From IMG/VR virus record IMGVR_UViG_3300018954_000004, positions 1 to 48,293 of that record: a DNA stretch of 48,293 bases; one strand, given 5' to 3'. A program made the translations under genes and the position numbers. The notes beneath the pieces were generated by a model. The model was given only the letters and a program-made list of their open reading frames with translations. It was not told the origin of the DNA and made no database searches. Source of the stretch: a virus. Below, piece after piece: positions 1 through 48,293 of this stretch (positions within the stretch are counted from its first letter, which is position 1; every line of letters begins with the position of its first letter).

Positions 1-117
1 GTGGACTCGTCACGATTTTCGTGATTTAGTTCCGCCGCCAACGATGTTTTCCAGTGTGCGGGGCTAAAATGCCTACACATGGATACGCCCTGACGGCACA
101 GCGCTTGACGGACGAGA

Positions 118-134
118 GATAGATGATATCTATC
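118..134. repeat. 17-bp inverted repeat (possible operator)
   Basis: GATAGAT at 118-124 and ATCTATC at 128-134 are exact reverse complements separated by three bases. It is AT-rich in a GC-rich setting, so it stands out as a possible protein-binding site. No adjacent gene is known. Confidence 0.35.
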
Positions 135-203
135 CTCGCGGTCAGACGGCCAAGACCAACCGCGAAGTTCTGTCGAGCGCTGCTTGTCAGGTTTTGCGGG
201 AAC

Positions 204-243
204 TCGGGGCCCTGCGGTCTGCAAACCGTAAGGGCTCTTTTTC
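204..243 (+). terminator. Probable Rho-independent terminator
   Basis: A GC-rich stem is formed by GGCCCTGCGGT on the left and ACCGTAAGGGCTC on the right, with a small internal bulge and a CTGCAA loop. It is followed immediately by a run of five or more T residues (about 237-242). This is the clearest U-tract terminator in the window. It would end a transcript entering from the left, so something upstream of position 204 is probably transcribed rightward. Confidence 0.55.
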
Positions 244-370
244 CCGACTACTGAACTGATGAGACTCGTGTGCTCTTCGGTGCCACACCTCCATGTGAGT
301 GAAGGGCCAGGGATATCGCTCGTCCGGGGACCTGTCAAGGCAGGCGAGTGACCTCGTTCCGCCAGCATCT

Positions 371-390
371 GACCGCGTTCGAACGCGGTC
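371..390. repeat. Perfect 20-bp palindrome
   Basis: The half-site GACCGCGTTC is followed directly by its exact reverse complement GAACGCGGTC. An uninterrupted 20-bp palindrome in a non-coding region suggests a dimeric DNA-binding site or a phage DNA-processing site. It could also be a short RNA hairpin. Confidence 0.5.
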
Positions 391-643
391 GCGGACGTGA
401 TTCTCCCGTTAACCTGCCGAGAGCGGTTTTGCTAACGAAATGGGGTGTTTAGCAACACACCCCGAGGCCGAAATACGAGGCGTGCTCAGCTCGGATTTGG
501 CACTCCGCCGCAACGCGAGTGTCAACGCGGAATTCGGGAAAGCGCTCGTTGTGCCCCCCCCTCTCATACTGAGGACCTGCTAGGTTGGATCGGGTACTTC
601 CCTTGTAGATACCGAGGTGGCGGCTGTCCCTTGGTTCCTCGGT

Positions 644-669
644 TTTTGGGCTCAAAAATGAGCCCAAAA
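644..669. terminator. 10-bp hairpin flanked by A/T runs
   Basis: TTTTGGGCTC (644-653) and GAGCCCAAAA (660-669) are exact reverse complements around an AAAAAT loop. The A/T runs at the stem base make it terminator-like in both directions. No gene ends cleanly next to it, so its role is uncertain. Confidence 0.35.
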
Positions 670-884
670 TGGCGTCCCGAGGCGATCTATCCAACGGCAT
701 CGTCCTGTTGCCCCATTGCACTTGCGGCTGGATAACTGATCCACGCTCTCCGTCCTGGTACGTAGGGTGTACCCGGAGGCTGTGTGGAAGGCGTGGCCGC
801 TATGTCGACGCCGCGCGGGCTGTCTCGGAGGAGGCACGTGCTTCGTGCCGCTGTGAAAATCTCGCCGCGCGAGTGAGGCCTCCG

Positions 885-892
885 CCCCTTCT
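885..892 (+). promoter_or_regulatory. Late-leader motif CCCCTTCT, leftmost copy
   Basis: CCGCCCCTTCT matches the core and upstream context of the motif found before many late genes. Here it lies 178 nt before the RusA start, without an obvious partner SD hairpin, so it could be fortuitous. Confidence 0.3.
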
Positions 893-1032
893 ATCTCTCG
901 TCAAGGTGGGTTCAGGCACATGTGGCACAACAGCCTCAGCCGCTAAAAGATGACGGGCCCGGCCGGGGATAACGGCCGAGCCCGCACAGGCCAGGAGCAC
1001 CGGGGAAGCGCCGCTGGGGCCGCCAGTATAGC

Positions 1033-1058
1033 GCCCCTGCGTGTCTGCGCGCAGGGGC
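1033..1058 (+). promoter_or_regulatory. 9-bp hairpin upstream of the RusA gene
   Basis: GCCCCTGCG (1033-1041) and CGCAGGGGC (1050-1058) pair perfectly around an 8-nt loop. It ends just before the GGAG ribosome site of the RusA-like gene. It could protect or modulate that leader. There is no U tract, so it is not a standard terminator. Confidence 0.4.
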
Positions 1059-1069
1059 ACGGAGCCCCA

Positions 1070-1636
1070 ATGGCCTGCCCTTACCCCCAGCACCCACCCA
1101 CCAGCCCACCCACAGCCGAGACGTCACCGCCCGCCGAGGTGCGGCTGGTGCTGCAGTACCCGCCCAGTGCCAACACCTATTGGAAGCCGGCCCGGGGCCG
1201 CGGGCTGGTGCCCTCGGACGAGGCCACCGCGTACAAGGCCCACGTGGCCCGCGCCGCTGCCGTGGCCCGCGCGCAGCCTCTCTTCGGCCCGGTGCACCTC
1301 GCCCTCACTGTGTACCGGCCGCGCCGGGTGGGGGACCTCGACAACTCGCTCAAGGTGCTCAACGACGCCCTTAACGGCGTGGCGTGGCTGGACGATGAGC
1401 AGGTGGTGCGCATTCACGCGCTGCGCGAGGACGACGCGGCCAGCCCCCGTGTGGAGCTCCACGCCACCGCCGAGCGCTTCGCCACCCGCCAGGAGGCGGA
1501 TGCCCACCGCAAGGCCAAGGCCGAGCGCGCCCGGAAGGCCCGGGTGACGCGCAATCGGAACCGGGCCAACAAGCTGCGCGCCCGTGTCCGACTCGCCCCG
1601 GCCCTGCGTCTGCCCACGCGGAGGGACTCCCCATGA
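1070..1636 (+). CDS. rusA: RusA-family Holliday junction resolvase
   Basis: Predicted 188-residue RusA-type endonuclease that resolves Holliday junctions in the cytoplasm during phage recombination or trimming of branched DNA before packaging. The family's acidic metal-binding residues are visible: D89 and D91 in a GDLDN motif, then D108/D109 in WLDDEQVV. N-P/S-A-N-T-Y-W near residue 33 fits the family start. The domain ends by about residue 135, and the last 50 residues form a strongly basic extension. I chose the ATG at 1070 because GGAG sits 5 nt upstream; the frame is open further left to 950. The stop overlaps the next gene's ATG (ATGA), so the two are probably translationally coupled. 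Confidence 0.85.
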   Translation: MACPYPQHPPTSPPTAETSPPAEVRLVLQYPPSANTYWKPARGRGLVPSDEATAYKAHVARAAAVARAQPLFGPVHLALTVYRPRRVGDLDNSLKVLNDALNGVAWLDDEQVVRIHALREDDAASPRVELHATAERFATRQEADAHRKAKAERARKARVTRNRNRANKLRARVRLAPALRLPTRRDSP

Positions 1637-2556
1637 CGTGCGCCGCCGTCCTACAGCCCAGCCGCCCTCGCCTGCCCGAGAGGCCGACGCCGGAAGCGCC
1701 GCCCGAGGTGGAGTTGGAAGCGTTGCTGTACCTGCTGCGCGAGCTGCCCCATGACTGCCCCGAGTACGGTCGCACGGAGGCGCGCGTCGCCGCACTGGTG
1801 CGCCCCTACCTCGTGCGCGTCGCCCGCGCGGTAGCCCGCGAGTGGGACGTCTCGCCCCAGGACCTGGTGCAGGAGGGGCTGCTGGCCGTCCTCGTGCGCC
1901 AGCGCCGCCATCCCTTCGACCCGGGCCGCGCGGGCACCGGCCGCAGTGCCTTCCCGGCGCACGCCATGAAACTGGGCCGGCAGGCCATGGTGCTCGCCGC
2001 CACGCGGGCACGTTGCCCCGTCCACCTCACCGACCACGCCCGCAAGGCACTGCGCCGGGCGAAGCGTGCGGCGCGCGAGGCCCAGACGTCGGTAGCCGAC
2101 GCGCTCTCCGCCCAGGGGCTGGAGGTCGCCACCGCGCACGCGCTGGGGGACGGTACCGTCCACGCGACGCTGCCGGTGGAGGAACTGCTGGGCCTCGCAG
2201 CCGGCACCGAGGGGGCGGAGCGCGCTGCCCTCCAGTCTCGGGCCATGGCGGCGTTGCACGCACTGCCGCGCCTTCAGCGCCTGGTGGTGTCCGCCGTGGT
2301 GGGCGTCGGCCAGACGGGCGGCTGCGCCACCACCGAGAGGACGGTGGCGCAGCAGCTCCACCTCTCCCAGGCTACGGTGCGCGCGTTGCGCGAGAAGGGG
2401 CTGCGCCGCCTGCGGGAGCTACTCACCGGGCCGACTCCTGCGGTAGCCCGGACGGGTGCTGTCCGCCGCCCGCGTGCCAGCCGGGCCCGGGACGTGCGGC
2501 CCGTCAGCCCAGGCCGGCCTCAGCTCGAGCTGGGGCTCGGCTCCACGGGGGTGTAG
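1633..2556 (+). CDS. Sigma-70-family RNA polymerase sigma factor-like protein
   Basis: A 307-residue protein with two sigma-factor-like parts. A region-2-like segment lies around residues 55-115 (VRPYLVRVARAVAREW, then DLVQEGLLAVL). A region-4-like helix-turn-helix lies around residues 205-265 (LPRLQRLVVSAVV, then TVAQQLHLSQATVRALREKGLRRLREL). About 90 residues of basic linker separate them. By analogy with other phages it may direct host RNA polymerase to phage late or middle promoters. Its promoters are unknown, and the repeated motif before the late genes is a candidate to test. It begins inside the RusA stop codon and is followed within 3 nt by a small Cys-rich gene. It could instead act as a DNA-binding regulator without true sigma function. 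Confidence 0.7.
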   Translation: MTCAAVLQPSRPRLPERPTPEAPPEVELEALLYLLRELPHDCPEYGRTEARVAALVRPYLVRVARAVAREWDVSPQDLVQEGLLAVLVRQRRHPFDPGRAGTGRSAFPAHAMKLGRQAMVLAATRARCPVHLTDHARKALRRAKRAAREAQTSVADALSAQGLEVATAHALGDGTVHATLPVEELLGLAAGTEGAERAALQSRAMAALHALPRLQRLVVSAVVGVGQTGGCATTERTVAQQLHLSQATVRALREKGLRRLRELLTGPTPAVARTGAVRRPRASRARDVRPVSPGRPQLELGLGSTGV

Positions 2557-3041
2557 CCGTGCCCGTCATCACCGCGAAGAAGGCGGGTACCTGCACCGCT
2601 GCGGCCTGCGGCGGTCGCATTCGCAAGGGAGAGTTGTGCTGGTACGAGGCGGCCACTGGCACGCGCCACCTGGAGCAGGCCTGCCGAGACGCCCTCGCCG
2701 GCACCCGCCCCAACCGCCGCGCGGCTCCGTGTACCCGCTGTCGCCGCCGCGTGCCTCCGGGCCAGGGCCACCTGCAGGTGGCGGAGAAGGGGACGCGGAA
2801 GACGTACACGGTGACGTGTGCTCCGACGTGCCCGCCTCCGTAGCCCCTCACGCCGCTGTGCGCTGTTTCCGGAGACGAGGACGGCGAGCACCGCGTCCTC
2901 CACCTCCTGGTACGCCTGCCGCGCTCGCTGGTACCGCGTGCGCGCGGCAGGACTCCCATCCAGGTTCTGCACGGCCTGCTGCAGCTCCGCTTCGACTTCC
3001 GCCAAGCGCTGCACGAGCGCCAACTGCTGAGTCACGTTCAT
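2520..3041 (-). CDS. Possible coiled-coil protein, antisense to the preceding gene
   Basis: From an ATG at 3041 the minus strand encodes about 55 residues with a convincing helical, coiled-coil-like pattern (LALVQRLAEVEAELQQAVQNL, then YQRARQAYQEVEDAVLAVLV). The frame then stays open through the region antisense to the Cys-rich gene and becomes Arg/Ala-rich and shadow-like. Either a real short gene has lost its stop here through mutation, or the whole frame is an artefact of high GC. No homologue is recognised. The 55-residue start is the only part I consider credible. Confidence 0.35.
   Translation of the reverse strand: MNVTQQLALVQRLAEVEAELQQAVQNLDGSPAARTRYQRARQAYQEVEDAVLAVLVSGNSAQRREGLRRRARRSTRHRVRLPRPLLRHLQVALARRHAAATAGTRSRAAVGAGAGEGVSAGLLQVARASGRLVPAQLSLANATAAGRSGAGTRLLRGDDGHGYTPVEPSPSSS
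2559..2843 (+). CDS. Small Cys-rich (zinc-ribbon-like) protein
   Basis: A 94-residue protein starting at a GTG two bases after the sigma-like gene's stop, so most likely co-transcribed and coupled. Cysteines are spaced as C-x4-C, then a single C, another single C, C-x2-C and a terminal C-x3-C, which suggests one or two structural zinc sites. The rest is basic, with a GELCWYE segment. I do not recognise a named family. Such small zinc proteins in phage operons often bind nucleic acid or a host protein, but that is inference. A long open frame runs antisense to it. Confidence 0.6.
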   Translation: MPVITAKKAGTCTAAACGGRIRKGELCWYEAATGTRHLEQACRDALAGTRPNRRAAPCTRCRRRVPPGQGHLQVAEKGTRKTYTVTCAPTCPPP

Positions 3042-3301
3042 GCCGGCGGCGCAGAGCAGGAGAGAAGAGCGGAGGGGGGCGGGCGAGCCCCTCATGCGAG
3101 TGTGGGCAGGGGCGCCTCCGCGTGGCCGTGGACGAGAGAATCGCGCGGCACCTCGCATGCCCGCGCCTAGGCCACAGAGGAGGAACGGAGCGACTGCCCG
3201 TCGCGAGCGGGACCGGACCTCCGCGGCGCAAGTGCCCGGCCTCACTCACCTTCCTCACTCCGCAACCCCTCACAATGAATCAGCCCCCCTCTATCTCCTC
3301 T

Positions 3302-3862
3302 TCACCCGTCAAGCCCGGCTGAGCAGCCGCAGCTGCCGCGCACATTTCTGTTCTCGCATTCCCGCCTGCTGACCGTCGACGTGCCGCAGGTGCGGCAGCG
3401 CTCACGCACGAGAATGGTGGCAGTATATAAGGTCTCGTTGCAGAAAAAGTGCAGCCCGCAGTACGGATAGAGGGTGTACCAGTTGCCCCAGTCGCCGCAC
3501 TCGAAGGCGCTGCGCTCCTGCGTGTCCTTCGACGGCCGCCCCGAGAGTTCTAGCGTGACGAGCGGCTGCTGCCCGGCGAACTGCTGGTACACCAGCGCCG
3601 AGTACTCGCTCTGCTCCCCCTTGACAGGAATCACCGCCGCAAAACCATCCTCGATGCTGTGAAACGACGCCTGCTCCATGGCCAGCTCATCACCATGGCG
3701 CTCAAGCTGCGCACGGACCTGCTGGAAACGCTCATCCCCGGAAATGACTGCCATCATCCGGGCCTCGTCACCCGCGCTCGCCGAGACCTCCTCCGACACG
3801 CCACCGCAGCCCACCAGACTCCCCACAACGGCAAGAAAGACAATCCCCCTCTGCATTTTCAT
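3302..3862 (-). CDS. Predicted lipoprotein, prophage cargo
   Basis: A 186-residue protein with a type II signal peptide: MKMQRG, a hydrophobic run, then the lipobox LVGC with Cys19. It should be exported and anchored in the envelope. The C-terminal half has at least eight cysteines (ECGDWGNWY, YPYCGLHFFCNE, ERCRTCGTSTVSRREC, SCGC), suggesting a disulphide-bonded domain. No family is recognised. Codon use and base composition are less GC-rich than neighbouring structural genes. It sits between the tail-tip gene and the rightward sigma operon and has its own promoter, the usual pattern of a lysogeny-expressed 'moron' that alters the host surface. Superinfection exclusion is one possible role. 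Confidence 0.65.
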   Translation of the reverse strand: MKMQRGIVFLAVVGSLVGCGGVSEEVSASAGDEARMMAVISGDERFQQVRAQLERHGDELAMEQASFHSIEDGFAAVIPVKGEQSEYSALVYQQFAGQQPLVTLELSGRPSKDTQERSAFECGDWGNWYTLYPYCGLHFFCNETLYTATILVRERCRTCGTSTVSRRECENRNVRGSCGCSAGLDG

Positions 3863-4231
3863 GATTTCTCTTTTCTTGAGAATTGTTGTCTAATGCTTCC
3901 GCAGGGCGGGCCGCATGAGGGCGCAACCTCGCCCTGCGATATGAGATTATCAAGAAATCCCAGGGACGTCAATTCACCTCCAATGCGGGCCTACATTGGA
4001 TTACTTTGCAATGTATAGCTTAAACACTTTGTGCAGACGTTCATTGACACCTCCTCCGCATCCCATCCTCAAGGAGCGCCAGGCCGGCCCTGCCCCCTGC
4101 GCGGCCTCTGCCTGGGTGGGGTGTGCTCGTCCCAGCGCGCCCAGCTCCCGACATGCCGCCCGAGCTATTGCCCGTGGCGGTGAACCCGAGTCCGTCGAAA
4201 GCGTTGCCGCAGCGCGGGCTGCGCACTGGAA
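3863..4231. other. Intergenic region between the tail-tip gene and the lipoprotein
   Basis: This gap has no supportable gene. It contains the lipoprotein promoter and leader hairpin described separately. The left half is AT-rich and the right half returns to phage-like GC. I see no tRNA or clear terminator in it. Confidence 0.5.
3944..3972 (-). promoter_or_regulatory. Sigma-70-like promoter for the lipoprotein gene
   Basis: Read on the minus strand, TTGACG (3972-3967) and TAATCT (3949-3944) are separated by exactly 17 bases. This is close to the housekeeping consensus and lies about 80 nt before the lipoprotein start. Downstream, GCAGGGCG and CGCCCTGC (3901-3908, 3930-3937) could form a leader hairpin. 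The local AT-richness is unusual for this window. Confidence 0.55.
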
Positions 4232-6334
4232 CTACGGCGGCGAGACGACGCAGCGCGCCGAGTCGACGTAGAGCGTCCACGGCAGTGACGTGGCCTTCTC
4301 AATGCGAAGGCGCGCGTACCGAGTGAACCCTGGGACGGTTACCGTCCCACGAGCGCGGCCGCCGAAACTCTCGGGGACGGCATTTGTCCCAAAGCCTCTC
4401 GCCACTTGCACCGACAACCAGGGCGTCGTCCCCGTGTTGCCGTAGTAGTCGATGTATAGGTAGACGCAGGGGTCGCCCGTGGTGCTGTCTTTGCATTCGT
4501 ACCTCACTTCCGCCGCAATCCTGTCTCCTTCCCCCGCGAGGAAGCGCTGGGAGGCTATTGCCGGGAAGACGGAGCCAACGAGTTTCACCGACCGTGTGCC
4601 GCTGTGGACCTTCACGGTCTCCTCAAAGCCGTCGACGCCCCAAGTCCCCGAGGTCATCACCCAGTTGTCTGGCGGCGAGCCAGGGACGGAGAGTTCCTCG
4701 AAAGACCGGTTGGAGGGCTGGCCCGAGAAGTCGACGCTAGGTGACAGCAGGCGCGTCTCCAGGTAGCGCGGGAGCAGCGTCACCTGTGCTGACGCTGGGC
4801 CCACGTTGCCCTCCGCCGTCCTCCCGCGCACCACTGCATAGTGCGTGACGCCCGGAGTGAGGTCGGCCACCTCGAAGCGCGTGGTGGCCTGGGCCGCCTT
4901 CAGCGTCGCTCCGCTGGGGGTGAAGCCGCTCGTAGTGGAGAGGTGGAGTTCGTAGGCGTCCCACGCGGGCCCGGTGGGCGCAGGCTGGAACATAATGCTT
5001 GCGCCTGCCGTGGTGTTCGTCACCGCGAGACTCGCAGGCGCATCAGGTCCGGAGAGCGACGATAGCGGAGCTACGCCCGGCGCGGCGTCGCGCGCCATCC
5101 ACGTGTCGCGGGAGATGGCCGGCCGGCCGCGAAGCTTCAGCGTCGTCTTCTCGAGCCCGTCCGACGTGAAGGCGTGGGCGATGCTGATGACGGCGAGCGT
5201 CTGGGGGCTGTCCAGCGAGGCGCCGTCGGGCATCAGCGTCACCATGTCCCCCACCTGGAGCGGCCAGAAGGATGCGCGCAACGCTACCTCTACTTCCAGC
5301 GGCGAGTCCGAGAGGTCGGCAATCGCCGCGTCGGCCAGGCGCTGTGCCTCGGCTGTGGTGTTGATGTTGCTATTGCTAGCCTCCGTCACCTGCATGTAGC
5401 GCCGGCCGTAGTCCGCCACCGAGCTCGGGTTGGTGCTCGTCACCGTCTTCCGCTTCGGCTGGTTGGTGGCGTCGCGGTCGCTGTAGTCGCTGTAGACGAC
5501 TTCCACCACGTTGCGGATTTCGCTCAGGCTTCGGCGCACCACCGGCAGCTCAAGGTAGTCGTCCGGGCTGAACGTCCACACCGGGGAGGTCGCGAGACGC
5601 TCAGGGCTGCGCAGCGCCGGCACGAAGCCGACGCCGTCGCGCCACACCTGGCGCACCTCCCAGCCGAGCTGGCCGGCGAGCTGCTGCCACGCCTCGTACA
5701 CGGGGACGCGCTTCTGCGTGAATCGGCCCAGCTGCCAGAGCGGGTCCACCGGCGTCCACAGGTTGGAGACGAGGTAGCCGTTGAGGCCGGCGGCGGTGCC
5801 AATCTGCTGCATGACGGTCTGCACCGCCACGCCTACTGTGTCGTTGCCGTAATTGGCTTCGGCCTCAGCGAATGTGTCCTGGGCATGGCCTCCGAAGAAG
5901 TCCCGCCCGTCAATGCGGACTTCTTCCGGGCCGACGTCGACGGTGTCTATGCGCCCGTAGAAGACTTCTCTCCAGTCTCCCCACGCAGGCGGCGTGCCCG
6001 GCAGCGTAGTCGCCACGTCAATGCGCAGCTCCCGGCCCTCATTCAGCAGCGGGACGAAAACACCGGCGCTGGTGCGGTTAGCGAGGCTGCTGCCCACCAG
6101 CGGGGAGAGGCTCTGCACCGCGCCACCGGGCCCATTGCGCCGCACGGAGACGGTGGCCTGCGCTACGGGTGTGTCGACGCTCTCATTCCAGGTGGCGCCC
6201 AGCAGCCAGTCGCCGCCGAGCAGCGCGCCCAGGTTGACGTCCGTACCGTCCGGCAGTCGCACTCGCACACGCAGGTGGGTGACGCGCGTGCGCGTGCGGA
6301 GGGTGGTCCACTCTTGCGCCGTCAGCGTCCTCAC
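4232..6334 (-). CDS. Tail-tip/baseplate hub-like protein with FN3-like and adhesion domains
   Basis: A 700-residue tail protein and the last gene of the leftward structural cluster, consistent with a tail-tip or host-recognition protein. Residues 1-410 resemble phage hub/baseplate proteins: an all-beta opening, then the VPVYEAWQQLAGQLGWEV segment and a repeated 'VGDMVTLMPDG' style end. Residues about 430-525 look like a fibronectin type III domain (PDAPASLAVTNTTAGASIMFQ, then YAVVRGRTAEGNVGPAS). Residues about 540-700 form a beta-sandwich, carbohydrate-binding-like module (FEELSVPGSPPDNWVMTSG, then GTRSVKLVGS). Its start overlaps the preceding gene's stop by 4 bp. The domain assignments come from pattern recognition only. 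Confidence 0.65.
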   Translation of the reverse strand: MRTLTAQEWTTLRTRTRVTHLRVRVRLPDGTDVNLGALLGGDWLLGATWNESVDTPVAQATVSVRRNGPGGAVQSLSPLVGSSLANRTSAGVFVPLLNEGRELRIDVATTLPGTPPAWGDWREVFYGRIDTVDVGPEEVRIDGRDFFGGHAQDTFAEAEANYGNDTVGVAVQTVMQQIGTAAGLNGYLVSNLWTPVDPLWQLGRFTQKRVPVYEAWQQLAGQLGWEVRQVWRDGVGFVPALRSPERLATSPVWTFSPDDYLELPVVRRSLSEIRNVVEVVYSDYSDRDATNQPKRKTVTSTNPSSVADYGRRYMQVTEASNSNINTTAEAQRLADAAIADLSDSPLEVEVALRASFWPLQVGDMVTLMPDGASLDSPQTLAVISIAHAFTSDGLEKTTLKLRGRPAISRDTWMARDAAPGVAPLSSLSGPDAPASLAVTNTTAGASIMFQPAPTGPAWDAYELHLSTTSGFTPSGATLKAAQATTRFEVADLTPGVTHYAVVRGRTAEGNVGPASAQVTLLPRYLETRLLSPSVDFSGQPSNRSFEELSVPGSPPDNWVMTSGTWGVDGFEETVKVHSGTRSVKLVGSVFPAIASQRFLAGEGDRIAAEVRYECKDSTTGDPCVYLYIDYYGNTGTTPWLSVQVARGFGTNAVPESFGGRARGTVTVPGFTRYARLRIEKATSLPWTLYVDSARCVVSPP

Positions 6335-7167
6335 GCGGGCACCTCCATCAGCTCCACGGAGAAGGACTCGCCTTGGGCGTGGGTGCCGTCCTTGAAGAAT
6401 TCAATCGCGTCGCCGTCACCCGCATGGCCCAGCACCACCATGGGCTTGTGCAGCCCGGTGCCGGTGGCGCGGTGGTAGGGCAGCTCGCCGAAGGCGGCGC
6501 CCGCAGTGAAGACTGCCGCTGGCCAGTCGCTGGGAATCGCGTACGGCAGGGCGACGAGGTCGTCGAAGTGGTTCGTCGTCTCGCCCACCGGCGCTGTCCG
6601 GTTCACGAGTCGTACACGCCCACCCAACCCTCGTCTCCATTCCAGCCAATCAGCAATGTCTTCGCGCATATCCCAACTCACAACTGCTCCATCCTTCCAA
6701 CCCGTGTCGGGGACAGCGTCGGTGTAGCGCAGGACGTAGTGGTGCCATGCGGGTGTGCCGCCTGTGGCGCGGTCGTAGCGCCACACCATAATCGTCCGGC
6801 GGCTGGGAGCCGCGAGCGTCCACTCAATGGAACTACCGTCCCCTCCGGGTAGAGCGAGACAGTTGCCGTACTTCCCACCTTCCGTGGCCGCCGCAGACGC
6901 GGTGTTGTCGGACGGCATCAGCCCCAGGCTGGACACGGGGCCATATTCGAAGCTCCACGAGTGCCCGTCACCATTCACCAGCGCGCGCAGTGCCCACGCC
7001 TCCGCGAGTGTCATGGGTGACGTATCGCCCGTGAGAGTCATAAGCGTCCGCCGGACGGTGGAGTACGGAAATCCGGAGAAGGCGCGGCCCTTTGTTCCCT
7101 GAAGCGTGGGGGAGTAGCGCAGTCTGGAAACAGGCACGGGGATACCGCTGAGATTGAGGAAGTGCAT
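6331..7167 (-). CDS. Minor tail protein (lectin/LamG-like)
   Basis: A 278-residue protein directly downstream of the tape-measure gene, where distal tail proteins normally lie. The sequence is beta-rich with many Gly, Trp and Tyr. Segments such as GHSWSFEYG, SIEWTLAAPSRRTIMVWRYD and WHHYVLRYTDAVPDTGWKDG resemble concanavalin/LamG-type folds often found in tail-associated adhesion proteins. It probably joins the tail-tube end to the hub protein with which it overlaps by 4 bp. No catalytic motif is visible. The exact role is inferred mainly from gene order. Confidence 0.55.
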   Translation of the reverse strand: MHFLNLSGIPVPVSRLRYSPTLQGTKGRAFSGFPYSTVRRTLMTLTGDTSPMTLAEAWALRALVNGDGHSWSFEYGPVSSLGLMPSDNTASAAATEGGKYGNCLALPGGDGSSIEWTLAAPSRRTIMVWRYDRATGGTPAWHHYVLRYTDAVPDTGWKDGAVVSWDMREDIADWLEWRRGLGGRVRLVNRTAPVGETTNHFDDLVALPYAIPSDWPAAVFTAGAAFGELPYHRATGTGLHKPMVVLGHAGDGDAIEFFKDGTHAQGESFSVELMEVPA

Positions 7168-7173
7168 GGGGAC

Positions 7174-9690
7174 TCAGGCGTACTTCGTGGTGGCGCGGCT
7201 GGCGCGACCGCTGCCGCGGAAGGCTTCGAGGCTGCGCTGGCGCTCCACAAAACGGGCGCCCTCCTGCACCGCCTCGTCAATGTCGTAGCCGGTGATGTTG
7301 ACGACGTAGGTGTCTCCGCTGGCCCGCGCGTCCGCCTTCGTCGCGCCCTGGCGCCGCGGGTCCCTCGGGTCCTTCCAGTCGGGCGCCGACGGCCTCTCCG
7401 GGTCGTAGTCGGAGTTGGGGCCGGGCGCTGGCACGGGGCGCCGACCACTGCCACCGGGTGCCGGCGTCGGCGTCGGCGTCGGCGGAGGCGTGGGCTCCCT
7501 GGTGGGTCCGTCCTGCGTGTCCTGCGTCTCGAAGCGGCGCAGCGCCACCTTCCACGCCTGTGGCACGTTGCTGAGGGCTTCCGTCGCGCGGCGCTGGGCC
7601 TCCGCGCTGCGCAGCGTCTGCGCCGTGTTCTCCGCCGTGGCGGCCGCCGAGTTCCAGGTGGTGTTGCGCAGCGTGTGCAGCGCCTCGCCCATGGCGTCCG
7701 TATTCACCTTCATCCTGTCCAGCGAGTTGGCGAATTTCTTCAGCGCGTCAATGCCCAGCCAATCCACCGCCTTGCTGATAGCGCGAATGACAGACTGGAT
7801 GGCCCCGACTACGGCGTTCCACACGGTGCCCAGCGCCTGGGCCACAGTGAGGATGATGGTGCCGACGAACTTCAATACTTCGAAGAGCGCCTTCAGTGCC
7901 GGCCCGGCGAGCACCTGCAGCGGCGCCATGATGGCCATGAAGGCCTGCCCCACCACCTGGAGCAGCGGCGCCAGGCCCTGGAGCAACTGGCCCACCAGCA
8001 CCAGCGGCGGCACCAGGGGTTTGATGACTTCACCCAGCATCTCGAAGAGTGGGGTGAGCGCCGACAGGATGGCGTCGATGATGAGGGAGATGGCGCCCAG
8101 CAGCGGCTGGAGCGGCTCCAGCACCTTCCCAAGCGCGTCCGCCACCCGCTGGAGAATGGTGGAGACCATACTCATTAGCGTCTGGAAGCCCTCGGACTGA
8201 GTGAGCAGCTCGCCCACAACGGCCGCCACGCCGCCCAACGGGTTGCCGCCGGCGGCGAGGGTGCCCTGGGTGAAGAGGTCCGCCATGTCCGCGAGCTGGC
8301 CGAAGGCGCTGGCGAAGCGCTGCTGCAATGCCTCGCGAGCCTGAGCAATCGCCTGGCGCGCGGCCTCGGCGGCTTCGGCCATGGCGCGTGCGAGAGCCTT
8401 GGCCTTGTCTTCCGCGGCCTTGCTGAGGGCGCGGGTGGCCTCACCTCCGTGCGCGGCGAGCTCCATGACGTCCTTCACCAACCCGGAAAGCTCTCGCTTC
8501 GCCGGGCCCGTGACGTCAATGCCCTGGTCCTCGTCCTTCACCCGGACGTCCGCCTTCTCCTGCGAGAGGCTGGGCAGGCTCGGCAGCATTGCCGTCAGCT
8601 TTTCGAGGAGGGCGGACAGGCCCATGTCCTCGAACATCTTCTTCGTGCCGGCCAGGGCCCCGGAGACGCCCGTGGCTACGCCCTGGCCCACGGCCTTGCC
8701 CGCGTCGTAGACGGTGGCCCCCAGGGAGGCCACCGCGTCACCCAGCGCCTGGGCGCCGACGGCCACCTGGTCCTTGACGTATGCGCCGCCGGCTTCCAGC
8801 GCCTTCAACAAGTCCTCGCCCGTCAACCCCGCGGCGGCCTTCAGCCCGGCCTGCAGGCGCGTCATTCCCAGCACGTCAGCCAACGGCAACAGCTTCTTCG
8901 CCGTCTCGCGCACCAGCCACGCCATGGTGTTGAGCGAGTCCATGACGATGGCGTGGATGGTGGCCCCCAGCGCCTCGAAGGTGCCCTTGAGCACTTCCCA
9001 CACCCTGGCAGCCACCTGACCGATGGCTGCGAGGATGCTGAGCACGGACTCGCGCAAGCCCGTGGAAGTGTCCGTCCACGCGCCATAAACGGCCCCCGCC
9101 AGAAGCGTCAGCGCGCCGATGGCCGCAGCAACGGCCGCCACAGGAGCGGCGAGGCCGGCCAGCGTGGCCCCGAGAGAAGCGAGGCCGGTGGACTTCGACA
9201 GTGCGCCCAGCGCGTTGAGGAGCAAACCCATTCCGCCGGAGAGGGCCTCCACCACGCCGGCCATTTTCCCCAGCACGCCGATGGCCAGTCCCGCGCTGGC
9301 CACCCACGTAGCCATGTCCGCTGCGGCTTGCTTCGTCTCCGGCGACAGGCGTTGGAACGTGGCCACCAGTCGCTCGACGAAGTCGGTGAGCTTCGTCACC
9401 ACCGGGGCGAAGAGGTCTCCGAGGTCCGCCGCGAGCGTGTAGAGCAGGTCCGTCAGGCGCTCCACCTCGTCCTTCAAGTCCGAGTTGGACTGCGTGGCGG
9501 CAGCGACGGCGCCGGCGATGCCGGCAGCCACCACGGCGCCGATTTCTCCAATGTCGTTGGCCGCGGCCTTCACCTGCTTGGCCGCCTTCTCGACGCCCTC
9601 GACGAGGTCGCCGAGCGACTTCAGCGCCTCGCCGATGCTCGCCGTAACGGCCACGTAAACGTCGCCGACCTTGAGTGCCCCGCCGGACAT
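7174..9690 (-). CDS. Tape measure protein
   Basis: An 838-residue, mostly helical protein located after the tail chaperone pair and before the tail-tip genes, the canonical place for the tape measure that sets tail length and assists DNA entry. It has long Ala/Leu/Val-rich stretches, including hydrophobic segments at about residues 50-65, 150-210 and 525-620. A Pro/Arg/Ser/Gly-rich disordered part lies near residues 730-790, followed by a short ordered C terminus. With the usual ~1.5 angstrom per residue the tail would be roughly 125 nm long. There is no peptidase or transglycosylase motif that I can see. It lies 3 nt after the end of the chaperone frame. Confidence 0.8.
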   Translation of the reverse strand: MSGGALKVGDVYVAVTASIGEALKSLGDLVEGVEKAAKQVKAAANDIGEIGAVVAAGIAGAVAAATQSNSDLKDEVERLTDLLYTLAADLGDLFAPVVTKLTDFVERLVATFQRLSPETKQAAADMATWVASAGLAIGVLGKMAGVVEALSGGMGLLLNALGALSKSTGLASLGATLAGLAAPVAAVAAAIGALTLLAGAVYGAWTDTSTGLRESVLSILAAIGQVAARVWEVLKGTFEALGATIHAIVMDSLNTMAWLVRETAKKLLPLADVLGMTRLQAGLKAAAGLTGEDLLKALEAGGAYVKDQVAVGAQALGDAVASLGATVYDAGKAVGQGVATGVSGALAGTKKMFEDMGLSALLEKLTAMLPSLPSLSQEKADVRVKDEDQGIDVTGPAKRELSGLVKDVMELAAHGGEATRALSKAAEDKAKALARAMAEAAEAARQAIAQAREALQQRFASAFGQLADMADLFTQGTLAAGGNPLGGVAAVVGELLTQSEGFQTLMSMVSTILQRVADALGKVLEPLQPLLGAISLIIDAILSALTPLFEMLGEVIKPLVPPLVLVGQLLQGLAPLLQVVGQAFMAIMAPLQVLAGPALKALFEVLKFVGTIILTVAQALGTVWNAVVGAIQSVIRAISKAVDWLGIDALKKFANSLDRMKVNTDAMGEALHTLRNTTWNSAAATAENTAQTLRSAEAQRRATEALSNVPQAWKVALRRFETQDTQDGPTREPTPPPTPTPTPAPGGSGRRPVPAPGPNSDYDPERPSAPDWKDPRDPRRQGATKADARASGDTYVVNITGYDIDEAVQEGARFVERQRSLEAFRGSGRASRATTKYA

Positions 9691-9693
9691 GCT

Positions 9694-10286
9694 TCATTCC
9701 TCTGGGCGCTGGCGCACCCGGTAGACGATGGATTTCGTGTTGGCCCCTGGACGCGGCAGGGCGCCCGGGCTGGACGGCGCCCGCGAGCGCTCTGCCTCCA
9801 ACTCGCAGTAGGCGAGGTAGTGCACGGAGTCCGACCAGGCCCACTCGCGCACCTCGTCCGGCGACAGCCCCGTTGCTCGCACCACCCCGAAGAGGGCCTT
9901 CAGCTCGGGGTGGGCGAGGAGTTTCCCCGCGCCTCCGCCACCGTCGGCCCCGCGAAGGCGAGGGAGAACGCCTGCGAGTGCTCGTCGAGCCAGGGCTCCG
10001 TCTTCACCTGCTCCAGGTCCTCGTCGGCGAAGACGCGCTTCGCGCCGCCCGGGTGGAAGAGGACGCAGACGGCGACGCGCGCGAGAAAGCGCATGCCGGC
10101 CACCTCGTCCACGGGCCTGTTGTCGGGGCCGATGTCCCCGGACTGCCGGCCTGCCGCCAGCACGTTGATGCGGTCCCCGTTGGACGGGTAGCAGATGTCG
10201 TAAGCGTCGTCGCCGATGCGAATCTTCGCGTGGACCTGCCGGCGCGTGCCGAGCGGCTTGCGGTACACGGGGGCTTCGTTGCTCAT
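9694..10286 (-). CDS. gpGT-like tail assembly chaperone, -1 frameshift product
   Basis: Fusion predicted to arise when ribosomes slip back one base at GGGAAAC (9927-9921) near the end of the upstream frame and continue to 9694. It would be about 197 residues: 122 from the first frame plus 75 from the second, which begins LLAHPELKALFGVVRATG after the slip. The second frame has no ribosome site of its own and is open upstream across the slip site, which supports frameshifting over independent initiation. In lambda the matching gpG and gpGT proteins coat the tape measure and recruit tail-tube subunits. The location between tail tube and tape measure fits exactly. A GTG at 9885 could start a 63-residue free form. 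Confidence 0.65.
9900..10286 (-). CDS. gpG-like tail assembly chaperone, zero-frame product
   Basis: A 128-residue protein between the tail-tube and tape-measure genes, the position of lambda gpG. The N-terminal part is beta-rich and the rest helical, ending a few residues after the slippery sequence (SSPTPS). It should act in the cytoplasm during tail assembly, keeping the tape measure soluble in combination with the frameshifted long form. The assignment relies on position, size and the slip site rather than on a sequence match that I can verify. Confidence 0.65.
   Translation of the reverse strand: MSNEAPVYRKPLGTRRQVHAKIRIGDDAYDICYPSNGDRINVLAAGRQSGDIGPDNRPVDEVAGMRFLARVAVCVLFHPGGAKRVFADEDLEQVKTEPWLDEHSQAFSLAFAGPTVAEARGNSSPTPS
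9921..9927 (-). promoter_or_regulatory. GGGAAAC slippery heptamer for -1 frameshifting
   Basis: On the minus strand the zero-frame codons read CGG GGA AAC, giving the classical X XXY YYZ arrangement G GGA AAC. A one-base backward slip re-pairs both tRNAs on GGG and AAA. It lies in the overlap of the two chaperone frames, where many siphophages frameshift; lambda uses the related GGGAAAG. I did not resolve a stimulatory pseudoknot downstream. Confidence 0.75.
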
Positions 10287-10320
10287 GAGGGTGCCTCCTG
10301 GGTGACGTGGGTGGAGAAGC

Positions 10321-10752
10321 TCAGACGGGGATGGGCGCGCCCTGGCCGGAGAGGGTGGCGGAGAAGGTGATGAGGTCCGTCGCGCTGCGGCCCTCCTCGT
10401 ACGACGTCACGCTCACCGGGAAGCGCCAGCCCTGGCTGCCTGCGGCGGCAGTCGAGTCCTCGATGATGAGCAGGTACACCTTGGTGCCCTGCATGAAGGC
10501 GGTGCGCAGCAGCGTGTGCGTCGGGTCCGCCTTCATGAGGTGCCCGGAGAGGGGAATCTGGAAGGACTTCGAGGTGGTGACGGAGCGCTTCCACCCGTTG
10601 TCCTGGCCGAGGTAGCCGGTGTCGACGGTGTCCGCGGAGTAGTTGACGGGCGCCTCGGTGACGCCGTCCATTTTGTTGGCGGCGCTCGCGGCCTCGGTGG
10701 CCGAGGACGTCAGGTGGACGGCATGAATGTAGGCGACGGAGGGCTCTGCCAT
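10321..10752 (-). CDS. Major tail tube protein
   Basis: A 143-residue beta-rich protein with features of siphophage tail-tube subunits: short N terminus (MAEPSVAYIHAVHL), a middle GHLMKADPTHTLLRTAF segment, and a C-terminal strand series ending SATLSGQGAPIPV. It lies between the tail-completion protein and the chaperone pair, exactly where the tube gene is expected. Many copies should polymerise into the tail tube around the tape measure. I chose the ATG at 10752 because translation further upstream is Arg/Pro-rich and overlaps the neighbouring gene. The family match is inferred, not computed. Confidence 0.65.
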   Translation of the reverse strand: MAEPSVAYIHAVHLTSSATEAASAANKMDGVTEAPVNYSADTVDTGYLGQDNGWKRSVTTSKSFQIPLSGHLMKADPTHTLLRTAFMQGTKVYLLIIEDSTAAAGSQGWRFPVSVTSYEEGRSATDLITFSATLSGQGAPIPV

Positions 10753-10766
10753 GGTGCGGCTCCTAC

Positions 10767-11207
10767 TCAGCGAGAGGGGAAGGTTTTGGCGAGGTACGCG
10801 GCGAGGGCTTGGGCCACGCCCTTGCGTGCGCTCCCGCGCGACTTGCGGAAGGCCTTCTTCAGAAAGTGCGGGGGCGGGTTGAAAATCTGCTCTCCCCAGT
10901 GGAAGCCCTCGTGAATGGGGCCTGCCGCCTCGTGCGCGTAGCCCGCAGTCCACGTGCTGGAGAGGTGGTGCGTCAGGTTGCACGCGGGCCCGTCAATGAA
11001 TCCGGTGTCGGCCAGGGGCGGCTGCGGCGGCCCCTCGCTGGTGGGAAGGCGCTCTCCAGGCGCCTGCCGGGGCACGAGGAACTGGCTGAAGTCCAGCGTG
11101 CGCCGGGCTACGTCGCGCAGCGGCGCGTCCAACGCGCGCAGCACCGCCTCGGGACGCTGGCGCAACTGGACGAGCTTGCGGACGTCGATTTTCACCTTCA
11201 CCGGCAT
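10767..11207 (-). CDS. HK97 gp10-like tail completion protein
   Basis: A 146-residue basic protein, beginning MPVKVKIDVRKLVQLRQRPEAVLRALDAPLRDVARRTLDF, which resembles the helical start of HK97 gp10-type proteins. A later ...HEGFHWGEQIFNPPPHFLKKAF... segment is typical of the family's C-terminal half. These proteins act at the head-tail joining end of the tail during assembly. It lies between the tail-terminator-like gene and the tail tube. A CCCCTTCT leader motif is 7 nt before its ATG. Confidence 0.6.
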   Translation of the reverse strand: MPVKVKIDVRKLVQLRQRPEAVLRALDAPLRDVARRTLDFSQFLVPRQAPGERLPTSEGPPQPPLADTGFIDGPACNLTHHLSSTWTAGYAHEAAGPIHEGFHWGEQIFNPPPHFLKKAFRKSRGSARKGVAQALAAYLAKTFPSR

Positions 11208-11214
11208 GCACGGA

Positions 11215-11222
11215 AGAAGGGG
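11215..11222 (-). promoter_or_regulatory. Late-leader motif before the tail completion gene
   Basis: CCCCTTCT on the coding strand, 7 nt before the ATG, in the context GGCGCCGCCCCTTCTTCCGTGC. The 3' end of this context matches the prohead-protease leader. It occupies the place where a Shine-Dalgarno sequence would be expected. Confidence 0.6.
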
Positions 11223-11228
11223 CGGCGC

Positions 11229-11630
11229 CTACCCGGAGTGCCGGGCCACGACGTTGAAGCTGAAGCGCGGGCGTTGCCTGTCGTCCGGAGGCTGGGCCAG
11301 GGGGCCCGCGCCCTCGCACCAGACGGACACGTAGCCGGGCACTCGCGCCAAGTGCAGCGCCGTCCAGCACGCCACGGCGAGCTCGCGCGTGGCAGTGACG
11401 GCGCCGCGCAGGCCGCGCACTACCACCTGGCACTCCGGCTCGAGGAGTCCGCCGCCGCCCAGGTACGCGCCGCCCTCGCCTCCGGTGAAGCGCACGCAGA
11501 CGAGCTTGTCCGGCCCGTCCACGGGGAAGGGCCCCGCGTAGAGGGAGGGCGGGTTGCCGCCGGTGGTGACGCCCAGGCCGGCCGCGTCGAGGTATTGGGC
11601 CAGCTCCAGCTCCACGTCCCGAGGCGTCAC
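11229..11630 (-). CDS. Tail terminator / minor capsid-like protein
   Basis: A 133-residue protein starting at a GTG that overlaps the end of the previous gene by 4 bp. It starts TPRDVELELAQYLDAAGLGV and continues with beta strands such as KLVCVRFTGGEGGAYLGG and ECQVVVRG, a pattern common to phage tail-terminator proteins (DUF3168-like). In this position it would cap the tail tube and connect it to the head-completion proteins. The name is based on gene order and fold-like pattern. Confidence 0.5.
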   Translation of the reverse strand: MTPRDVELELAQYLDAAGLGVTTGGNPPSLYAGPFPVDGPDKLVCVRFTGGEGGAYLGGGGLLEPECQVVVRGLRGAVTATRELAVACWTALHLARVPGYVSVWCEGAGPLAQPPDDRQRPRFSFNVVARHSG

Positions 11631-11950
11631 AGGTACACCTCGCAGTGGTCCAGCGCCCCGGCCAGGTTGAAGCGAGGTGTCACCCGAAGGGGTTGCTTGC
11701 CGGCGCCGATGTCCTCCACGTCCGCCCCGGGCGGGTACACCGTGTCCCGCAGATCCACACGCGCGTGGGTGAAGAGGACGGCCTCGCTGGTGGCGTCGGT
11801 GCCGTCTGCCGCGACGAGGCGCTTCACGCTGCCCTGGTAGCGGCAGCGGTGCGGCTGGGGCTCGGAGTACTCGTGCTCCCCGCGCGCGTTGGTGGACAGC
11901 CACCGCGCCACGTGGAAGGTGTGCCGGAAGCGGTGCCCCATGAGGCTCAT
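11627..11950 (-). CDS. Head closure / head-tail joining protein
   Basis: A 107-residue small beta-barrel-like protein (MSLMGHRFRHTFHVARWLS, then EPQPHRCRYQGSVKRLVAADG, later FNLAGALDHCEVYL). Size, position between the connector and the tail terminator, and beta content fit SPP1 gp16/HK97-type head closure proteins. It overlaps its neighbours at both ends by 4 bp (ATGA), indicating tight translational coupling. No enzymatic motif is seen. Confidence 0.5.
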   Translation of the reverse strand: MSLMGHRFRHTFHVARWLSTNARGEHEYSEPQPHRCRYQGSVKRLVAADGTDATSEAVLFTHARVDLRDTVYPPGADVEDIGAGKQPLRVTPRFNLAGALDHCEVYL

Positions 11951-12594
11951 CGCCGCCTCCGGAAGGGTGCGGCCAGCTGGCGCGCGGAGGCGGGGAGGGC
12001 GCCACGCCCGCCGTCCTCGCCCACCGCGTACGAGGCGGACGTGTCGCCGATGGCCTCGGAAGTCACGTCCCCGGGCCGCCCGTCCCGGCTCACGGCCGCC
12101 GTCAGCACCTCCACCGCGGCGAGCTGCAGGGCGGCCGGCAGGTCCACGACGAGGGACGCATCCAGCGCGCGCTGCCCCGGTGTTACCCAGCCCGCGTCGA
12201 AGGTGACGAGCACCTCGCCCGTGTCCTGCGCGTCCAGCGGCGTCGAGGAGATGCCCGTCGTCCACGTGCCGGTGAAGGGCCAGGGCTGGCCCCGGGCCAC
12301 CAGCCTTCCGTGCACTGAGGACTCCACCGCATACGTGCTGGGGGCACGCTCCTGGCCGCGCACCTCCACCCGGTGCACCTGCCGCACAGCCCCGGAGCGC
12401 AGCCAGAGGTACTGCCCGCCGCGCCCGGCCGCCGACTCCACCACGCCCAGGCGCCGGTGCAGCGGGTAGCCCACGTGCGCCGCCAGCGCCTCGCTTGCAG
12501 CGGTGATGAGCAGCGACAGCCGTTCCGCCTCCACCGCGTCACGCACGGTGGAGGGGAGCTGCTCAGCCGTCACGAGGTCCACGGGCGAGGGCAT
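11947..12594 (-). CDS. Head-tail connector (adaptor) protein
   Basis: A 215-residue protein with the typical adaptor layout: N-terminal helices (LVTAEQLPSTVRDAVEAERLSLLITAASEALAAHVGYPL), a beta region that includes TYAVESSVHGRLV, and C-terminal helices (ALDASLVVDLPAALQLAAVEVLTAAVS). HK97 gp6-like adaptors bind the portal ring and extend the DNA channel. It lies downstream of the capsid gene and overlaps the head closure gene by 4 bp. Confidence 0.6.
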   Translation of the reverse strand: MPSPVDLVTAEQLPSTVRDAVEAERLSLLITAASEALAAHVGYPLHRRLGVVESAAGRGGQYLWLRSGAVRQVHRVEVRGQERAPSTYAVESSVHGRLVARGQPWPFTGTWTTGISSTPLDAQDTGEVLVTFDAGWVTPGQRALDASLVVDLPAALQLAAVEVLTAAVSRDGRPGDVTSEAIGDTSASYAVGEDGGRGALPASARQLAAPFRRRR

Positions 12595-12603
12595 GGCGTC
12601 ACC

Positions 12604-13038
12604 TCACAGCGGCAGGCGCTGGCCGCCGCCCAGCACGAGGGTGGCGCCCGCCACGACGGACGGCGTGGTGCCTCCGGTGAAGTCCACCACCTCCACCACG
12701 CGCAGGTATCGGTGGTCCTGGGGGGTGTACTGCAGGTCGAAGTCCCGCTCCTTGCACGCACCGCCATCCGTGAAGGTGAGGGTAACGCTGGCGCCATCGA
12801 CGTTCTTCAGCGGCGCCCAGCCGTTGGTGCCGTTGGGGCTCGTCTCCAGCGTGTACGTGATGCTCGTCGCGGTGGGCGTGCCCGCGACGGCGCCGACGTT
12901 CACCACGAGCGTGCCGCTGCCGTACTTGCTGACGTCGAAGGGAGTGCCGTTGCGGCTGCCCTTCGCCTGCTGCGCGGGGGCCAGCGCCTGGTGGTCCGCC
13001 TTGTAGCGGTAGCCGATGTTCGTCCTGTCCGGGTTCAT
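12604..13038 (-). CDS. Predicted virion protein next to the capsid gene (possible decoration protein)
   Basis: A 144-residue beta-rich protein, e.g. GSGTLVVNVGAVAG, SITYTLETSPNGTNGW, HRYLRVVEVVDFTGGTTPSVVAGATLVLGGG. Genes directly after the major capsid gene often encode head decoration or stabilising proteins. I do not recognise the family. The start at 13038 is preferred because the leader contains GGAG 5 nt upstream, and the translation upstream is not conserved-looking. The leader also has a degenerate copy (GCGCCCTTCCC) of the late motif. Confidence 0.45.
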   Translation of the reverse strand: MNPDRTNIGYRYKADHQALAPAQQAKGSRNGTPFDVSKYGSGTLVVNVGAVAGTPTATSITYTLETSPNGTNGWAPLKNVDGASVTLTFTDGGACKERDFDLQYTPQDHRYLRVVEVVDFTGGTTPSVVAGATLVLGGGQRLPL

Positions 13039-13099
13039 GTGTTCTCCGTGGGAGGGAAGGGCGCCGTCCACTACGACAGGCGGCGCAGGGGGGGGCGCG

Positions 13100-14305
13100 T
13101 CAGTACGGCATCTCCGTCCGCTCGGCGAACGCCTTCTTGTAGCGGAGCAGGTAGTCGATGTGGGTGATGCCGCGCATGGTCACCATGTCCGCGCTGAAGT
13201 CCGTGCCGTTCTCGCCCATCACCACCTCCAACGGCGTAGCGATGCCGAGAATCAGTTGCGCGGCGAGGCCGAAGCCGAGGATGTCGTCGCCCGCGAGCGT
13301 CTCCGTGTGGAAGTACGGCCGGCCGTTGAGCGTCGGCATCTCCGAGTCGCGCAGCTCCGGGAAGACCCAGCCAGCGTTGTCACGGGTCTGCTTCAGCGCG
13401 TGGAAGGTGTCCGTGTCCGAGTAGTAGAAGCCGCGGTTGGCCCGCACGCCGCCGGGGATGTTGGCCTTCGCCACGTCCGCGAGCAGGCCGTCCGTGTCGG
13501 CAATCTTGTTGGGGGTGGTATTGCCCGCCGCCGCCTTCCGCTGGCCCGAGTCCATCTGGTTGCGCACACCCGTAGGGCGCTTAGGGCCGACGCCCTTCAG
13601 GCCTACGGTGTCCAGCTCCAGGGCCACCGCGGCGCTCATGTCCTCGCCGAGAATGGCGGACGAATCCATGGTGCCCAAGCGGAGCAGGTCGTTGCTCAGG
13701 CGGCCCAGGGCGGAGAGCTTGTGCGCCTGGAGGACGAGGCGCCCGCCCTTCACGGTGGACGGCGTCGGCGGCTCGCCCTCGGCCACCCAGTACACCTGCA
13801 CGCCCTCGTCGATGGTGCCCATGGTGAGCTGGGTGCCGTAGTCCGAGACGGTGCGGATGCCGGCGGCGAGCAGGATGGAGTTGGGGCGCGTCAGCTCCAC
13901 CAACTCCGTGGACACCGTCTCCCGCGCGAAGAGGCCCCCCTGCTCGAAGACGCCCAGCAACTGGCCGGCCGCCTTCGTTCGCTCCAGGAAGGCGCCGAGC
14001 CGCTTGAAGTGGTCGGTGTTCGTCAGACCGAAGTGCTTGGCACGGCCGTAGTACTCCTGCTTCAGCCGCAGGCCGAGGCGGGCGTAGAGCTGCTTCTGAC
14101 GCGTCTCCTCGGAGAGGTCGAGCTGCAGGTCCTTGCCGGTGATGGGGGCGGAGGCCGGCGGGTTGGGCCGGCTGGCGAGGGCCGCCTCGACCGCGACGGT
14201 GGCCGCCTGGTCGACGGCCTTCTGCAGGTGGGTGGGCAGCGGGGGCGGGCCGCTCGGCGCAGCAGCGGTGCCGGGGGCGGCGGCGTTCTTCTTCTTCGTC
14301 TTCAT
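13100..14305 (-). CDS. Major capsid protein, HK97 fold
   Basis: A 401-residue capsid subunit. The N-terminal ~110 residues are Lys/Ala/Pro-rich then helical and may form a scaffold-like delta region. HK97-fold features follow: QGGLFARETVSTELVELTRPNSILLAAGIRTVSDYGTQ (N-arm and E-loop-like start), then AEGEPPTPS, KLSALGRLSNDLLR and LELDTVGLKG, and a C-terminal DILGFGLAAQLILGIATPLEVVMGENGTDF. It should assemble into the icosahedral head after prohead protease maturation. The clear AGGAG ribosome site lies 5 nt upstream. It lies between the protease and connector genes as in HK97. Confidence 0.8.
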   Translation of the reverse strand: MKTKKKNAAAPGTAAAPSGPPPLPTHLQKAVDQAATVAVEAALASRPNPPASAPITGKDLQLDLSEETRQKQLYARLGLRLKQEYYGRAKHFGLTNTDHFKRLGAFLERTKAAGQLLGVFEQGGLFARETVSTELVELTRPNSILLAAGIRTVSDYGTQLTMGTIDEGVQVYWVAEGEPPTPSTVKGGRLVLQAHKLSALGRLSNDLLRLGTMDSSAILGEDMSAAVALELDTVGLKGVGPKRPTGVRNQMDSGQRKAAAGNTTPNKIADTDGLLADVAKANIPGGVRANRGFYYSDTDTFHALKQTRDNAGWVFPELRDSEMPTLNGRPYFHTETLAGDDILGFGLAAQLILGIATPLEVVMGENGTDFSADMVTMRGITHIDYLLRYKKAFAERTEMPY

Positions 14306-14333
14306 GAAATCTCCTGGGAGGGCTTCGGTAGCC

Positions 14334-14341
14334 AGAAGGGG
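14334..14341 (-). promoter_or_regulatory. Late-leader motif before the capsid gene
   Basis: CCCCTTCT in a GCGCCGCCCCTTCT context, 28 nt before the capsid ATG. Unlike most copies, this leader still has a strong AGGAG between motif and start. The highest-expressed virion gene may need the better ribosome site. Confidence 0.55.
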
Positions 14342-14347
14342 CGGCGC

Positions 14348-15394
14348 TCAGCGGGTGGGCGGGAGGAGGGCGGCGTACGCGCGCACATCCGCTAGGGGCA
14401 GCGCATCGGCCTGGGCCTTCGAGAAGCCGAGCGCCTTGGCGACGCGACTGCGCAGCGCCTTGAGCTCCTCCTCGTCCTCCTCCTGCTCGGCGTCGTCCTT
14501 ATCGGCTGTGTCCTCTGAGTCCTCCTCGGGTGCCGGCTCCTCGTCAGCGGTGGTCTCCTCCGGCGCGTCCTCGTCCTCGGCTGCCGCTTCCTCCGAAGGC
14601 TCCTCGGTGTCCTCCTCGGCTGCTTCGTCGCCTTCCTCTTCGGACGCGGTCTCGTCTTCTTCCTCCGCCTCGTCCTCGTCCTCCGAACTGGACGGGTCTT
14701 CCTCCGAGGCGGACTCCTCATCCTGCTCGGCGTCGGCCTCCTCGGCGTTCGGTTCCACGGGCTCGTCCTCGACTGGCTCCGTGTCCTCGGCTTCCTCGTC
14801 CTCCTCCTTCTCCGTGGCCGTGGACGCCTTCGCCTTGAGCGCCAGCACCAGCGCCTTCACTTCCGCCACCAGCCCCTGGCAGGCTGCCTGCAGGTCGCGG
14901 TACGCCTTGAGGGAGTCCGCGGCGGAAGCGCCGGAGTCGTCCCCATCCAGGGAGCGCACGCGCACCGCGTCCTGGTTGGCGGGCACATTGACGACGCTCA
15001 GCTCGAGCAACTCCACCAGCGGGAAGTCGTAGCCGCCTTCCTGGTTGGGCACCGGCTCGGCCTCGGGCGCGGGCCGGAAGCCGATGCTGCAGGCCGAGAG
15101 GGTGCCCGCCTTCACCTTGGCTGCGATGGTGCGGGAGAGCTCGTCGGCACCGTCGAAGTGCAGCGCCGCCACCCACTGGCCCGCCTCGCGGAAGCACCGC
15201 GCGAAGCCGATGGCCGGGCCCCACCTGTCGTGCTGCCACAGCAGCGGGACGCGCACCTCGTCCCCAGCCGCCTTGAGGGCGAGCACCCGGTCCTGGTGCC
15301 TGTCGAGGTTGGTGGAGGTGATGCGGAATACCGGCGGGGCGTCACCGCTCCCGGTCGGTGAGGGCTCCAGCAGCTTGCGGAAGGTTCTCTTCAT
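14348..15394 (-). CDS. Prohead protease (S78-like) with long acidic C-terminal tail
   Basis: A 348-residue protein. Residues 20-150 form a phage prohead serine protease domain: ITSTNLDRHQDRV, H55 in LLWQHDRWG, S103 in LSACSIGF, and ELLELSVVNVPANQ, where the His and Ser are the presumed catalytic pair. A helical stretch (165-190) is followed by about 120 residues made almost only of Glu, Asp, Ser, Ala and Thr (about 196-318), then a short helical end. Acidic tails like this suggest a built-in scaffold or a DNA mimic that keeps the prohead interior free until processing. It lies between portal and capsid genes. The ATG at 15394 is chosen because it follows the late-leader motif. Confidence 0.75.
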   Translation of the reverse strand: MKRTFRKLLEPSPTGSGDAPPVFRITSTNLDRHQDRVLALKAAGDEVRVPLLWQHDRWGPAIGFARCFREAGQWVAALHFDGADELSRTIAAKVKAGTLSACSIGFRPAPEAEPVPNQEGGYDFPLVELLELSVVNVPANQDAVRVRSLDGDDSGASAADSLKAYRDLQAACQGLVAEVKALVLALKAKASTATEKEEDEEAEDTEPVEDEPVEPNAEEADAEQDEESASEEDPSSSEDEDEAEEEDETASEEEGDEAAEEDTEEPSEEAAAEDEDAPEETTADEEPAPEEDSEDTADKDDAEQEEDEEELKALRSRVAKALGFSKAQADALPLADVRAYAALLPPTR

Positions 15395-15401
15395 GCACGG
15401 G

Positions 15402-15409
15402 AGAAGGGG
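15402..15409 (-). promoter_or_regulatory. Late-leader motif before the protease gene
   Basis: CCCCTTCT within GGGCGCCCCTTCTCCCGTGC, 7 nt before the ATG. No separate Shine-Dalgarno sequence is visible between motif and start. Confidence 0.6.
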
Positions 15410-15521
15410 CGCCCGGCTCGCGACGCCCGCCGGCCGTCCGCCTCCGGCACGCCATTCCTCATGGCGCCGTCGATGAAGGCCAGGAGGTCGCCCTCGGCGG
15501 AGCGTCACCGCCGGGGAATCA

Positions 15522-16877
15522 TCAGACGCGCCCCTCCTCGCCCTGCCTGTCGCGCGGCGGCTCCGGCGTGGCGTTGGCGGCGGCGCTCTCCGTGTTGTTG
15601 CCCCCGGCCCCCTGGCCCGGCAGCGGCGCGGGGCGCTTGTCGCCCAGCTCCGGCAGCGGTTGGAAGCCCGCGAAAGTGCGCGCCTCGTTGAAGGTGAAGG
15701 CCTCGGTGATAGGCGTCGTCATGGCACGGAAAACCCGCTCGAACTCCTGAGGGCGCGGGTCCTCGTAGTCGAGGATGACGTCGGCGTCGACGAGCGGCAC
15801 CAGCCGGTGCTGGAACCAGGCGAGGAGGAACTCCAGGCGGGGAGCTACCGCGTACTCGGCCAGGTGGTACTTCGCGGCCTCCGAGGTGCTGCGGTTGCTG
15901 CTGCTCGTGTCGCCCACCAGCTCCGGCGGCACGTTGTAGACTTGGCGCACGTACGCGCGCAGGGACTTCGCCAGCTCGTCCGCCTGCAGCTCGCGGTAGT
16001 TGACGGCGAGCTGGGCCAGCGTGACGCCAGCGGGGGCAAACCACACCTTGCCCGCGTTGGCCGGGCCGGAGAATTCCGCTTTGAAGCGCTTCTCCAGATC
16101 GTCCGCCGCCTCGTCTGCCTCGAAGTCCTCGCGCTTCGAGTCGAGGCCCACCACGGCCGTGGGCAGGCCGCCCCGGTCGAAGGTGCTCTTCGTCGAGCGG
16201 TCAATCGCCTCCAGCGTGTCGAGCTGGTCCCCCAGTGCCATGCCACGCCCCGCGCCGCGCCCCAGCGGGTTCTCCGGGTCCAGGTGCTTCAGCCAGAGGA
16301 CGTTCTCGGCGGGCACCTGCCCGTGGAATTGGTTGTAGGAGACGGTGAAGTAGGGGCGGCCCGGCTGGGGCGTCTGGTGCACGCAGTGGGGCGGCACCAC
16401 CTCCCAGCCCACCGGCCGGCCGTCCTGCCCCACGCGCAGCCACAGGAACGTCTCGCCGCCCAGGTCTAGGTGCACCTGTGCCAGCTTCCGCACCTCGCGC
16501 CCGGGGAACTCCGGGTGCGGGGACTCCAGCAGGCGCAATACTTCGTGCGCCGGAAGCTCCACCAACTCGCCCGCCTGGGTGGCATCCTCCAGCGCCTTGC
16601 GCCGCTCGCGCCTGTCCAGGGATTTCCAGCGCGGGTCTGCCCACCGCTTCGCACCTCCGCTCACACGCTTGTAGGCCTTCCACCGTGGTGTGGCCACCGC
16701 GTCCGCCACCGTGTCGACCACCGCCCGGAGCCAGCCGTTCTCCCGGTACGCGGCAAGCACCTCGCGCGTCCCCCGGCGCGGGGAGAAGGACGCGACGGGC
16801 AGGGCGTGGACGAGGGGGCCCCGAGTGGTGGGCAGCAGGCCCAGGGCTTTCAGTGCGCGGCGAACGAGAGAGGCCAT
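15522..16877 (-). CDS. Portal protein, HK97 family
   Basis: A 451-residue portal subunit. Typical parts are the N-terminal ...YRENGWLRAVVDTVADAVATPRWKAYK..., the ETFLWLRVGQDGRPVGWEVVPP wing segment, WLKHLDPENPLGRGAGRGMALGDQLD, and the C-terminal VNYRELQADELAKSLRAYVRQVYNVPPELVGD followed by AKYHLAEYAVAPRLEFLLAWFQHRLV. Twelve copies form the ring for DNA packaging at one vertex. A Pro/Gly/Asn-rich tail ends the protein. It is separated from TerL by a cargo lipoprotein gene, which interrupts the normal terminase-portal order. Confidence 0.8.
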   Translation of the reverse strand: MASLVRRALKALGLLPTTRGPLVHALPVASFSPRRGTREVLAAYRENGWLRAVVDTVADAVATPRWKAYKRVSGGAKRWADPRWKSLDRRERRKALEDATQAGELVELPAHEVLRLLESPHPEFPGREVRKLAQVHLDLGGETFLWLRVGQDGRPVGWEVVPPHCVHQTPQPGRPYFTVSYNQFHGQVPAENVLWLKHLDPENPLGRGAGRGMALGDQLDTLEAIDRSTKSTFDRGGLPTAVVGLDSKREDFEADEAADDLEKRFKAEFSGPANAGKVWFAPAGVTLAQLAVNYRELQADELAKSLRAYVRQVYNVPPELVGDTSSSNRSTSEAAKYHLAEYAVAPRLEFLLAWFQHRLVPLVDADVILDYEDPRPQEFERVFRAMTTPITEAFTFNEARTFAGFQPLPELGDKRPAPLPGQGAGGNNTESAAANATPEPPRDRQGEEGRV

Positions 16878-16883
16878 GCCCCG

Positions 16884-16891
16884 AGAAGGGG
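16884..16891 (-). promoter_or_regulatory. Late-leader motif before the portal gene
   Basis: CCCCTTCT, 6 nt before the ATG. CCCC can pair with the CGGGG that follows the TTCT, giving a very short hairpin that includes the only SD-like bases. Confidence 0.55.
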
Positions 16892-16909
16892 TGCTGGGCG
16901 CGAGCGAAG

Positions 16910-17584
16910 CTACGTGCGGGATGGAGCGGCACCACCGGGAGGAGCACCACCGGGAGGAGCACCACCGGGAGGAGCACCACCGGGAGGAGCACCACCGGGA
17001 GGAGCACCACCGGGAGGAGCATCGCTAGGTTTATCCTGTATCTTGTTGTTTTTTTCCTTGGCGTTTAGATAGTCTAACAGCGCTTCGCTTGCGCTGCTGC
17101 GCGAGCTATTCCATGAGGCAATTGCAATGTTGCACTGGACATTTGCCTCCTCGTCCTTGAGGTTAACTGAGCGAGCGGCGGTTGCGGCCAACTCCCCAGC
17201 ATCCTTGGAACGGGTAAGTAGGGCATTGGCTGCAACGCCAAATAATGCCCCAAGAACTGGAAGGGATGCGTTTGATACTCTGTATATATCTGAGTCGTTG
17301 TATGCGCCTGCCGTCATCACAACTCCAGCGCCGATTGATGCACCAGAGAGAATTCCGAAGAACCACCCCCATTGGGCGTTCTTGATCGAGCTCACTCGAG
17401 CTGTGTTCTCCACGTTGCGACAGAAGTCGATTCCTTGATGGCCTGGCGTTGGAGTAAATTTATCTTCACCTGCCCCAGATACGAATAGGGCCCTCTCCGG
17501 AGGGCGCTTGTAGACGTGTGTTGCGGAGACCCCTGCGCACGCGACGAGTGGTGTTGCGGCAAGCAGCAGTGCAATTCTCTTCAT
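16910..17584 (-). CDS. Lipoprotein with C-terminal PPGGA repeats, inserted between terL and portal
   Basis: A 224-residue predicted lipoprotein: KRIALLLAATPLVAC gives a lipobox with Cys near residue 16. Two hydrophobic segments (WFFGILSGASIGAGVVMTAGA and VLGALFGVAANALL) suggest membrane association. Helical residues about 130-185 are followed by six perfect PPGGA repeats encoded by a 15-bp tandem array. A strong AGGAGG ribosome site precedes the ATG. The gene is much less GC-rich than the terminase and portal genes on either side, so it looks like a recently acquired cargo gene. A lysis (spanin-like) or surface-exclusion function is possible but unproven. Confidence 0.65.
   Translation of the reverse strand: MKRIALLLAATPLVACAGVSATHVYKRPPERALFVSGAGEDKFTPTPGHQGIDFCRNVENTARVSSIKNAQWGWFFGILSGASIGAGVVMTAGAYNDSDIYRVSNASLPVLGALFGVAANALLTRSKDAGELAATAARSVNLKDEEANVQCNIAIASWNSSRSSASEALLDYLNAKEKNNKIQDKPSDAPPGGAPPGGAPPGGAPPGGAPPGGAPPGGAAPSRT
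16930..17019. repeat. Six perfect tandem copies of a 15-bp repeat
   Basis: The unit CACCACCGGGAGGAG (plus strand) repeats six times without a mismatch, encoding PPGGA on the minus strand. Perfect identity implies recent expansion by slippage, so copy number probably varies between strains. Confidence 0.9.
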
Positions 17585-17665
17585 ATTCCCCCTCCTTATG
17601 CAATGCAGTTCTGAGGCTACTGGTGACCGGCATGTAGGTGCAAGATGCTGAATAGATAATCTTCT

Positions 17666-19171
17666 TTAGTCCTCGTCCGACTCGGCTGATGCCTCCGCGC
17701 GCTCGGCTGCGCCCTCGTTCTTCCGGCGGCGCACCACGTACTTGTAGATGGGCCAGGCGAAGGCGTCGGCGCGGTCGTCCCGCCCGTGCCCGCCTTCCTG
17801 GCCAGTGAACGTCGCCAGCTGCTTCTCCAGCTTGTCGTGCTTGCCCACCATGTGGACGAGCCCGGCCTCGGCCAGGGCTGACACCGGAGAGGCGCGCTCC
17901 GCCTTCGACTGGCGGGCGCGCTCCGTCTTCACCTTCACCTTGGCGATGGTGCGGATGGTGGACTTCACCATGCTGCCGCCAGTATTGGTTTCGGCAAATA
18001 CCCACGCCCGAGGCCGCCCGCGGCTGTCCTTTTTCGCGAAAGGCTCCCAGGCGCGCAGCGCCTCCACCGCCTTCTTCGCCCAGGCGCTGGGCTCGGGCGA
18101 CTGGAGCGAGAGGTCCGCCAGCACGTACGCGTGGTCGAGCCCGTCCGCCTCGAGGCGCACGCCCACCACGACGATGCCGTGCAAGTCGCTCGTCTTCTTC
18201 TCGCCCGTCGCCGGGTCCACCGAGACGACGATGAAGTCGAAGACGTCGGGCCGGGGCTTTCCCTTCGTGCCCACCCGGCTCGCGTTCCAGTCCACCCGGC
18301 GGTACAGCGCCGGGTCCATGGAGAACGTCAGCTCGCCGAGGAACTCCCGCCGTCCCTCGGTGGTGTGCATCATCCGCCGCGCGTAGCGAACGTACGCCGG
18401 GTCGAGGTTGTCGACGTTCTCCAGCGTGGAGCTGCGCGCGAGCACCAGGCCTTCGCGGTCCGACAGCATCTCCACGAAGAGCGGTGTGGGCGCCGGCGTC
18501 GTGGTGATGAACATGCGCGCGGACAGCCCCTCGCGGCGCATGCGCGCGGTCCGCAGTCGGTTGACGGCGCGGCACTCCTTGTAGACGGCGATGGCGTCGC
18601 CCTTCCACGCCACCGGCTCGTCCGCCCAGATGAAGGTGTACTGGTGCCCGCGGAACTTGTCCGCGTTCTTCGCCGGCAGCCACGTGGCCTGAGCGCCGTT
18701 GGGCCAGAGGAGGCGACGCTTCGCCTTCTCGTACTTCGGCATGAACCAGGGCGGGCTCAGTGAGAGGATGCCCGAGGGCCCCTCCACCTGGTTCTTCACG
18801 ATTTCGGAGTAGGTGGGCCCGACGATGAGGATGCGGGCTTCCGGGTCGAGCCGCGCCTCCTCGATGACAGCGCTCGCCCCGGCGTACGTCTTGCCGGTAC
18901 CGCGCCCGCCCATGAAGAAGAACGTGCGGTACAGGCCCGGCGGCACCTGCACCGGGCGCAGCGAGTAGATGGGCTCGTAGTAGAGGGTGACGAGCTCCTG
19001 GGCCGTCAGCCCCAGCAGCTCCGCGAAGCCCGTGGCGGTGCCCTGCTTCTCCCGCGCGCGGAGGGCCACCCGCTGCACCGTCGAGTAGCGGCCATGCGTC
19101 TCCGAGGTGAGGACGGGGATGCCGGCGAGCAGCTTCTCCCCGGCGTCGAGGATGGCGGCGCTAGCTACCAT
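17666..19171 (-). CDS. terL: Terminase large subunit
   Basis: A 501-residue packaging motor. The ATPase domain has Walker A GGRGTGKT (88-95) and Walker B FIWADEP (180-186), with a TTTPAPTP coupling segment near residue 223. The nuclease domain has D319 in VSVDPATG and the terminal acidic pair in RDDRADAF near residue 470. It cuts concatemeric phage DNA and drives it into the prohead through the portal. I chose the ATG at 19171, whose coding overlaps the TerS end by 11 bp; a longer Arg-rich extension upstream is unlikely. A Glu/Ala-rich tail closes the protein. Confidence 0.85.
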   Translation of the reverse strand: MVASAAILDAGEKLLAGIPVLTSETHGRYSTVQRVALRAREKQGTATGFAELLGLTAQELVTLYYEPIYSLRPVQVPPGLYRTFFFMGGRGTGKTYAGASAVIEEARLDPEARILIVGPTYSEIVKNQVEGPSGILSLSPPWFMPKYEKAKRRLLWPNGAQATWLPAKNADKFRGHQYTFIWADEPVAWKGDAIAVYKECRAVNRLRTARMRREGLSARMFITTTPAPTPLFVEMLSDREGLVLARSSTLENVDNLDPAYVRYARRMMHTTEGRREFLGELTFSMDPALYRRVDWNASRVGTKGKPRPDVFDFIVVSVDPATGEKKTSDLHGIVVVGVRLEADGLDHAYVLADLSLQSPEPSAWAKKAVEALRAWEPFAKKDSRGRPRAWVFAETNTGGSMVKSTIRTIAKVKVKTERARQSKAERASPVSALAEAGLVHMVGKHDKLEKQLATFTGQEGGHGRDDRADAFAWPIYKYVVRRRKNEGAAERAEASAESDED

Positions 19172-19766
19172 CCTCGTCCTCGTCGTCCTTGCCCTCGCCT
19201 TCGACCTCCGGGGGCGGGCTCGCCTCGGCGGCGGCCTCCTTGTCATGCTCCTCGAGGAAGCGGTTGAGCTTCTCGTCCAGGCGCTTCCGGGCTTCCTCCG
19301 GCGTCACCAACTCGAAGAGGGGGCCCAGGCCGTTGCCTGCGGCGGCCGGCGCCTCGCGCGGGACGGTGAAGTCCTTTGGCGCGGCCACCGCCAGCCGCCA
19401 GCGGATGACCTTGTCGTTCATCGCCTTGTCGGAGATGGCGTCGGTGGCCAGCTCCACCAGGCCCATCTGGTACTCGGCCTCGGCGCGCTCCACGTCCTGC
19501 ACCAGCTCCGTGTAGCGGCTGCGCTTGCCGGACTCGATGGACTCGCGCCCCCGGCGAAGCCACCCCTGCAGCCGCACCTCGGTGGTGCCCGCGAGTGCGG
19601 CGGCCATGCGCTTCGTGGCGCCCTTGCGCAGGCGCGCCACCACCTCGCGGTGGATGTCGAACGTCAGCGTGCTGGCGGGCCCGTTCCACTTCGCCGGCCG
19701 GCCGCGCTTCTTCGACGGCGGCTTGCCGGGAGGGGACCTCGGGTCATAGCCGCTGGGGTGGGACAC
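19161..19766 (-). CDS. terS: Terminase small subunit
   Basis: A 201-residue DNA-binding packaging protein starting at GTG. It has an AT-hook-like basic segment (KKRGRPAKW, residues 19-27), a helix-turn-helix around residues 40-75 (REVVARLRKGATKRMAAALAGTTEVRLQGWLRRGRE), an oligomerisation-like helical core (YTELVQDVERAEAEYQMGLVELA), and an acidic end. It should recognise the phage pac or cos site and recruit TerL, with which it overlaps. A late-leader motif lies 7 nt before the start. Confidence 0.75.
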   Translation of the reverse strand: MSHPSGYDPRSPPGKPPSKKRGRPAKWNGPASTLTFDIHREVVARLRKGATKRMAAALAGTTEVRLQGWLRRGRESIESGKRSRYTELVQDVERAEAEYQMGLVELATDAISDKAMNDKVIRWRLAVAAPKDFTVPREAPAAAGNGLGPLFELVTPEEARKRLDEKLNRFLEEHDKEAAAEASPPPEVEGEGKDDEDEDGS

Positions 19767-19773
19767 CCCGAGG

Positions 19774-19781
19774 AGAAGGGG
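19774..19781 (-). promoter_or_regulatory. Late-leader motif before terS
   Basis: CCCCTTCT, 7 nt before the GTG start. CCCC can pair with the CGGGG that leads into the start codon, so the initiation site itself could be in a hairpin. Confidence 0.6.
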
Positions 19782-19784
19782 CGC

Positions 19785-20231
19785 TTACCCCTCTGCGTCC
19801 GTGGGCAGCCGCAGCTTGAGGAGGTCATTGCCGGCCTGGCACAGCGCGGACCTCCCGGGGGTGTCCATCGACGTGTCCATGCCGCGCTTCCAGACGAAGT
19901 CACCGGACGCCGTGCGCGTCTCGTCGGCGGCCAGGGCCGCGTACCGCCGGGCGACAGCCACCGGCACCAAGCCGTCCGAGGTGGCGAGGACGCGGCGCAG
20001 TTCCTCGAACTCGGCCCGCGCGTCCCGGTTCAGCGCCTTCCAGGCCTCGAACGTGAACGCGCGAACCCCGCCCGTCCGGTACGCCGCCAGCACCTGGTCC
20101 CATGCGAGCCGCACCGTCCGGCCGGGGCTGTCGCGCCGGTGCAGCAGGAGCACACCCACCTTGGGCTCCGGGGTGAAGCGAGGGTCGCCACGGAGGTACT
20201 CGGCGAGGTGGAAAGGAGTGGGTTCGGTCAT
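19785..20231 (-). CDS. Hypothetical protein upstream of terS
   Basis: A 148-residue protein (MTEPTPFHLAEYLRGDPRF) with no recognised domain. It is mixed alpha/beta, with basic patches (LLHRRDSPGRTVRLAWDQVLAAY, WKALNRDARAEFEELRRVL). It is the first gene of the leftward structural cluster and lies directly before terS, a position often used for HNH endonucleases or packaging accessories. No HNH or other catalytic motif is present. The late-leader motif 8 nt upstream places it in the late regulon. Confidence 0.55.
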   Translation of the reverse strand: MTEPTPFHLAEYLRGDPRFTPEPKVGVLLLHRRDSPGRTVRLAWDQVLAAYRTGGVRAFTFEAWKALNRDARAEFEELRRVLATSDGLVPVAVARRYAALAADETRTASGDFVWKRGMDTSMDTPGRSALCQAGNDLLKLRLPTDAEG

Positions 20232-20239
20232 GCCCTTCG

Positions 20240-20247
20240 AGAAGGGG
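20240..20247 (-). promoter_or_regulatory. Late-leader motif with mini-hairpin
   Basis: CCCCTTCT lies 8 nt before the ATG of the first late gene. CCCTTC pairs perfectly with the following GAAGGG around a 2-base turn. GAAGGG is also the only SD-like sequence, so the hairpin would mask it. Confidence 0.6.
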
Positions 20248-20263
20248 CGCCAGCGGCCCGCCA
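20247..20263. repeat. 17-bp direct repeat, copy 1
   Basis: GCGCCAGCGGCCCGCCA occurs here and again at 20313-20329, 66 bp apart, upstream of the late cluster. It may be a regulator or terminase recognition repeat, or a trace of duplication next to the DUF4062 insertion. Confidence 0.6.
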
Positions 20264-20312
20264 TGCCGCGCGGGGGCGCACGGCTAACGGGCCACGTCCG
20301 AGCGGCCAGGAC

Positions 20313-20329
20313 GCGCCAGCGGCCCGCCA
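20313..20329. repeat. 17-bp direct repeat, copy 2
   Basis: This is an exact copy of 20247-20263. Beyond it the composition drops in GC toward the DUF4062 gene, so it sits close to the edge of the probable cargo insertion. Confidence 0.6.
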
Positions 20330-20635
20330 GGAACGTCAGGGCCTCAGAAAAACGGGGGTCGTCTGACAGATCTCCCTCGGGAAATTCGGAAGAATTCGCG
20401 TGCCCGGATTGCACCGCGCCGAGCAATCAAGAAATGGCGCCACCTGCCCGGTTTCCCACCCCGGGGGCCCCGCACCTACATTCAGTGTCGCTGTAAAACC
20501 ACCGTGCCATACATGTGGGTGGCACGACTTTTGTCCAGACACTGAATAGGAGCTTCGTCATCACGTCGAACGGCGACGCGTTGAGCGAAGAGAGAATGAG
20601 CTGCTCGCGATATGGTGCCAGGACCAAGGAGGCAC

Positions 20636-21646
20636 ATGGACAAGCGCTACCAAATTTTCGTTAGTTCGACCTACGTCGACCTGAAAGATGAACGTTCAAA
20701 GGTGATGCAGGCACTAATGGAAATGGACTGCATTCCAGCTGGAATGGAGTTGTTTCCTGCTGCGGACGAGGATCAGTGGCGATTCATCGAGAAGGTCATC
20801 GATGACTGCGACTATTATCTTCTGATTATTGGGGGGAGATACGGCTCGGTTACGGCCGAAGGGATAAGCTACACCGAAAAAGAGTATGATTACGCAGTGT
20901 CAAAAGGACTTAAGGTTATTGCTCTTATCCACGGAGCGCCTGACAGCCTGTCTGTGGCGAAGTCAGACGTAGCCAAGGACAAGATCGAAAAACTCACCGC
21001 CTTCAAAGCCAAGGTAAGCTCAGGGCGCCTTGTTAAGTTTTGGCAAAACGCAAATGAATTACCGGGACTGGTTGCGCTGAGTCTCAGTAAGACAATCAAG
21101 ACATATCCTGCCGTCGGTTGGGTTAGGGCCAATACTGTTGCGAGCATTGACGCACTGTCAGAAGTGAACGAATTGCGAAAGCGGAACGCCGAACTGGAGG
21201 AGGAACTGCGAAAGCTGAAGGACGAACGTTCACCTTCCGTAGAGGATATCGCGGGTCTCGAGGAGCACCTTCAGGTGACGGGCACGCATATTCGTGGCAC
21301 TGGAACTCAGTCTCGTCGAGAGCCATGGCAGATTGTCATGAGCTGGGCGGATGTTTTTGGGCTGATCGCACCTCACCTGATCCAGCCGCTTGGCGACGTG
21401 GCTGTCTACAACATACTCTCAGTGGCAATATATGATAAGACGGGCCGGCTCGACAGAACTCCAAGGCTTGACGACCAGATATTCCAAACGATCAAGGTGC
21501 AGCTCTCGGCGCACCGGCTCGTCCATCTTGAGCCCCAAAGCACTTCAAGCGGCCAAATGGGTTTGTTCTGGTCCCTCAGTGATTCGGGGCGAGAGCAAAT
21601 GCTAAAGCTCAGAGTAGTAAAAAAGGGCGAGAGCGCTGATGGATAG
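20636..21646 (+). CDS. DUF4062 domain protein with coiled coil, low-GC cargo
   Basis: A 336-residue protein. Residues 4-95 match DUF4062 well: [61 protein letters not shown], then [11 protein letters not shown]. This is an alpha/beta, TIR-like fold often at the N terminus of STAND/NACHT signalling proteins. A coiled coil spans about 160-195 ([24 protein letters not shown]), and the C-terminal ~130 residues look like a winged-helix-type domain. No NTPase motif is present. The start at 20636 has AAGGAGG 5-6 nt upstream. It has much lower GC than its surroundings. A phage- or plasmid-defence role is plausible but only inferred. Confidence 0.7.
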
Positions 21647-21701
21647 AGCTGTTGCCGGCGGTGGGGATGGACATCGAAGGAGCTTTTCGGGTTGTGCGCC
21701 G

Positions 21702-21709
21702 CCCCTTCT
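21702..21709 (+). promoter_or_regulatory. Late-leader motif, first copy in the lysis region
   Basis: CCCCTTCT in a GCGCCGCCCCTTCT context, 7 nt before the ATG at 21717. The motif is on the plus strand here, again sense with respect to its gene. No SD sequence lies between motif and start. Confidence 0.6.
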
Positions 21710-21716
21710 AGCTGGC

Positions 21717-22103
21717 ATGACGCCCCCCCTTGAGACCGCCGTCCTCGCCCTGGCGGTCAGCCAAGTCCTGACGCCCCTGCTGAATGGGCTCCTCGCTCGC
21801 CGGGCCACTAAGCACGAGCAGGCCGCGGACCAGGTGCCACTGCTGGTCCAGCGCATGGAGTCGGTGGCCGCCGACGTGCGCGAAATCAAGACGGAGCTGC
21901 GCCGGGTGGGCGAGCACGACTCCACGCTGAAGGTGCTGGAGCTTCGGCTCAAGGCGCTCGAGGCGTGGGAGGCGGGCGCCCGCCCTCAGATGCACGAGGT
22001 GGTCAACCGCGTGCATATCCTCATGGGCGAACGCAGCGCACGGCAGATGCAGCACGCCGCCAACGTGGTGGCCTCCAAGGACACCGGGCGCCCCGGGCAG
22101 TGA
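21717..22103 (+). CDS. Small membrane protein with coiled coil, possible lysis accessory
   Basis: A 128-residue protein with one N-terminal membrane segment (about residues 6-27, LETAVLALAVSQVLTPLLNGLL), a basic RRATKHEQ boundary, and a long helical region (VPLLVQRMESVAADVREIKTELRRV, VLELRLKALEAWE). One-TM plus coiled-coil proteins at the start of lysis cassettes often act as holin/antiholin or inner-membrane spanin subunits. No Rz-specific motif is seen. I selected the ATG at 21717 because the late-leader motif precedes it; an upstream start would overlap the DUF4062 gene. Confidence 0.55.
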   Translation: MTPPLETAVLALAVSQVLTPLLNGLLARRATKHEQAADQVPLLVQRMESVAADVREIKTELRRVGEHDSTLKVLELRLKALEAWEAGARPQMHEVVNRVHILMGERSARQMQHAANVVASKDTGRPGQ

Positions 22104-22131
22104 CAGCCTCAGCGAGCCTGCCCTGAGCGCA

Positions 22132-22170
22132 CCCCTTCTCCTGGGCGCAGTCCACCCGCAGTCCCTGGAG
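22132..22170 (+). promoter_or_regulatory. Late leader with SD-occluding hairpin, gene at 22177
   Basis: CCCCTTCT at 22132-22139 runs into CTCCTGGG (22138-22145), which pairs with CCCTGGAG (22163-22170) with one mismatch. GGAG in the 3' arm is the ribosome site, 6 nt before the ATG. The 17-nt loop contains GCAGTCC twice. The element is clearly homologous to the holin leader at 23416-23456. Confidence 0.65.
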
Positions 22171-22176
22171 AACCCG

Positions 22177-22908
22177 ATGAGCAAGCCCGAGCAGGTGCCC
22201 AGTGTTGGCCGCGTCGTCCACTACGTCCTCGGAGACGAGGCCGGCCTCCGCAGGGGAGAGGTCCGCCCCGCCATCGTCGTCGCCATGCGGCACCCGGAGA
22301 TGCCAAACCTGCAGCTGCTCTCCGACGGCCCGAACGACTTCCCTGGCATCCTCAACGGCGAGCTGTGGCGTGGCTCGGTGCCCTTCGGCGGGCCGGACCA
22401 GCCCGGTACTTGGTTCTGGCCGCCCCACGTGCCCGCGAAGCCGGCAGCCCCCACGTGCGCACCGCCGCGCGAGGTGGTGGAGAAGGCGGAGCGCATCGTG
22501 TACGTGCCCGCGACGCCGGCCGCTCCCGCGTACACCCCGCCGCCCGAGTTGGTGGAGAAGGCGACCCCTCCGCACGGACCGCTGGACCCGAAGCGCACCG
22601 GCTTCCTCGGCTTCGCGACGTACAACGACGTGCCCGGGCCGCATGGCCCTTGGAAGACGTTCGACGGACGGGATGTGCCGGGCTGGGACGCGGTCGGCCC
22701 GCTGACCCAGGCCCGGTGGGTGGCGGCCGGCACGGCTGAGCGGGATGTGGCCTTCAGCATCGCTGGGCACGCCGCGGTGCAGGAACTGGAGAAGGCCGGC
22801 ATCACCGACGATGAGACGCTCAACCGGGTGCAGGTGGCTATCCTCCGCCACCGCTCGGACAGCGTCTCCCCGCCGGACCCGCTGCCCAGGGACGCCGTCA
22901 TCCGCTGA
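22177..22908 (+). CDS. Conserved-looking phage protein with Pro-rich repeats, unknown function
   Basis: A 243-residue protein in the lysis region. Residues 1-85 form a small beta-rich domain (PSVGRVVHYVLGDEAGL, RPAIVVAMRHPE, LQLLSDG, GTWFWPPHVP). Two imperfect repeats follow (PAAPTCAPPREVVEKAERIVYVP and PAAPAYTPPPELVEKATPP). The remainder includes FATYNDVPGPHGPWKTFDGRDVPGWDAVG and a helical tail. It may be a virion or lysis-associated protein. I recognise no catalytic motif and no signal peptide. Confidence 0.6.
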   Translation: MSKPEQVPSVGRVVHYVLGDEAGLRRGEVRPAIVVAMRHPEMPNLQLLSDGPNDFPGILNGELWRGSVPFGGPDQPGTWFWPPHVPAKPAAPTCAPPREVVEKAERIVYVPATPAAPAYTPPPELVEKATPPHGPLDPKRTGFLGFATYNDVPGPHGPWKTFDGRDVPGWDAVGPLTQARWVAAGTAERDVAFSIAGHAAVQELEKAGITDDETLNRVQVAILRHRSDSVSPPDPLPRDAVIR

Positions 22909-22912
22909 GCCG

Positions 22913-22948
22913 CCGCTTCTCCCGAGGGCATACCTTCGCCCTCGGGAG
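22913..22948 (+). promoter_or_regulatory. Late leader with SD-occluding hairpin, endolysin gene
   Basis: A motif variant (CCGCTTCT) overlaps CTCCCGAGGGC (22919-22929), which is perfectly complementary to GCCCTCGGGAG (22938-22948). This gives an 11-bp stem with an 8-nt loop. The GGGAG at the 3' end is the endolysin ribosome site, 5 nt before the ATG at 22954. Confidence 0.7.
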
Positions 22949-22953
22949 CCTCC

Positions 22954-23412
22954 ATGGTGACCTCGCAACGTGCCGCCTTCCTCGCCCTCGTCCTCTCGCA
23001 GATGCACGCCCCTTACCGCTGGAATGCGAAGGGCACGCGGGACGCCACTACCGGGCAGCGTCTCTTCGACTGCTCCGGGCTGGTGACATGGGCCCTGCGC
23101 GAGGTGGGCGGGCCGGACTGGCGCGCCACTCACAACACTGACCGCCTCTGGGCGGCGTGCGCCCCGCTGCTGCCGGACGGCGAGCTGCTACCCGGAGACC
23201 TGGTGCTGTACCACCGCGCCGGCGCACCCGAGGACGCCGAGCACGTCATGGTGCACGTGGGTGGGGGCGTGGTGGTGGGTGCCTCCGGTGGGGGCCGCGC
23301 CACCCTCACACTGGCGGATGCCATGCAGCACGACGCGAAGGTGAAGGTGTACGCGCACCTGGACTACCGGCCGGGACGCATGGGCTTCCGGCGCCTGCCC
23401 TTCACCTCGTAG
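22954..23412 (+). CDS. NlpC/P60-type endolysin
   Basis: A 152-residue cysteine peptidase, the likely cell-wall lysis enzyme. The catalytic Cys40 is in LFDCSGLVTWALREVG. The conserved histidine is H97 or H101 in AEHVMVHVGGGVVVGA, and LLPGDLVLYH marks the usual strand before it. It has no signal peptide and no separate binding domain, so it would reach peptidoglycan after the downstream holin opens the inner membrane. Enzymes of this family usually cleave the peptide stem, often gamma-D-Glu to diamino acid bonds; the exact bond here is not known. Translation may be held by the leader hairpin. Confidence 0.8.
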   Translation: MVTSQRAAFLALVLSQMHAPYRWNAKGTRDATTGQRLFDCSGLVTWALREVGGPDWRATHNTDRLWAACAPLLPDGELLPGDLVLYHRAGAPEDAEHVMVHVGGGVVVGASGGGRATLTLADAMQHDAKVKVYAHLDYRPGRMGFRRLPFTS

Positions 23413-23415
23413 GCG

Positions 23416-23456
23416 CCTCTTCTCCTGGGGGCAGTTCCCCTCGCAGTCCCCAGGAG
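23416..23456 (+). promoter_or_regulatory. Late leader with SD-occluding hairpin, holin gene
   Basis: A motif variant (CCTCTTCT, 23416-23423) overlaps CTCCTGGGG (23422-23430), which pairs perfectly with CCCCAGGAG (23448-23456). The latter contains the AGGAG ribosome site, 6 nt from the ATG at 23463. Relative to the 22177 leader both arms differ, and the pairing here is longer, suggesting the structure rather than the sequence is kept. Confidence 0.7.
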
Positions 23457-23462
23457 TAATTC

Positions 23463-24077
23463 ATGAAGCGCATCATCCTCGCCGCCGCGCTCGCGGTCAT
23501 CCTCACCGCGCCGGTGGCCCTGGCCCAGGACGGCACCCAGCCGCCGGGCCCGACGTTGCAGTCCCTCCTCATGTCCGCCGCCGTCGCCGTCACGCCCGTG
23601 GTGGCAACGGCGCTGGCCGGCCTCATCGCCGCCGCGCTGGTGGCCCTGACGAAGAAGCTTCAGGCGCAAGCAGGGGAGTCGAAGCTCGCCCAGGTGGCCA
23701 CGCGCGCCAGCATGCTCGCCGAGGGCATCGTCCGGGACCTCGAGGTGACGCTGCGGCCGAAGCTGGAGGCGGCGTCCGCCGACGGCATCCTCACCGCCGC
23801 CGAGCTCCAGCACATCAAGGCCACCGCCCTGGAGCAGCTCAAGACGAGCCTGGGCCAGCGCGGCGTGGCCGAGCTGCAGGAGGTGCTGAAGCTCACCGCT
23901 GGCAGCGTGGGCACCTTCCTGTCCGGGCTCATCGAGGCGGCCCTCGACAGGATGAAGGCGAGCCGCGCGGCCGCGACGGCGGACGAGGTCGTCTCGGTGG
24001 CGCGCTCGCTCGGCGCCATCGGCAGCCAGGCCGCCCTGGCCCCGGTGACGGCCTCCCCTCAGACGCCCCGCGGGTAG
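23463..24077 (+). CDS. Holin-like membrane protein (LL-H type)
   Basis: A 204-residue protein. Residues 1-21 are a cleavable-signal-like segment (MKRIILAAALAVILTAPVALAQ). A membrane span follows at about 37-65 (SAAVAVTPVVATALAGLIAAALVALTKKL), then a long helical region with a second moderately hydrophobic stretch near 140-160. Size, topology and position directly after the endolysin fit the LL-H family of holins that permeabilise the inner membrane at the lysis time. The alternative is a membrane-anchored spanin-like protein. Confidence 0.6.
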   Translation: MKRIILAAALAVILTAPVALAQDGTQPPGPTLQSLLMSAAVAVTPVVATALAGLIAAALVALTKKLQAQAGESKLAQVATRASMLAEGIVRDLEVTLRPKLEAASADGILTAAELQHIKATALEQLKTSLGQRGVAELQEVLKLTAGSVGTFLSGLIEAALDRMKASRAAATADEVVSVARSLGAIGSQAALAPVTASPQTPRG

Positions 24078-24100
24078 CCGTCGCCGCGGGGCTCTCCCGA

Positions 24101-24292
24101 GTGCTGTCTGACGTGCCGGTGCGGACCGGCTACGTGGAGGCCCAGGCCGGCGTGTCCTCGCTCTCCGGCGCCTACGCGCGCCTGGAGGGTGGGGTGCGGC
24201 TGCGCAGCAACCTGGGGCTCTTCGCCTTCGCCGAGGCCAACCAGCGCGAGCGCATCGCCGGCGCTGGGGCGCGGTGGACGTTCGGCTGGTAA
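24101..24292 (+). CDS. Small beta-strand protein after the holin (possible outer-membrane/spanin partner)
   Basis: A 63-residue protein with alternating strands (TGYVEAQAGVSSLSGAYARLEGGVRLRSNLGLFAFAEANQ, ending GAGARWTFGW). The terminal aromatic after alternating residues resembles an outer-membrane beta hairpin. The frame stays open further upstream into the end of the holin gene, so the true start may be earlier than this GTG. No family is recognised. Its position suggests a role in the outer-membrane step of lysis. Confidence 0.45.
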   Translation: MLSDVPVRTGYVEAQAGVSSLSGAYARLEGGVRLRSNLGLFAFAEANQRERIAGAGARWTFGW

Positions 24293-24300
24293 CGTGACAC

Positions 24301-24328
24301 GGCCCGCTCCTGTGCGCTGGAGCGGGCC
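24301..24328. terminator. Perfect 10-bp GC stem between convergent genes
   Basis: GGCCCGCTCC and GGAGCGGGCC pair perfectly around an 8-nt loop. It sits right after the lysis cassette and before the convergent gene at 24357, a good position for a bidirectional terminator. A U tract is lacking, so termination could be Rho-assisted. Confidence 0.55.
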
Positions 24329-24356
24329 GCAGTCCCGCAACTACAATCTATTTCTA

Positions 24357-24560
24357 TCAGGCGCGTTGACTTCTCTCGAGCGCGTGGACGGCGTTCTCAT
24401 ACCGGCCGCGACTCTGGATGAATCGCTTCTGGGCCAATTCCACTGTGAAGTCGTTGGCGGCCTTCAGCATCGACAACAGCTGCAGGTCCGCCGCAAGCTC
24501 GGCGCGAGCCTCGCGGTACTCCTTCATCACGTCCGCTTCCTCTTCTTTCGTCAGTGCCAT
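24357..24560 (-). CDS. Small helical protein, unknown
   Basis: A 67-residue charged helical protein (MALTKEEEADVMKEYREARAELAADLQLLSMLKAANDFTVELAQKRFIQSRGRYENAVHALE). It converges on the lysis cassette. I chose the ATG at 24560 because AAAGGGG lies 9 nt upstream; a longer 92-residue form starting at 24635 is possible. It resembles small lysogeny-expressed or regulatory phage proteins only in general character. No family is recognised. Confidence 0.5.
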   Translation of the reverse strand: MALTKEEEADVMKEYREARAELAADLQLLSMLKAANDFTVELAQKRFIQSRGRYENAVHALERSQRA

Positions 24561-24670
24561 CCGGTGCATCCCCTTTGAGCCATGGTTCGTAGGCCCGGGA
24601 GTGATGCTAGCGCCTCCTGATGCGGCATCGCTCATGCAGTGCAGCAGGGCGCCGCGCCGGAAAGGACCGC

Positions 24671-25381
24671 GTGAAGCCCTACTACCGCAACGACTCCATC
24701 ACCCTGTACCTCGGCGACTGCCGCGACCAGCTCCTGGACCTCCCGTCTCATTCCGTGGACCTGCTCCTCACGGACCCGCCCTACGGCATGGCCTACGAGG
24801 GCAAGGGGAAGAACGCCGGCGGCATCCGCGGGGACGGCTCCCGCCAGGGCGTGCGCGTGCTACGGCAGGCGCTCTTCGCCGCGAGCCGGGCCCTGGCGCC
24901 GGACGCGCACGCATACGTTTTCTGCCACTGGGAGAGCTGGCCGGACTTCTTCGACGCCACCGCCTCACACTTGCGCGTGAAGGGCGCGCTGGTGTGGTGG
25001 AAGGCGCAGGGCGGCATGGGTGACACGCGCGGCGCCTACGCGCCGGATTACGAGGTGGTGCTGCACGCCTCCGGGGCGAAGCGCCGGCCGCTTGCCGGGA
25101 AGCGCCAGGGTGCCGTGCTCGCGGGGTACCTGCCCGTGCCGCACCAGCAGCGCACGCACCCCACGGAGAAGCCGGTGCAGCTGCTGGCCCACCTGGTGAC
25201 GAAGTCCTGCCCCGACGGAGGCAGGGTGCTGGACCCCTTCGCGGGCACCGGCGCGACGCTGGTGGCCGCGCAGCAGCTCGGTCGGCGCGCGGTGGGCGTG
25301 GAGCTCGAGGAGCGCTACTGCGAGGTGGCGGCCCGTCGGCTGGAGCAAGCGCTGCGTGAAGGGCCGGGCCGCGCAGCCTGA
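24671..25381 (+). CDS. DNA N4/N6 methyltransferase, beta-class order
   Basis: A 236-residue amino-methyltransferase acting on DNA. The catalytic motif DPPYG (35-39) comes first, a target-recognition stretch follows, then HPTEKP (163-168) and the AdoMet-binding DPFAGTGATL (188-197). This order defines beta-class enzymes. No restriction partner is adjacent, so it is an orphan, probably protecting phage DNA from host restriction or modulating its expression. GTG at 24671 has GGAAAGGA just upstream and is preferred over the longer frame. A 27-bp inverted-repeat element starts 10 nt after its stop. Confidence 0.8.
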   Translation: MKPYYRNDSITLYLGDCRDQLLDLPSHSVDLLLTDPPYGMAYEGKGKNAGGIRGDGSRQGVRVLRQALFAASRALAPDAHAYVFCHWESWPDFFDATASHLRVKGALVWWKAQGGMGDTRGAYAPDYEVVLHASGAKRRPLAGKRQGAVLAGYLPVPHQQRTHPTEKPVQLLAHLVTKSCPDGGRVLDPFAGTGATLVAAQQLGRRAVGVELEERYCEVAARRLEQALREGPGRAA

Positions 25382-25391
25382 CGCACTGGGA

Positions 25392-25418
25392 CAGGGCGGC
25401 CGCACGTAGCAGCCGCCC
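25392..25418 (+). repeat. Left inverted repeat of the ImmA/IrrE module
   Basis: It matches the reverse complement of 27501-27527 at 25 of 27 positions, with an uninterrupted 18-bp core (25401-25418, ending CAGCCGCCC). It lies between the methyltransferase stop and the protease stop. The two copies bound the lower-GC two-gene module exactly. Confidence 0.8.
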
Positions 25419-25434
25419 ACGCGCCACAACGAAC

Positions 25435-26652
25435 TCAGGTGCTAGGACGACGCGGATTGAGGGGCACGACCTGGCCCAGTGGTCCATCCTTCGGAACGTT
25501 GTTCGCTGGGGACGTTGTCGTCGTCTCGGGCCTCCGCAAGGCAAGAACGAGACCCGTCTTCCCTTCGAAAAAGGCGGGTGGCAGACGAGTCAGGCGCTCC
25601 ACATCGTGTGGGGCGTAGGGCAATCGGTCTTCCACTGCCGAAGGCCCGTGGGCCTCCGCAACCATCTCTGCCGCGCGCATCAAGAGCCGTGGCAACTCCA
25701 CAGGCACATCGCGCTCGTGTGGCTCGTTCGTCCGGTACCCGCGGCGGTTGTAGTTGATCATCAACTGCCGCTCACGCTCAGGCGAGATGAGGTCGAGCGA
25801 GGCTGCTCGCTTCACCATCATCTTGATGGACACCTTCCAGCGCAGCTTCAACGGTTGGAGGTTGTCCAAGTCTACAAGGATGACCTCATCCAAGAACGCA
25901 GAACGCGGAAAGAGGAATGCACCTGCGAAGCGGTGAGCTTGATCCTCCAGCATTCGCCACTCGGCGGAAGAGCGTAAACGTGACGGGGCTACCGAGCGAT
26001 GCAGTAGCAAGTGTCCCAACTCATGAGCTGCATCAAAGCGCGAGCGGGCACCGGAGTTTCGGTCGGATGCAAGGAGTACGGTAGGGCGCTGCCCACGCCA
26101 GTGGCTCAGTCCATCCAATCGAGGTTCGCCGAGTTCGCAGCGCACAACCACAGCACCCTTGTTCTCTAGCAACCAGACAACGTTGCTGATTGGCCCGTCA
26201 CCCAACTTCCAGTGTCGCCGAGCTGCAACCGCTAGTTCTTCGATGCGGTCGCCAGTCAGTGCGGCCGGGTCACCAATGCCGAAGTCAGGGAAGTCGACAG
26301 GAGGCAATGTCACCGCATCGCCCATATCGAATGCTGCGTCACCCGCCCACTTCGCCCAGCGTTCCGCTCGAGCGCTCAGGCTCGGCGACACGGTACGCGG
26401 GGCACGAAGGAAGGTGGCGCCAGGCTCCGGTGCCACCTGCGGGCGCAGCAAGAGACGTACCGGCACGCCGAGGCAATTGGCGATGCGCTCCAAACAAGCC
26501 GGGCTGGGCGTCGCGTCTCCCAGTTCGTACGCACTCACTGTACTGCGGCTCAGCCCCACATGGTCGGCGAGCGCAAGTTGGGTGAGGCCTCGCGCTTCGC
26601 GAGCTTCCACCAACCGGCTGGGGACGAACCCTGGGGTTCCGAGAATCATCAC
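25435..26652 (-). CDS. XRE helix-turn-helix / ImmA-IrrE zinc protease fusion
   Basis: A 405-residue protein. Residues 13-66 are an XRE-type helix-turn-helix (LVEAREARGLTQLALADHVGLSRSTVSAYELGDATPSPACLERIANCLG). Residues about 150-250 are an ImmA/IrrE metallopeptidase with HELGH (210-214) and a downstream QAHRFAGAFLFP segment that supplies the third zinc ligand region. Such proteins cleave or bind a partner repressor or antitoxin and often switch on phages, conjugative elements or toxin genes. It overlaps its upstream partner by 4 bp, so the two form one operon. GC is clearly lower than in neighbouring genes. Confidence 0.8.
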   Translation of the reverse strand: MMILGTPGFVPSRLVEAREARGLTQLALADHVGLSRSTVSAYELGDATPSPACLERIANCLGVPVRLLLRPQVAPEPGATFLRAPRTVSPSLSARAERWAKWAGDAAFDMGDAVTLPPVDFPDFGIGDPAALTGDRIEELAVAARRHWKLGDGPISNVVWLLENKGAVVVRCELGEPRLDGLSHWRGQRPTVLLASDRNSGARSRFDAAHELGHLLLHRSVAPSRLRSSAEWRMLEDQAHRFAGAFLFPRSAFLDEVILVDLDNLQPLKLRWKVSIKMMVKRAASLDLISPERERQLMINYNRRGYRTNEPHERDVPVELPRLLMRAAEMVAEAHGPSAVEDRLPYAPHDVERLTRLPPAFFEGKTGLVLALRRPETTTTSPANNVPKDGPLGQVVPLNPRRPST

Positions 26653-27371
26653 TCCTCCTCTGCTCGAGGTGCCTCGTCGGACTTCGGCAGGCTGCGCGGC
26701 GTCATCTGCAGATCGTCCTGAATAGTCTCCTGCGCAGAACGCGACTTGTTGAGCAACGACAGCAAGCGCTCGTTGAGGGACAACGGTCGCTCAAGGAAGA
26801 AACCCTTCTCCGGAGCAGGAAAGAGGACACGTGCAAACGAGGGGATGCCGAGGTTCGCAGCACTGCGCCTGGTCGGCCCGTAAACCATCTGAGCGAAGAC
26901 AGGCGGTTCTCCCTTGGAGGTCGCAAGGATGGCTTTTGCCACTGCGTTCTCGGCTGCGAACATGTCCATGTTGAGGAACATCTGCTGCGCTTGATTCGCG
27001 AGCGCGAGGCCGAATCCCGTCGGTCGCGGACCGGCATACTCGTCGCGGGCATAGTGCTGGACGACCAACACCTTACCGTCACCAAACACTCCCTCCACGT
27101 GTGTAGAGCTGAACGTGGAATTCTTCGACTTGGTGGGTACACCGCCAAAGCGTTGGACCAACTTGTAGAACTCATCTTCGAGGAGTCCCCGCCGCATCTG
27201 CGGAAACACCTCACGGGCCATTTCCGGCGAGAAGCGGGTTTCGCACTCCTTGTGGAGAGAACGATTGATGGCGGCAATGGTCCGCAGCCACGCATCGAAG
27301 AACGCCTCGGGCACATGCTTCTCGAACACGGATCGGCGGCTCAGCGACATGGCGGGCTGCGCATTCGTCAT
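26649..27371 (-). CDS. Unknown partner protein of the ImmA/IrrE module
   Basis: A 240-residue protein I do not recognise. The N-terminal third is helical (VPEAFFDAWLRTIAAINRSLHKECETRFSPEMAREVF), the middle contains strands (VEGVFGDGKVLVVQHYARDEYAGPRPTGFGLALANQAQQM), and the end is charged and proline-rich. There is no signal peptide, membrane segment or obvious catalytic motif. Its stop overlaps the protease start (ATGA), so both are made together, with this protein first. By analogy with ImmA/ImmR- and toxin-antitoxin-type pairs it may be the substrate or effector, but nothing in the sequence proves it. Confidence 0.6.
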   Translation of the reverse strand: MTNAQPAMSLSRRSVFEKHVPEAFFDAWLRTIAAINRSLHKECETRFSPEMAREVFPQMRRGLLEDEFYKLVQRFGGVPTKSKNSTFSSTHVEGVFGDGKVLVVQHYARDEYAGPRPTGFGLALANQAQQMFLNMDMFAAENAVAKAILATSKGEPPVFAQMVYGPTRRSAANLGIPSFARVLFPAPEKGFFLERPLSLNERLLSLLNKSRSAQETIQDDLQMTPRSLPKSDEAPRAEEE

Positions 27372-27500
27372 CTTTCATCTCCCACTGTCATGGGGGTGGT
27401 CAGCCATCTATACGCACAAAGCGACCGAAAATGCCAGTAAAGATGACGTTCTGCGTGTGGTTGTGTGTGTGTTGATGTCTTCCGTGCCAATATGTAGAGG

Positions 27501-27527
27501 GGGCGGCTGCTACGTGCGAACGCCCTG
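27501..27527 (-). repeat. Right inverted repeat of the ImmA/IrrE module
   Basis: This is the reverse-complement partner of 25392-25418 (25/27 identical). The 18-bp core is 27501-27518. On the minus strand it contains the stop codon and last codons of the adjacent gene at 27510, so it overlaps coding sequence on this side. Confidence 0.8.
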
Positions 27528-28010
27528 CCGGCTCAGCTCGAAGACGAGCTCGTGGACGAGGGCGCTCACCGCGGGTTCGGACGCCCACGGCAGCGCGGGC
27601 ACGTACCACTCGGGCTGCTCGCCGTCCGGCCCGCCGTACACCTGCAGCTGAGGAGGCTGGGCGCCCGTCCGCACCACCCGGAGGCGCCCGGACTGCCAGC
27701 ACACCACGGGAACGCCGACCAGGTGCTGCTCTGCTCGTGACACGAGGGACTCCGGGGCGGTCAGGGAGAGAGCCCGGGCGGGAAGGGCGGGGGGGAAGCC
27801 CTCCCCGGCCCGGGCGGGCGCTGTGCAGCAGCGCCGCGAGAACAACCCCGCCAGGACCCCATGCCCCGGCGGGTGTGGTGGACGTGGCAGGCGAAAGAAG
27901 CCGCGCCAGAGGGCCTGCCGCCACCACGACAGCTTCAGTCGTCGTGCGTGCCCAGCGCGCAAATGCGCCGGCCGCCCACCAGCAGCAGTGCCGCGCCGCA
28001 CCTGCAGCAC
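27510..28010 (-). CDS. Hypothetical protein outside the protease module
   Basis: Up to 166 residues; the credible part is the C-terminal ~120 (APESLVSRAEQHLVGVPVVCWQSGRLRVVRTG, YGGPDGEQPEWYVPALPWASEPAVSALVHELVFELSRQGVRT). The N-terminal 40 residues overlap the small gene at 27935 and may not be translated; I could not identify a better start. No family is recognised. Its last codons lie in the right inverted repeat, so the repeat-mediated event may have truncated or replaced its end. Confidence 0.45.
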   Translation of the reverse strand: MLQVRRGTAAGGRPAHLRAGHARRLKLSWWRQALWRGFFRLPRPPHPPGHGVLAGLFSRRCCTAPARAGEGFPPALPARALSLTAPESLVSRAEQHLVGVPVVCWQSGRLRVVRTGAQPPQLQVYGGPDGEQPEWYVPALPWASEPAVSALVHELVFELSRQGVRT

Positions 28011-28153
28011 TCCTCGGGCGGGAGCTGGCGCGAGGCCGGCGGCTGCGGCTCGGGCTCCCCGCGGAGCTGGCGCAGCGCTCGGTCGTAGTCATCGCGCACG
28101 CGCCGACGGCGCAGTTGCTCCGGCGTCTGGGCTTGGGGACGGGCTCTCCGCAC
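27935..28153 (-). CDS. Small Arg-rich protein with C-terminal Cys cluster
   Basis: A 72-residue protein starting at GTG with GGAGG 5-7 nt upstream. The first half is basic and helical (RRRRVRDDYDRALRQLRGE). The end, PPEECCRCGAALLLVGGRRICALG, looks like a small zinc-binding knuckle. It carries the late-leader motif 20 nt upstream and so is probably part of the late regulon. No named family. Confidence 0.55.
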   Translation of the reverse strand: MRRARPQAQTPEQLRRRRVRDDYDRALRQLRGEPEPQPPASRQLPPEECCRCGAALLLVGGRRICALGTHDD

Positions 28154-28173
28154 GTGGATACCTCCACGGCGAG

Positions 28174-28181
28174 AGAAGGGG
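28174..28181 (-). promoter_or_regulatory. Late-leader motif, rightmost copy
   Basis: CCCCTTCT in a GGGCGCCCCTTCTC context, 20 nt before the GTG at 28153. A regular GGAGG ribosome site lies between, and CCTTC could pair with it only weakly. Confidence 0.55.
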
Positions 28182-28282
28182 CGCCCGTGCCCCGAAGCGT
28201 TCGGCGGGTGTCAACCCCTTCCCAGGGTGATAGACGCGCCACACGGGCCGGTTCAGGCTTCGGGGCATTCCGGAGGGAATGC

Positions 28283-29398
28283 ATGTCGAAGGAGAACACC
28301 ACGCTCATCAACGGGCTGAGCCCGGTGACGAGCGAAAGTGAAGGCACCGTGGCGGGCTTCCCCGACGTGTGCCTGACGCCTGGGCCTGGCGGGCCCGTGC
28401 CGGTGCCGTACCCCAACATCGCCAAGAGCGACTCGCTCAAGGGCGGCTCCAAGAGCGTCACCATCAACGGAGCGCCGGTGTGCCTCTCCACCTCGCGCCT
28501 GGGCACGTCCACCGGGAACGAGGCGGGGACGGCCGGTGGTGGCGTCGCTTCGGGGAAGACGAAGGGGCCCGCGCATCCGCTGAGCTTCTCCTTCAACGTG
28601 AAGATTGAGGGGAAGCCCGTGGTGAGGAACACCGACCTGTTCACGCTGAACGACTACAACACCGGTCCTGCGCCCATCATGCAGTCCCAGGTCTCGCGTC
28701 CGGTTGCGGGTCGCATTGAGGAGCGCGAAGCGGCCCCACCCGTGGAGCGGTGCCCGTACTGTGGGAAGGAGAAGCACGCGTTCGACACGAAGGGCCGCGT
28801 CGGCGGGAACCTCGGCAGTTCCGCGGCGCTCGGGCGCAACATGCTGGAGGGCCGGGCGCTGTCGTCGCACCCCTGGTACGTGGGGCTTTTCTCCGTGGCG
28901 GCGCACCACCTCATCTGCCTGGAAGCGCTCGAAGGCGCGGTGTGGGCGCAGCTCTGCGTGCATTTCGGCTACCACCCGGACCGCAAGCAGAACGGCGTCT
29001 TCCTGCCCATGAAGATGGCGCTCGCCTGCGAACTCCACGTTGCCGTGCACCGCGGCAACCATGCAGAGGGCTACGCTTTCGACATCCACCTGCCATATCC
29101 CCGGGCGGTGATGCGGCAGCTCAAGAAGATTGAGGACCTTGCCGCGAGCGGAGCGTTCTGTGCGGCCCCGGATGATTTCGTGGAGATGCTTGATGCAGTG
29201 AGCGCGTCGGTTCTCGCGAAGGTGGCGAGCTTCATATGGACCCTCACCCGAGATGGGCTCGACTACGCACCGGGAGGAAAGGGATGCTCGGGCCTCGCGA
29301 GCATCCGGCAGAAGCCAAGCCCAGCGGCGTGCCCCCGCGAGAGGCGTCACAGCCACGGTCGCCCCATGATGAGGCGCCCCCTGCACATTGGAGAGTGA
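28283..29398 (+). CDS. PAAR-like (DUF4150) polymorphic toxin with AHH nuclease domain
   Basis: A 371-residue two-domain toxin. Residues about 10-130 match the DUF4150/PAAR-like tip domain that docks effectors on type VI secretion spikes (FPDVCLTPGPGGPVPVPYPNIA, GAPVCLSTSRLGTSTGNEAGT). A short linker with CPYCGKEKH leads to a C-terminal AHH-type nuclease: AAHHLICLEAL (AHH 207-209), NGVFLPMKMALACE, and LHVAVHRGNHAEGY, the HHgpHxxY-like end. It should be injected into neighbouring cells and cut nucleic acid. SD GGAGGG precedes the ATG. The next gene, 5 nt downstream, encodes the matching immunity protein. The last ~60 residues are low-complexity. Confidence 0.8.
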   Translation: MSKENTTLINGLSPVTSESEGTVAGFPDVCLTPGPGGPVPVPYPNIAKSDSLKGGSKSVTINGAPVCLSTSRLGTSTGNEAGTAGGGVASGKTKGPAHPLSFSFNVKIEGKPVVRNTDLFTLNDYNTGPAPIMQSQVSRPVAGRIEEREAAPPVERCPYCGKEKHAFDTKGRVGGNLGSSAALGRNMLEGRALSSHPWYVGLFSVAAHHLICLEALEGAVWAQLCVHFGYHPDRKQNGVFLPMKMALACELHVAVHRGNHAEGYAFDIHLPYPRAVMRQLKKIEDLAASGAFCAAPDDFVEMLDAVSASVLAKVASFIWTLTRDGLDYAPGGKGCSGLASIRQKPSPAACPRERRHSHGRPMMRRPLHIGE

Positions 29399-29403
29399 GC
29401 GCC

Positions 29404-30003
29404 ATGCAGACTGAGTACTTCGTCATCGAGGCGGAGGCGAACAACAGCCACCCGCTCCTCCAGTGGGATGAGATGTTGCTGGGCTTTAGTCGACCGGAGC
29501 CCGTTGCTGTTGCGCACCCAGTACGCCTGCGGCTGGGCTCTCCGGTGCCGCGACATCCGGTGATGGTGGACCACCACACGCTCCCGCAGCCGGTGTTTTC
29601 CACTCGGGTTATGGAGGCACTAGAGCCGGTGGGACTCTACGGCGTGCAGCTCGTGCCGGCGGACGTGAAGGTGGATGGAGACGACGTGCGGCGCTACTGG
29701 GTGCTGCACGTCTTCAACAGAATCCGCTGTGTGGACCGGGAACGGTCAGTCTGCACGTTCTTCCCTCGGCAGGACGTCGTGCTCAGCATGGAGCGGCTCG
29801 TGCTGGACGAGCGCGTACTTGGTGAAATCCCGTTGGAGCAACGGCTGCTGTTCGTGCCGACGGAGTCGACCAGCACGTATGTGTTCCACCGCTCGCTGGT
29901 GGAGCGCGTGCTCGCGTTGACGCCCCCGCCCAAGGGACTGCGCTTCATCCGCGTGGACCGGTGGAGCGACTCCGCGGGTTTCCAGGCGGACGCGGCGCCG
30001 TAG
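29404..30003 (+). CDS. Imm11-like (DUF1629) immunity protein
   Basis: A 199-residue protein starting 5 nt after the toxin. The pattern matches Imm11/DUF1629: PVPRHPVMVDHHTLPQPVFSTRVMEALEPVGLYGVQLVPADVKVDGDD, then YWVLHVFNRIRCVDRERS, LVLDERVLGEIPLEQRLLFVPTESTSTYVF, and KGLRFIRVDRW. It lacks a signal peptide, as expected for a cytoplasmic nuclease antidote. It should bind and neutralise the AHH toxin in sister cells. The pair makes lysogens immune and competitive against non-lysogens. Confidence 0.75.
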   Translation: MQTEYFVIEAEANNSHPLLQWDEMLLGFSRPEPVAVAHPVRLRLGSPVPRHPVMVDHHTLPQPVFSTRVMEALEPVGLYGVQLVPADVKVDGDDVRRYWVLHVFNRIRCVDRERSVCTFFPRQDVVLSMERLVLDERVLGEIPLEQRLLFVPTESTSTYVFHRSLVERVLALTPPPKGLRFIRVDRWSDSAGFQADAAP

Positions 30004-30025
30004 GGCTTCCGAGGCGCCAGGTGCG

Positions 30026-30367
30026 TCACGCTGGAGGCACCGTGAAGCCCTGCAGCTCGTGCTCGGGGTGCGCGTCCTGGTGGGCCATGGCGCTCGTGGC
30101 GTCGCCTGTCCACCCGCCGCAGGAGGCGCACCGGTAGATGCGGCACCCGCCCACGATGAGCAGCTCGGCCACGTCCGGTTGGAGGAGCATCAGGTCCATC
30201 GCGCCCGAACGGTGGGCGCGGGGGATGCCGGCGCGCACGAGCTGGGCCACCAGCGCCTCCACGCGGGCCCAGGCCTCGCGCGACACGCGGAGCCCGTCGA
30301 TGCGCACGGTGGTGCCTGCGCGCGCCTTGCGGCGCTCCGGACGTGTCTTCTTGCTGTTGTGGGGCAC
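30026..30367 (-). CDS. Small zinc-finger-like protein
   Basis: A 113-residue basic protein. The middle is helical (VSREAWARVEALVAQLVRAGIPRAHRSGAMDLMLL). The end has YRCASCGGWTG and HQDAHPEHE, a likely CC/HH zinc site. It is convergent with the immunity gene. It probably binds nucleic acid or a host protein. No specific family is recognised. Confidence 0.6.
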   Translation of the reverse strand: MPHNSKKTRPERRKARAGTTVRIDGLRVSREAWARVEALVAQLVRAGIPRAHRSGAMDLMLLQPDVAELLIVGGCRIYRCASCGGWTGDATSAMAHQDAHPEHELQGFTVPPA

Positions 30368-30671
30368 GAAGCTCCTCTCCTGCGCGAGGTGCCGCCGGCA
30401 CGAGCGACGCTGGGTATGGCGCTGCCCGCTACATGGGCGGAGTGCTGGACGTGCTTCGCCAAGTACCGGGCGCTACGGTACTTCTCCTAGAAGATTACGG
30501 GGCCCTGCGGCCCGCGCTCACGTCAGCCACCGCCTCCGCGAGTTGCGCCGAGGAGTCCATCCCGTTGACGATGAGGGCTGCGGGGTGAGGTTGACCCGCT
30601 GCCCGACACCAGGACTCACGCGCTACCGTCAGGCGTGCCGCTCCCGAAGCGGCACACGAAGGGGGACGCGC
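30368..30671. other. Divergent intergenic gap upstream of the NERD gene
   Basis: There is no solid gene here. A 24-codon frame at 30416-30490 (+) with a C-x2-C is possible but has no clear ribosome site. A perfect 8-bp hairpin (GTGCCGCT/AGCGGCAC, 30635-30655) lies just before the AGGGGG ribosome site of the NERD gene. Confidence 0.45.
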
Positions 30672-31319
30672 ATGTTCTTCAGGAAGCAGGAGCCGCAGCC
30701 CGAGCCGGCGGCGACGCGCACTGGACGCAGGCCGGGGCAGAGTGCGAGGGAGAAGCAGCAGGAGTTGGCCGATGCTGCGCCCATCAAGACGTTCTTCACG
30801 CGGCTCTTCGACATCCACACCGACGAGCGGGCCTGGCGAGTTGGCGCTGATGGGGAGGAGCGCGTGGGCGCGCTGCTGGAGCAGCTCCGGCCTCACGGCT
30901 GGCACGTCGAGCATGACGTCCGGGTGGGAAGCCGCGGCGCGAACCTGGACCACCTCGTCATCGGCCCGCCCGGCGTCTTCGTCCTCAACACGAAAGCGTT
31001 GAGGGGGAAGGTGTGGGTGGGCGGGCCCAACGTCATGGTGGACGGGTACCGCACGGACTACGTGGAGAAGCTGGAGTTCGAGGCCCAGCGCGTTCGGCGG
31101 TGCCTCCTGGTTGCCACGCGCCGGCGCTCGCTGTGGGTGCAGGGGCTGCTCGTCCTTGCCCACCGGAAGCCCGTGGTGAAGCAGCAGCCCCAGCACGTGG
31201 CCGTCATCCACTTCACCGAGTTGCTCCCCGGCCTCATGGGGCAACCGGTGAAGCTCGGCATGGAGGAGGTGGCCGAGCTTGTAGCGGCCGCGCGGCGCGA
31301 AGAGACGTGGGCCGAGTAG
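30672..31319 (+). CDS. NERD (nuclease-related) domain protein
   Basis: A 215-residue protein. Residues 1-50 are charged and Gln-rich. Residues about 57-170 are a NERD domain: GADGEERVGALLEQLRPHGWHVEHDVRVGSRGANLDHLVIGPPGVFVLNTKAL, with the restriction-enzyme-like core (E near GEERV, D in NLDH, K in NTK). NERD domains are predicted PD-(D/E)xK nucleases or DNA-binding relics. The central acidic residue of the E-x-K motif appears replaced by N in NTK, which occurs in the family. AGGGGG precedes the ATG. It may act on nucleic acid in defence or cargo maintenance. Confidence 0.7.
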   Translation: MFFRKQEPQPEPAATRTGRRPGQSAREKQQELADAAPIKTFFTRLFDIHTDERAWRVGADGEERVGALLEQLRPHGWHVEHDVRVGSRGANLDHLVIGPPGVFVLNTKALRGKVWVGGPNVMVDGYRTDYVEKLEFEAQRVRRCLLVATRRRSLWVQGLLVLAHRKPVVKQQPQHVAVIHFTELLPGLMGQPVKLGMEEVAELVAAARREETWAE

Positions 31320-31363
31320 GCGGAGCCGCCGGCGTGAAAGCCCCGGTTCCGTCGAAAGCAGCT

Positions 31364-32392
31364 TCAGAATCCGCAGGTGTGCGCGTTGGAAGCCGCGTAG
31401 TACCGGCAGTCGCTCGGCCTCGAGCAGAGCGGCGAGCACTGGTTGTTGCTGCCGACGGGCAGTGAGCAGGTGTTGCAGAAGCACATCGTCTGGTGACCGA
31501 ACGAGGTGACGAAGGTGGAGCAGAAGCCCGACGAGGAGCCGGTGCTCGCGGCGCAGTTGTTGGCCAGCAGGATGCCCAGGCTTTCAGCGCACGCGAAGTG
31601 CACCTTGGGCGTGGGCACACTCGCGCCGTCCGCCGACGCGCATACGCCGTTGGCGTTGATGCTGCCGCAGGTGCAGGCCCCATTGCCCGCGGAGTCGATG
31701 GTGCGGCACTTCCCCGTGCCGCATGCCATGGCGACGATGCCTGCCTGGGCGTCGCACCGCACCCACGTGTCCCCCGCGCAGTAGCCGTACTGGCTGACGC
31801 TGCCGCACGGCCCGCCCACCTTGACACAGCGCTCTCCAGCCTGGTCCGGCACGTAGCCGGGATTGCAGCCGCAGGTGTCCTCGCTGGCGGTGCACGTGGA
31901 GTTGGACGGGCACGTGCCGCAGGTGCTGCCGCACCCGTCCGGGCCGCACACCTTCCCCTGGCACTGAGGGACACAGACGCATGCGCCGGCTGCGTTGCAG
32001 GTGGTGCCTGAGCGGCACGTCCCGCAGCTGCCGCCGCACCCGTCCGAGCCGCACTGGCGGCCGTCACAGCGCGGCACGCATACGCAGCGTCCGGACTGGC
32101 AGGCCTGGCCCGCTCCGCAGGTGCCGCACGTGCCACCGCAGCCGTCCGTACCGCACTGCCTGCCGGAGCAGCTCGCAGTGCAGCTTCCGCCGTCACGCGG
32201 TCCGGTACCTCCGTCCGCCCGACTGCCTCCGTCCACGGAGGAGGTGCCGCCGTCGTGGACGGCGGGAGGAGGTGACGGCCGCTCCTCGTCGACTTCGTCG
32301 AGCGACGGTCCACACCCCAGCATGGCCGTCACCGCGAGCAGCGGCAGGAGAAGGCGGAGGGTGGAGACGACGCATTGGTGGCGGGGCGGCAT
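31364..32392 (-). CDS. Cys-rich secreted lipoprotein, myxobacterial type
   Basis: A 342-residue lipoprotein: RLLLPLLAVTAMLGC supplies the lipobox. A Ser/Gly/Asp spacer follows (GGTSSVDGGSRADGGTG). Then there are three degenerate Cys repeats of the form C-x3-CxGxxCGxDGCGGxCGxC (from about residue 73), and further Cys-rich parts to the end (CFCNTCSLPVGSNNQ, CSRPSDCRYYAASNAHTCGF). This architecture is common in myxobacterial outer-surface proteins. A role in adhesion, surface modification or exclusion is conceivable; nothing catalytic is seen. It is unusual as phage cargo. Confidence 0.65.
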   Translation of the reverse strand: MPPRHQCVVSTLRLLLPLLAVTAMLGCGPSLDEVDEERPSPPPAVHDGGTSSVDGGSRADGGTGPRDGGSCTASCSGRQCGTDGCGGTCGTCGAGQACQSGRCVCVPRCDGRQCGSDGCGGSCGTCRSGTTCNAAGACVCVPQCQGKVCGPDGCGSTCGTCPSNSTCTASEDTCGCNPGYVPDQAGERCVKVGGPCGSVSQYGYCAGDTWVRCDAQAGIVAMACGTGKCRTIDSAGNGACTCGSINANGVCASADGASVPTPKVHFACAESLGILLANNCAASTGSSSGFCSTFVTSFGHQTMCFCNTCSLPVGSNNQCSPLCSRPSDCRYYAASNAHTCGF

Positions 32393-32544
32393 GGGCGTGT
32401 CCTTTCGGAGCCGGTGGGGAGGGGGCGGCTGCGGGCCCTCAGCAAGCGGCAGGCCGCCACCACCACGGGGGGCAGGCCCGCGCTCACACCATGGCGCCCC
32501 GGTCCGCAGGGCGGGACGGGCGTCCTGTCGCGGGACGCCGTCCT

Positions 32545-32721
32545 TCAGGGCGCGGGCTGAAGCCGCCCATCCTCGCTGATGCGAAAGCGAAGGCAGCCTC
32601 GGCCCTCGCCCACGGCGGTGAGTCGGTAGGTGCGCCCGCGCTCCACCACCAGAGGCGGCTCGCACGCGCTCACGAGCACCTCGAGGAGAAGGACGGGCAG
32701 CAACGCGCGCCAGAACCCCAT
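32545..32721 (-). CDS. Tiny lipoprotein next to the metalloprotease gene
   Basis: A 58-residue protein with a clear type II signal: MGFWRALLPVLLLEVLVSAC (lipobox LVSAC, Cys20), then PPLVVERGRTYRLTAVGEGRGCLRFRISEDGRLQPAP. It starts 2 bp after the metalloprotease stop, so both are co-expressed. Mature size is only ~39 residues with one further Cys. It could be an immunity or chaperone partner for the protease, or a small envelope protein. Confidence 0.6.
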   Translation of the reverse strand: MGFWRALLPVLLLEVLVSACEPPLVVERGRTYRLTAVGEGRGCLRFRISEDGRLQPAP

Positions 32722-32723
32722 GG

Positions 32724-33734
32724 CTACGGTGCGCCCCGGCCGGCTCGGACTTCCGCGATGGCGGCCGCGAGCTGCGCGGAGTAGTTCTTCCCGTTGACGA
32801 GGAAGGGCTTCGGGGGCGTGCCAAAGCAGCCCTGGCGGAAAGCCTGCTCCAGCAGCTCCGCCTGCTGCTCCGGACCCATCTCTGCCCACAGCCTGCCCTC
32901 GCGCAGGGCCTTGGCGTAGTCGTACCCGTCTCCCAGGTACTGGCCGGCCAGCGACTCGCTCATGTAGTCGGTGCCGCCGTGCTGGTGCTGCCAGACGTGC
33001 GCGGCCTCATGGACGAGCAGTGCCTCGGTGAGGGGCAGGTGCTTCTGCGGGATGTAGAGGGTGTCGCCGAGGGTGAAGGGCCGACCCGAGAGGGTGAGTA
33101 GGCCCGCGTTGCCCTCCTTGATGCGGATGCGCGAGGTGTCGAGCGAGTCGCCGTACACGCTTCGGAGCGCCGCCAGCTCCGAGTCCGTCAGCTTCCGGCC
33201 CACCGGCTCCACGCCCAACAGCGTCTGGACGGCGCCGAGGGCCCGGCCACCCACCATGAGGAGCGCGTCCACGGGCGTCTGCACCACCTTGACGAGTCCC
33301 TGGCCAAGTTGCGCGAGGCCCTCCCGGAAGCGGCCAGTGACGAGCTTCCCCAGGCCGCCCGCCAGCGTCTGCGCGGCCTCGATGCCGTTGCGCACGAGGC
33401 CCACCGTCGTGTCCACGGCACCTCGCACCACGCCGCGGAAGGCGTCGCCGGCAGCAGCAGCAATCAAACCCCACAAGCCCTTCTGGGCGGTGCCGCTGCT
33501 CGTGCGCGTTGCCTGCGCAGGGACGGCAGGCGCGAGTGCCACGCTCGAAGCTTCAGCGGTTTCGGCCGGGGCGCGAGACGCCTGTCCGAATGGCTGGACG
33601 GAGTTGGGGGCTGATGAGGGGGCGGGGGCGCGCACGAGTCGCAGCGTGGGGCTGCCGGTTCCTCCGGAGGTCGTAGCGGGCTCGGTGGGGGTGTCTGTGG
33701 TGAGACGGTGAGAGGGGCGAGAGAGTCGGTCCAT
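32724..33734 (-). CDS. DUF4157 (eCIS-core) metalloprotease-like protein
   Basis: A 336-residue protein. Residues 1-90 are low-complexity (Ser/Thr/Pro/Ala), and 90-175 are amphipathic helices with possible membrane-active character (GLWGLIAAAAGDAFRGVVRG). Residues about 180-255 are the DUF4157/eCIS-core domain: SVYGDSLDTSRIRI, TLGDTLYIPQ, then LLVHEAAHVWQHQHGG, where HEAAH (242-246) is the zinc site. DUF4157 proteins accompany extracellular contractile injection systems and polymorphic toxins. No injection-system genes are nearby, so it may use a host secretion system. It forms an operon with the tiny lipoprotein. Confidence 0.75.
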   Translation of the reverse strand: MDRLSRPSHRLTTDTPTEPATTSGGTGSPTLRLVRAPAPSSAPNSVQPFGQASRAPAETAEASSVALAPAVPAQATRTSSGTAQKGLWGLIAAAAGDAFRGVVRGAVDTTVGLVRNGIEAAQTLAGGLGKLVTGRFREGLAQLGQGLVKVVQTPVDALLMVGGRALGAVQTLLGVEPVGRKLTDSELAALRSVYGDSLDTSRIRIKEGNAGLLTLSGRPFTLGDTLYIPQKHLPLTEALLVHEAAHVWQHQHGGTDYMSESLAGQYLGDGYDYAKALREGRLWAEMGPEQQAELLEQAFRQGCFGTPPKPFLVNGKNYSAQLAAAIAEVRAGRGAP

Positions 33735-33952
33735 GGCAGCTCCCAGAAGTGGTGCCGCCGCGCCTGTGCAGCCGGTGTGCCCTCCACCTTCGGAGTGGAT
33801 TCCGGGCATTGCTGGGCGGCTGATTTACCCGGTGCATCGTTACTGTTCGCCGAGCCCCGTAGGGGGCAGGCCGCTGAGCAGGGCTGTTCACCACGGAGCA
33901 GAGCGGCAGAGAGTCGCCCCGGAGCCCATTAGCGCGGTACTACGGTGCCTCT

Positions 33953-34255
33953 ATGAGCGAGAAAAACCTGAAGGCGCTGATCGAGGATGTCTTGCGCGAG
34001 TTCCATAGCCAGCACAGAGAAGTGAGGAAGCGGGTGAGTGCGCAGCGTGAGCAGGGGCTCCCCTACTCCCCAGAGGACGTTAAGCGGTTGGGCGAACTCA
34101 ATGCCATAGTCAACCCGCTTGAGAGGGCTTTGGAGGCCCTCAAACACCCCGTTGCTCTGACCCCTGACGACGTGGAGAAACTCTTAAAGAACCTGAAGGA
34201 CGAAGAGGAGCGCCTGAAGAACAACGTGGGAGACCGGCCGAGCGACGAAGAGTAG
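33953..34255 (+). CDS. Small charged helical protein
   Basis: A 100-residue, highly charged, helical protein (MSEKNLKALIEDVLREFHSQHREVRKRVSAQRE, then SPEDVKRLGELNAIVNPLERALEALKHP, PDDVEKLLKNLKDEEERLKNN). It lies alone in rightward orientation and is AT-richer than the flanks, so it may be lysogeny-expressed. No domain is recognised. A helical-bundle regulator or antitoxin-like protein is possible. Confidence 0.5.
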   Translation: MSEKNLKALIEDVLREFHSQHREVRKRVSAQREQGLPYSPEDVKRLGELNAIVNPLERALEALKHPVALTPDDVEKLLKNLKDEEERLKNNVGDRPSDEE

Positions 34256-34669
34256 CCGCCGCTCAGCACTGGATGGCGGCGTCCGCGCCTACTGCCCGTC
34301 TACAGCTGGCCTCACGGTTGTAAGGGTTGGTGAGTCTGCGCTGCGTAGCGTACCGCGAAGGTCCGCAGCGCCTCGGGGAACGGCAACGCCCCGCCCCGTC
34401 GTCCGGCCTTCAGTCACTGCGTCTCCTGCTGGAACTGCTCCAACTCCTTCTCCATGGCCTCCTCCTTGTGGAGCCCTGGAACTCTCATGTCGCAGCCCTC
34501 ACGTCACGACGGGGCACGGCGAGCACTTACGGTGCATCCGCCCGCGCCTGTGCCGCCCAGCCACCTGTGAGGTGGGCGGCAGAGGGCTTTGCCACCCTGG
34601 ACCCTGGGAGGGGGGGACATGAGCGTTGCTGAGCGGCGCGGCGCGGCGCGGCGCTGTAGGTCGTCGCGC
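34256..34669. other. Intergenic region right of the cargo segment
   Basis: I see no supportable gene. A 24-codon frame on the minus strand (34414-34488, MRVPGLHKEEAMEKELEQFQQETQ) is too short to trust. The stretch marks the end of the leftward early operon and may contain its terminator. No U-tract stem is evident. Confidence 0.4.
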
Positions 34670-35578
34670 TCAGCCCTTCCGCGACACCACCACCTGCGAG
34701 ACGCCGGGGGCCACCCAGCGCCGGGCCGCGTAGCCGGCCACGTAGAGCCACTTCACCTCGCGGTTGCCCGGACCGTGCCGCTGGCGCTTGAGGTGCCCGC
34801 ACACCAGCACCTGCTCAGCGAGCCGGCCGGCCGTCCCGTCCACGTCGCTGCCCGGGCCGCGAGTGGCGGGGGCGCGGGCCACGCGCTCCTCGTCTAGGTA
34901 CACGTGCCGCACGTGGACGCCCTCGGCGCCGGCGCCGCCCTTCTTCGCGCGCCGGGCAGTGTCGCGCTGGCGCTCCTCCTCCACGCGCAGCGGTGCGCCC
35001 TCGGCGTCCAGCAGGAGGCCCAGCACCACGGCGAAGCGCGCGGCCTCCCGGGCCCAGGCATGATGGGTGGACACGTTCTCCACCAAGGGCGATGACGCCT
35101 GCTCGGTGCCCGCTTCGAGTTCCTCCCCCGTCCACTGAGGGCGCCACTGGGCGACAGCGCACCAATCGGGCGCTCCGAGGCCAATGAGGTACGTCACGCC
35201 GTCAAGCTCGTAGCCGGCCAGGGCCACGGTTTCGCCCCACAGGCGTTCTCCCGCCTCCGGCCGTCTTGCCTCCACGAGCCATGGCCCTCGCAGGAGCCGG
35301 GGAGGGGCGTCCGGCAGCGCATGCAGGTCCGTCTCCGCCACCTGGCGGGCGGCGGCCGGCCGCACCTGGTGCGCCACCAGCCGGCGCTGGGACAGCAGCG
35401 CGAGCGCCGCGACGTTGACGAGCTGGGGCACCTGGGTGCCCGTGTTGGACCCCCAGCACGCGCTGGCCACCGCCTCCGCAGCGGCGCGGAAGGGGAGCGA
35501 GGAGGGCACCTCGTTCGCGTACGGCCGCGCCTCCATCACCAGCCCCAGCAGCGCGGTGTTGTCTGGCTCCCAGCTCAC
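34670..35578 (-). CDS. AcrVA2-like protein (possible anti-CRISPR family)
   Basis: A 302-residue protein, the last gene of the long leftward early operon. Three spaced features recall AcrVA2 family proteins: APDWCAVAQW (136-145), VHVRHVYLD (221-229), and the C-terminal CGHLKRQRHGPGNREVKWLYV (GH 261-262, VKW 275-277). AcrVA2 proteins block Cas12a production or activity; many homologues occur in phages of hosts without type V systems and may have other functions. I am recalling the family pattern, not computing a match. It overlaps the preceding gene by 4 bp. Confidence 0.4.
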   Translation of the reverse strand: MSWEPDNTALLGLVMEARPYANEVPSSLPFRAAAEAVASACWGSNTGTQVPQLVNVAALALLSQRRLVAHQVRPAAARQVAETDLHALPDAPPRLLRGPWLVEARRPEAGERLWGETVALAGYELDGVTYLIGLGAPDWCAVAQWRPQWTGEELEAGTEQASSPLVENVSTHHAWAREAARFAVVLGLLLDAEGAPLRVEEERQRDTARRAKKGGAGAEGVHVRHVYLDEERVARAPATRGPGSDVDGTAGRLAEQVLVCGHLKRQRHGPGNREVKWLYVAGYAARRWVAPGVSQVVVSRKG

Positions 35579-35814
35579 ATGCCCTCCGGGGGCTTCCAGC
35601 CGCGTGCCCGCGCGGCCTCCTCAAGGGCAAGTCTCACCGCCCCCGAGGTTTTGGCGGGGTACTCCTTGTCGGGCTCCAGGCGTAGGTGCTCAACGAGGTG
35701 GGCCAGAGCGCTTTCGGAGCGCCGGTTTAGGCACACCTCTGTGGAGCGTGTGCGGCTCCCCTTGGGCGCGCGCCGCGCCTCGGGTGGTGTCTTGGTGGGG
35801 TCGTGTCTTGGCAC
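35575..35814 (-). CDS. Small basic protein, RHH-like
   Basis: A 79-residue protein starting at GTG. Residues 1-30 are basic and disordered. TEVCLNRRSESALAHLVEHLRLEPD and AKTSGAVRLALEEAARARGW resemble a short ribbon-helix-helix repressor. Overlap by 4 bp with the AcrVA2-like gene suggests an anti-CRISPR/Aca-like arrangement, but in Acr operons the repressor usually follows the Acr gene. Confidence 0.5.
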   Translation of the reverse strand: MPRHDPTKTPPEARRAPKGSRTRSTEVCLNRRSESALAHLVEHLRLEPDKEYPAKTSGAVRLALEEAARARGWKPPEGM

Positions 35815-36028
35815 GTCATCGCCTTTCGGCAATCGCCCCAGTCGGGCCGGGGCGCAAGTTTCATTCCCTTTACTCCGGGACCTCCGTGACGTTGACGGAC
35901 GCCGCGCGCTCGCCCCAGGCGCCCGCCTCAGCACATGCGGTACCGTCGCGCAGCATGAGGGCGCTAGCCCCGGGCACCGCCCTGGCCGACGCAGACGGAA
36001 TAGCCTGGCCAGGTCTCGAGGGTGGCGG

Positions 36029-36562
36029 TCACGACGCGCATTGGACGTTGCCCGTCGTCACGACGCCCGGCTTCCCCGATGCCCGCCAGGCGAGCTCGGC
36101 CCGCCACGCTTTCGCGTCGTTCGCGCCGAAGATACGCTCGACTTCTTGGACGGTCATCAGCTCACCGGGGCCTGCCCAGTACGTCCAGTCAGACCGTGTC
36201 CCGGCAGCGACACCGAGTTGAAACTCCAGGCTCGGGAGGAGTTCGGCGAAGCGGGCCACCTCTTCGCGCCACGCCCGAATCCCGGACAAGTCGTGCGCGG
36301 CGAGCATGTCCAGCCGAGCACGCTGCAGGTTGTGAGACCGGTCAACGAGCCTCTCGCACTGCTCCACCACCTTGGCGAGCTTCCCCCACTCACGGCGCTC
36401 GGTGTCCGTCGCGCCGCCTTCCGCGCGCCCCTTGCAGTATGCGGCCATGTGCCCGCACTCAAGGCGCGGGAACCAGCCCATGCCGGCCCGGCGCCGCTCG
36501 ACCTCGGCGGAGCACGCGAGAAGAAGGGCAGTGTACTGCCGGAAAATCTGTGACGGGTTCAT
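36029..36562 (-). CDS. Early-operon protein with Cys/His, unknown
   Basis: A 177-residue helical protein: MNPSQIFRQYTALLLACSAEVERRRAGMGWFPRLECGHMAAYCKGRAEGG, a Cys/His group that could bind zinc, then helices (LAKVVEQCERLVDRSHNLQRARLDML) and an acidic, Trp-rich end. No family is recognised. It lies between the RHH-like gene and a zinc-ribbon gene in the leftward early operon. Confidence 0.5.
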   Translation of the reverse strand: MNPSQIFRQYTALLLACSAEVERRRAGMGWFPRLECGHMAAYCKGRAEGGATDTERREWGKLAKVVEQCERLVDRSHNLQRARLDMLAAHDLSGIRAWREEVARFAELLPSLEFQLGVAAGTRSDWTYWAGPGELMTVQEVERIFGANDAKAWRAELAWRASGKPGVVTTGNVQCAS

Positions 36563-36649
36563 ATCTCGTCTCCTCTGTATTGTTGGCCGGCCCGGGGTGC
36601 ACCGGCATCGCCCGAAGGCATCGGCCCTGGGGCCGCGAGGTGAGACAGG

Positions 36650-37030
36650 TTACTGATTTGGGAAGAGCGTTCCGAACTCGCGCAGTTGCGCGTCTTCGCG
36701 GTCGCTCTGCTCCTGGCAGCGGCGGCAAACGCGAGAGCCTTGAGTGTCGTCCTTCCCCTGTGCGCGCAGGTAGGGGAGCCCGCATCCGTCACACTTGCTC
36801 AGTTCAGCAGACCGCAGCGCCGCCCAGAGAACCTCGTGCGTGCAGTCTCCAGAGAGCGCTTTCAGCTCCGCCAGAGCCAGTGTTCCGTCAACCCAGACGT
36901 CGCCGTTGCCGTCCGCAATCCGGATGCGTCCCTCCTCTTGGAGGGCGACCGCGCCGCCTGGGTCCAATCGCGCCAACTCCTCGTTCAGCGGGTCCGTCAG
37001 CCACGTTTCCAGGATGGATTTCTCGGCCAT
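36650..37030 (-). CDS. Zinc-ribbon protein behind tandem operators
   Basis: A 126-residue protein. Residues 1-75 are acidic with ILETWLTDPLNEELARLDPGG. The end has KCDGCGLPYLRAQG and CRRCQEQ, a typical zinc ribbon of four cysteines. Two 18-bp palindromes lie 54-97 bp before its start, so its expression is probably repressible from an internal promoter independent of the main early promoter. It may itself be the DNA-binding regulator. Confidence 0.55.
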   Translation of the reverse strand: MAEKSILETWLTDPLNEELARLDPGGAVALQEEGRIRIADGNGDVWVDGTLALAELKALSGDCTHEVLWAALRSAELSKCDGCGLPYLRAQGKDDTQGSRVCRRCQEQSDREDAQLREFGTLFPNQ

Positions 37031-37083
37031 GGCGAATTTCCTTCGTCCGACGCGGCTGAAGTGCCGCTGTCGATGCAGAGAAC

Positions 37084-37101
37084 AATAGTGCCGGCACTAT
37101 T
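37084..37101. promoter_or_regulatory. 18-bp palindromic operator, copy 1
   Basis: AATAGTGCC followed by its exact complement GGCACTATT. An identical copy lies 25 bp to the right (37109-37126), about 2.4 helical turns. Such a tandem arrangement is typical for a dimeric repressor. Confidence 0.75.
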
Positions 37102-37108
37102 CAATGCC

Positions 37109-37126
37109 AATAGTGCCGGCACTATT
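37109..37126. promoter_or_regulatory. 18-bp palindromic operator, copy 2
   Basis: Identical to 37084-37101. The pair lies between the zinc-ribbon gene start (37030) and the end of the upstream gene (37201), so it interrupts an otherwise dense operon. It should control the genes to the left. Confidence 0.75.
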
Positions 37127-37200
37127 CGACTACCTCTACGGAGGTATGGACCCTCTCCAGTTTTGCCAGTCCTCAGCTGCTGCGAATGGGAGGACGGCAG

Positions 37201-37617
37201 CTACCCCTGCAACCCAGGGAAGAGCGGCCCGGCGCTCACCTCCGGCGTGTGGGCCAAGCGCTGGATGGCGAGCGTCAGCAGGCCCACCACCTCCAGTCGG
37301 GTGAGACCGCCGACGTCCTCCCACGCAGTGAGGCCCAGTCCGCCAATGCTGGGCGGTACCATGCAACGCGCGGCCTCCGCGTACGCCTCGCGCCAGGCGG
37401 CCACCTCGCGGGGCGGTACCGACTTTCCATTGTCGAAGGGCTTCTCCAACTGCTCGGGCGTGGCCTCGAAGCGCACCGCGTCCAGCAGCTTGTCCAACTC
37501 GACGCGGGCCTTCTTGGAGAGCCGCAGCCCGTGGGCCGCGGCGTGGAGGCTGGGCCAGCCCGAGGCCACTCGGGCCCGGAGCTGCTCCAGCGCGGTGGTG
37601 AGGGTGTGCCTCAGCAC
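37201..37617 (-). CDS. Early-operon helical protein, unknown
   Basis: A 138-residue protein starting with a GTG that overlaps the ASCH gene's end by 7 bp. Helices (TLTTALEQLRARVASGWPSLHAAAHGLRLSKKARVELDKLLDAV) are followed by PPREVAAWREAYAEAARCM and LTRLEVVGLLTLAIQRLA. No known domain. The tight overlap implies co-regulation with the ASCH protein. Confidence 0.5.
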   Translation of the reverse strand: MLRHTLTTALEQLRARVASGWPSLHAAAHGLRLSKKARVELDKLLDAVRFEATPEQLEKPFDNGKSVPPREVAAWREAYAEAARCMVPPSIGGLGLTAWEDVGGLTRLEVVGLLTLAIQRLAHTPEVSAGPLFPGLQG

Positions 37618-38645
37618 GCACGCGCCCCTACCGGCCACGCGGCATACCAGCAGCCGCCCTGGCCGTCCCCGCGGAGTGCTACGGGCACCTGGTGGGCGTC
37701 TGGCGTGCGCGAGCTGCCGCCCCAGCACGTGACGCGGTACACGCGCTTCAGGCCCACCAGCCCGTGCACCTCGGCCATGGGGTGCCACGTGCCGTCGGCG
37801 AGCAGGGCACGCAGGCGCTCCGCCGCGTCGTGCAGGTCCTCCGGAGAGGCAGGCGGTGGTGCCAGCGCGGACTCAACGCGCTCAACATGAGGCGGAGCAG
37901 GGGCCGGTGGGGCCACGGGTGCCGCGTCGCCGAACAGCCCCAGTTGCTCGACATGGAGCATGGGCGGGACGGGCCTGTCGTCGGCGGGCAGCTCGCGACG
38001 GGGCGGGGGCGCAGCTGGTGCCGGCGGCTGCTCGAGCGCGGGTGTAGCCACAGGCAGCCCAGCGGGCATCGGGTACACTTCAGGGCGCCAGAGGCCGTCC
38101 CGGGCGAGGCGCGCGCGCTCGCGGAGTTCGGGCAGCAGCTCCGGGTCCACAGGCGCCAGTCGCTGGACGGCGGCGGCCTGGAGAGGCTCGAACACCTGCA
38201 CCTCCTCTAGCCACCACGCCACGGTACCGCGGCAGAAGGGGGTGCCGGGCGGGCTCCACCACGCGTCCCGGCCGAAGGCCCGGGAGTCGTTGCCGACGGT
38301 GGACACCTCCGCGAGCCGGGCCACCGCCACGTAGCAGCCGGCGGGCAGCACGTCACCGGCGGGCGCCTCCAGGCCGTGCGCCTGGCGCAGCCAGTCCACC
38401 GCCTCCGAGTCGTATTCGCGCGTGGCGTAGAAGGCGAGCCAGCACCCCAGGAGGTGCTCCGGCGGGTGCAGAGGGTGGCGGCGCGCCGGGACGCCAGCGC
38501 GGGCAGGCTCCACGTCCGCGACGAAGACGCTCCACATGCCGTGGTGGGTGAGTGCCCACGTCCATGGCCGAGCCAGCGGCAGGTGGAAGACGCCGCGGCC
38601 CTTCTGTGTGTAGCGGCGAGGGCCACCGAGGGGCGCGCAGCTCAT
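37611..38645 (-). CDS. ASCH-domain protein with C-terminal extension
   Basis: A 344-residue protein. The N-terminal ~165 residues fit an ASCH (PUA-like) domain: FHLPLARPWTWALTHHGM, HLLGCWLAFYATREYDSEAVDWLRQAHG, AGCYVAVARLAEVS, and the strand before EEVQVFEPL. ASCH domains bind RNA or modified bases; some act as amidohydrolases on N4-acetylcytidine. The centre is Pro/Ala-rich linker. The C terminus (SPEDLHDAAERLRALLADGTWHPMAEVHGLVGLKRVYRVT) looks like a winged helix. A role in RNA/nucleotide handling during infection is inferred. The domain call rests on pattern, with no catalytic Lys/Glu set confirmed. Confidence 0.55.
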   Translation of the reverse strand: MSCAPLGGPRRYTQKGRGVFHLPLARPWTWALTHHGMWSVFVADVEPARAGVPARRHPLHPPEHLLGCWLAFYATREYDSEAVDWLRQAHGLEAPAGDVLPAGCYVAVARLAEVSTVGNDSRAFGRDAWWSPPGTPFCRGTVAWWLEEVQVFEPLQAAAVQRLAPVDPELLPELRERARLARDGLWRPEVYPMPAGLPVATPALEQPPAPAAPPPRRELPADDRPVPPMLHVEQLGLFGDAAPVAPPAPAPPHVERVESALAPPPASPEDLHDAAERLRALLADGTWHPMAEVHGLVGLKRVYRVTCWGGSSRTPDAHQVPVALRGDGQGGCWYAAWPVGARAC

Positions 38646-38863
38646 GGCCCGCCTCCTGCGGACTCCAGCCGGCGGAGGCGCGTGCTTCGCTCCAGTAGCT
38701 CCGCCAGCGCACGGCAGGCAGGAGTCCACGCGGGGCCTCCTGCGGGTGCCCCGCACGCACAGGACGTCGCCGGCTGCATGCCTCCGCGCAGGTGCTGGGC
38801 ACGCACGGCTGAGCGCAGAGCCTGAATGTCGTCCACGGCGATGCCGGAGGGGTGCTCAGTCAC
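38642..38863 (-). CDS. Small early protein with central Cys pair
   Basis: A 73-residue protein (MTEHPSGIAVDDIQALRSAVRAQHLRGGMQPATSCACGAPAGGPAW, then helical end). It overlaps the ASCH start by 4 bp. C-A-C and a later C may bind a metal. No family is recognised. Confidence 0.5.
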   Translation of the reverse strand: MTEHPSGIAVDDIQALRSAVRAQHLRGGMQPATSCACGAPAGGPAWTPACRALAELLERSTRLRRLESAGGGP

Positions 38864-38916
38864 GGGAGGGGCCCTCTCCAGACGGGAGCAGCGGGGAGAG
38901 GGGGGCCGACGCGTAG

Positions 38917-39963
38917 CTACCCACGGCGCACCTCCGTCCCAGTGCGCGGCGCGGGCTCGACGACTGCGGGGCGGCCGAGCGCGGCAGCCAACTTCCCCTC
39001 ACGCACAACGACGAGCCGCACGTCCTTGCAGGAGAAAAGGTACGTGAGGAGGTGGCGAGAGGCGCTGTCGTCGGCGCGGCCTGAGAGGCTCAGCCTGACG
39101 CCGTTCAGCTTCACCGACAGCACCTGCCTGCCGTTGGCCTGGTCCTGGAGACGGTACGGGCGGAGGGGGTAGCCGTCCTGCAGCGCGTGCTCTGCGCCGA
39201 GCTGGGCGGCCTCCTGGGCCACTCTCACCAGCACCTGGCCGGCGTGCTCAGGGGCCAGCATCTCGCCGGCGTCGGCGGCGAGCGGACACGTCGGCGCGTG
39301 CTGGTGGGGCTTCGGGAGGCGGGCACCCTGGGAGTCGACGGTCTGCGCCGTCTCCGTCCGGCACCGGCGACACCAGGACCGGTCGGCACTCCACTCGACG
39401 ATCTCCTGCTCCAGCGCCTCGCGCAGCCCCGGGACCGGGATGGGCGACTGGATGTCCACTTCGCCAGACAGGGCGTTGTCGAAGAAGTCCCAGAGCGCCT
39501 TGGCGTTCTCCACGCCGTTCCATCCATACCGGTGTGCCACTTCAATCAGCTTCTGGAGGTCGGCAGCCTGCCTATCCCGCTCGCCCTCCAGCACCAGCAC
39601 CTCGGTCTTCTTGCACTCCAGCGAGGCCCGGGCCTCGCTCAGCGCCGACTCCAACTGCTTCCACGCGTCGGTGGCCTCGCGCCAGCCCGGCAAGTACATG
39701 TCCATCTCGCCCCAGGAGAAGCCGCCGCGCTCCGCAAGGCGCTCGACGCTCTGGTCTCTGCTGTACTGCTGGGAGTACGCCGCCCATGCCCGCTCCGCCA
39801 CCGCCCACGGCACGCTGGTGGGGCCCGGCTTCGTGCGCTGGTCCCTCGTCACCTGGAGGGGGAACTCCGGATACTCTCTTCGGACGCGACTCACGCACGC
39901 CGGGCAGCCGTAGCTCGCCCCGTACTTGTGCTCGCACGTCGCCTGCTTGGTACACGTTGTCAT
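38917..39963 (-). CDS. Early-operon zinc-binding coiled-coil protein, unknown
   Basis: A 348-residue protein. The N terminus has CTKQATCEHKYGASYGCPACV, a CCHCC-type zinc region; WKQLESALSEARASLECKKTEVLVLEGERDRQAADLQKLI is a coiled coil (about residues 100-145). A second zinc set follows (WCRRCRTE, later HQHAPTCPLA), and a C-terminal domain contains VLSVKLNGVRLSLSGR and LLTYLFSCKDVRLVVVREGKLA. No family is recognised; it may bind DNA or a host polymerase component. It is the largest unknown of the early operon. Confidence 0.5.
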   Translation of the reverse strand: MTTCTKQATCEHKYGASYGCPACVSRVRREYPEFPLQVTRDQRTKPGPTSVPWAVAERAWAAYSQQYSRDQSVERLAERGGFSWGEMDMYLPGWREATDAWKQLESALSEARASLECKKTEVLVLEGERDRQAADLQKLIEVAHRYGWNGVENAKALWDFFDNALSGEVDIQSPIPVPGLREALEQEIVEWSADRSWCRRCRTETAQTVDSQGARLPKPHQHAPTCPLAADAGEMLAPEHAGQVLVRVAQEAAQLGAEHALQDGYPLRPYRLQDQANGRQVLSVKLNGVRLSLSGRADDSASRHLLTYLFSCKDVRLVVVREGKLAAALGRPAVVEPAPRTGTEVRRG

Positions 39964-40038
39964 GGGAACCTCGGGGAACAGCGGGAGAGAGGCGCGGGCG
40001 GCCGGGGCAGCACCGCCCGCGCGCACGTCAAACGCGAC

Positions 40039-41724
40039 TCAAGGCGTGGCGGGCACCACGCTGCCGTCGCTCCATGCCACCTGACCGTCCACCACCGTCA
40101 GCACGCTGGTGATGGTGGCCAGCTCCGCGACTGGGGTGCTGCTCGGGTCGCGGGAGAGCACCTGGAAGCTGGCCCGCTTTCCGGGCTCAAGCGTCCCCAG
40201 GCCATCCCAGCCGCGCGCCTTCGCCGCCACGCGGGTGTACGCGGCGAGGGCTTCGTCCAGGGTGATGGCCTCGGACGGACGGAACGGGTGCGTCACCGCG
40301 AGCTGAAGCTGGAGCCAGGAGGACGTCGGCGAGCCGAAGTCGTCGGACGCGAAGGCCACCGTCAACCCCAGGTCCAGGAGGGAGCGCAGTGGCTCACTTC
40401 CTGCCACCACGGCCGGCTCGTACCGCGCCGCGGACAGCGGCGGGACACTGGCCAGGTGGGTGGGGTTCTGCACCAGGGTGAGCCCCAGCGCCTTCGCCCG
40501 CTCCACGTCCTCGCGGGCAATGAGGTCGCCGTGCTCAAGGGTGATGTTCGGCCACGAGCGGAAGCCGCCCAGCGCCTCCAGCCTGGAGAGGAGCAGGGCG
40601 ACGGCGCCGTCACCCAGGGCATGCGCCAGCAGCCGCCCCTCGCCGTTCGCCACCCGCTGGATGGCGCGGTCGATGTGGTCATTCGAGAGGTTGGGGAACC
40701 CGAGCCACGACGTCACGGTTTCCGGGCACGTCTCGGGCCGGACGTAGGGCACCTTGACGAGCGCTTCGCAGCGGTCCGGCGAGCCGTCCACGAAAATCTT
40801 GTAGTGCAGCTCGCCCACGCTGGGCGCGCACACCTCGTCCGGGGACGTGAGCAGGCAAGCCCGGCGCCAGAAGTCGCCCGGCACCTGCGCGTAGATGCGG
40901 TCCCCGCGCTGCTCGGAAACCATGAAGGGGATGTTCAACCCCCGGACCTGGCCCACCTTCCACGCGGCCTGGACGTACGCCGTGGCGTGCGCCACCAGCT
41001 CCGCGTCCGTGAGGCGCTCCGCGAGCGCCTGGAACAGAGGGACCTCCGCCAGCTCCTGCACGAAGCCGGTGAGCCGGCCGCTCGCGTCGCGGGTGAGGCG
41101 CCCGCCGTAGGGGTCCGGCTGGCCATCCACGTACCCGGCCAGCGCGAGCGAGGCCGAGTTCACAGCCATCCCGTGCCCTCCCCAGGACACCGCGATGATG
41201 GGGTGCTCGGTGCTCACCCCGTCGAAGGTGGCGCGCGGGTCCAGCCCGATGGTGCTCCAGAAGTTCACGCTCACCAGTGCGACAATCGGGGTGCCGGCGG
41301 GGACCTGACGGGCGCGCTCGCGGAAGAGTTGCACCACCTCCGCCGCGTTCGGCCCGTAGGGGTACTGAGGGTGAGCGGGGTTGGAGACGTACTCGGGCGA
41401 GTTTACGAACCATTCCGGCCGCCCCAGCGGCTCGGCGTGGATGTGCCCATCGACGAACGCGCACATGAGGGTGCGCCCCTTGAGGTCGACGCGCTGGGCC
41501 GTGCGCACGGCCTTGTCCTCCACCTCCTTGAAGGTGCCCACAGCGAGGACGCGCTCGTCCTGAACGAGCAGCGCCTCCTGTGGAGGCTGGCCCTCGACGC
41601 AGGAGCGGACGGGCCCGCCGAAGAAGAGCACCTGCGCCGGCGGCTCGGGTGGAGGGGGCGGGTGGGTGCTGTCGCATGCGGCGACGGTGGCGAGAATGAG
41701 AAGAGTTGCAAACGAACGGGACAT
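40039..41724 (-). CDS. YtcJ-like amidohydrolase lipoprotein
   Basis: A 561-residue exported amidohydrolase. SFATLLILATVAACDS gives a lipobox with Cys17, followed by a proline spacer. The catalytic domain is of the amidohydrolase-3/YtcJ type: AFVDGHIHAEPLG (HxH 94-96), GGHGMAVNSASLALAGY, DGSPDRC, AHALGDGAVALLLSRLEALG, ITLEHGDLIAREDVERAKALG, FASDDFGSPTSSW, and the C-terminal AKARGWDGLGTLEPGKRASF. Such enzymes hydrolyse amide-type bonds in unidentified substrates outside the cytoplasm. It is a metabolic cargo gene within an otherwise phage-like early operon, which is unusual. Confidence 0.75.
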   Translation of the reverse strand: MSRSFATLLILATVAACDSTHPPPPPEPPAQVLFFGGPVRSCVEGQPPQEALLVQDERVLAVGTFKEVEDKAVRTAQRVDLKGRTLMCAFVDGHIHAEPLGRPEWFVNSPEYVSNPAHPQYPYGPNAAEVVQLFRERARQVPAGTPIVALVSVNFWSTIGLDPRATFDGVSTEHPIIAVSWGGHGMAVNSASLALAGYVDGQPDPYGGRLTRDASGRLTGFVQELAEVPLFQALAERLTDAELVAHATAYVQAAWKVGQVRGLNIPFMVSEQRGDRIYAQVPGDFWRRACLLTSPDEVCAPSVGELHYKIFVDGSPDRCEALVKVPYVRPETCPETVTSWLGFPNLSNDHIDRAIQRVANGEGRLLAHALGDGAVALLLSRLEALGGFRSWPNITLEHGDLIAREDVERAKALGLTLVQNPTHLASVPPLSAARYEPAVVAGSEPLRSLLDLGLTVAFASDDFGSPTSSWLQLQLAVTHPFRPSEAITLDEALAAYTRVAAKARGWDGLGTLEPGKRASFQVLSRDPSSTPVAELATITSVLTVVDGQVAWSDGSVVPATP

Positions 41725-41757
41725 ACGTCTCCTGTTGGGACTGCGGGCTGGGCCGAG

Positions 41758-41818
41758 TCCGCGACGCCGGAGTCGAACCGGCGGGTACCTGGTGAAGGAC
41801 GCCTGCTGCCTGTCGCGG
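41758..41818 (-). tRNA. tRNA-like element: acceptor stem and T arm with a shortened middle
   Basis: On the minus strand CCGCGAC and GTCGCGG form a perfect 7-bp acceptor with an A discriminator. A canonical T arm (GCCGG, loop TTCGACT, CCGGC) precedes the 3' strand. Between acceptor and T arm there are only 29 nt instead of about 42, so D and anticodon arms cannot both be normal, and no anticodon is assigned. It may be a decayed phage tRNA, a tRNA-mimic RNA or a processing signal between the deoxyribosyltransferase-like and amidohydrolase genes. Confidence 0.4.
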
Positions 41819-41853
41819 AAGTGCCGGATGCGCTCCGGCAGGCGGACCGCGCT

Positions 41854-42348
41854 TCAGGCGGGCGTCAACGTCTCGATGTCGCGCGCCGGGAGGTTGGGCG
41901 CAGTCGCGTCCAGTCCCAGCGCGGCGAGCACCTCGGCGGCGGTGACACACACCGCGTCGGCCGCCATCAGGTACATCAGTTCCGGCTGGGTGCCAGGCTC
42001 CAGCAGGACGACGCACCGTCGGCCGGCGCCGGCCGCCCAGCCGAGCTCGAGGTGGGCGCTCCTCCCGCACGGCAGGACCAGCACGCACGCCTCAGCGGAC
42101 CGCAGTGCATCCATGTCCCTCGCGAAGAACTCTCGGGCGCGCCGGCTCTGGGTCAGGATGTCGCGGAAGGTCGCGGTGTCCCACGTGCGATGGTCCCCCT
42201 CCCCGAGCAACTCCCACGCGGTGAACCCCTCGCGCCCGTCCTCGTCCTTGCGGAAGTCGTAGACTTCACAACCTGCCGCACGCAGCAGCCGCACCATCGC
42301 CTGCTGTCGCTCCTCGTTCCTCCAGCTCGACGCGACGTAGACCTTCAT
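41854..42348 (-). CDS. Nucleoside 2-deoxyribosyltransferase-like protein
   Basis: A 164-residue Rossmann-like protein. It starts MKVYVASSWRNEERQQAMVRLLRAAGCEVYDF, the family's first strand and helix. RDMDALRSAEACVLVLPCGRSAHLELGWAAG holds the conserved aspartate and E101 of HLELG, which acts as nucleophile in true enzymes. It may exchange or remove bases from nucleotides during phage DNA synthesis, or degrade a signalling nucleotide. Proteins of this fold also include TIR-related nucleotide sensors. Confidence 0.7.
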   Translation of the reverse strand: MKVYVASSWRNEERQQAMVRLLRAAGCEVYDFRKDEDGREGFTAWELLGEGDHRTWDTATFRDILTQSRRAREFFARDMDALRSAEACVLVLPCGRSAHLELGWAAGAGRRCVVLLEPGTQPELMYLMAADAVCVTAAEVLAALGLDATAPNLPARDIETLTPA

Positions 42349-42384
42349 CCGTGACCTCCTGCATGCACTGCGTGAAAAGGTGCG

Positions 42385-42424
42385 GGCCCGCCTCGGTCAG
42401 GGGGGCTACCCCGAGCCGGGCCCG
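42385..42424. terminator. 13-bp hairpin downstream of bet
   Basis: GGGCCCGCCTCGG (42385-42397) pairs with CCGAGCCGGGCCC (42412-42424) with one mismatch. Together with the next hairpin it fills the gap between the annealase and deoxyribosyltransferase-like genes. No U tract, so attenuation or RNA processing is as likely as termination. Confidence 0.45.
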
Positions 42425-42457
42425 CGGGCGCGCACCGTGCGCGCCGTGAATGACTGC

Positions 42458-42482
42458 CCCGCCGGGCCCAATGCCCGGCGGG
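42458..42482. terminator. 10-bp hairpin downstream of bet
   Basis: CCCGCCGGGC and GCCCGGCGGG pair perfectly around CCAAT. It is the second strong hairpin in the 292-bp gap at 42349-42640. It may tune expression of distal early genes relative to bet. Confidence 0.45.
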
Positions 42483-42640
42483 TGTGGCAGCAGGCGGGAT
42501 TGCTCGGCCCAGCGGGGAACTGCTGCTGCCCGCCCACCACCACGAAAAGGCCCCGCCTGTGCTGTCGCGGGGGGCCGCCTCCTGTGAGGTGGAGGCGTGC
42601 GCGGGCGCTGGTGCTGGGGCCCCCGCGCACCGGCAGGCGC

Positions 42641-43669
42641 TCAGCCGTCCTGGCCCGGCTCTCGGACCGCGGACTCCGGAGGCGTCTGCTTGGGGACACG
42701 GCAGCGCAGCTCCGCCTCCGCTTCCAGCGCGGCCAGATTCTCCCGCATCGCCTTGGCCCAGCGCGCCTTCGGCTGCTCCAGCAGCTTCTCGTGGGCCATG
42801 TCGATGGTCTCGCTCAACTCCTCGTCGGACAGCTCCGAGGGCGTCTTCCCCTTGTAGGGGCCGAACGCCACGACGACGGCGGACGTGCGTGGCTGGTCGG
42901 CCTGCTGGGTGGAAGGCCCTGCCATGTTCTCCTCGACTCGCTTCAGCGTGCCCGCAGCCTCGGGCGACTTCATGGCCAGCGGCTGCGCCAGCTCCAGTGC
43001 CTCACGCGTGGCCGTTCTCGCGGGCAGGACAGCAGGGGAGGACGGGGGCGACTCTTGCGGCGCCGACTCCTCGGACTGCTCCTCGGCCGGCATCTCCTCG
43101 CGCACGTACAGGCCGCCGAAGGCCTCCGGGTACGCCTTCCGGAGGGCCGCCACGCGGGCGCACTTCTCAATCATCGTCGTGGGAATCTTCGCCCACAGCG
43201 GCGTCGTCTGGACGTAGCCGCTGAAGTCCAGCCACACCACGACGGGCAGCTTCCCGTCACGCACCACGCGGGCCCAGGCGCCCACCAGCGCGCCCTTGCG
43301 TTTGGCCGGGTTGAAGCGGTGCACCACCTCGCCCTTGCCCTGGTCCAGGCTGATTTCGTCCTCGGCGAACACGGCGCTCGCATGGATGCCCCGGAAGTCC
43401 GAGAAGCGCTCGGCCCGGGCCAGCATGCCGGCCTCAGAGGGCTGGAACTCGTGCTTCGTCACCCAGTTGGGCCGCTCGCGGTTTCCGATGTTGAGACGGC
43501 GCGCCACGCAGAACGCCTCCTTCAGCAGCGGGTCCAGGCCGCTTCGCCGGCATTGCTCCATGAAGAGGAGGAACTCGTCCTCCGAGATGCCCTTGGGGCA
43601 GATGGTGCGGCGCACCAGCTCGGCGCGCTCTGGAGTCCAGCCGGTGTGAGGCAGGGTTCCGTCAGCCAT
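42641..43669 (-). CDS. bet: Phage recombination protein Bet (RecT/Redbeta-like annealase)
   Basis: A 342-residue single-strand annealing protein. Residues about 10-190 form the Bet domain: AELVRRTICPKGISEDEFLLFMEQCRRSGLDPLLKEAFCVARR, HEFQPSEAGMLARAERFSDFRGIHASAVFAED, KGALVGAWARVVRDGKLPVVVWLDFSGY, ending IEKCARVAALRKAYPEAFGGLYVREEM. The C-terminal part is a Glu/Ser/Pro-rich linker and a short helical tail (AFGPYKGKTPSELSDEELSETI). It pairs ssDNA during phage recombination and replication. I found no recognisable 5'-3' exonuclease partner next to it. Confidence 0.85.
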   Translation of the reverse strand: MADGTLPHTGWTPERAELVRRTICPKGISEDEFLLFMEQCRRSGLDPLLKEAFCVARRLNIGNRERPNWVTKHEFQPSEAGMLARAERFSDFRGIHASAVFAEDEISLDQGKGEVVHRFNPAKRKGALVGAWARVVRDGKLPVVVWLDFSGYVQTTPLWAKIPTTMIEKCARVAALRKAYPEAFGGLYVREEMPAEEQSEESAPQESPPSSPAVLPARTATREALELAQPLAMKSPEAAGTLKRVEENMAGPSTQQADQPRTSAVVVAFGPYKGKTPSELSDEELSETIDMAHEKLLEQPKARWAKAMRENLAALEAEAELRCRVPKQTPPESAVREPGQDG

Positions 43670-43682
43670 GGGTGTCGTCTCC

Positions 43683-43886
43683 TCAGTCAAAGCGCTCGCC
43701 GGCTTCCTGCAACGCACGGCGCAGCAGCTCCCGCTCTTCGGCGGTGGTGTCGTCCACTTCGTCTGCCCACTCGAAGTCCCGCCACCGGTGCTTCCCGCTG
43801 TGGCCGTCCTCGCGCTCGCACAGCACCCAGCTTTTCTCCGGGTGCTCGACGTACGCGTGACAGAGGTAGAAGCGGGTGCAGGGCAT
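43683..43886 (-). CDS. Small Cys/His protein of the early operon
   Basis: A 67-residue protein (MPCTRFYLCHAYVEHPEKSWVLCEREDGHSGKHRWRDFEWADEVDDTT). Spaced C, C-H, C and H-x3-H residues suggest a zinc-stabilised fold with an acidic helical tail. Start chosen for a GAGG 6 nt upstream. No family is recognised. Confidence 0.55.
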   Translation of the reverse strand: MPCTRFYLCHAYVEHPEKSWVLCEREDGHSGKHRWRDFEWADEVDDTTAEERELLRRALQEAGERFD

Positions 43887-43929
43887 TGGAACCTCGTGAG
43901 TCCCATGCAATAGCGCCTACCTCTGACAT

Positions 43930-44331
43930 TCAGCCTGCGTCTCGCTCCTGCGCATTGAGGGCGGAGACTCCCGCCTTCCAGTAGGCCGTGCGCGCCCACC
44001 ACTGCTCGACACCGAAGAAGCTGCGCAGGGACACCTCCGAGGCGTGCAGCGACAGCAACGCGGTGTCCTGCCGCGTCACCTCTGCCTGCAGCTCGCGCCA
44101 CCGCTGCTGCGTGGCGCGGGTGCCGTTGGGGGCGAGGGTGCGCAGCTCGTCCTCGGCGGCGCGCTTTGCTTCGCGTGCTTCGGCCTGGCGCTCCACAAGA
44201 CCAGTCGCCTGGGCCAGCGCCTCACGGATGGCCTCCGTCTGCTCCTCGCGCCACCACGGCTCCAACGCGCGGAGCCGCTGGCACACGTCACCCAGCTCGC
44301 CCACAGCCGCAGGCCGCGTGCAGGACGTCAC
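43930..44331 (-). CDS. Helical early-operon protein
   Basis: A 133-residue, strongly helical protein (ELGDVCQRLRALEPWWREEQTEAIREALAQATGLVERQAEAREAKRAAEDELRTL, then RWRELQAEVTRQDTALLSLHASE). It probably forms a coiled coil. It overlaps the first gene of the operon by 4 bp. No domain is recognised; modulation of a host protein is only a guess. Confidence 0.5.
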   Translation of the reverse strand: MTSCTRPAAVGELGDVCQRLRALEPWWREEQTEAIREALAQATGLVERQAEAREAKRAAEDELRTLAPNGTRATQQRWRELQAEVTRQDTALLSLHASEVSLRSFFGVEQWWARTAYWKAGVSALNAQERDAG

Positions 44332-44516
44332 GGCAGCGCCCCGGCGTCCCGAAGCGCAAGCTGGATTCGTTCGTACAGTCCCTCTGGCCAGCCCTCCGGC
44401 TCACCTTGTGCCTCCACCACTTCGTAGACCTCGAGGAGCGCGCCTGTCACGGTCGGCGCCCCAGGATTTCCGTCATGGAGGGCAGCGCCCTCCACCACCG
44501 GCTTCATGTCCTTCAT
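44328..44516 (-). CDS. First gene of the leftward early operon
   Basis: A 62-residue acidic protein (MKDMKPVVEGAALHDGNPGAPTVTGALLEVYEVVEAQGEPEGWPEGLYERIQLALRDAG). AGGGGG lies 5 nt before the ATG. It is the first gene after the divergent control region at 44646-44670 and should be among the earliest expressed. No family is recognised. Confidence 0.5.
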   Translation of the reverse strand: MKDMKPVVEGAALHDGNPGAPTVTGALLEVYEVVEAQGEPEGWPEGLYERIQLALRDAGALP

Positions 44517-44645
44517 CACATCCCCCTGTAGTGCAGCTCCTCTCGGCGTCCTCGCTGGCCACCCAGCTCGCGCCCGCCCATCGCCCCTCTCCCTCCCGGG
44601 AGCCCCGTCCGTCCGCCGCGAGAAACAACCTACTCTGTTAGCAAT

Positions 44646-44670
44646 TTGTTTGCAATATGCTTGCAAACAA
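44646..44670. promoter_or_regulatory. 25-bp operator-like palindrome between divergent operons
   Basis: TTGTTTGCAA (44646-44655) and TTGCAAACAA (44661-44670) are perfect inverted 10-mers around TATGC. Further related half-sites flank them (GCAATTTG, CTTGTAAAC). The AT-rich block in a ~70% GC genome lies between the leftward early operon and the rightward gene at 44751, the classical place for lysogeny control. It probably overlaps both promoters. Confidence 0.75.
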
Positions 44671-44750
44671 CTTGTAAACATTTCCGCCGGTCACTACCCT
44701 CGCATCGCCAACAACCGCTGCGTGTGAGCGCTGCGCCTCAGGAGGTCGAT

Positions 44751-45101
44751 GTGCGAAGGTCCGACGCCATGAGCCTGATCCCGGACAAACCGCCCAAGAA
44801 GCGTCCGCCGAACGCGACCATCGCGTACCGGCCGCCGGACGACCAAGCCGACTGGATTGATTCACGCCTGAACGGGGGATGGTCGCAGGCGGCCTTGCTG
44901 ACCGAAGTGGTGGGGATGCACCTCCACCTGGACCGCACGCTGGAGCCGCACATGGACGCGGTGCGCGCCTTCGCCAAGAAGGAAGGCCTGGAACCGCGGG
45001 GAGAGGACGACACGATGTGGCTGCGAGAGGCGCTGGCTCGCCTCATGGTGCGTGGGCTGGAGGCCGAGCAAGGCAAGTCGACGAAGAAGGGCGGCAAGTA
45101 G
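44751..45101 (+). CDS. Small DNA-binding regulator candidate
   Basis: A 116-residue protein starting at GTG with AGGAGG 5 nt upstream; an internal ATG at 44769 is the alternative. It has a basic N terminus (VRRSDAMSLIPDKPPKKRPPNATIAYRPPDDQADWIDSRL) followed by helices (GGWSQAALLTEVVGMHLHLDRTLEPHMDAVRAFAKKEG, LREALARLMVRGLEAEQGK). It sits directly right of the operator palindrome and may be the repressor or antirepressor. It lacks a clear helix-turn-helix match, so this is positional inference; an RHH-like fold is possible. Confidence 0.5.
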   Translation: MRRSDAMSLIPDKPPKKRPPNATIAYRPPDDQADWIDSRLNGGWSQAALLTEVVGMHLHLDRTLEPHMDAVRAFAKKEGLEPRGEDDTMWLREALARLMVRGLEAEQGKSTKKGGK

Positions 45102-45128
45102 GTGGGCAGCAGAGCGCGAGAGGGCGCC

Positions 45129-45944
45129 ATGAATATGGGCCGCAGCAGGACGTCAGGGGTGGCGCAACGAACGGACGGCACTCCGACGCACCACTACTTG
45201 GTGAAGCTCCGGGACCTGCCCGGATTCGGTCGGGTCTACCTCGCCATCCAGCGGGTGACGGAGGCGCCAGCCATCGTGCAGGCGTACACCGGGCGCCAGC
45301 AGCCTCTCCCCGCCGGGATGGAGTTGCTCGTGAGCACGGGTGACAACCCTCGGAACCTGACGGTGGAGGTGCGCGGCGGTGCCGACGGCCCGCTGATGGA
45401 GACGCTCGAGGACGCCAGCAACCTCCTGGATGTGGCGCTCTCCCGGCCCGAGGCGGTGGCCCACCTGCAGCGGGTGAGAATGGCCCGACGTGCCCGGTCC
45501 ATGCCTCTCGCCTGGCGGCGGGGGGCTGCGTACGGGGCCGGTGCCGCGCTCGCCGCTGTCCTCGCAGTGTGTCTGCTGAGACGGGAGGCCGAGCCGCCAG
45601 GACACAGCGAACACGCCCTTCTGAATTCGGGACGGCTGGAGTCTACGGAGGACGCTCCCCTCGCTGAGGGCACCGCGACGTGGGCGAACGTACTGGTCGG
45701 CAGCTCCACGCCAGCCCCGATGACAGTCCGCAAGCGCTTCGTGCTCCCCGACAAGCCCTTCAAGGGGCAGGACAGCCCGCCGTGCATGAGGGGGCACCAC
45801 GCCATCAATGGCGGGTGCTGGCTCAAACTGGAGGAAAAGGCGCCCGACTGCCCTGAGGGAAGCGCCGAGCACAAGGGCGGCTGCTACGTCCCGGTGAAGG
45901 GGGAGAAGCCGGGCTCGGTGAGTGTCGAGCGGAGGCGTCCGTGA
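45129..45944 (+). CDS. Membrane protein with myxobacterial kinase-type C-terminal tail but no kinase domain
   Basis: A 271-residue protein. Residues 20-115 form a cytoplasmic domain (HHYLVKLRDLPGFGRVYLAIQRVTEAPAIVQAYTG, LDVALSRPEAVAHLQ). A single TM lies at about 132-150 (GAAYGAGAALAAVLAVCLL). The extracytoplasmic tail ends with PPCMRGHHAINGGCWLKLEEKAPDCPEGSAEHKGGCYVPV, the Cys signature often found at the end of Myxococcus Ser/Thr kinases. The kinase domain is missing. It may interfere with or imitate host kinases at the membrane, or derive from a host gene captured by the phage. Confidence 0.6.
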   Translation: MNMGRSRTSGVAQRTDGTPTHHYLVKLRDLPGFGRVYLAIQRVTEAPAIVQAYTGRQQPLPAGMELLVSTGDNPRNLTVEVRGGADGPLMETLEDASNLLDVALSRPEAVAHLQRVRMARRARSMPLAWRRGAAYGAGAALAAVLAVCLLRREAEPPGHSEHALLNSGRLESTEDAPLAEGTATWANVLVGSSTPAPMTVRKRFVLPDKPFKGQDSPPCMRGHHAINGGCWLKLEEKAPDCPEGSAEHKGGCYVPVKGEKPGSVSVERRRP

Positions 45945-46168
45945 GCGAGGAGCGCTTCGACCCACGTGTCGAAGCGCATATCTACGCCGACATGGCCGGC
46001 GAGTTCGAACGGAAGGAACATCACGCTGCCGCTCAACGCTGTGCGATGGTTGCAGGAGCCTTGGCGCAGGACCATGGTGCGCTGCCTGGGGACGCTATCG
46101 TAGCGCCCGAGGAACTCGCCGCCGTTCGGGCATACGAGCGAAGTGAGAAGGCCGGGCAGGAGTTCTGA
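45941..46168 (+). CDS. Small helical protein coupled to the membrane protein
   Basis: A 75-residue protein (MSEERFDPRVEAHIYADMAGEFERKEHHAAAQRCAMVAGALAQDHGA) starting at a GTG within the previous stop (4-bp overlap). It is acidic and helical, possibly a partner or assembly factor of the upstream protein. No family is recognised. Confidence 0.5.
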   Translation: MSEERFDPRVEAHIYADMAGEFERKEHHAAAQRCAMVAGALAQDHGALPGDAIVAPEELAAVRAYERSEKAGQEF

Positions 46169-46649
46169 GCGCTGCCCGTCAGGTGCTCCGCGCGCTCGGC
46201 CTCTACTCGTAGCGCCGCAAGACTTGACACCGCCCGGACTCCGGGTGCACCTTGACGTTTGCAGCACGCAGCACCTGGACCGAGCAGTTCACGGATAGCG
46301 GCCAGGGTCTCCTCAGAATTCAGAGCGCCGGTGGCACCACTGCGGTGGACCACTCGCGTTCCGGCTCGCGACGGTTCTCTATCCGTGGCCGTCGCGCGCC
46401 GTCTTTCCGGAGGTGCGCCGTGCTCACCCAGAACCAGCCAGCGATGAGCCTAGACGCTGGGCATGGCGCCCCCTACACCCGCTGTGTCTCCGCCGCGCTG
46501 GATGCAATGTCTCGGCTCGCGGACGCATGCCGCCGTGACGTCCCCTCTCAAGCCGCTGGCGTGCGGGTTGCTCAGGGCTGTTCAGGTAAGATGGAGTCCT
46601 ACTTCATGGGTTTTTTCACGGCATTGGGGCTGGTAATTTGTTCAGTGGG
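46169..46649. other. Intergenic gap upstream of the excisionase-like gene
   Basis: No supportable gene. A minus-strand frame (46033-46353) with a plausible helical start overlaps the previous gene and lacks a ribosome site. A TTGACA lies near 46224, without a good -10, followed by a CCCGGA/CCGGG mini-hairpin. The stretch probably holds the xis/int promoter and integrase arm-binding sites. Confidence 0.4.
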
Positions 46650-46937
46650 ATGGAAGGGATGAGCAACGGGGGCGACGTGAGCAACTGCAACGGTGGTTCA
46701 GACAACTCCAGCCCTTCCGGCGTCTCGGGCCCTTCGCTCGTCGTCGTGCCCGAGGGAGGCCTGTGGACGGCGGTCGAGGTCGCCGACTTCCTGAGCGTGT
46801 CCGCCGATTGGGTCTGGAAGCAGGTCCGCCTCAACAGCGGCTTCCCCTTCATCCGCCTGGGTAACCGCAACGTGCGGTTCGACCCGGCGAAAGTGCGTGC
46901 GTGGGTGGAGGCCCAGTCCTCCGGGGGGCCGCGGTGA
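46650..46937 (+). CDS. Excisionase-like helix-turn-helix protein
   Basis: A 95-residue protein. After a Ser/Gly/Asn-rich head of ~35 residues, a winged-helix of the MerR/Xis type follows: GGLWTAVEVADFLSVSADWVWKQVRLNSGFPFIRLGNRNVRFDPAKVRAWVEAQ. It probably binds near attP to direct integrase toward excision and may regulate int. The stop overlaps the integrase GTG by 4 bp. Start choice between 46650 and 46659 is uncertain. Confidence 0.7.
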   Translation: MEGMSNGGDVSNCNGGSDNSSPSGVSGPSLVVVPEGGLWTAVEVADFLSVSADWVWKQVRLNSGFPFIRLGNRNVRFDPAKVRAWVEAQSSGGPR

Positions 46938-48202
46938 AGCCCGGCGCGTACTTCCGTCCCAACAAAGAGGGCAAGGCCGTCGTCGCCGCAGGCAAGCGCC
47001 TCCAGAAGAGGGCCCCCGACTTCGGCACCTGGTGGGTGCGGTACACGGACTCGGCCGGCGTTGGGCGGCGTGAGCGGTGCAGCGAGGCCTTGCAGGAGGC
47101 TGCACACAAGCGGGCCATGGAGCTTCACCTCCTGTCGGAGCGTCGCCGCAAGGGGCTCGATTCCGACGCCCTCAACATCATCCCCTGCCGACAGTTGCAC
47201 GCCCTCTACCTGGAGGCGCACTCGCACCTCGGCAGCCAGGCACCGATGCGCAGCCAGGTGAAGAACTGGTTCGACCCGCACTTCGGCAGGAAGCCTACGG
47301 CCGACGTCACGCCCGCCGACTGCGAAGCGTTGCTCGCGGCGGCTCGTAGCGCGGGGCAGAAGCCCGCGACGGTGCGACAGCTCCACATTCGCGGGCGCCT
47401 CATCTGGGACTACGCGGTGAAGCGGCTGAAGGCAGCGCGTGAGAACCCCTGGCGTAGCGTCGCCCGGCCGGAGGTGCCGAAGAGGGACGTGGTCTTCCTC
47501 TCGCGAGAGCAGGTGGACGGCATCCTTGCTGCGGCGGGCCCGTTCCGTTTCCTCCTCCTCCTGGCCGTCGTCACCGGCGGGCGACGCGGGGAACTCGGCG
47601 GCCTGCGATGGGATGACTTCCACCTGGACGAGGGGCCCACCGGCACCGTGCACTTCCGGCGCAGTTGGGGACGCTCCACCACGAAGGGCAGCAAGGAGAG
47701 GGTGGTGCCGCTGCACCCGGTGCTGCTACCTCAGCTGCAGCGCGCCCGGGCGGCCGCCACCTCGGAGCTGGTGTTTCCCGCCCCACGCAAGGGCGGCATG
47801 CGTCATGAGGCGTGGAAGGTCGCCCGTCTGGTGCGGAGCATCGCCCAGCGCGCGGGCGTGGAGCTGCCTGCGGGCACCACCTTCCATACCCTCCGGAAGA
47901 CGTTCATCACCCACCTGATTCGGGACACGGGCGGCGACATCGTCACCGCCCAACAGCTCGCGGGCCACTCCACGCCGGCTGTCACTGCCACCTACTACGT
48001 GGGCCGGGACGTCGAGCACCAAGCCAGCCGCGTCGCCGCGCTGCGCCTTGTAGGGAGCGTGGTAGGTGAGCACACCGTGGACACACGGGCCGCGACTGGC
48101 ACTGAAGTTGATGTAGGATACACTGAAAAGGAGGAGCAAATGCAGGGGGTTAGCTATTCGGAGCGCTCGCGCCGCAGGCCCAGCGCCTTCATCTTCTTGT
48201 AG
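46934..48202 (+). CDS. int: Tyrosine-type phage integrase
   Basis: A 422-residue site-specific recombinase. Residues 1-75 are an arm-binding-like region (PNKEGKAVVAAGKRLQKRAPDFGTWWVRY) and about 80-175 the core-binding domain. The catalytic domain shows R217/R218 in GGRRGEL, K251/K254 in TTKGSKE, H318-x-x-R321 in FHTLRKTF, H345 in AGHST, and the nucleophile Y354 or Y355 in TATYYVGRD. GTG at 46934 is coupled to the HTH gene. The last ~16 residues are encoded by DNA that is also the antisense of the host response-regulator gene end, so the tail is likely altered by integration. Confidence 0.85.
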   Translation: MKPGAYFRPNKEGKAVVAAGKRLQKRAPDFGTWWVRYTDSAGVGRRERCSEALQEAAHKRAMELHLLSERRRKGLDSDALNIIPCRQLHALYLEAHSHLGSQAPMRSQVKNWFDPHFGRKPTADVTPADCEALLAAARSAGQKPATVRQLHIRGRLIWDYAVKRLKAARENPWRSVARPEVPKRDVVFLSREQVDGILAAAGPFRFLLLLAVVTGGRRGELGGLRWDDFHLDEGPTGTVHFRRSWGRSTTKGSKERVVPLHPVLLPQLQRARAAATSELVFPAPRKGGMRHEAWKVARLVRSIAQRAGVELPAGTTFHTLRKTFITHLIRDTGGDIVTAQQLAGHSTPAVTATYYVGRDVEHQASRVAALRLVGSVVGEHTVDTRAATGTEVDVGYTEKEEQMQGVSYSERSRRRPSAFIFL

Positions 48203-48293
48203 AAGTGCCCACGCTCCAGGTCGAGGATCCGCGCTGCTTCCGTCACGTTGTCGTGCGTGTGCGCGAGGACGTGCTGGATGATGTCCCGCTCCG
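48154..48293 (-). CDS. Sigma-54-dependent response regulator (NtrC family), 3' end only
   Basis: The window contains only the C-terminal ~45 residues, ending in a Fis-type helix-turn-helix (ERDIIQHVLAHTHDNVTEAARILDLERGHFYKKMKALGLRRERSE). This matches the DNA-binding end of NtrC-type enhancer-binding proteins, abundant in myxobacteria. The rest lies beyond the right edge. It is the only host-type gene recognised, and its end overlaps the integrase tail by 49 bp, suggesting the phage integrated here while keeping the gene's 3' end intact. Confidence 0.75.
   Translation of the reverse strand, partial: ERDIIQHVLAHTHDNVTEAARILDLERGHFYKKMKALGLRRERSE

Follow-up and report, generated by a model that had tools for sequence, protein, structure and literature searches.

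A precedent among described phage transcription systems is that of phiEco32, whose phage sigma factor gp36 uses one promoter element and starts RNA 6 to 8 bp downstream of it (PMC8948821). Late promoters of giant phages have likewise been described by short sequences, AACA-(6N)-TA/G in AR9 and TATG in phiKZ (PMC5312081). In phage T4, longer transcripts that reach genes e and soc from upstream fold in their leaders so that the Shine-Dalgarno (SD) sequence is hidden; transcripts initiated at the late promoters lack the 5′ arm of the fold (PMC3014915).

Here, we analyze a 48,293-base stretch of DNA, a virus record taken by itself and referred to below as the window. A preliminary description of its sequence had noted a short word, CCCCTTCT, in front of late genes in both orientations and proposed that it is either a translational control element or a promoter element. 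We propose that CRCCCCTTCT, the full element, makes up by itself a promoter read by the σ70-family protein encoded by the prophage (1633–2556), giving mostly leaderless late mRNAs and an SD-hiding hairpin in the leaders of lysis genes. We put the probability of this reading at roughly 0.83.

Results

The window contains 13 copies of CCCCTTCT compared to 1.30 expected, and none of 100 dinucleotide shuffles of the window reached this number. The conserved element is longer than this word and comprises 10 bp; its ten-letter form CGCCCCTTCT is located directly 5′ of virion and lysis genes in a family of prophages of Myxococcus-type bacteria. When the pattern CRCC[CGT]CTTCT was searched, exactly 12 boxes were found in the window (10 exact and 2 with one mismatch), all of them on the coding strand and in front of genes. 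Stray copies of CCCCTTCT at 2393, 2785, and 38234 fell away once the CR dinucleotide was required.

An exact coding-strand copy was found before each of the nine genes for which the preliminary description had claimed one, and the gap to the start codon is 6 to 8 nt in six cases, as described. On the minus strand, boxes are located 7 nt from gene 11207 (box at 11215–11224), 7 nt from the head maturation protease gene 15394 (15402–15411), 6 nt from the portal gene 16877 (16884–16893; sequence CACCCCTTCT), 7 nt from the small terminase gene 19766, which has a GTG start (19774–19783), and 8 nt from gene 20231 (20240–20249). On the plus strand, the box at 21700–21709 lies 7 nt from gene 21717, which encodes a small protein in the presumed lysis region. 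Three exact copies have longer gaps: 28 nt, with an SD, at the major capsid gene 14305 (14334–14343, minus strand); 37 nt, with an SD and a hairpin, at gene 22177 (CACCCCTTCT at 22130–22139, plus strand); and 20 nt at gene 28153, which has a GTG start and the SD GGAGG (28174–28183, minus strand). The variants noted earlier in front of genes 22954 and 23463 proved to be genuine one-mismatch boxes, both on the plus strand: CGCCGCTTCT at 22911–22920 precedes the endolysin-like gene 22954, whose product is an NlpC/P60 protein, and CGCCTCTTCT at 23414–23423 precedes gene 23463, which is holin-like by appearance only.

The motif had been thought to be missing from the early operon. This does not hold, since a plus-strand box, CGCCCCTTCT at 883–892, heads the operon that begins with a gene for a RusA-like Holliday junction resolvase (950–1636, plus strand; Pfam PF05866, 3.1e-16) and continues with the gene for the σ70-family protein (1633–2556, plus strand). 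Relatives also have a box before RusA, and in seven of them an ATG is found 8 nt from it.

Two genes next to box-headed units differ in composition. The DUF4062 gene at 20612–21646, located between two divergent box-headed units, is AT-richer than its surroundings and had no match in 24 related records; it looks like an acquired accessory gene. An AT-richer, lipoprotein-like gene with PPGGA repeats (16910–17584), likewise unmatched in the related records, is inserted between the terminase and portal genes, and the portal gene retains its own box directly after it.

Relatives of the prophage were gathered from viral contigs and genome contigs using the large terminase and capsid proteins as probes; the hosts given in their records are mostly Myxococcus and Corallococcus. 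The box precedes the same genes in related prophages, about 30 in number, from Myxococcus, Corallococcus, and their relatives, adding up to 272 distinct sites. Most of these loci (8 to 22 kb) contain 5 to 12 copies, about 10 each, versus 0.2 to 0.9 expected. When near-start sites were aligned on the word, position −2 was C in 99% and position −1 was G or A in 99%; the 14 copies without CR in this alignment also lacked the start-codon geometry. The most distant relative, G023 (L043), apparently has CNCNCCTTGT in front of its genes instead, and the box may therefore drift between lineages. The G023 fragment contains no sigma gene.

These data bear on whether a C-rich word simply recurs by chance in a 69% GC genome. 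Three of the 13 window copies are indeed chance matches, with neither CR nor start-codon geometry. As an account of the boxes themselves, chance is practically out of the question: it is refuted by the shuffles and by the 272 sites with fixed geometry in relatives, and controls with the reversed pattern gave nearly nothing. The box-plus-start pattern was almost confined to prophage contigs in the six host genomes examined, with 0 to 2 matches per genome for reversed controls, and a host promoter class was rejected on this ground. When viral contigs were scanned with the core pattern, the contigs with multiple matches, among the matches listed, belonged to this prophage group only; those outside it had single matches. 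In the literature searched, no paper contained the word CCCCTTCT along with the terms promoter and phage, and literature on late promoters or leaderless genes of myxobacterial prophages yielded nothing on point.

One prophage-carrying record (L019; terminase identity 88%) is titled Comamonas sp. KCTC 72670. A genome search placed its 9.0-Mb genome in the same order as Corallococcus, and the Comamonas name is probably wrong.

The distance between box and start codon falls into two types. An ATG is located exactly 7 nt past the box at 56 sites and 8 nt past it at 104 sites; GGGC is anchored directly to the ATG, and near-box starts read GGGCATG. Most near-box starts (7 to 8 nt) have no SD before the start codon, as is expected of leaderless mRNAs: an SD of at least 3 nt was absent in 67% of them, compared to 22% of random control ATGs, and none had an SD of at least 5 nt. 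Leader-type starts carry an SD of at least 4 nt in 29 of 30 cases, and an SD is present at 9 of 10 window genes that have no box. Whether a gene is leaderless or leadered is largely its own property. Homologues of the portal, protease, 10767, and 21717 genes are always of the leaderless type (all 28 portal sites have the ATG at 6 to 9 nt), and gene 11207 has it at 7 or 8 nt at each of 23 sites; capsid and endolysin genes are almost never leaderless, with 18 of 21 capsid-gene sites being of leader type. Gene 28153 is leadered in the window and has a leaderless ATG in several of the related phages.

Near-box and leader-type starts have the identical 10-bp box. A constant sequence at 6 to 50 nt from the start codon fits a fixed RNA start rather than a ribosome-related element, and start codons 7 to 8 nt from the box would be compatible with an RNA start of the phiEco32 type, 6 to 8 nt downstream. 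The preliminary description had pointed to a resemblance of the motif to the anti-SD and to binding by a phage RNA-binding protein. More generally, the box could act in RNA, either bound by a phage protein or a small RNA or serving as a cleavage site, in control of late-gene translation, and its close, fixed spacing to many start codons is what such a site might look like. We consider this very improbable. The box is equally conserved where the start codon lies 20 to 50 nt away and has an SD of its own, near-box genes lack an SD, divergent units on both strands open with the box, and the box tracks the sigma factor. The 16S rRNA contained no complement to the box longer than 6 nt, and pairing between the two was rejected.

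No conservation at −35 was detectable: the region upstream of the box is near-flat in all four clades, and no 6-mer, with its position left free, was present at more than about 9% of the sites. On the basis of position, clade, and flexible k-mers, we rejected a −35 as well as any further upstream element, leaving one conserved element per site.

In the leaders of the lysis genes, the box end has an additional property. In predicted foldings of box-containing RNA, the SDs of the 22177, 22954, and 23463 leaders are closed (0.00 open), whereas in RNA beginning at the predicted start 7 to 9 nt past the box they are open at 0.52, 0.47, and 0.26, respectively. The leader of gene 22954 contains a hairpin, CTCCCGAGGGC-ATACCTTC-GCCCTCGGGAG (22919–22948, plus strand), with the SD in its 3′ arm and a 5′ arm that stops at the predicted RNA start; gene 23463 has the same design. 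In the clearest hairpins, the 5′ arm begins with the last two to three box bases and stops just short of the predicted RNA start. The leaders of most relatives of the lysis genes fold likewise, and those of capsid genes mostly do not. Across all leaders, predicted SD masking was significant overall (Wilcoxon P = 7e-4) and individually in 10 of 61 leaders; as a general leader feature, the hairpin was rejected, since it is clear at lysis-region leaders only. The ability of the box end to pair with the SD at these genes is the other point that speaks for an action of the box in RNA. The resemblance to the anti-SD noted earlier is relevant only in this respect, at lysis genes and in read-through RNA.

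The candidate reader of the box is the product of 1633–2556, which matches sigma factors in sequence and, as far as a model can tell, in predicted fold. It matches TIGR02937 (2.9e-7) and Sigma70_r4 (PF04545, 2.8e-5), the latter at 24.0 bits, just below the 24.1 cutoff; the region 2 match is weak (0.025), and an alignment with RpoS spans amino acids 60 to 265 (E = 0.003). Similarity thus covers regions 2 and 4, as in the σ70 family. The AlphaFold2 model has a mean pLDDT of 73.6 and a pTM of 0.49, and sigma factors lead its Foldseek matches in the PDB (E values from 1.2e-5); TM scores over the whole chain are low.

Homologues of this phage-encoded sigma factor are present in 19 of 24 related records at 30 to 71% identity. 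Of the five records lacking one, G007 and G016 stop close to RusA, and two others, G008 and G023, are short fragments. The matches examined in a scan of viral contigs with the sigma alignment were members of this prophage group, and no homologue was found among INPHARED phages. Among 145 genomes of the order, a sigma homologue and at least three boxes coincide in 20; 2 have boxes only, 2 have the sigma homologue only, and 121 have neither (Fisher P = 3e-20). Since both reside on the same prophage, their co-occurrence partly reflects shared ancestry; it documents co-inheritance and does not prove contact.

G010 (L011) offers a natural test of what happens when the reader is lost: it lacks the RusA/sigma region, and the sequence that follows is similar to the right-hand flank of the window. 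Its boxes comprise two exact and seven one-mismatch copies, compared to 119 and 28 elsewhere (P = 4e-4). The sequence pattern is suggestive of relaxed constraint; at least one of the G010 variants is common to orthologues in intact relatives.

The box could instead be a promoter element read by another prophage protein, such as an activator acting with a host sigma factor, the sigma-like gene being merely co-resident. Co-inheritance leaves room for this, and further proteins are common to the whole group. We nevertheless regard it as unlikely. The fixed 7 to 8 nt to the presumed RNA start corresponds to the −10 position of a sigma factor rather than to a usual activator site, no other conserved upstream element exists, and a sigma factor with no known target is available in an operon that is itself headed by the box.

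Discussion

Our results argue for recognition of the box by the prophage sigma factor, and comparative evidence gives good support to the suggestion of the preliminary description that the motif is a promoter element for this protein, with near-leaderless transcripts. In the model that we propose, host RNA polymerase carrying the σ70-family protein would read the box at the prophage late genes and at the RusA/sigma operon. The box would replace the −10 box, with RNA starting about 7 to 9 nt downstream, normally at the A of GGGCATG. Most late mRNAs would then begin at or within a few nucleotides of the start codon and be translated as leaderless messages; at leadered genes (capsid, lysis, and some others), the start codon would follow 20 to 50 nt downstream with its own SD. 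At lysis genes, the box end and the next ~9 nt would form the 5′ arm of the SD-hiding hairpin. With the SD hidden by this box-derived arm, read-through RNA from upstream genes should be poorly translated; box-initiated RNA would lack the arm. Because the RusA/sigma operon is headed by a box, positive feedback is possible.

Besides the shared ancestry of box and sigma factor and the restriction of a clear hairpin effect to lysis-gene leaders, two observations speak against the model. Region 4 of sigma factors usually reads a −35 element, and the prophage protein retains region 4 homology, yet no −35 was detected. The box is also very GC-rich for a melting element. On balance, we find it fairly probable that all parts combine, i.e., a GC-rich one-box promoter for the phage's own sigma factor, start codons of most virion genes that coincide with the RNA start, a box that doubles as the arm of a lysis-silencing hairpin, and sigma self-feedback as an induction switch.

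If true, a whole Myxococcota prophage group would have a late-promoter code, and an uncharacterized sigma factor of phages would gain a target. Virion genes that are mostly leaderless would be available as a naturally occurring collection from a phage family of high GC content, and the logic of T4 gene e, a lysis gene silent in read-through RNA, would be seen to recur with unrelated sequences.

Like the window's prophage, the Myxococcus phage Mx8 is temperate and has hosts of the same kind. Neither the box nor homologues of the sigma protein or of the window's terminase were found in it, and lacking box and sigma homologue, it was rejected as a relative. The late promoters of AR9 and phiKZ are similar in having a short single element near the RNA start of late genes; they differ in being read by phage multisubunit RNA polymerases, none of which were seen here (PMC5312081). 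The likeness to T4 gene e would lie in a late promoter that adjoins the ribosome binding site, with a lysis gene as the best case in both phages. The sequences, however, are unrelated. In the window, the 5′ arm includes the end of the proposed promoter box itself, and the design is found at several genes of the lysis region. With the gp36 promoters of phiEco32, the window shares a phage-encoded sigma factor and a single conserved element of ~9 to 10 bp at late genes, with no −35 (PMC8948821). The phiEco32 element of middle and late promoters, tAATGTAtA, is AT-rich, and its sigma factor has no region 4 homology (PMC8948821); here, the element is GC-rich, region 4 similarity is kept, the phages are prophages, and most starts are apparently leaderless. 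Judged from sequence, the promoter of the window thus appears to be of the phiEco32 kind, but GC-rich, mostly leaderless, and equipped with a T4-like lysis safeguard.
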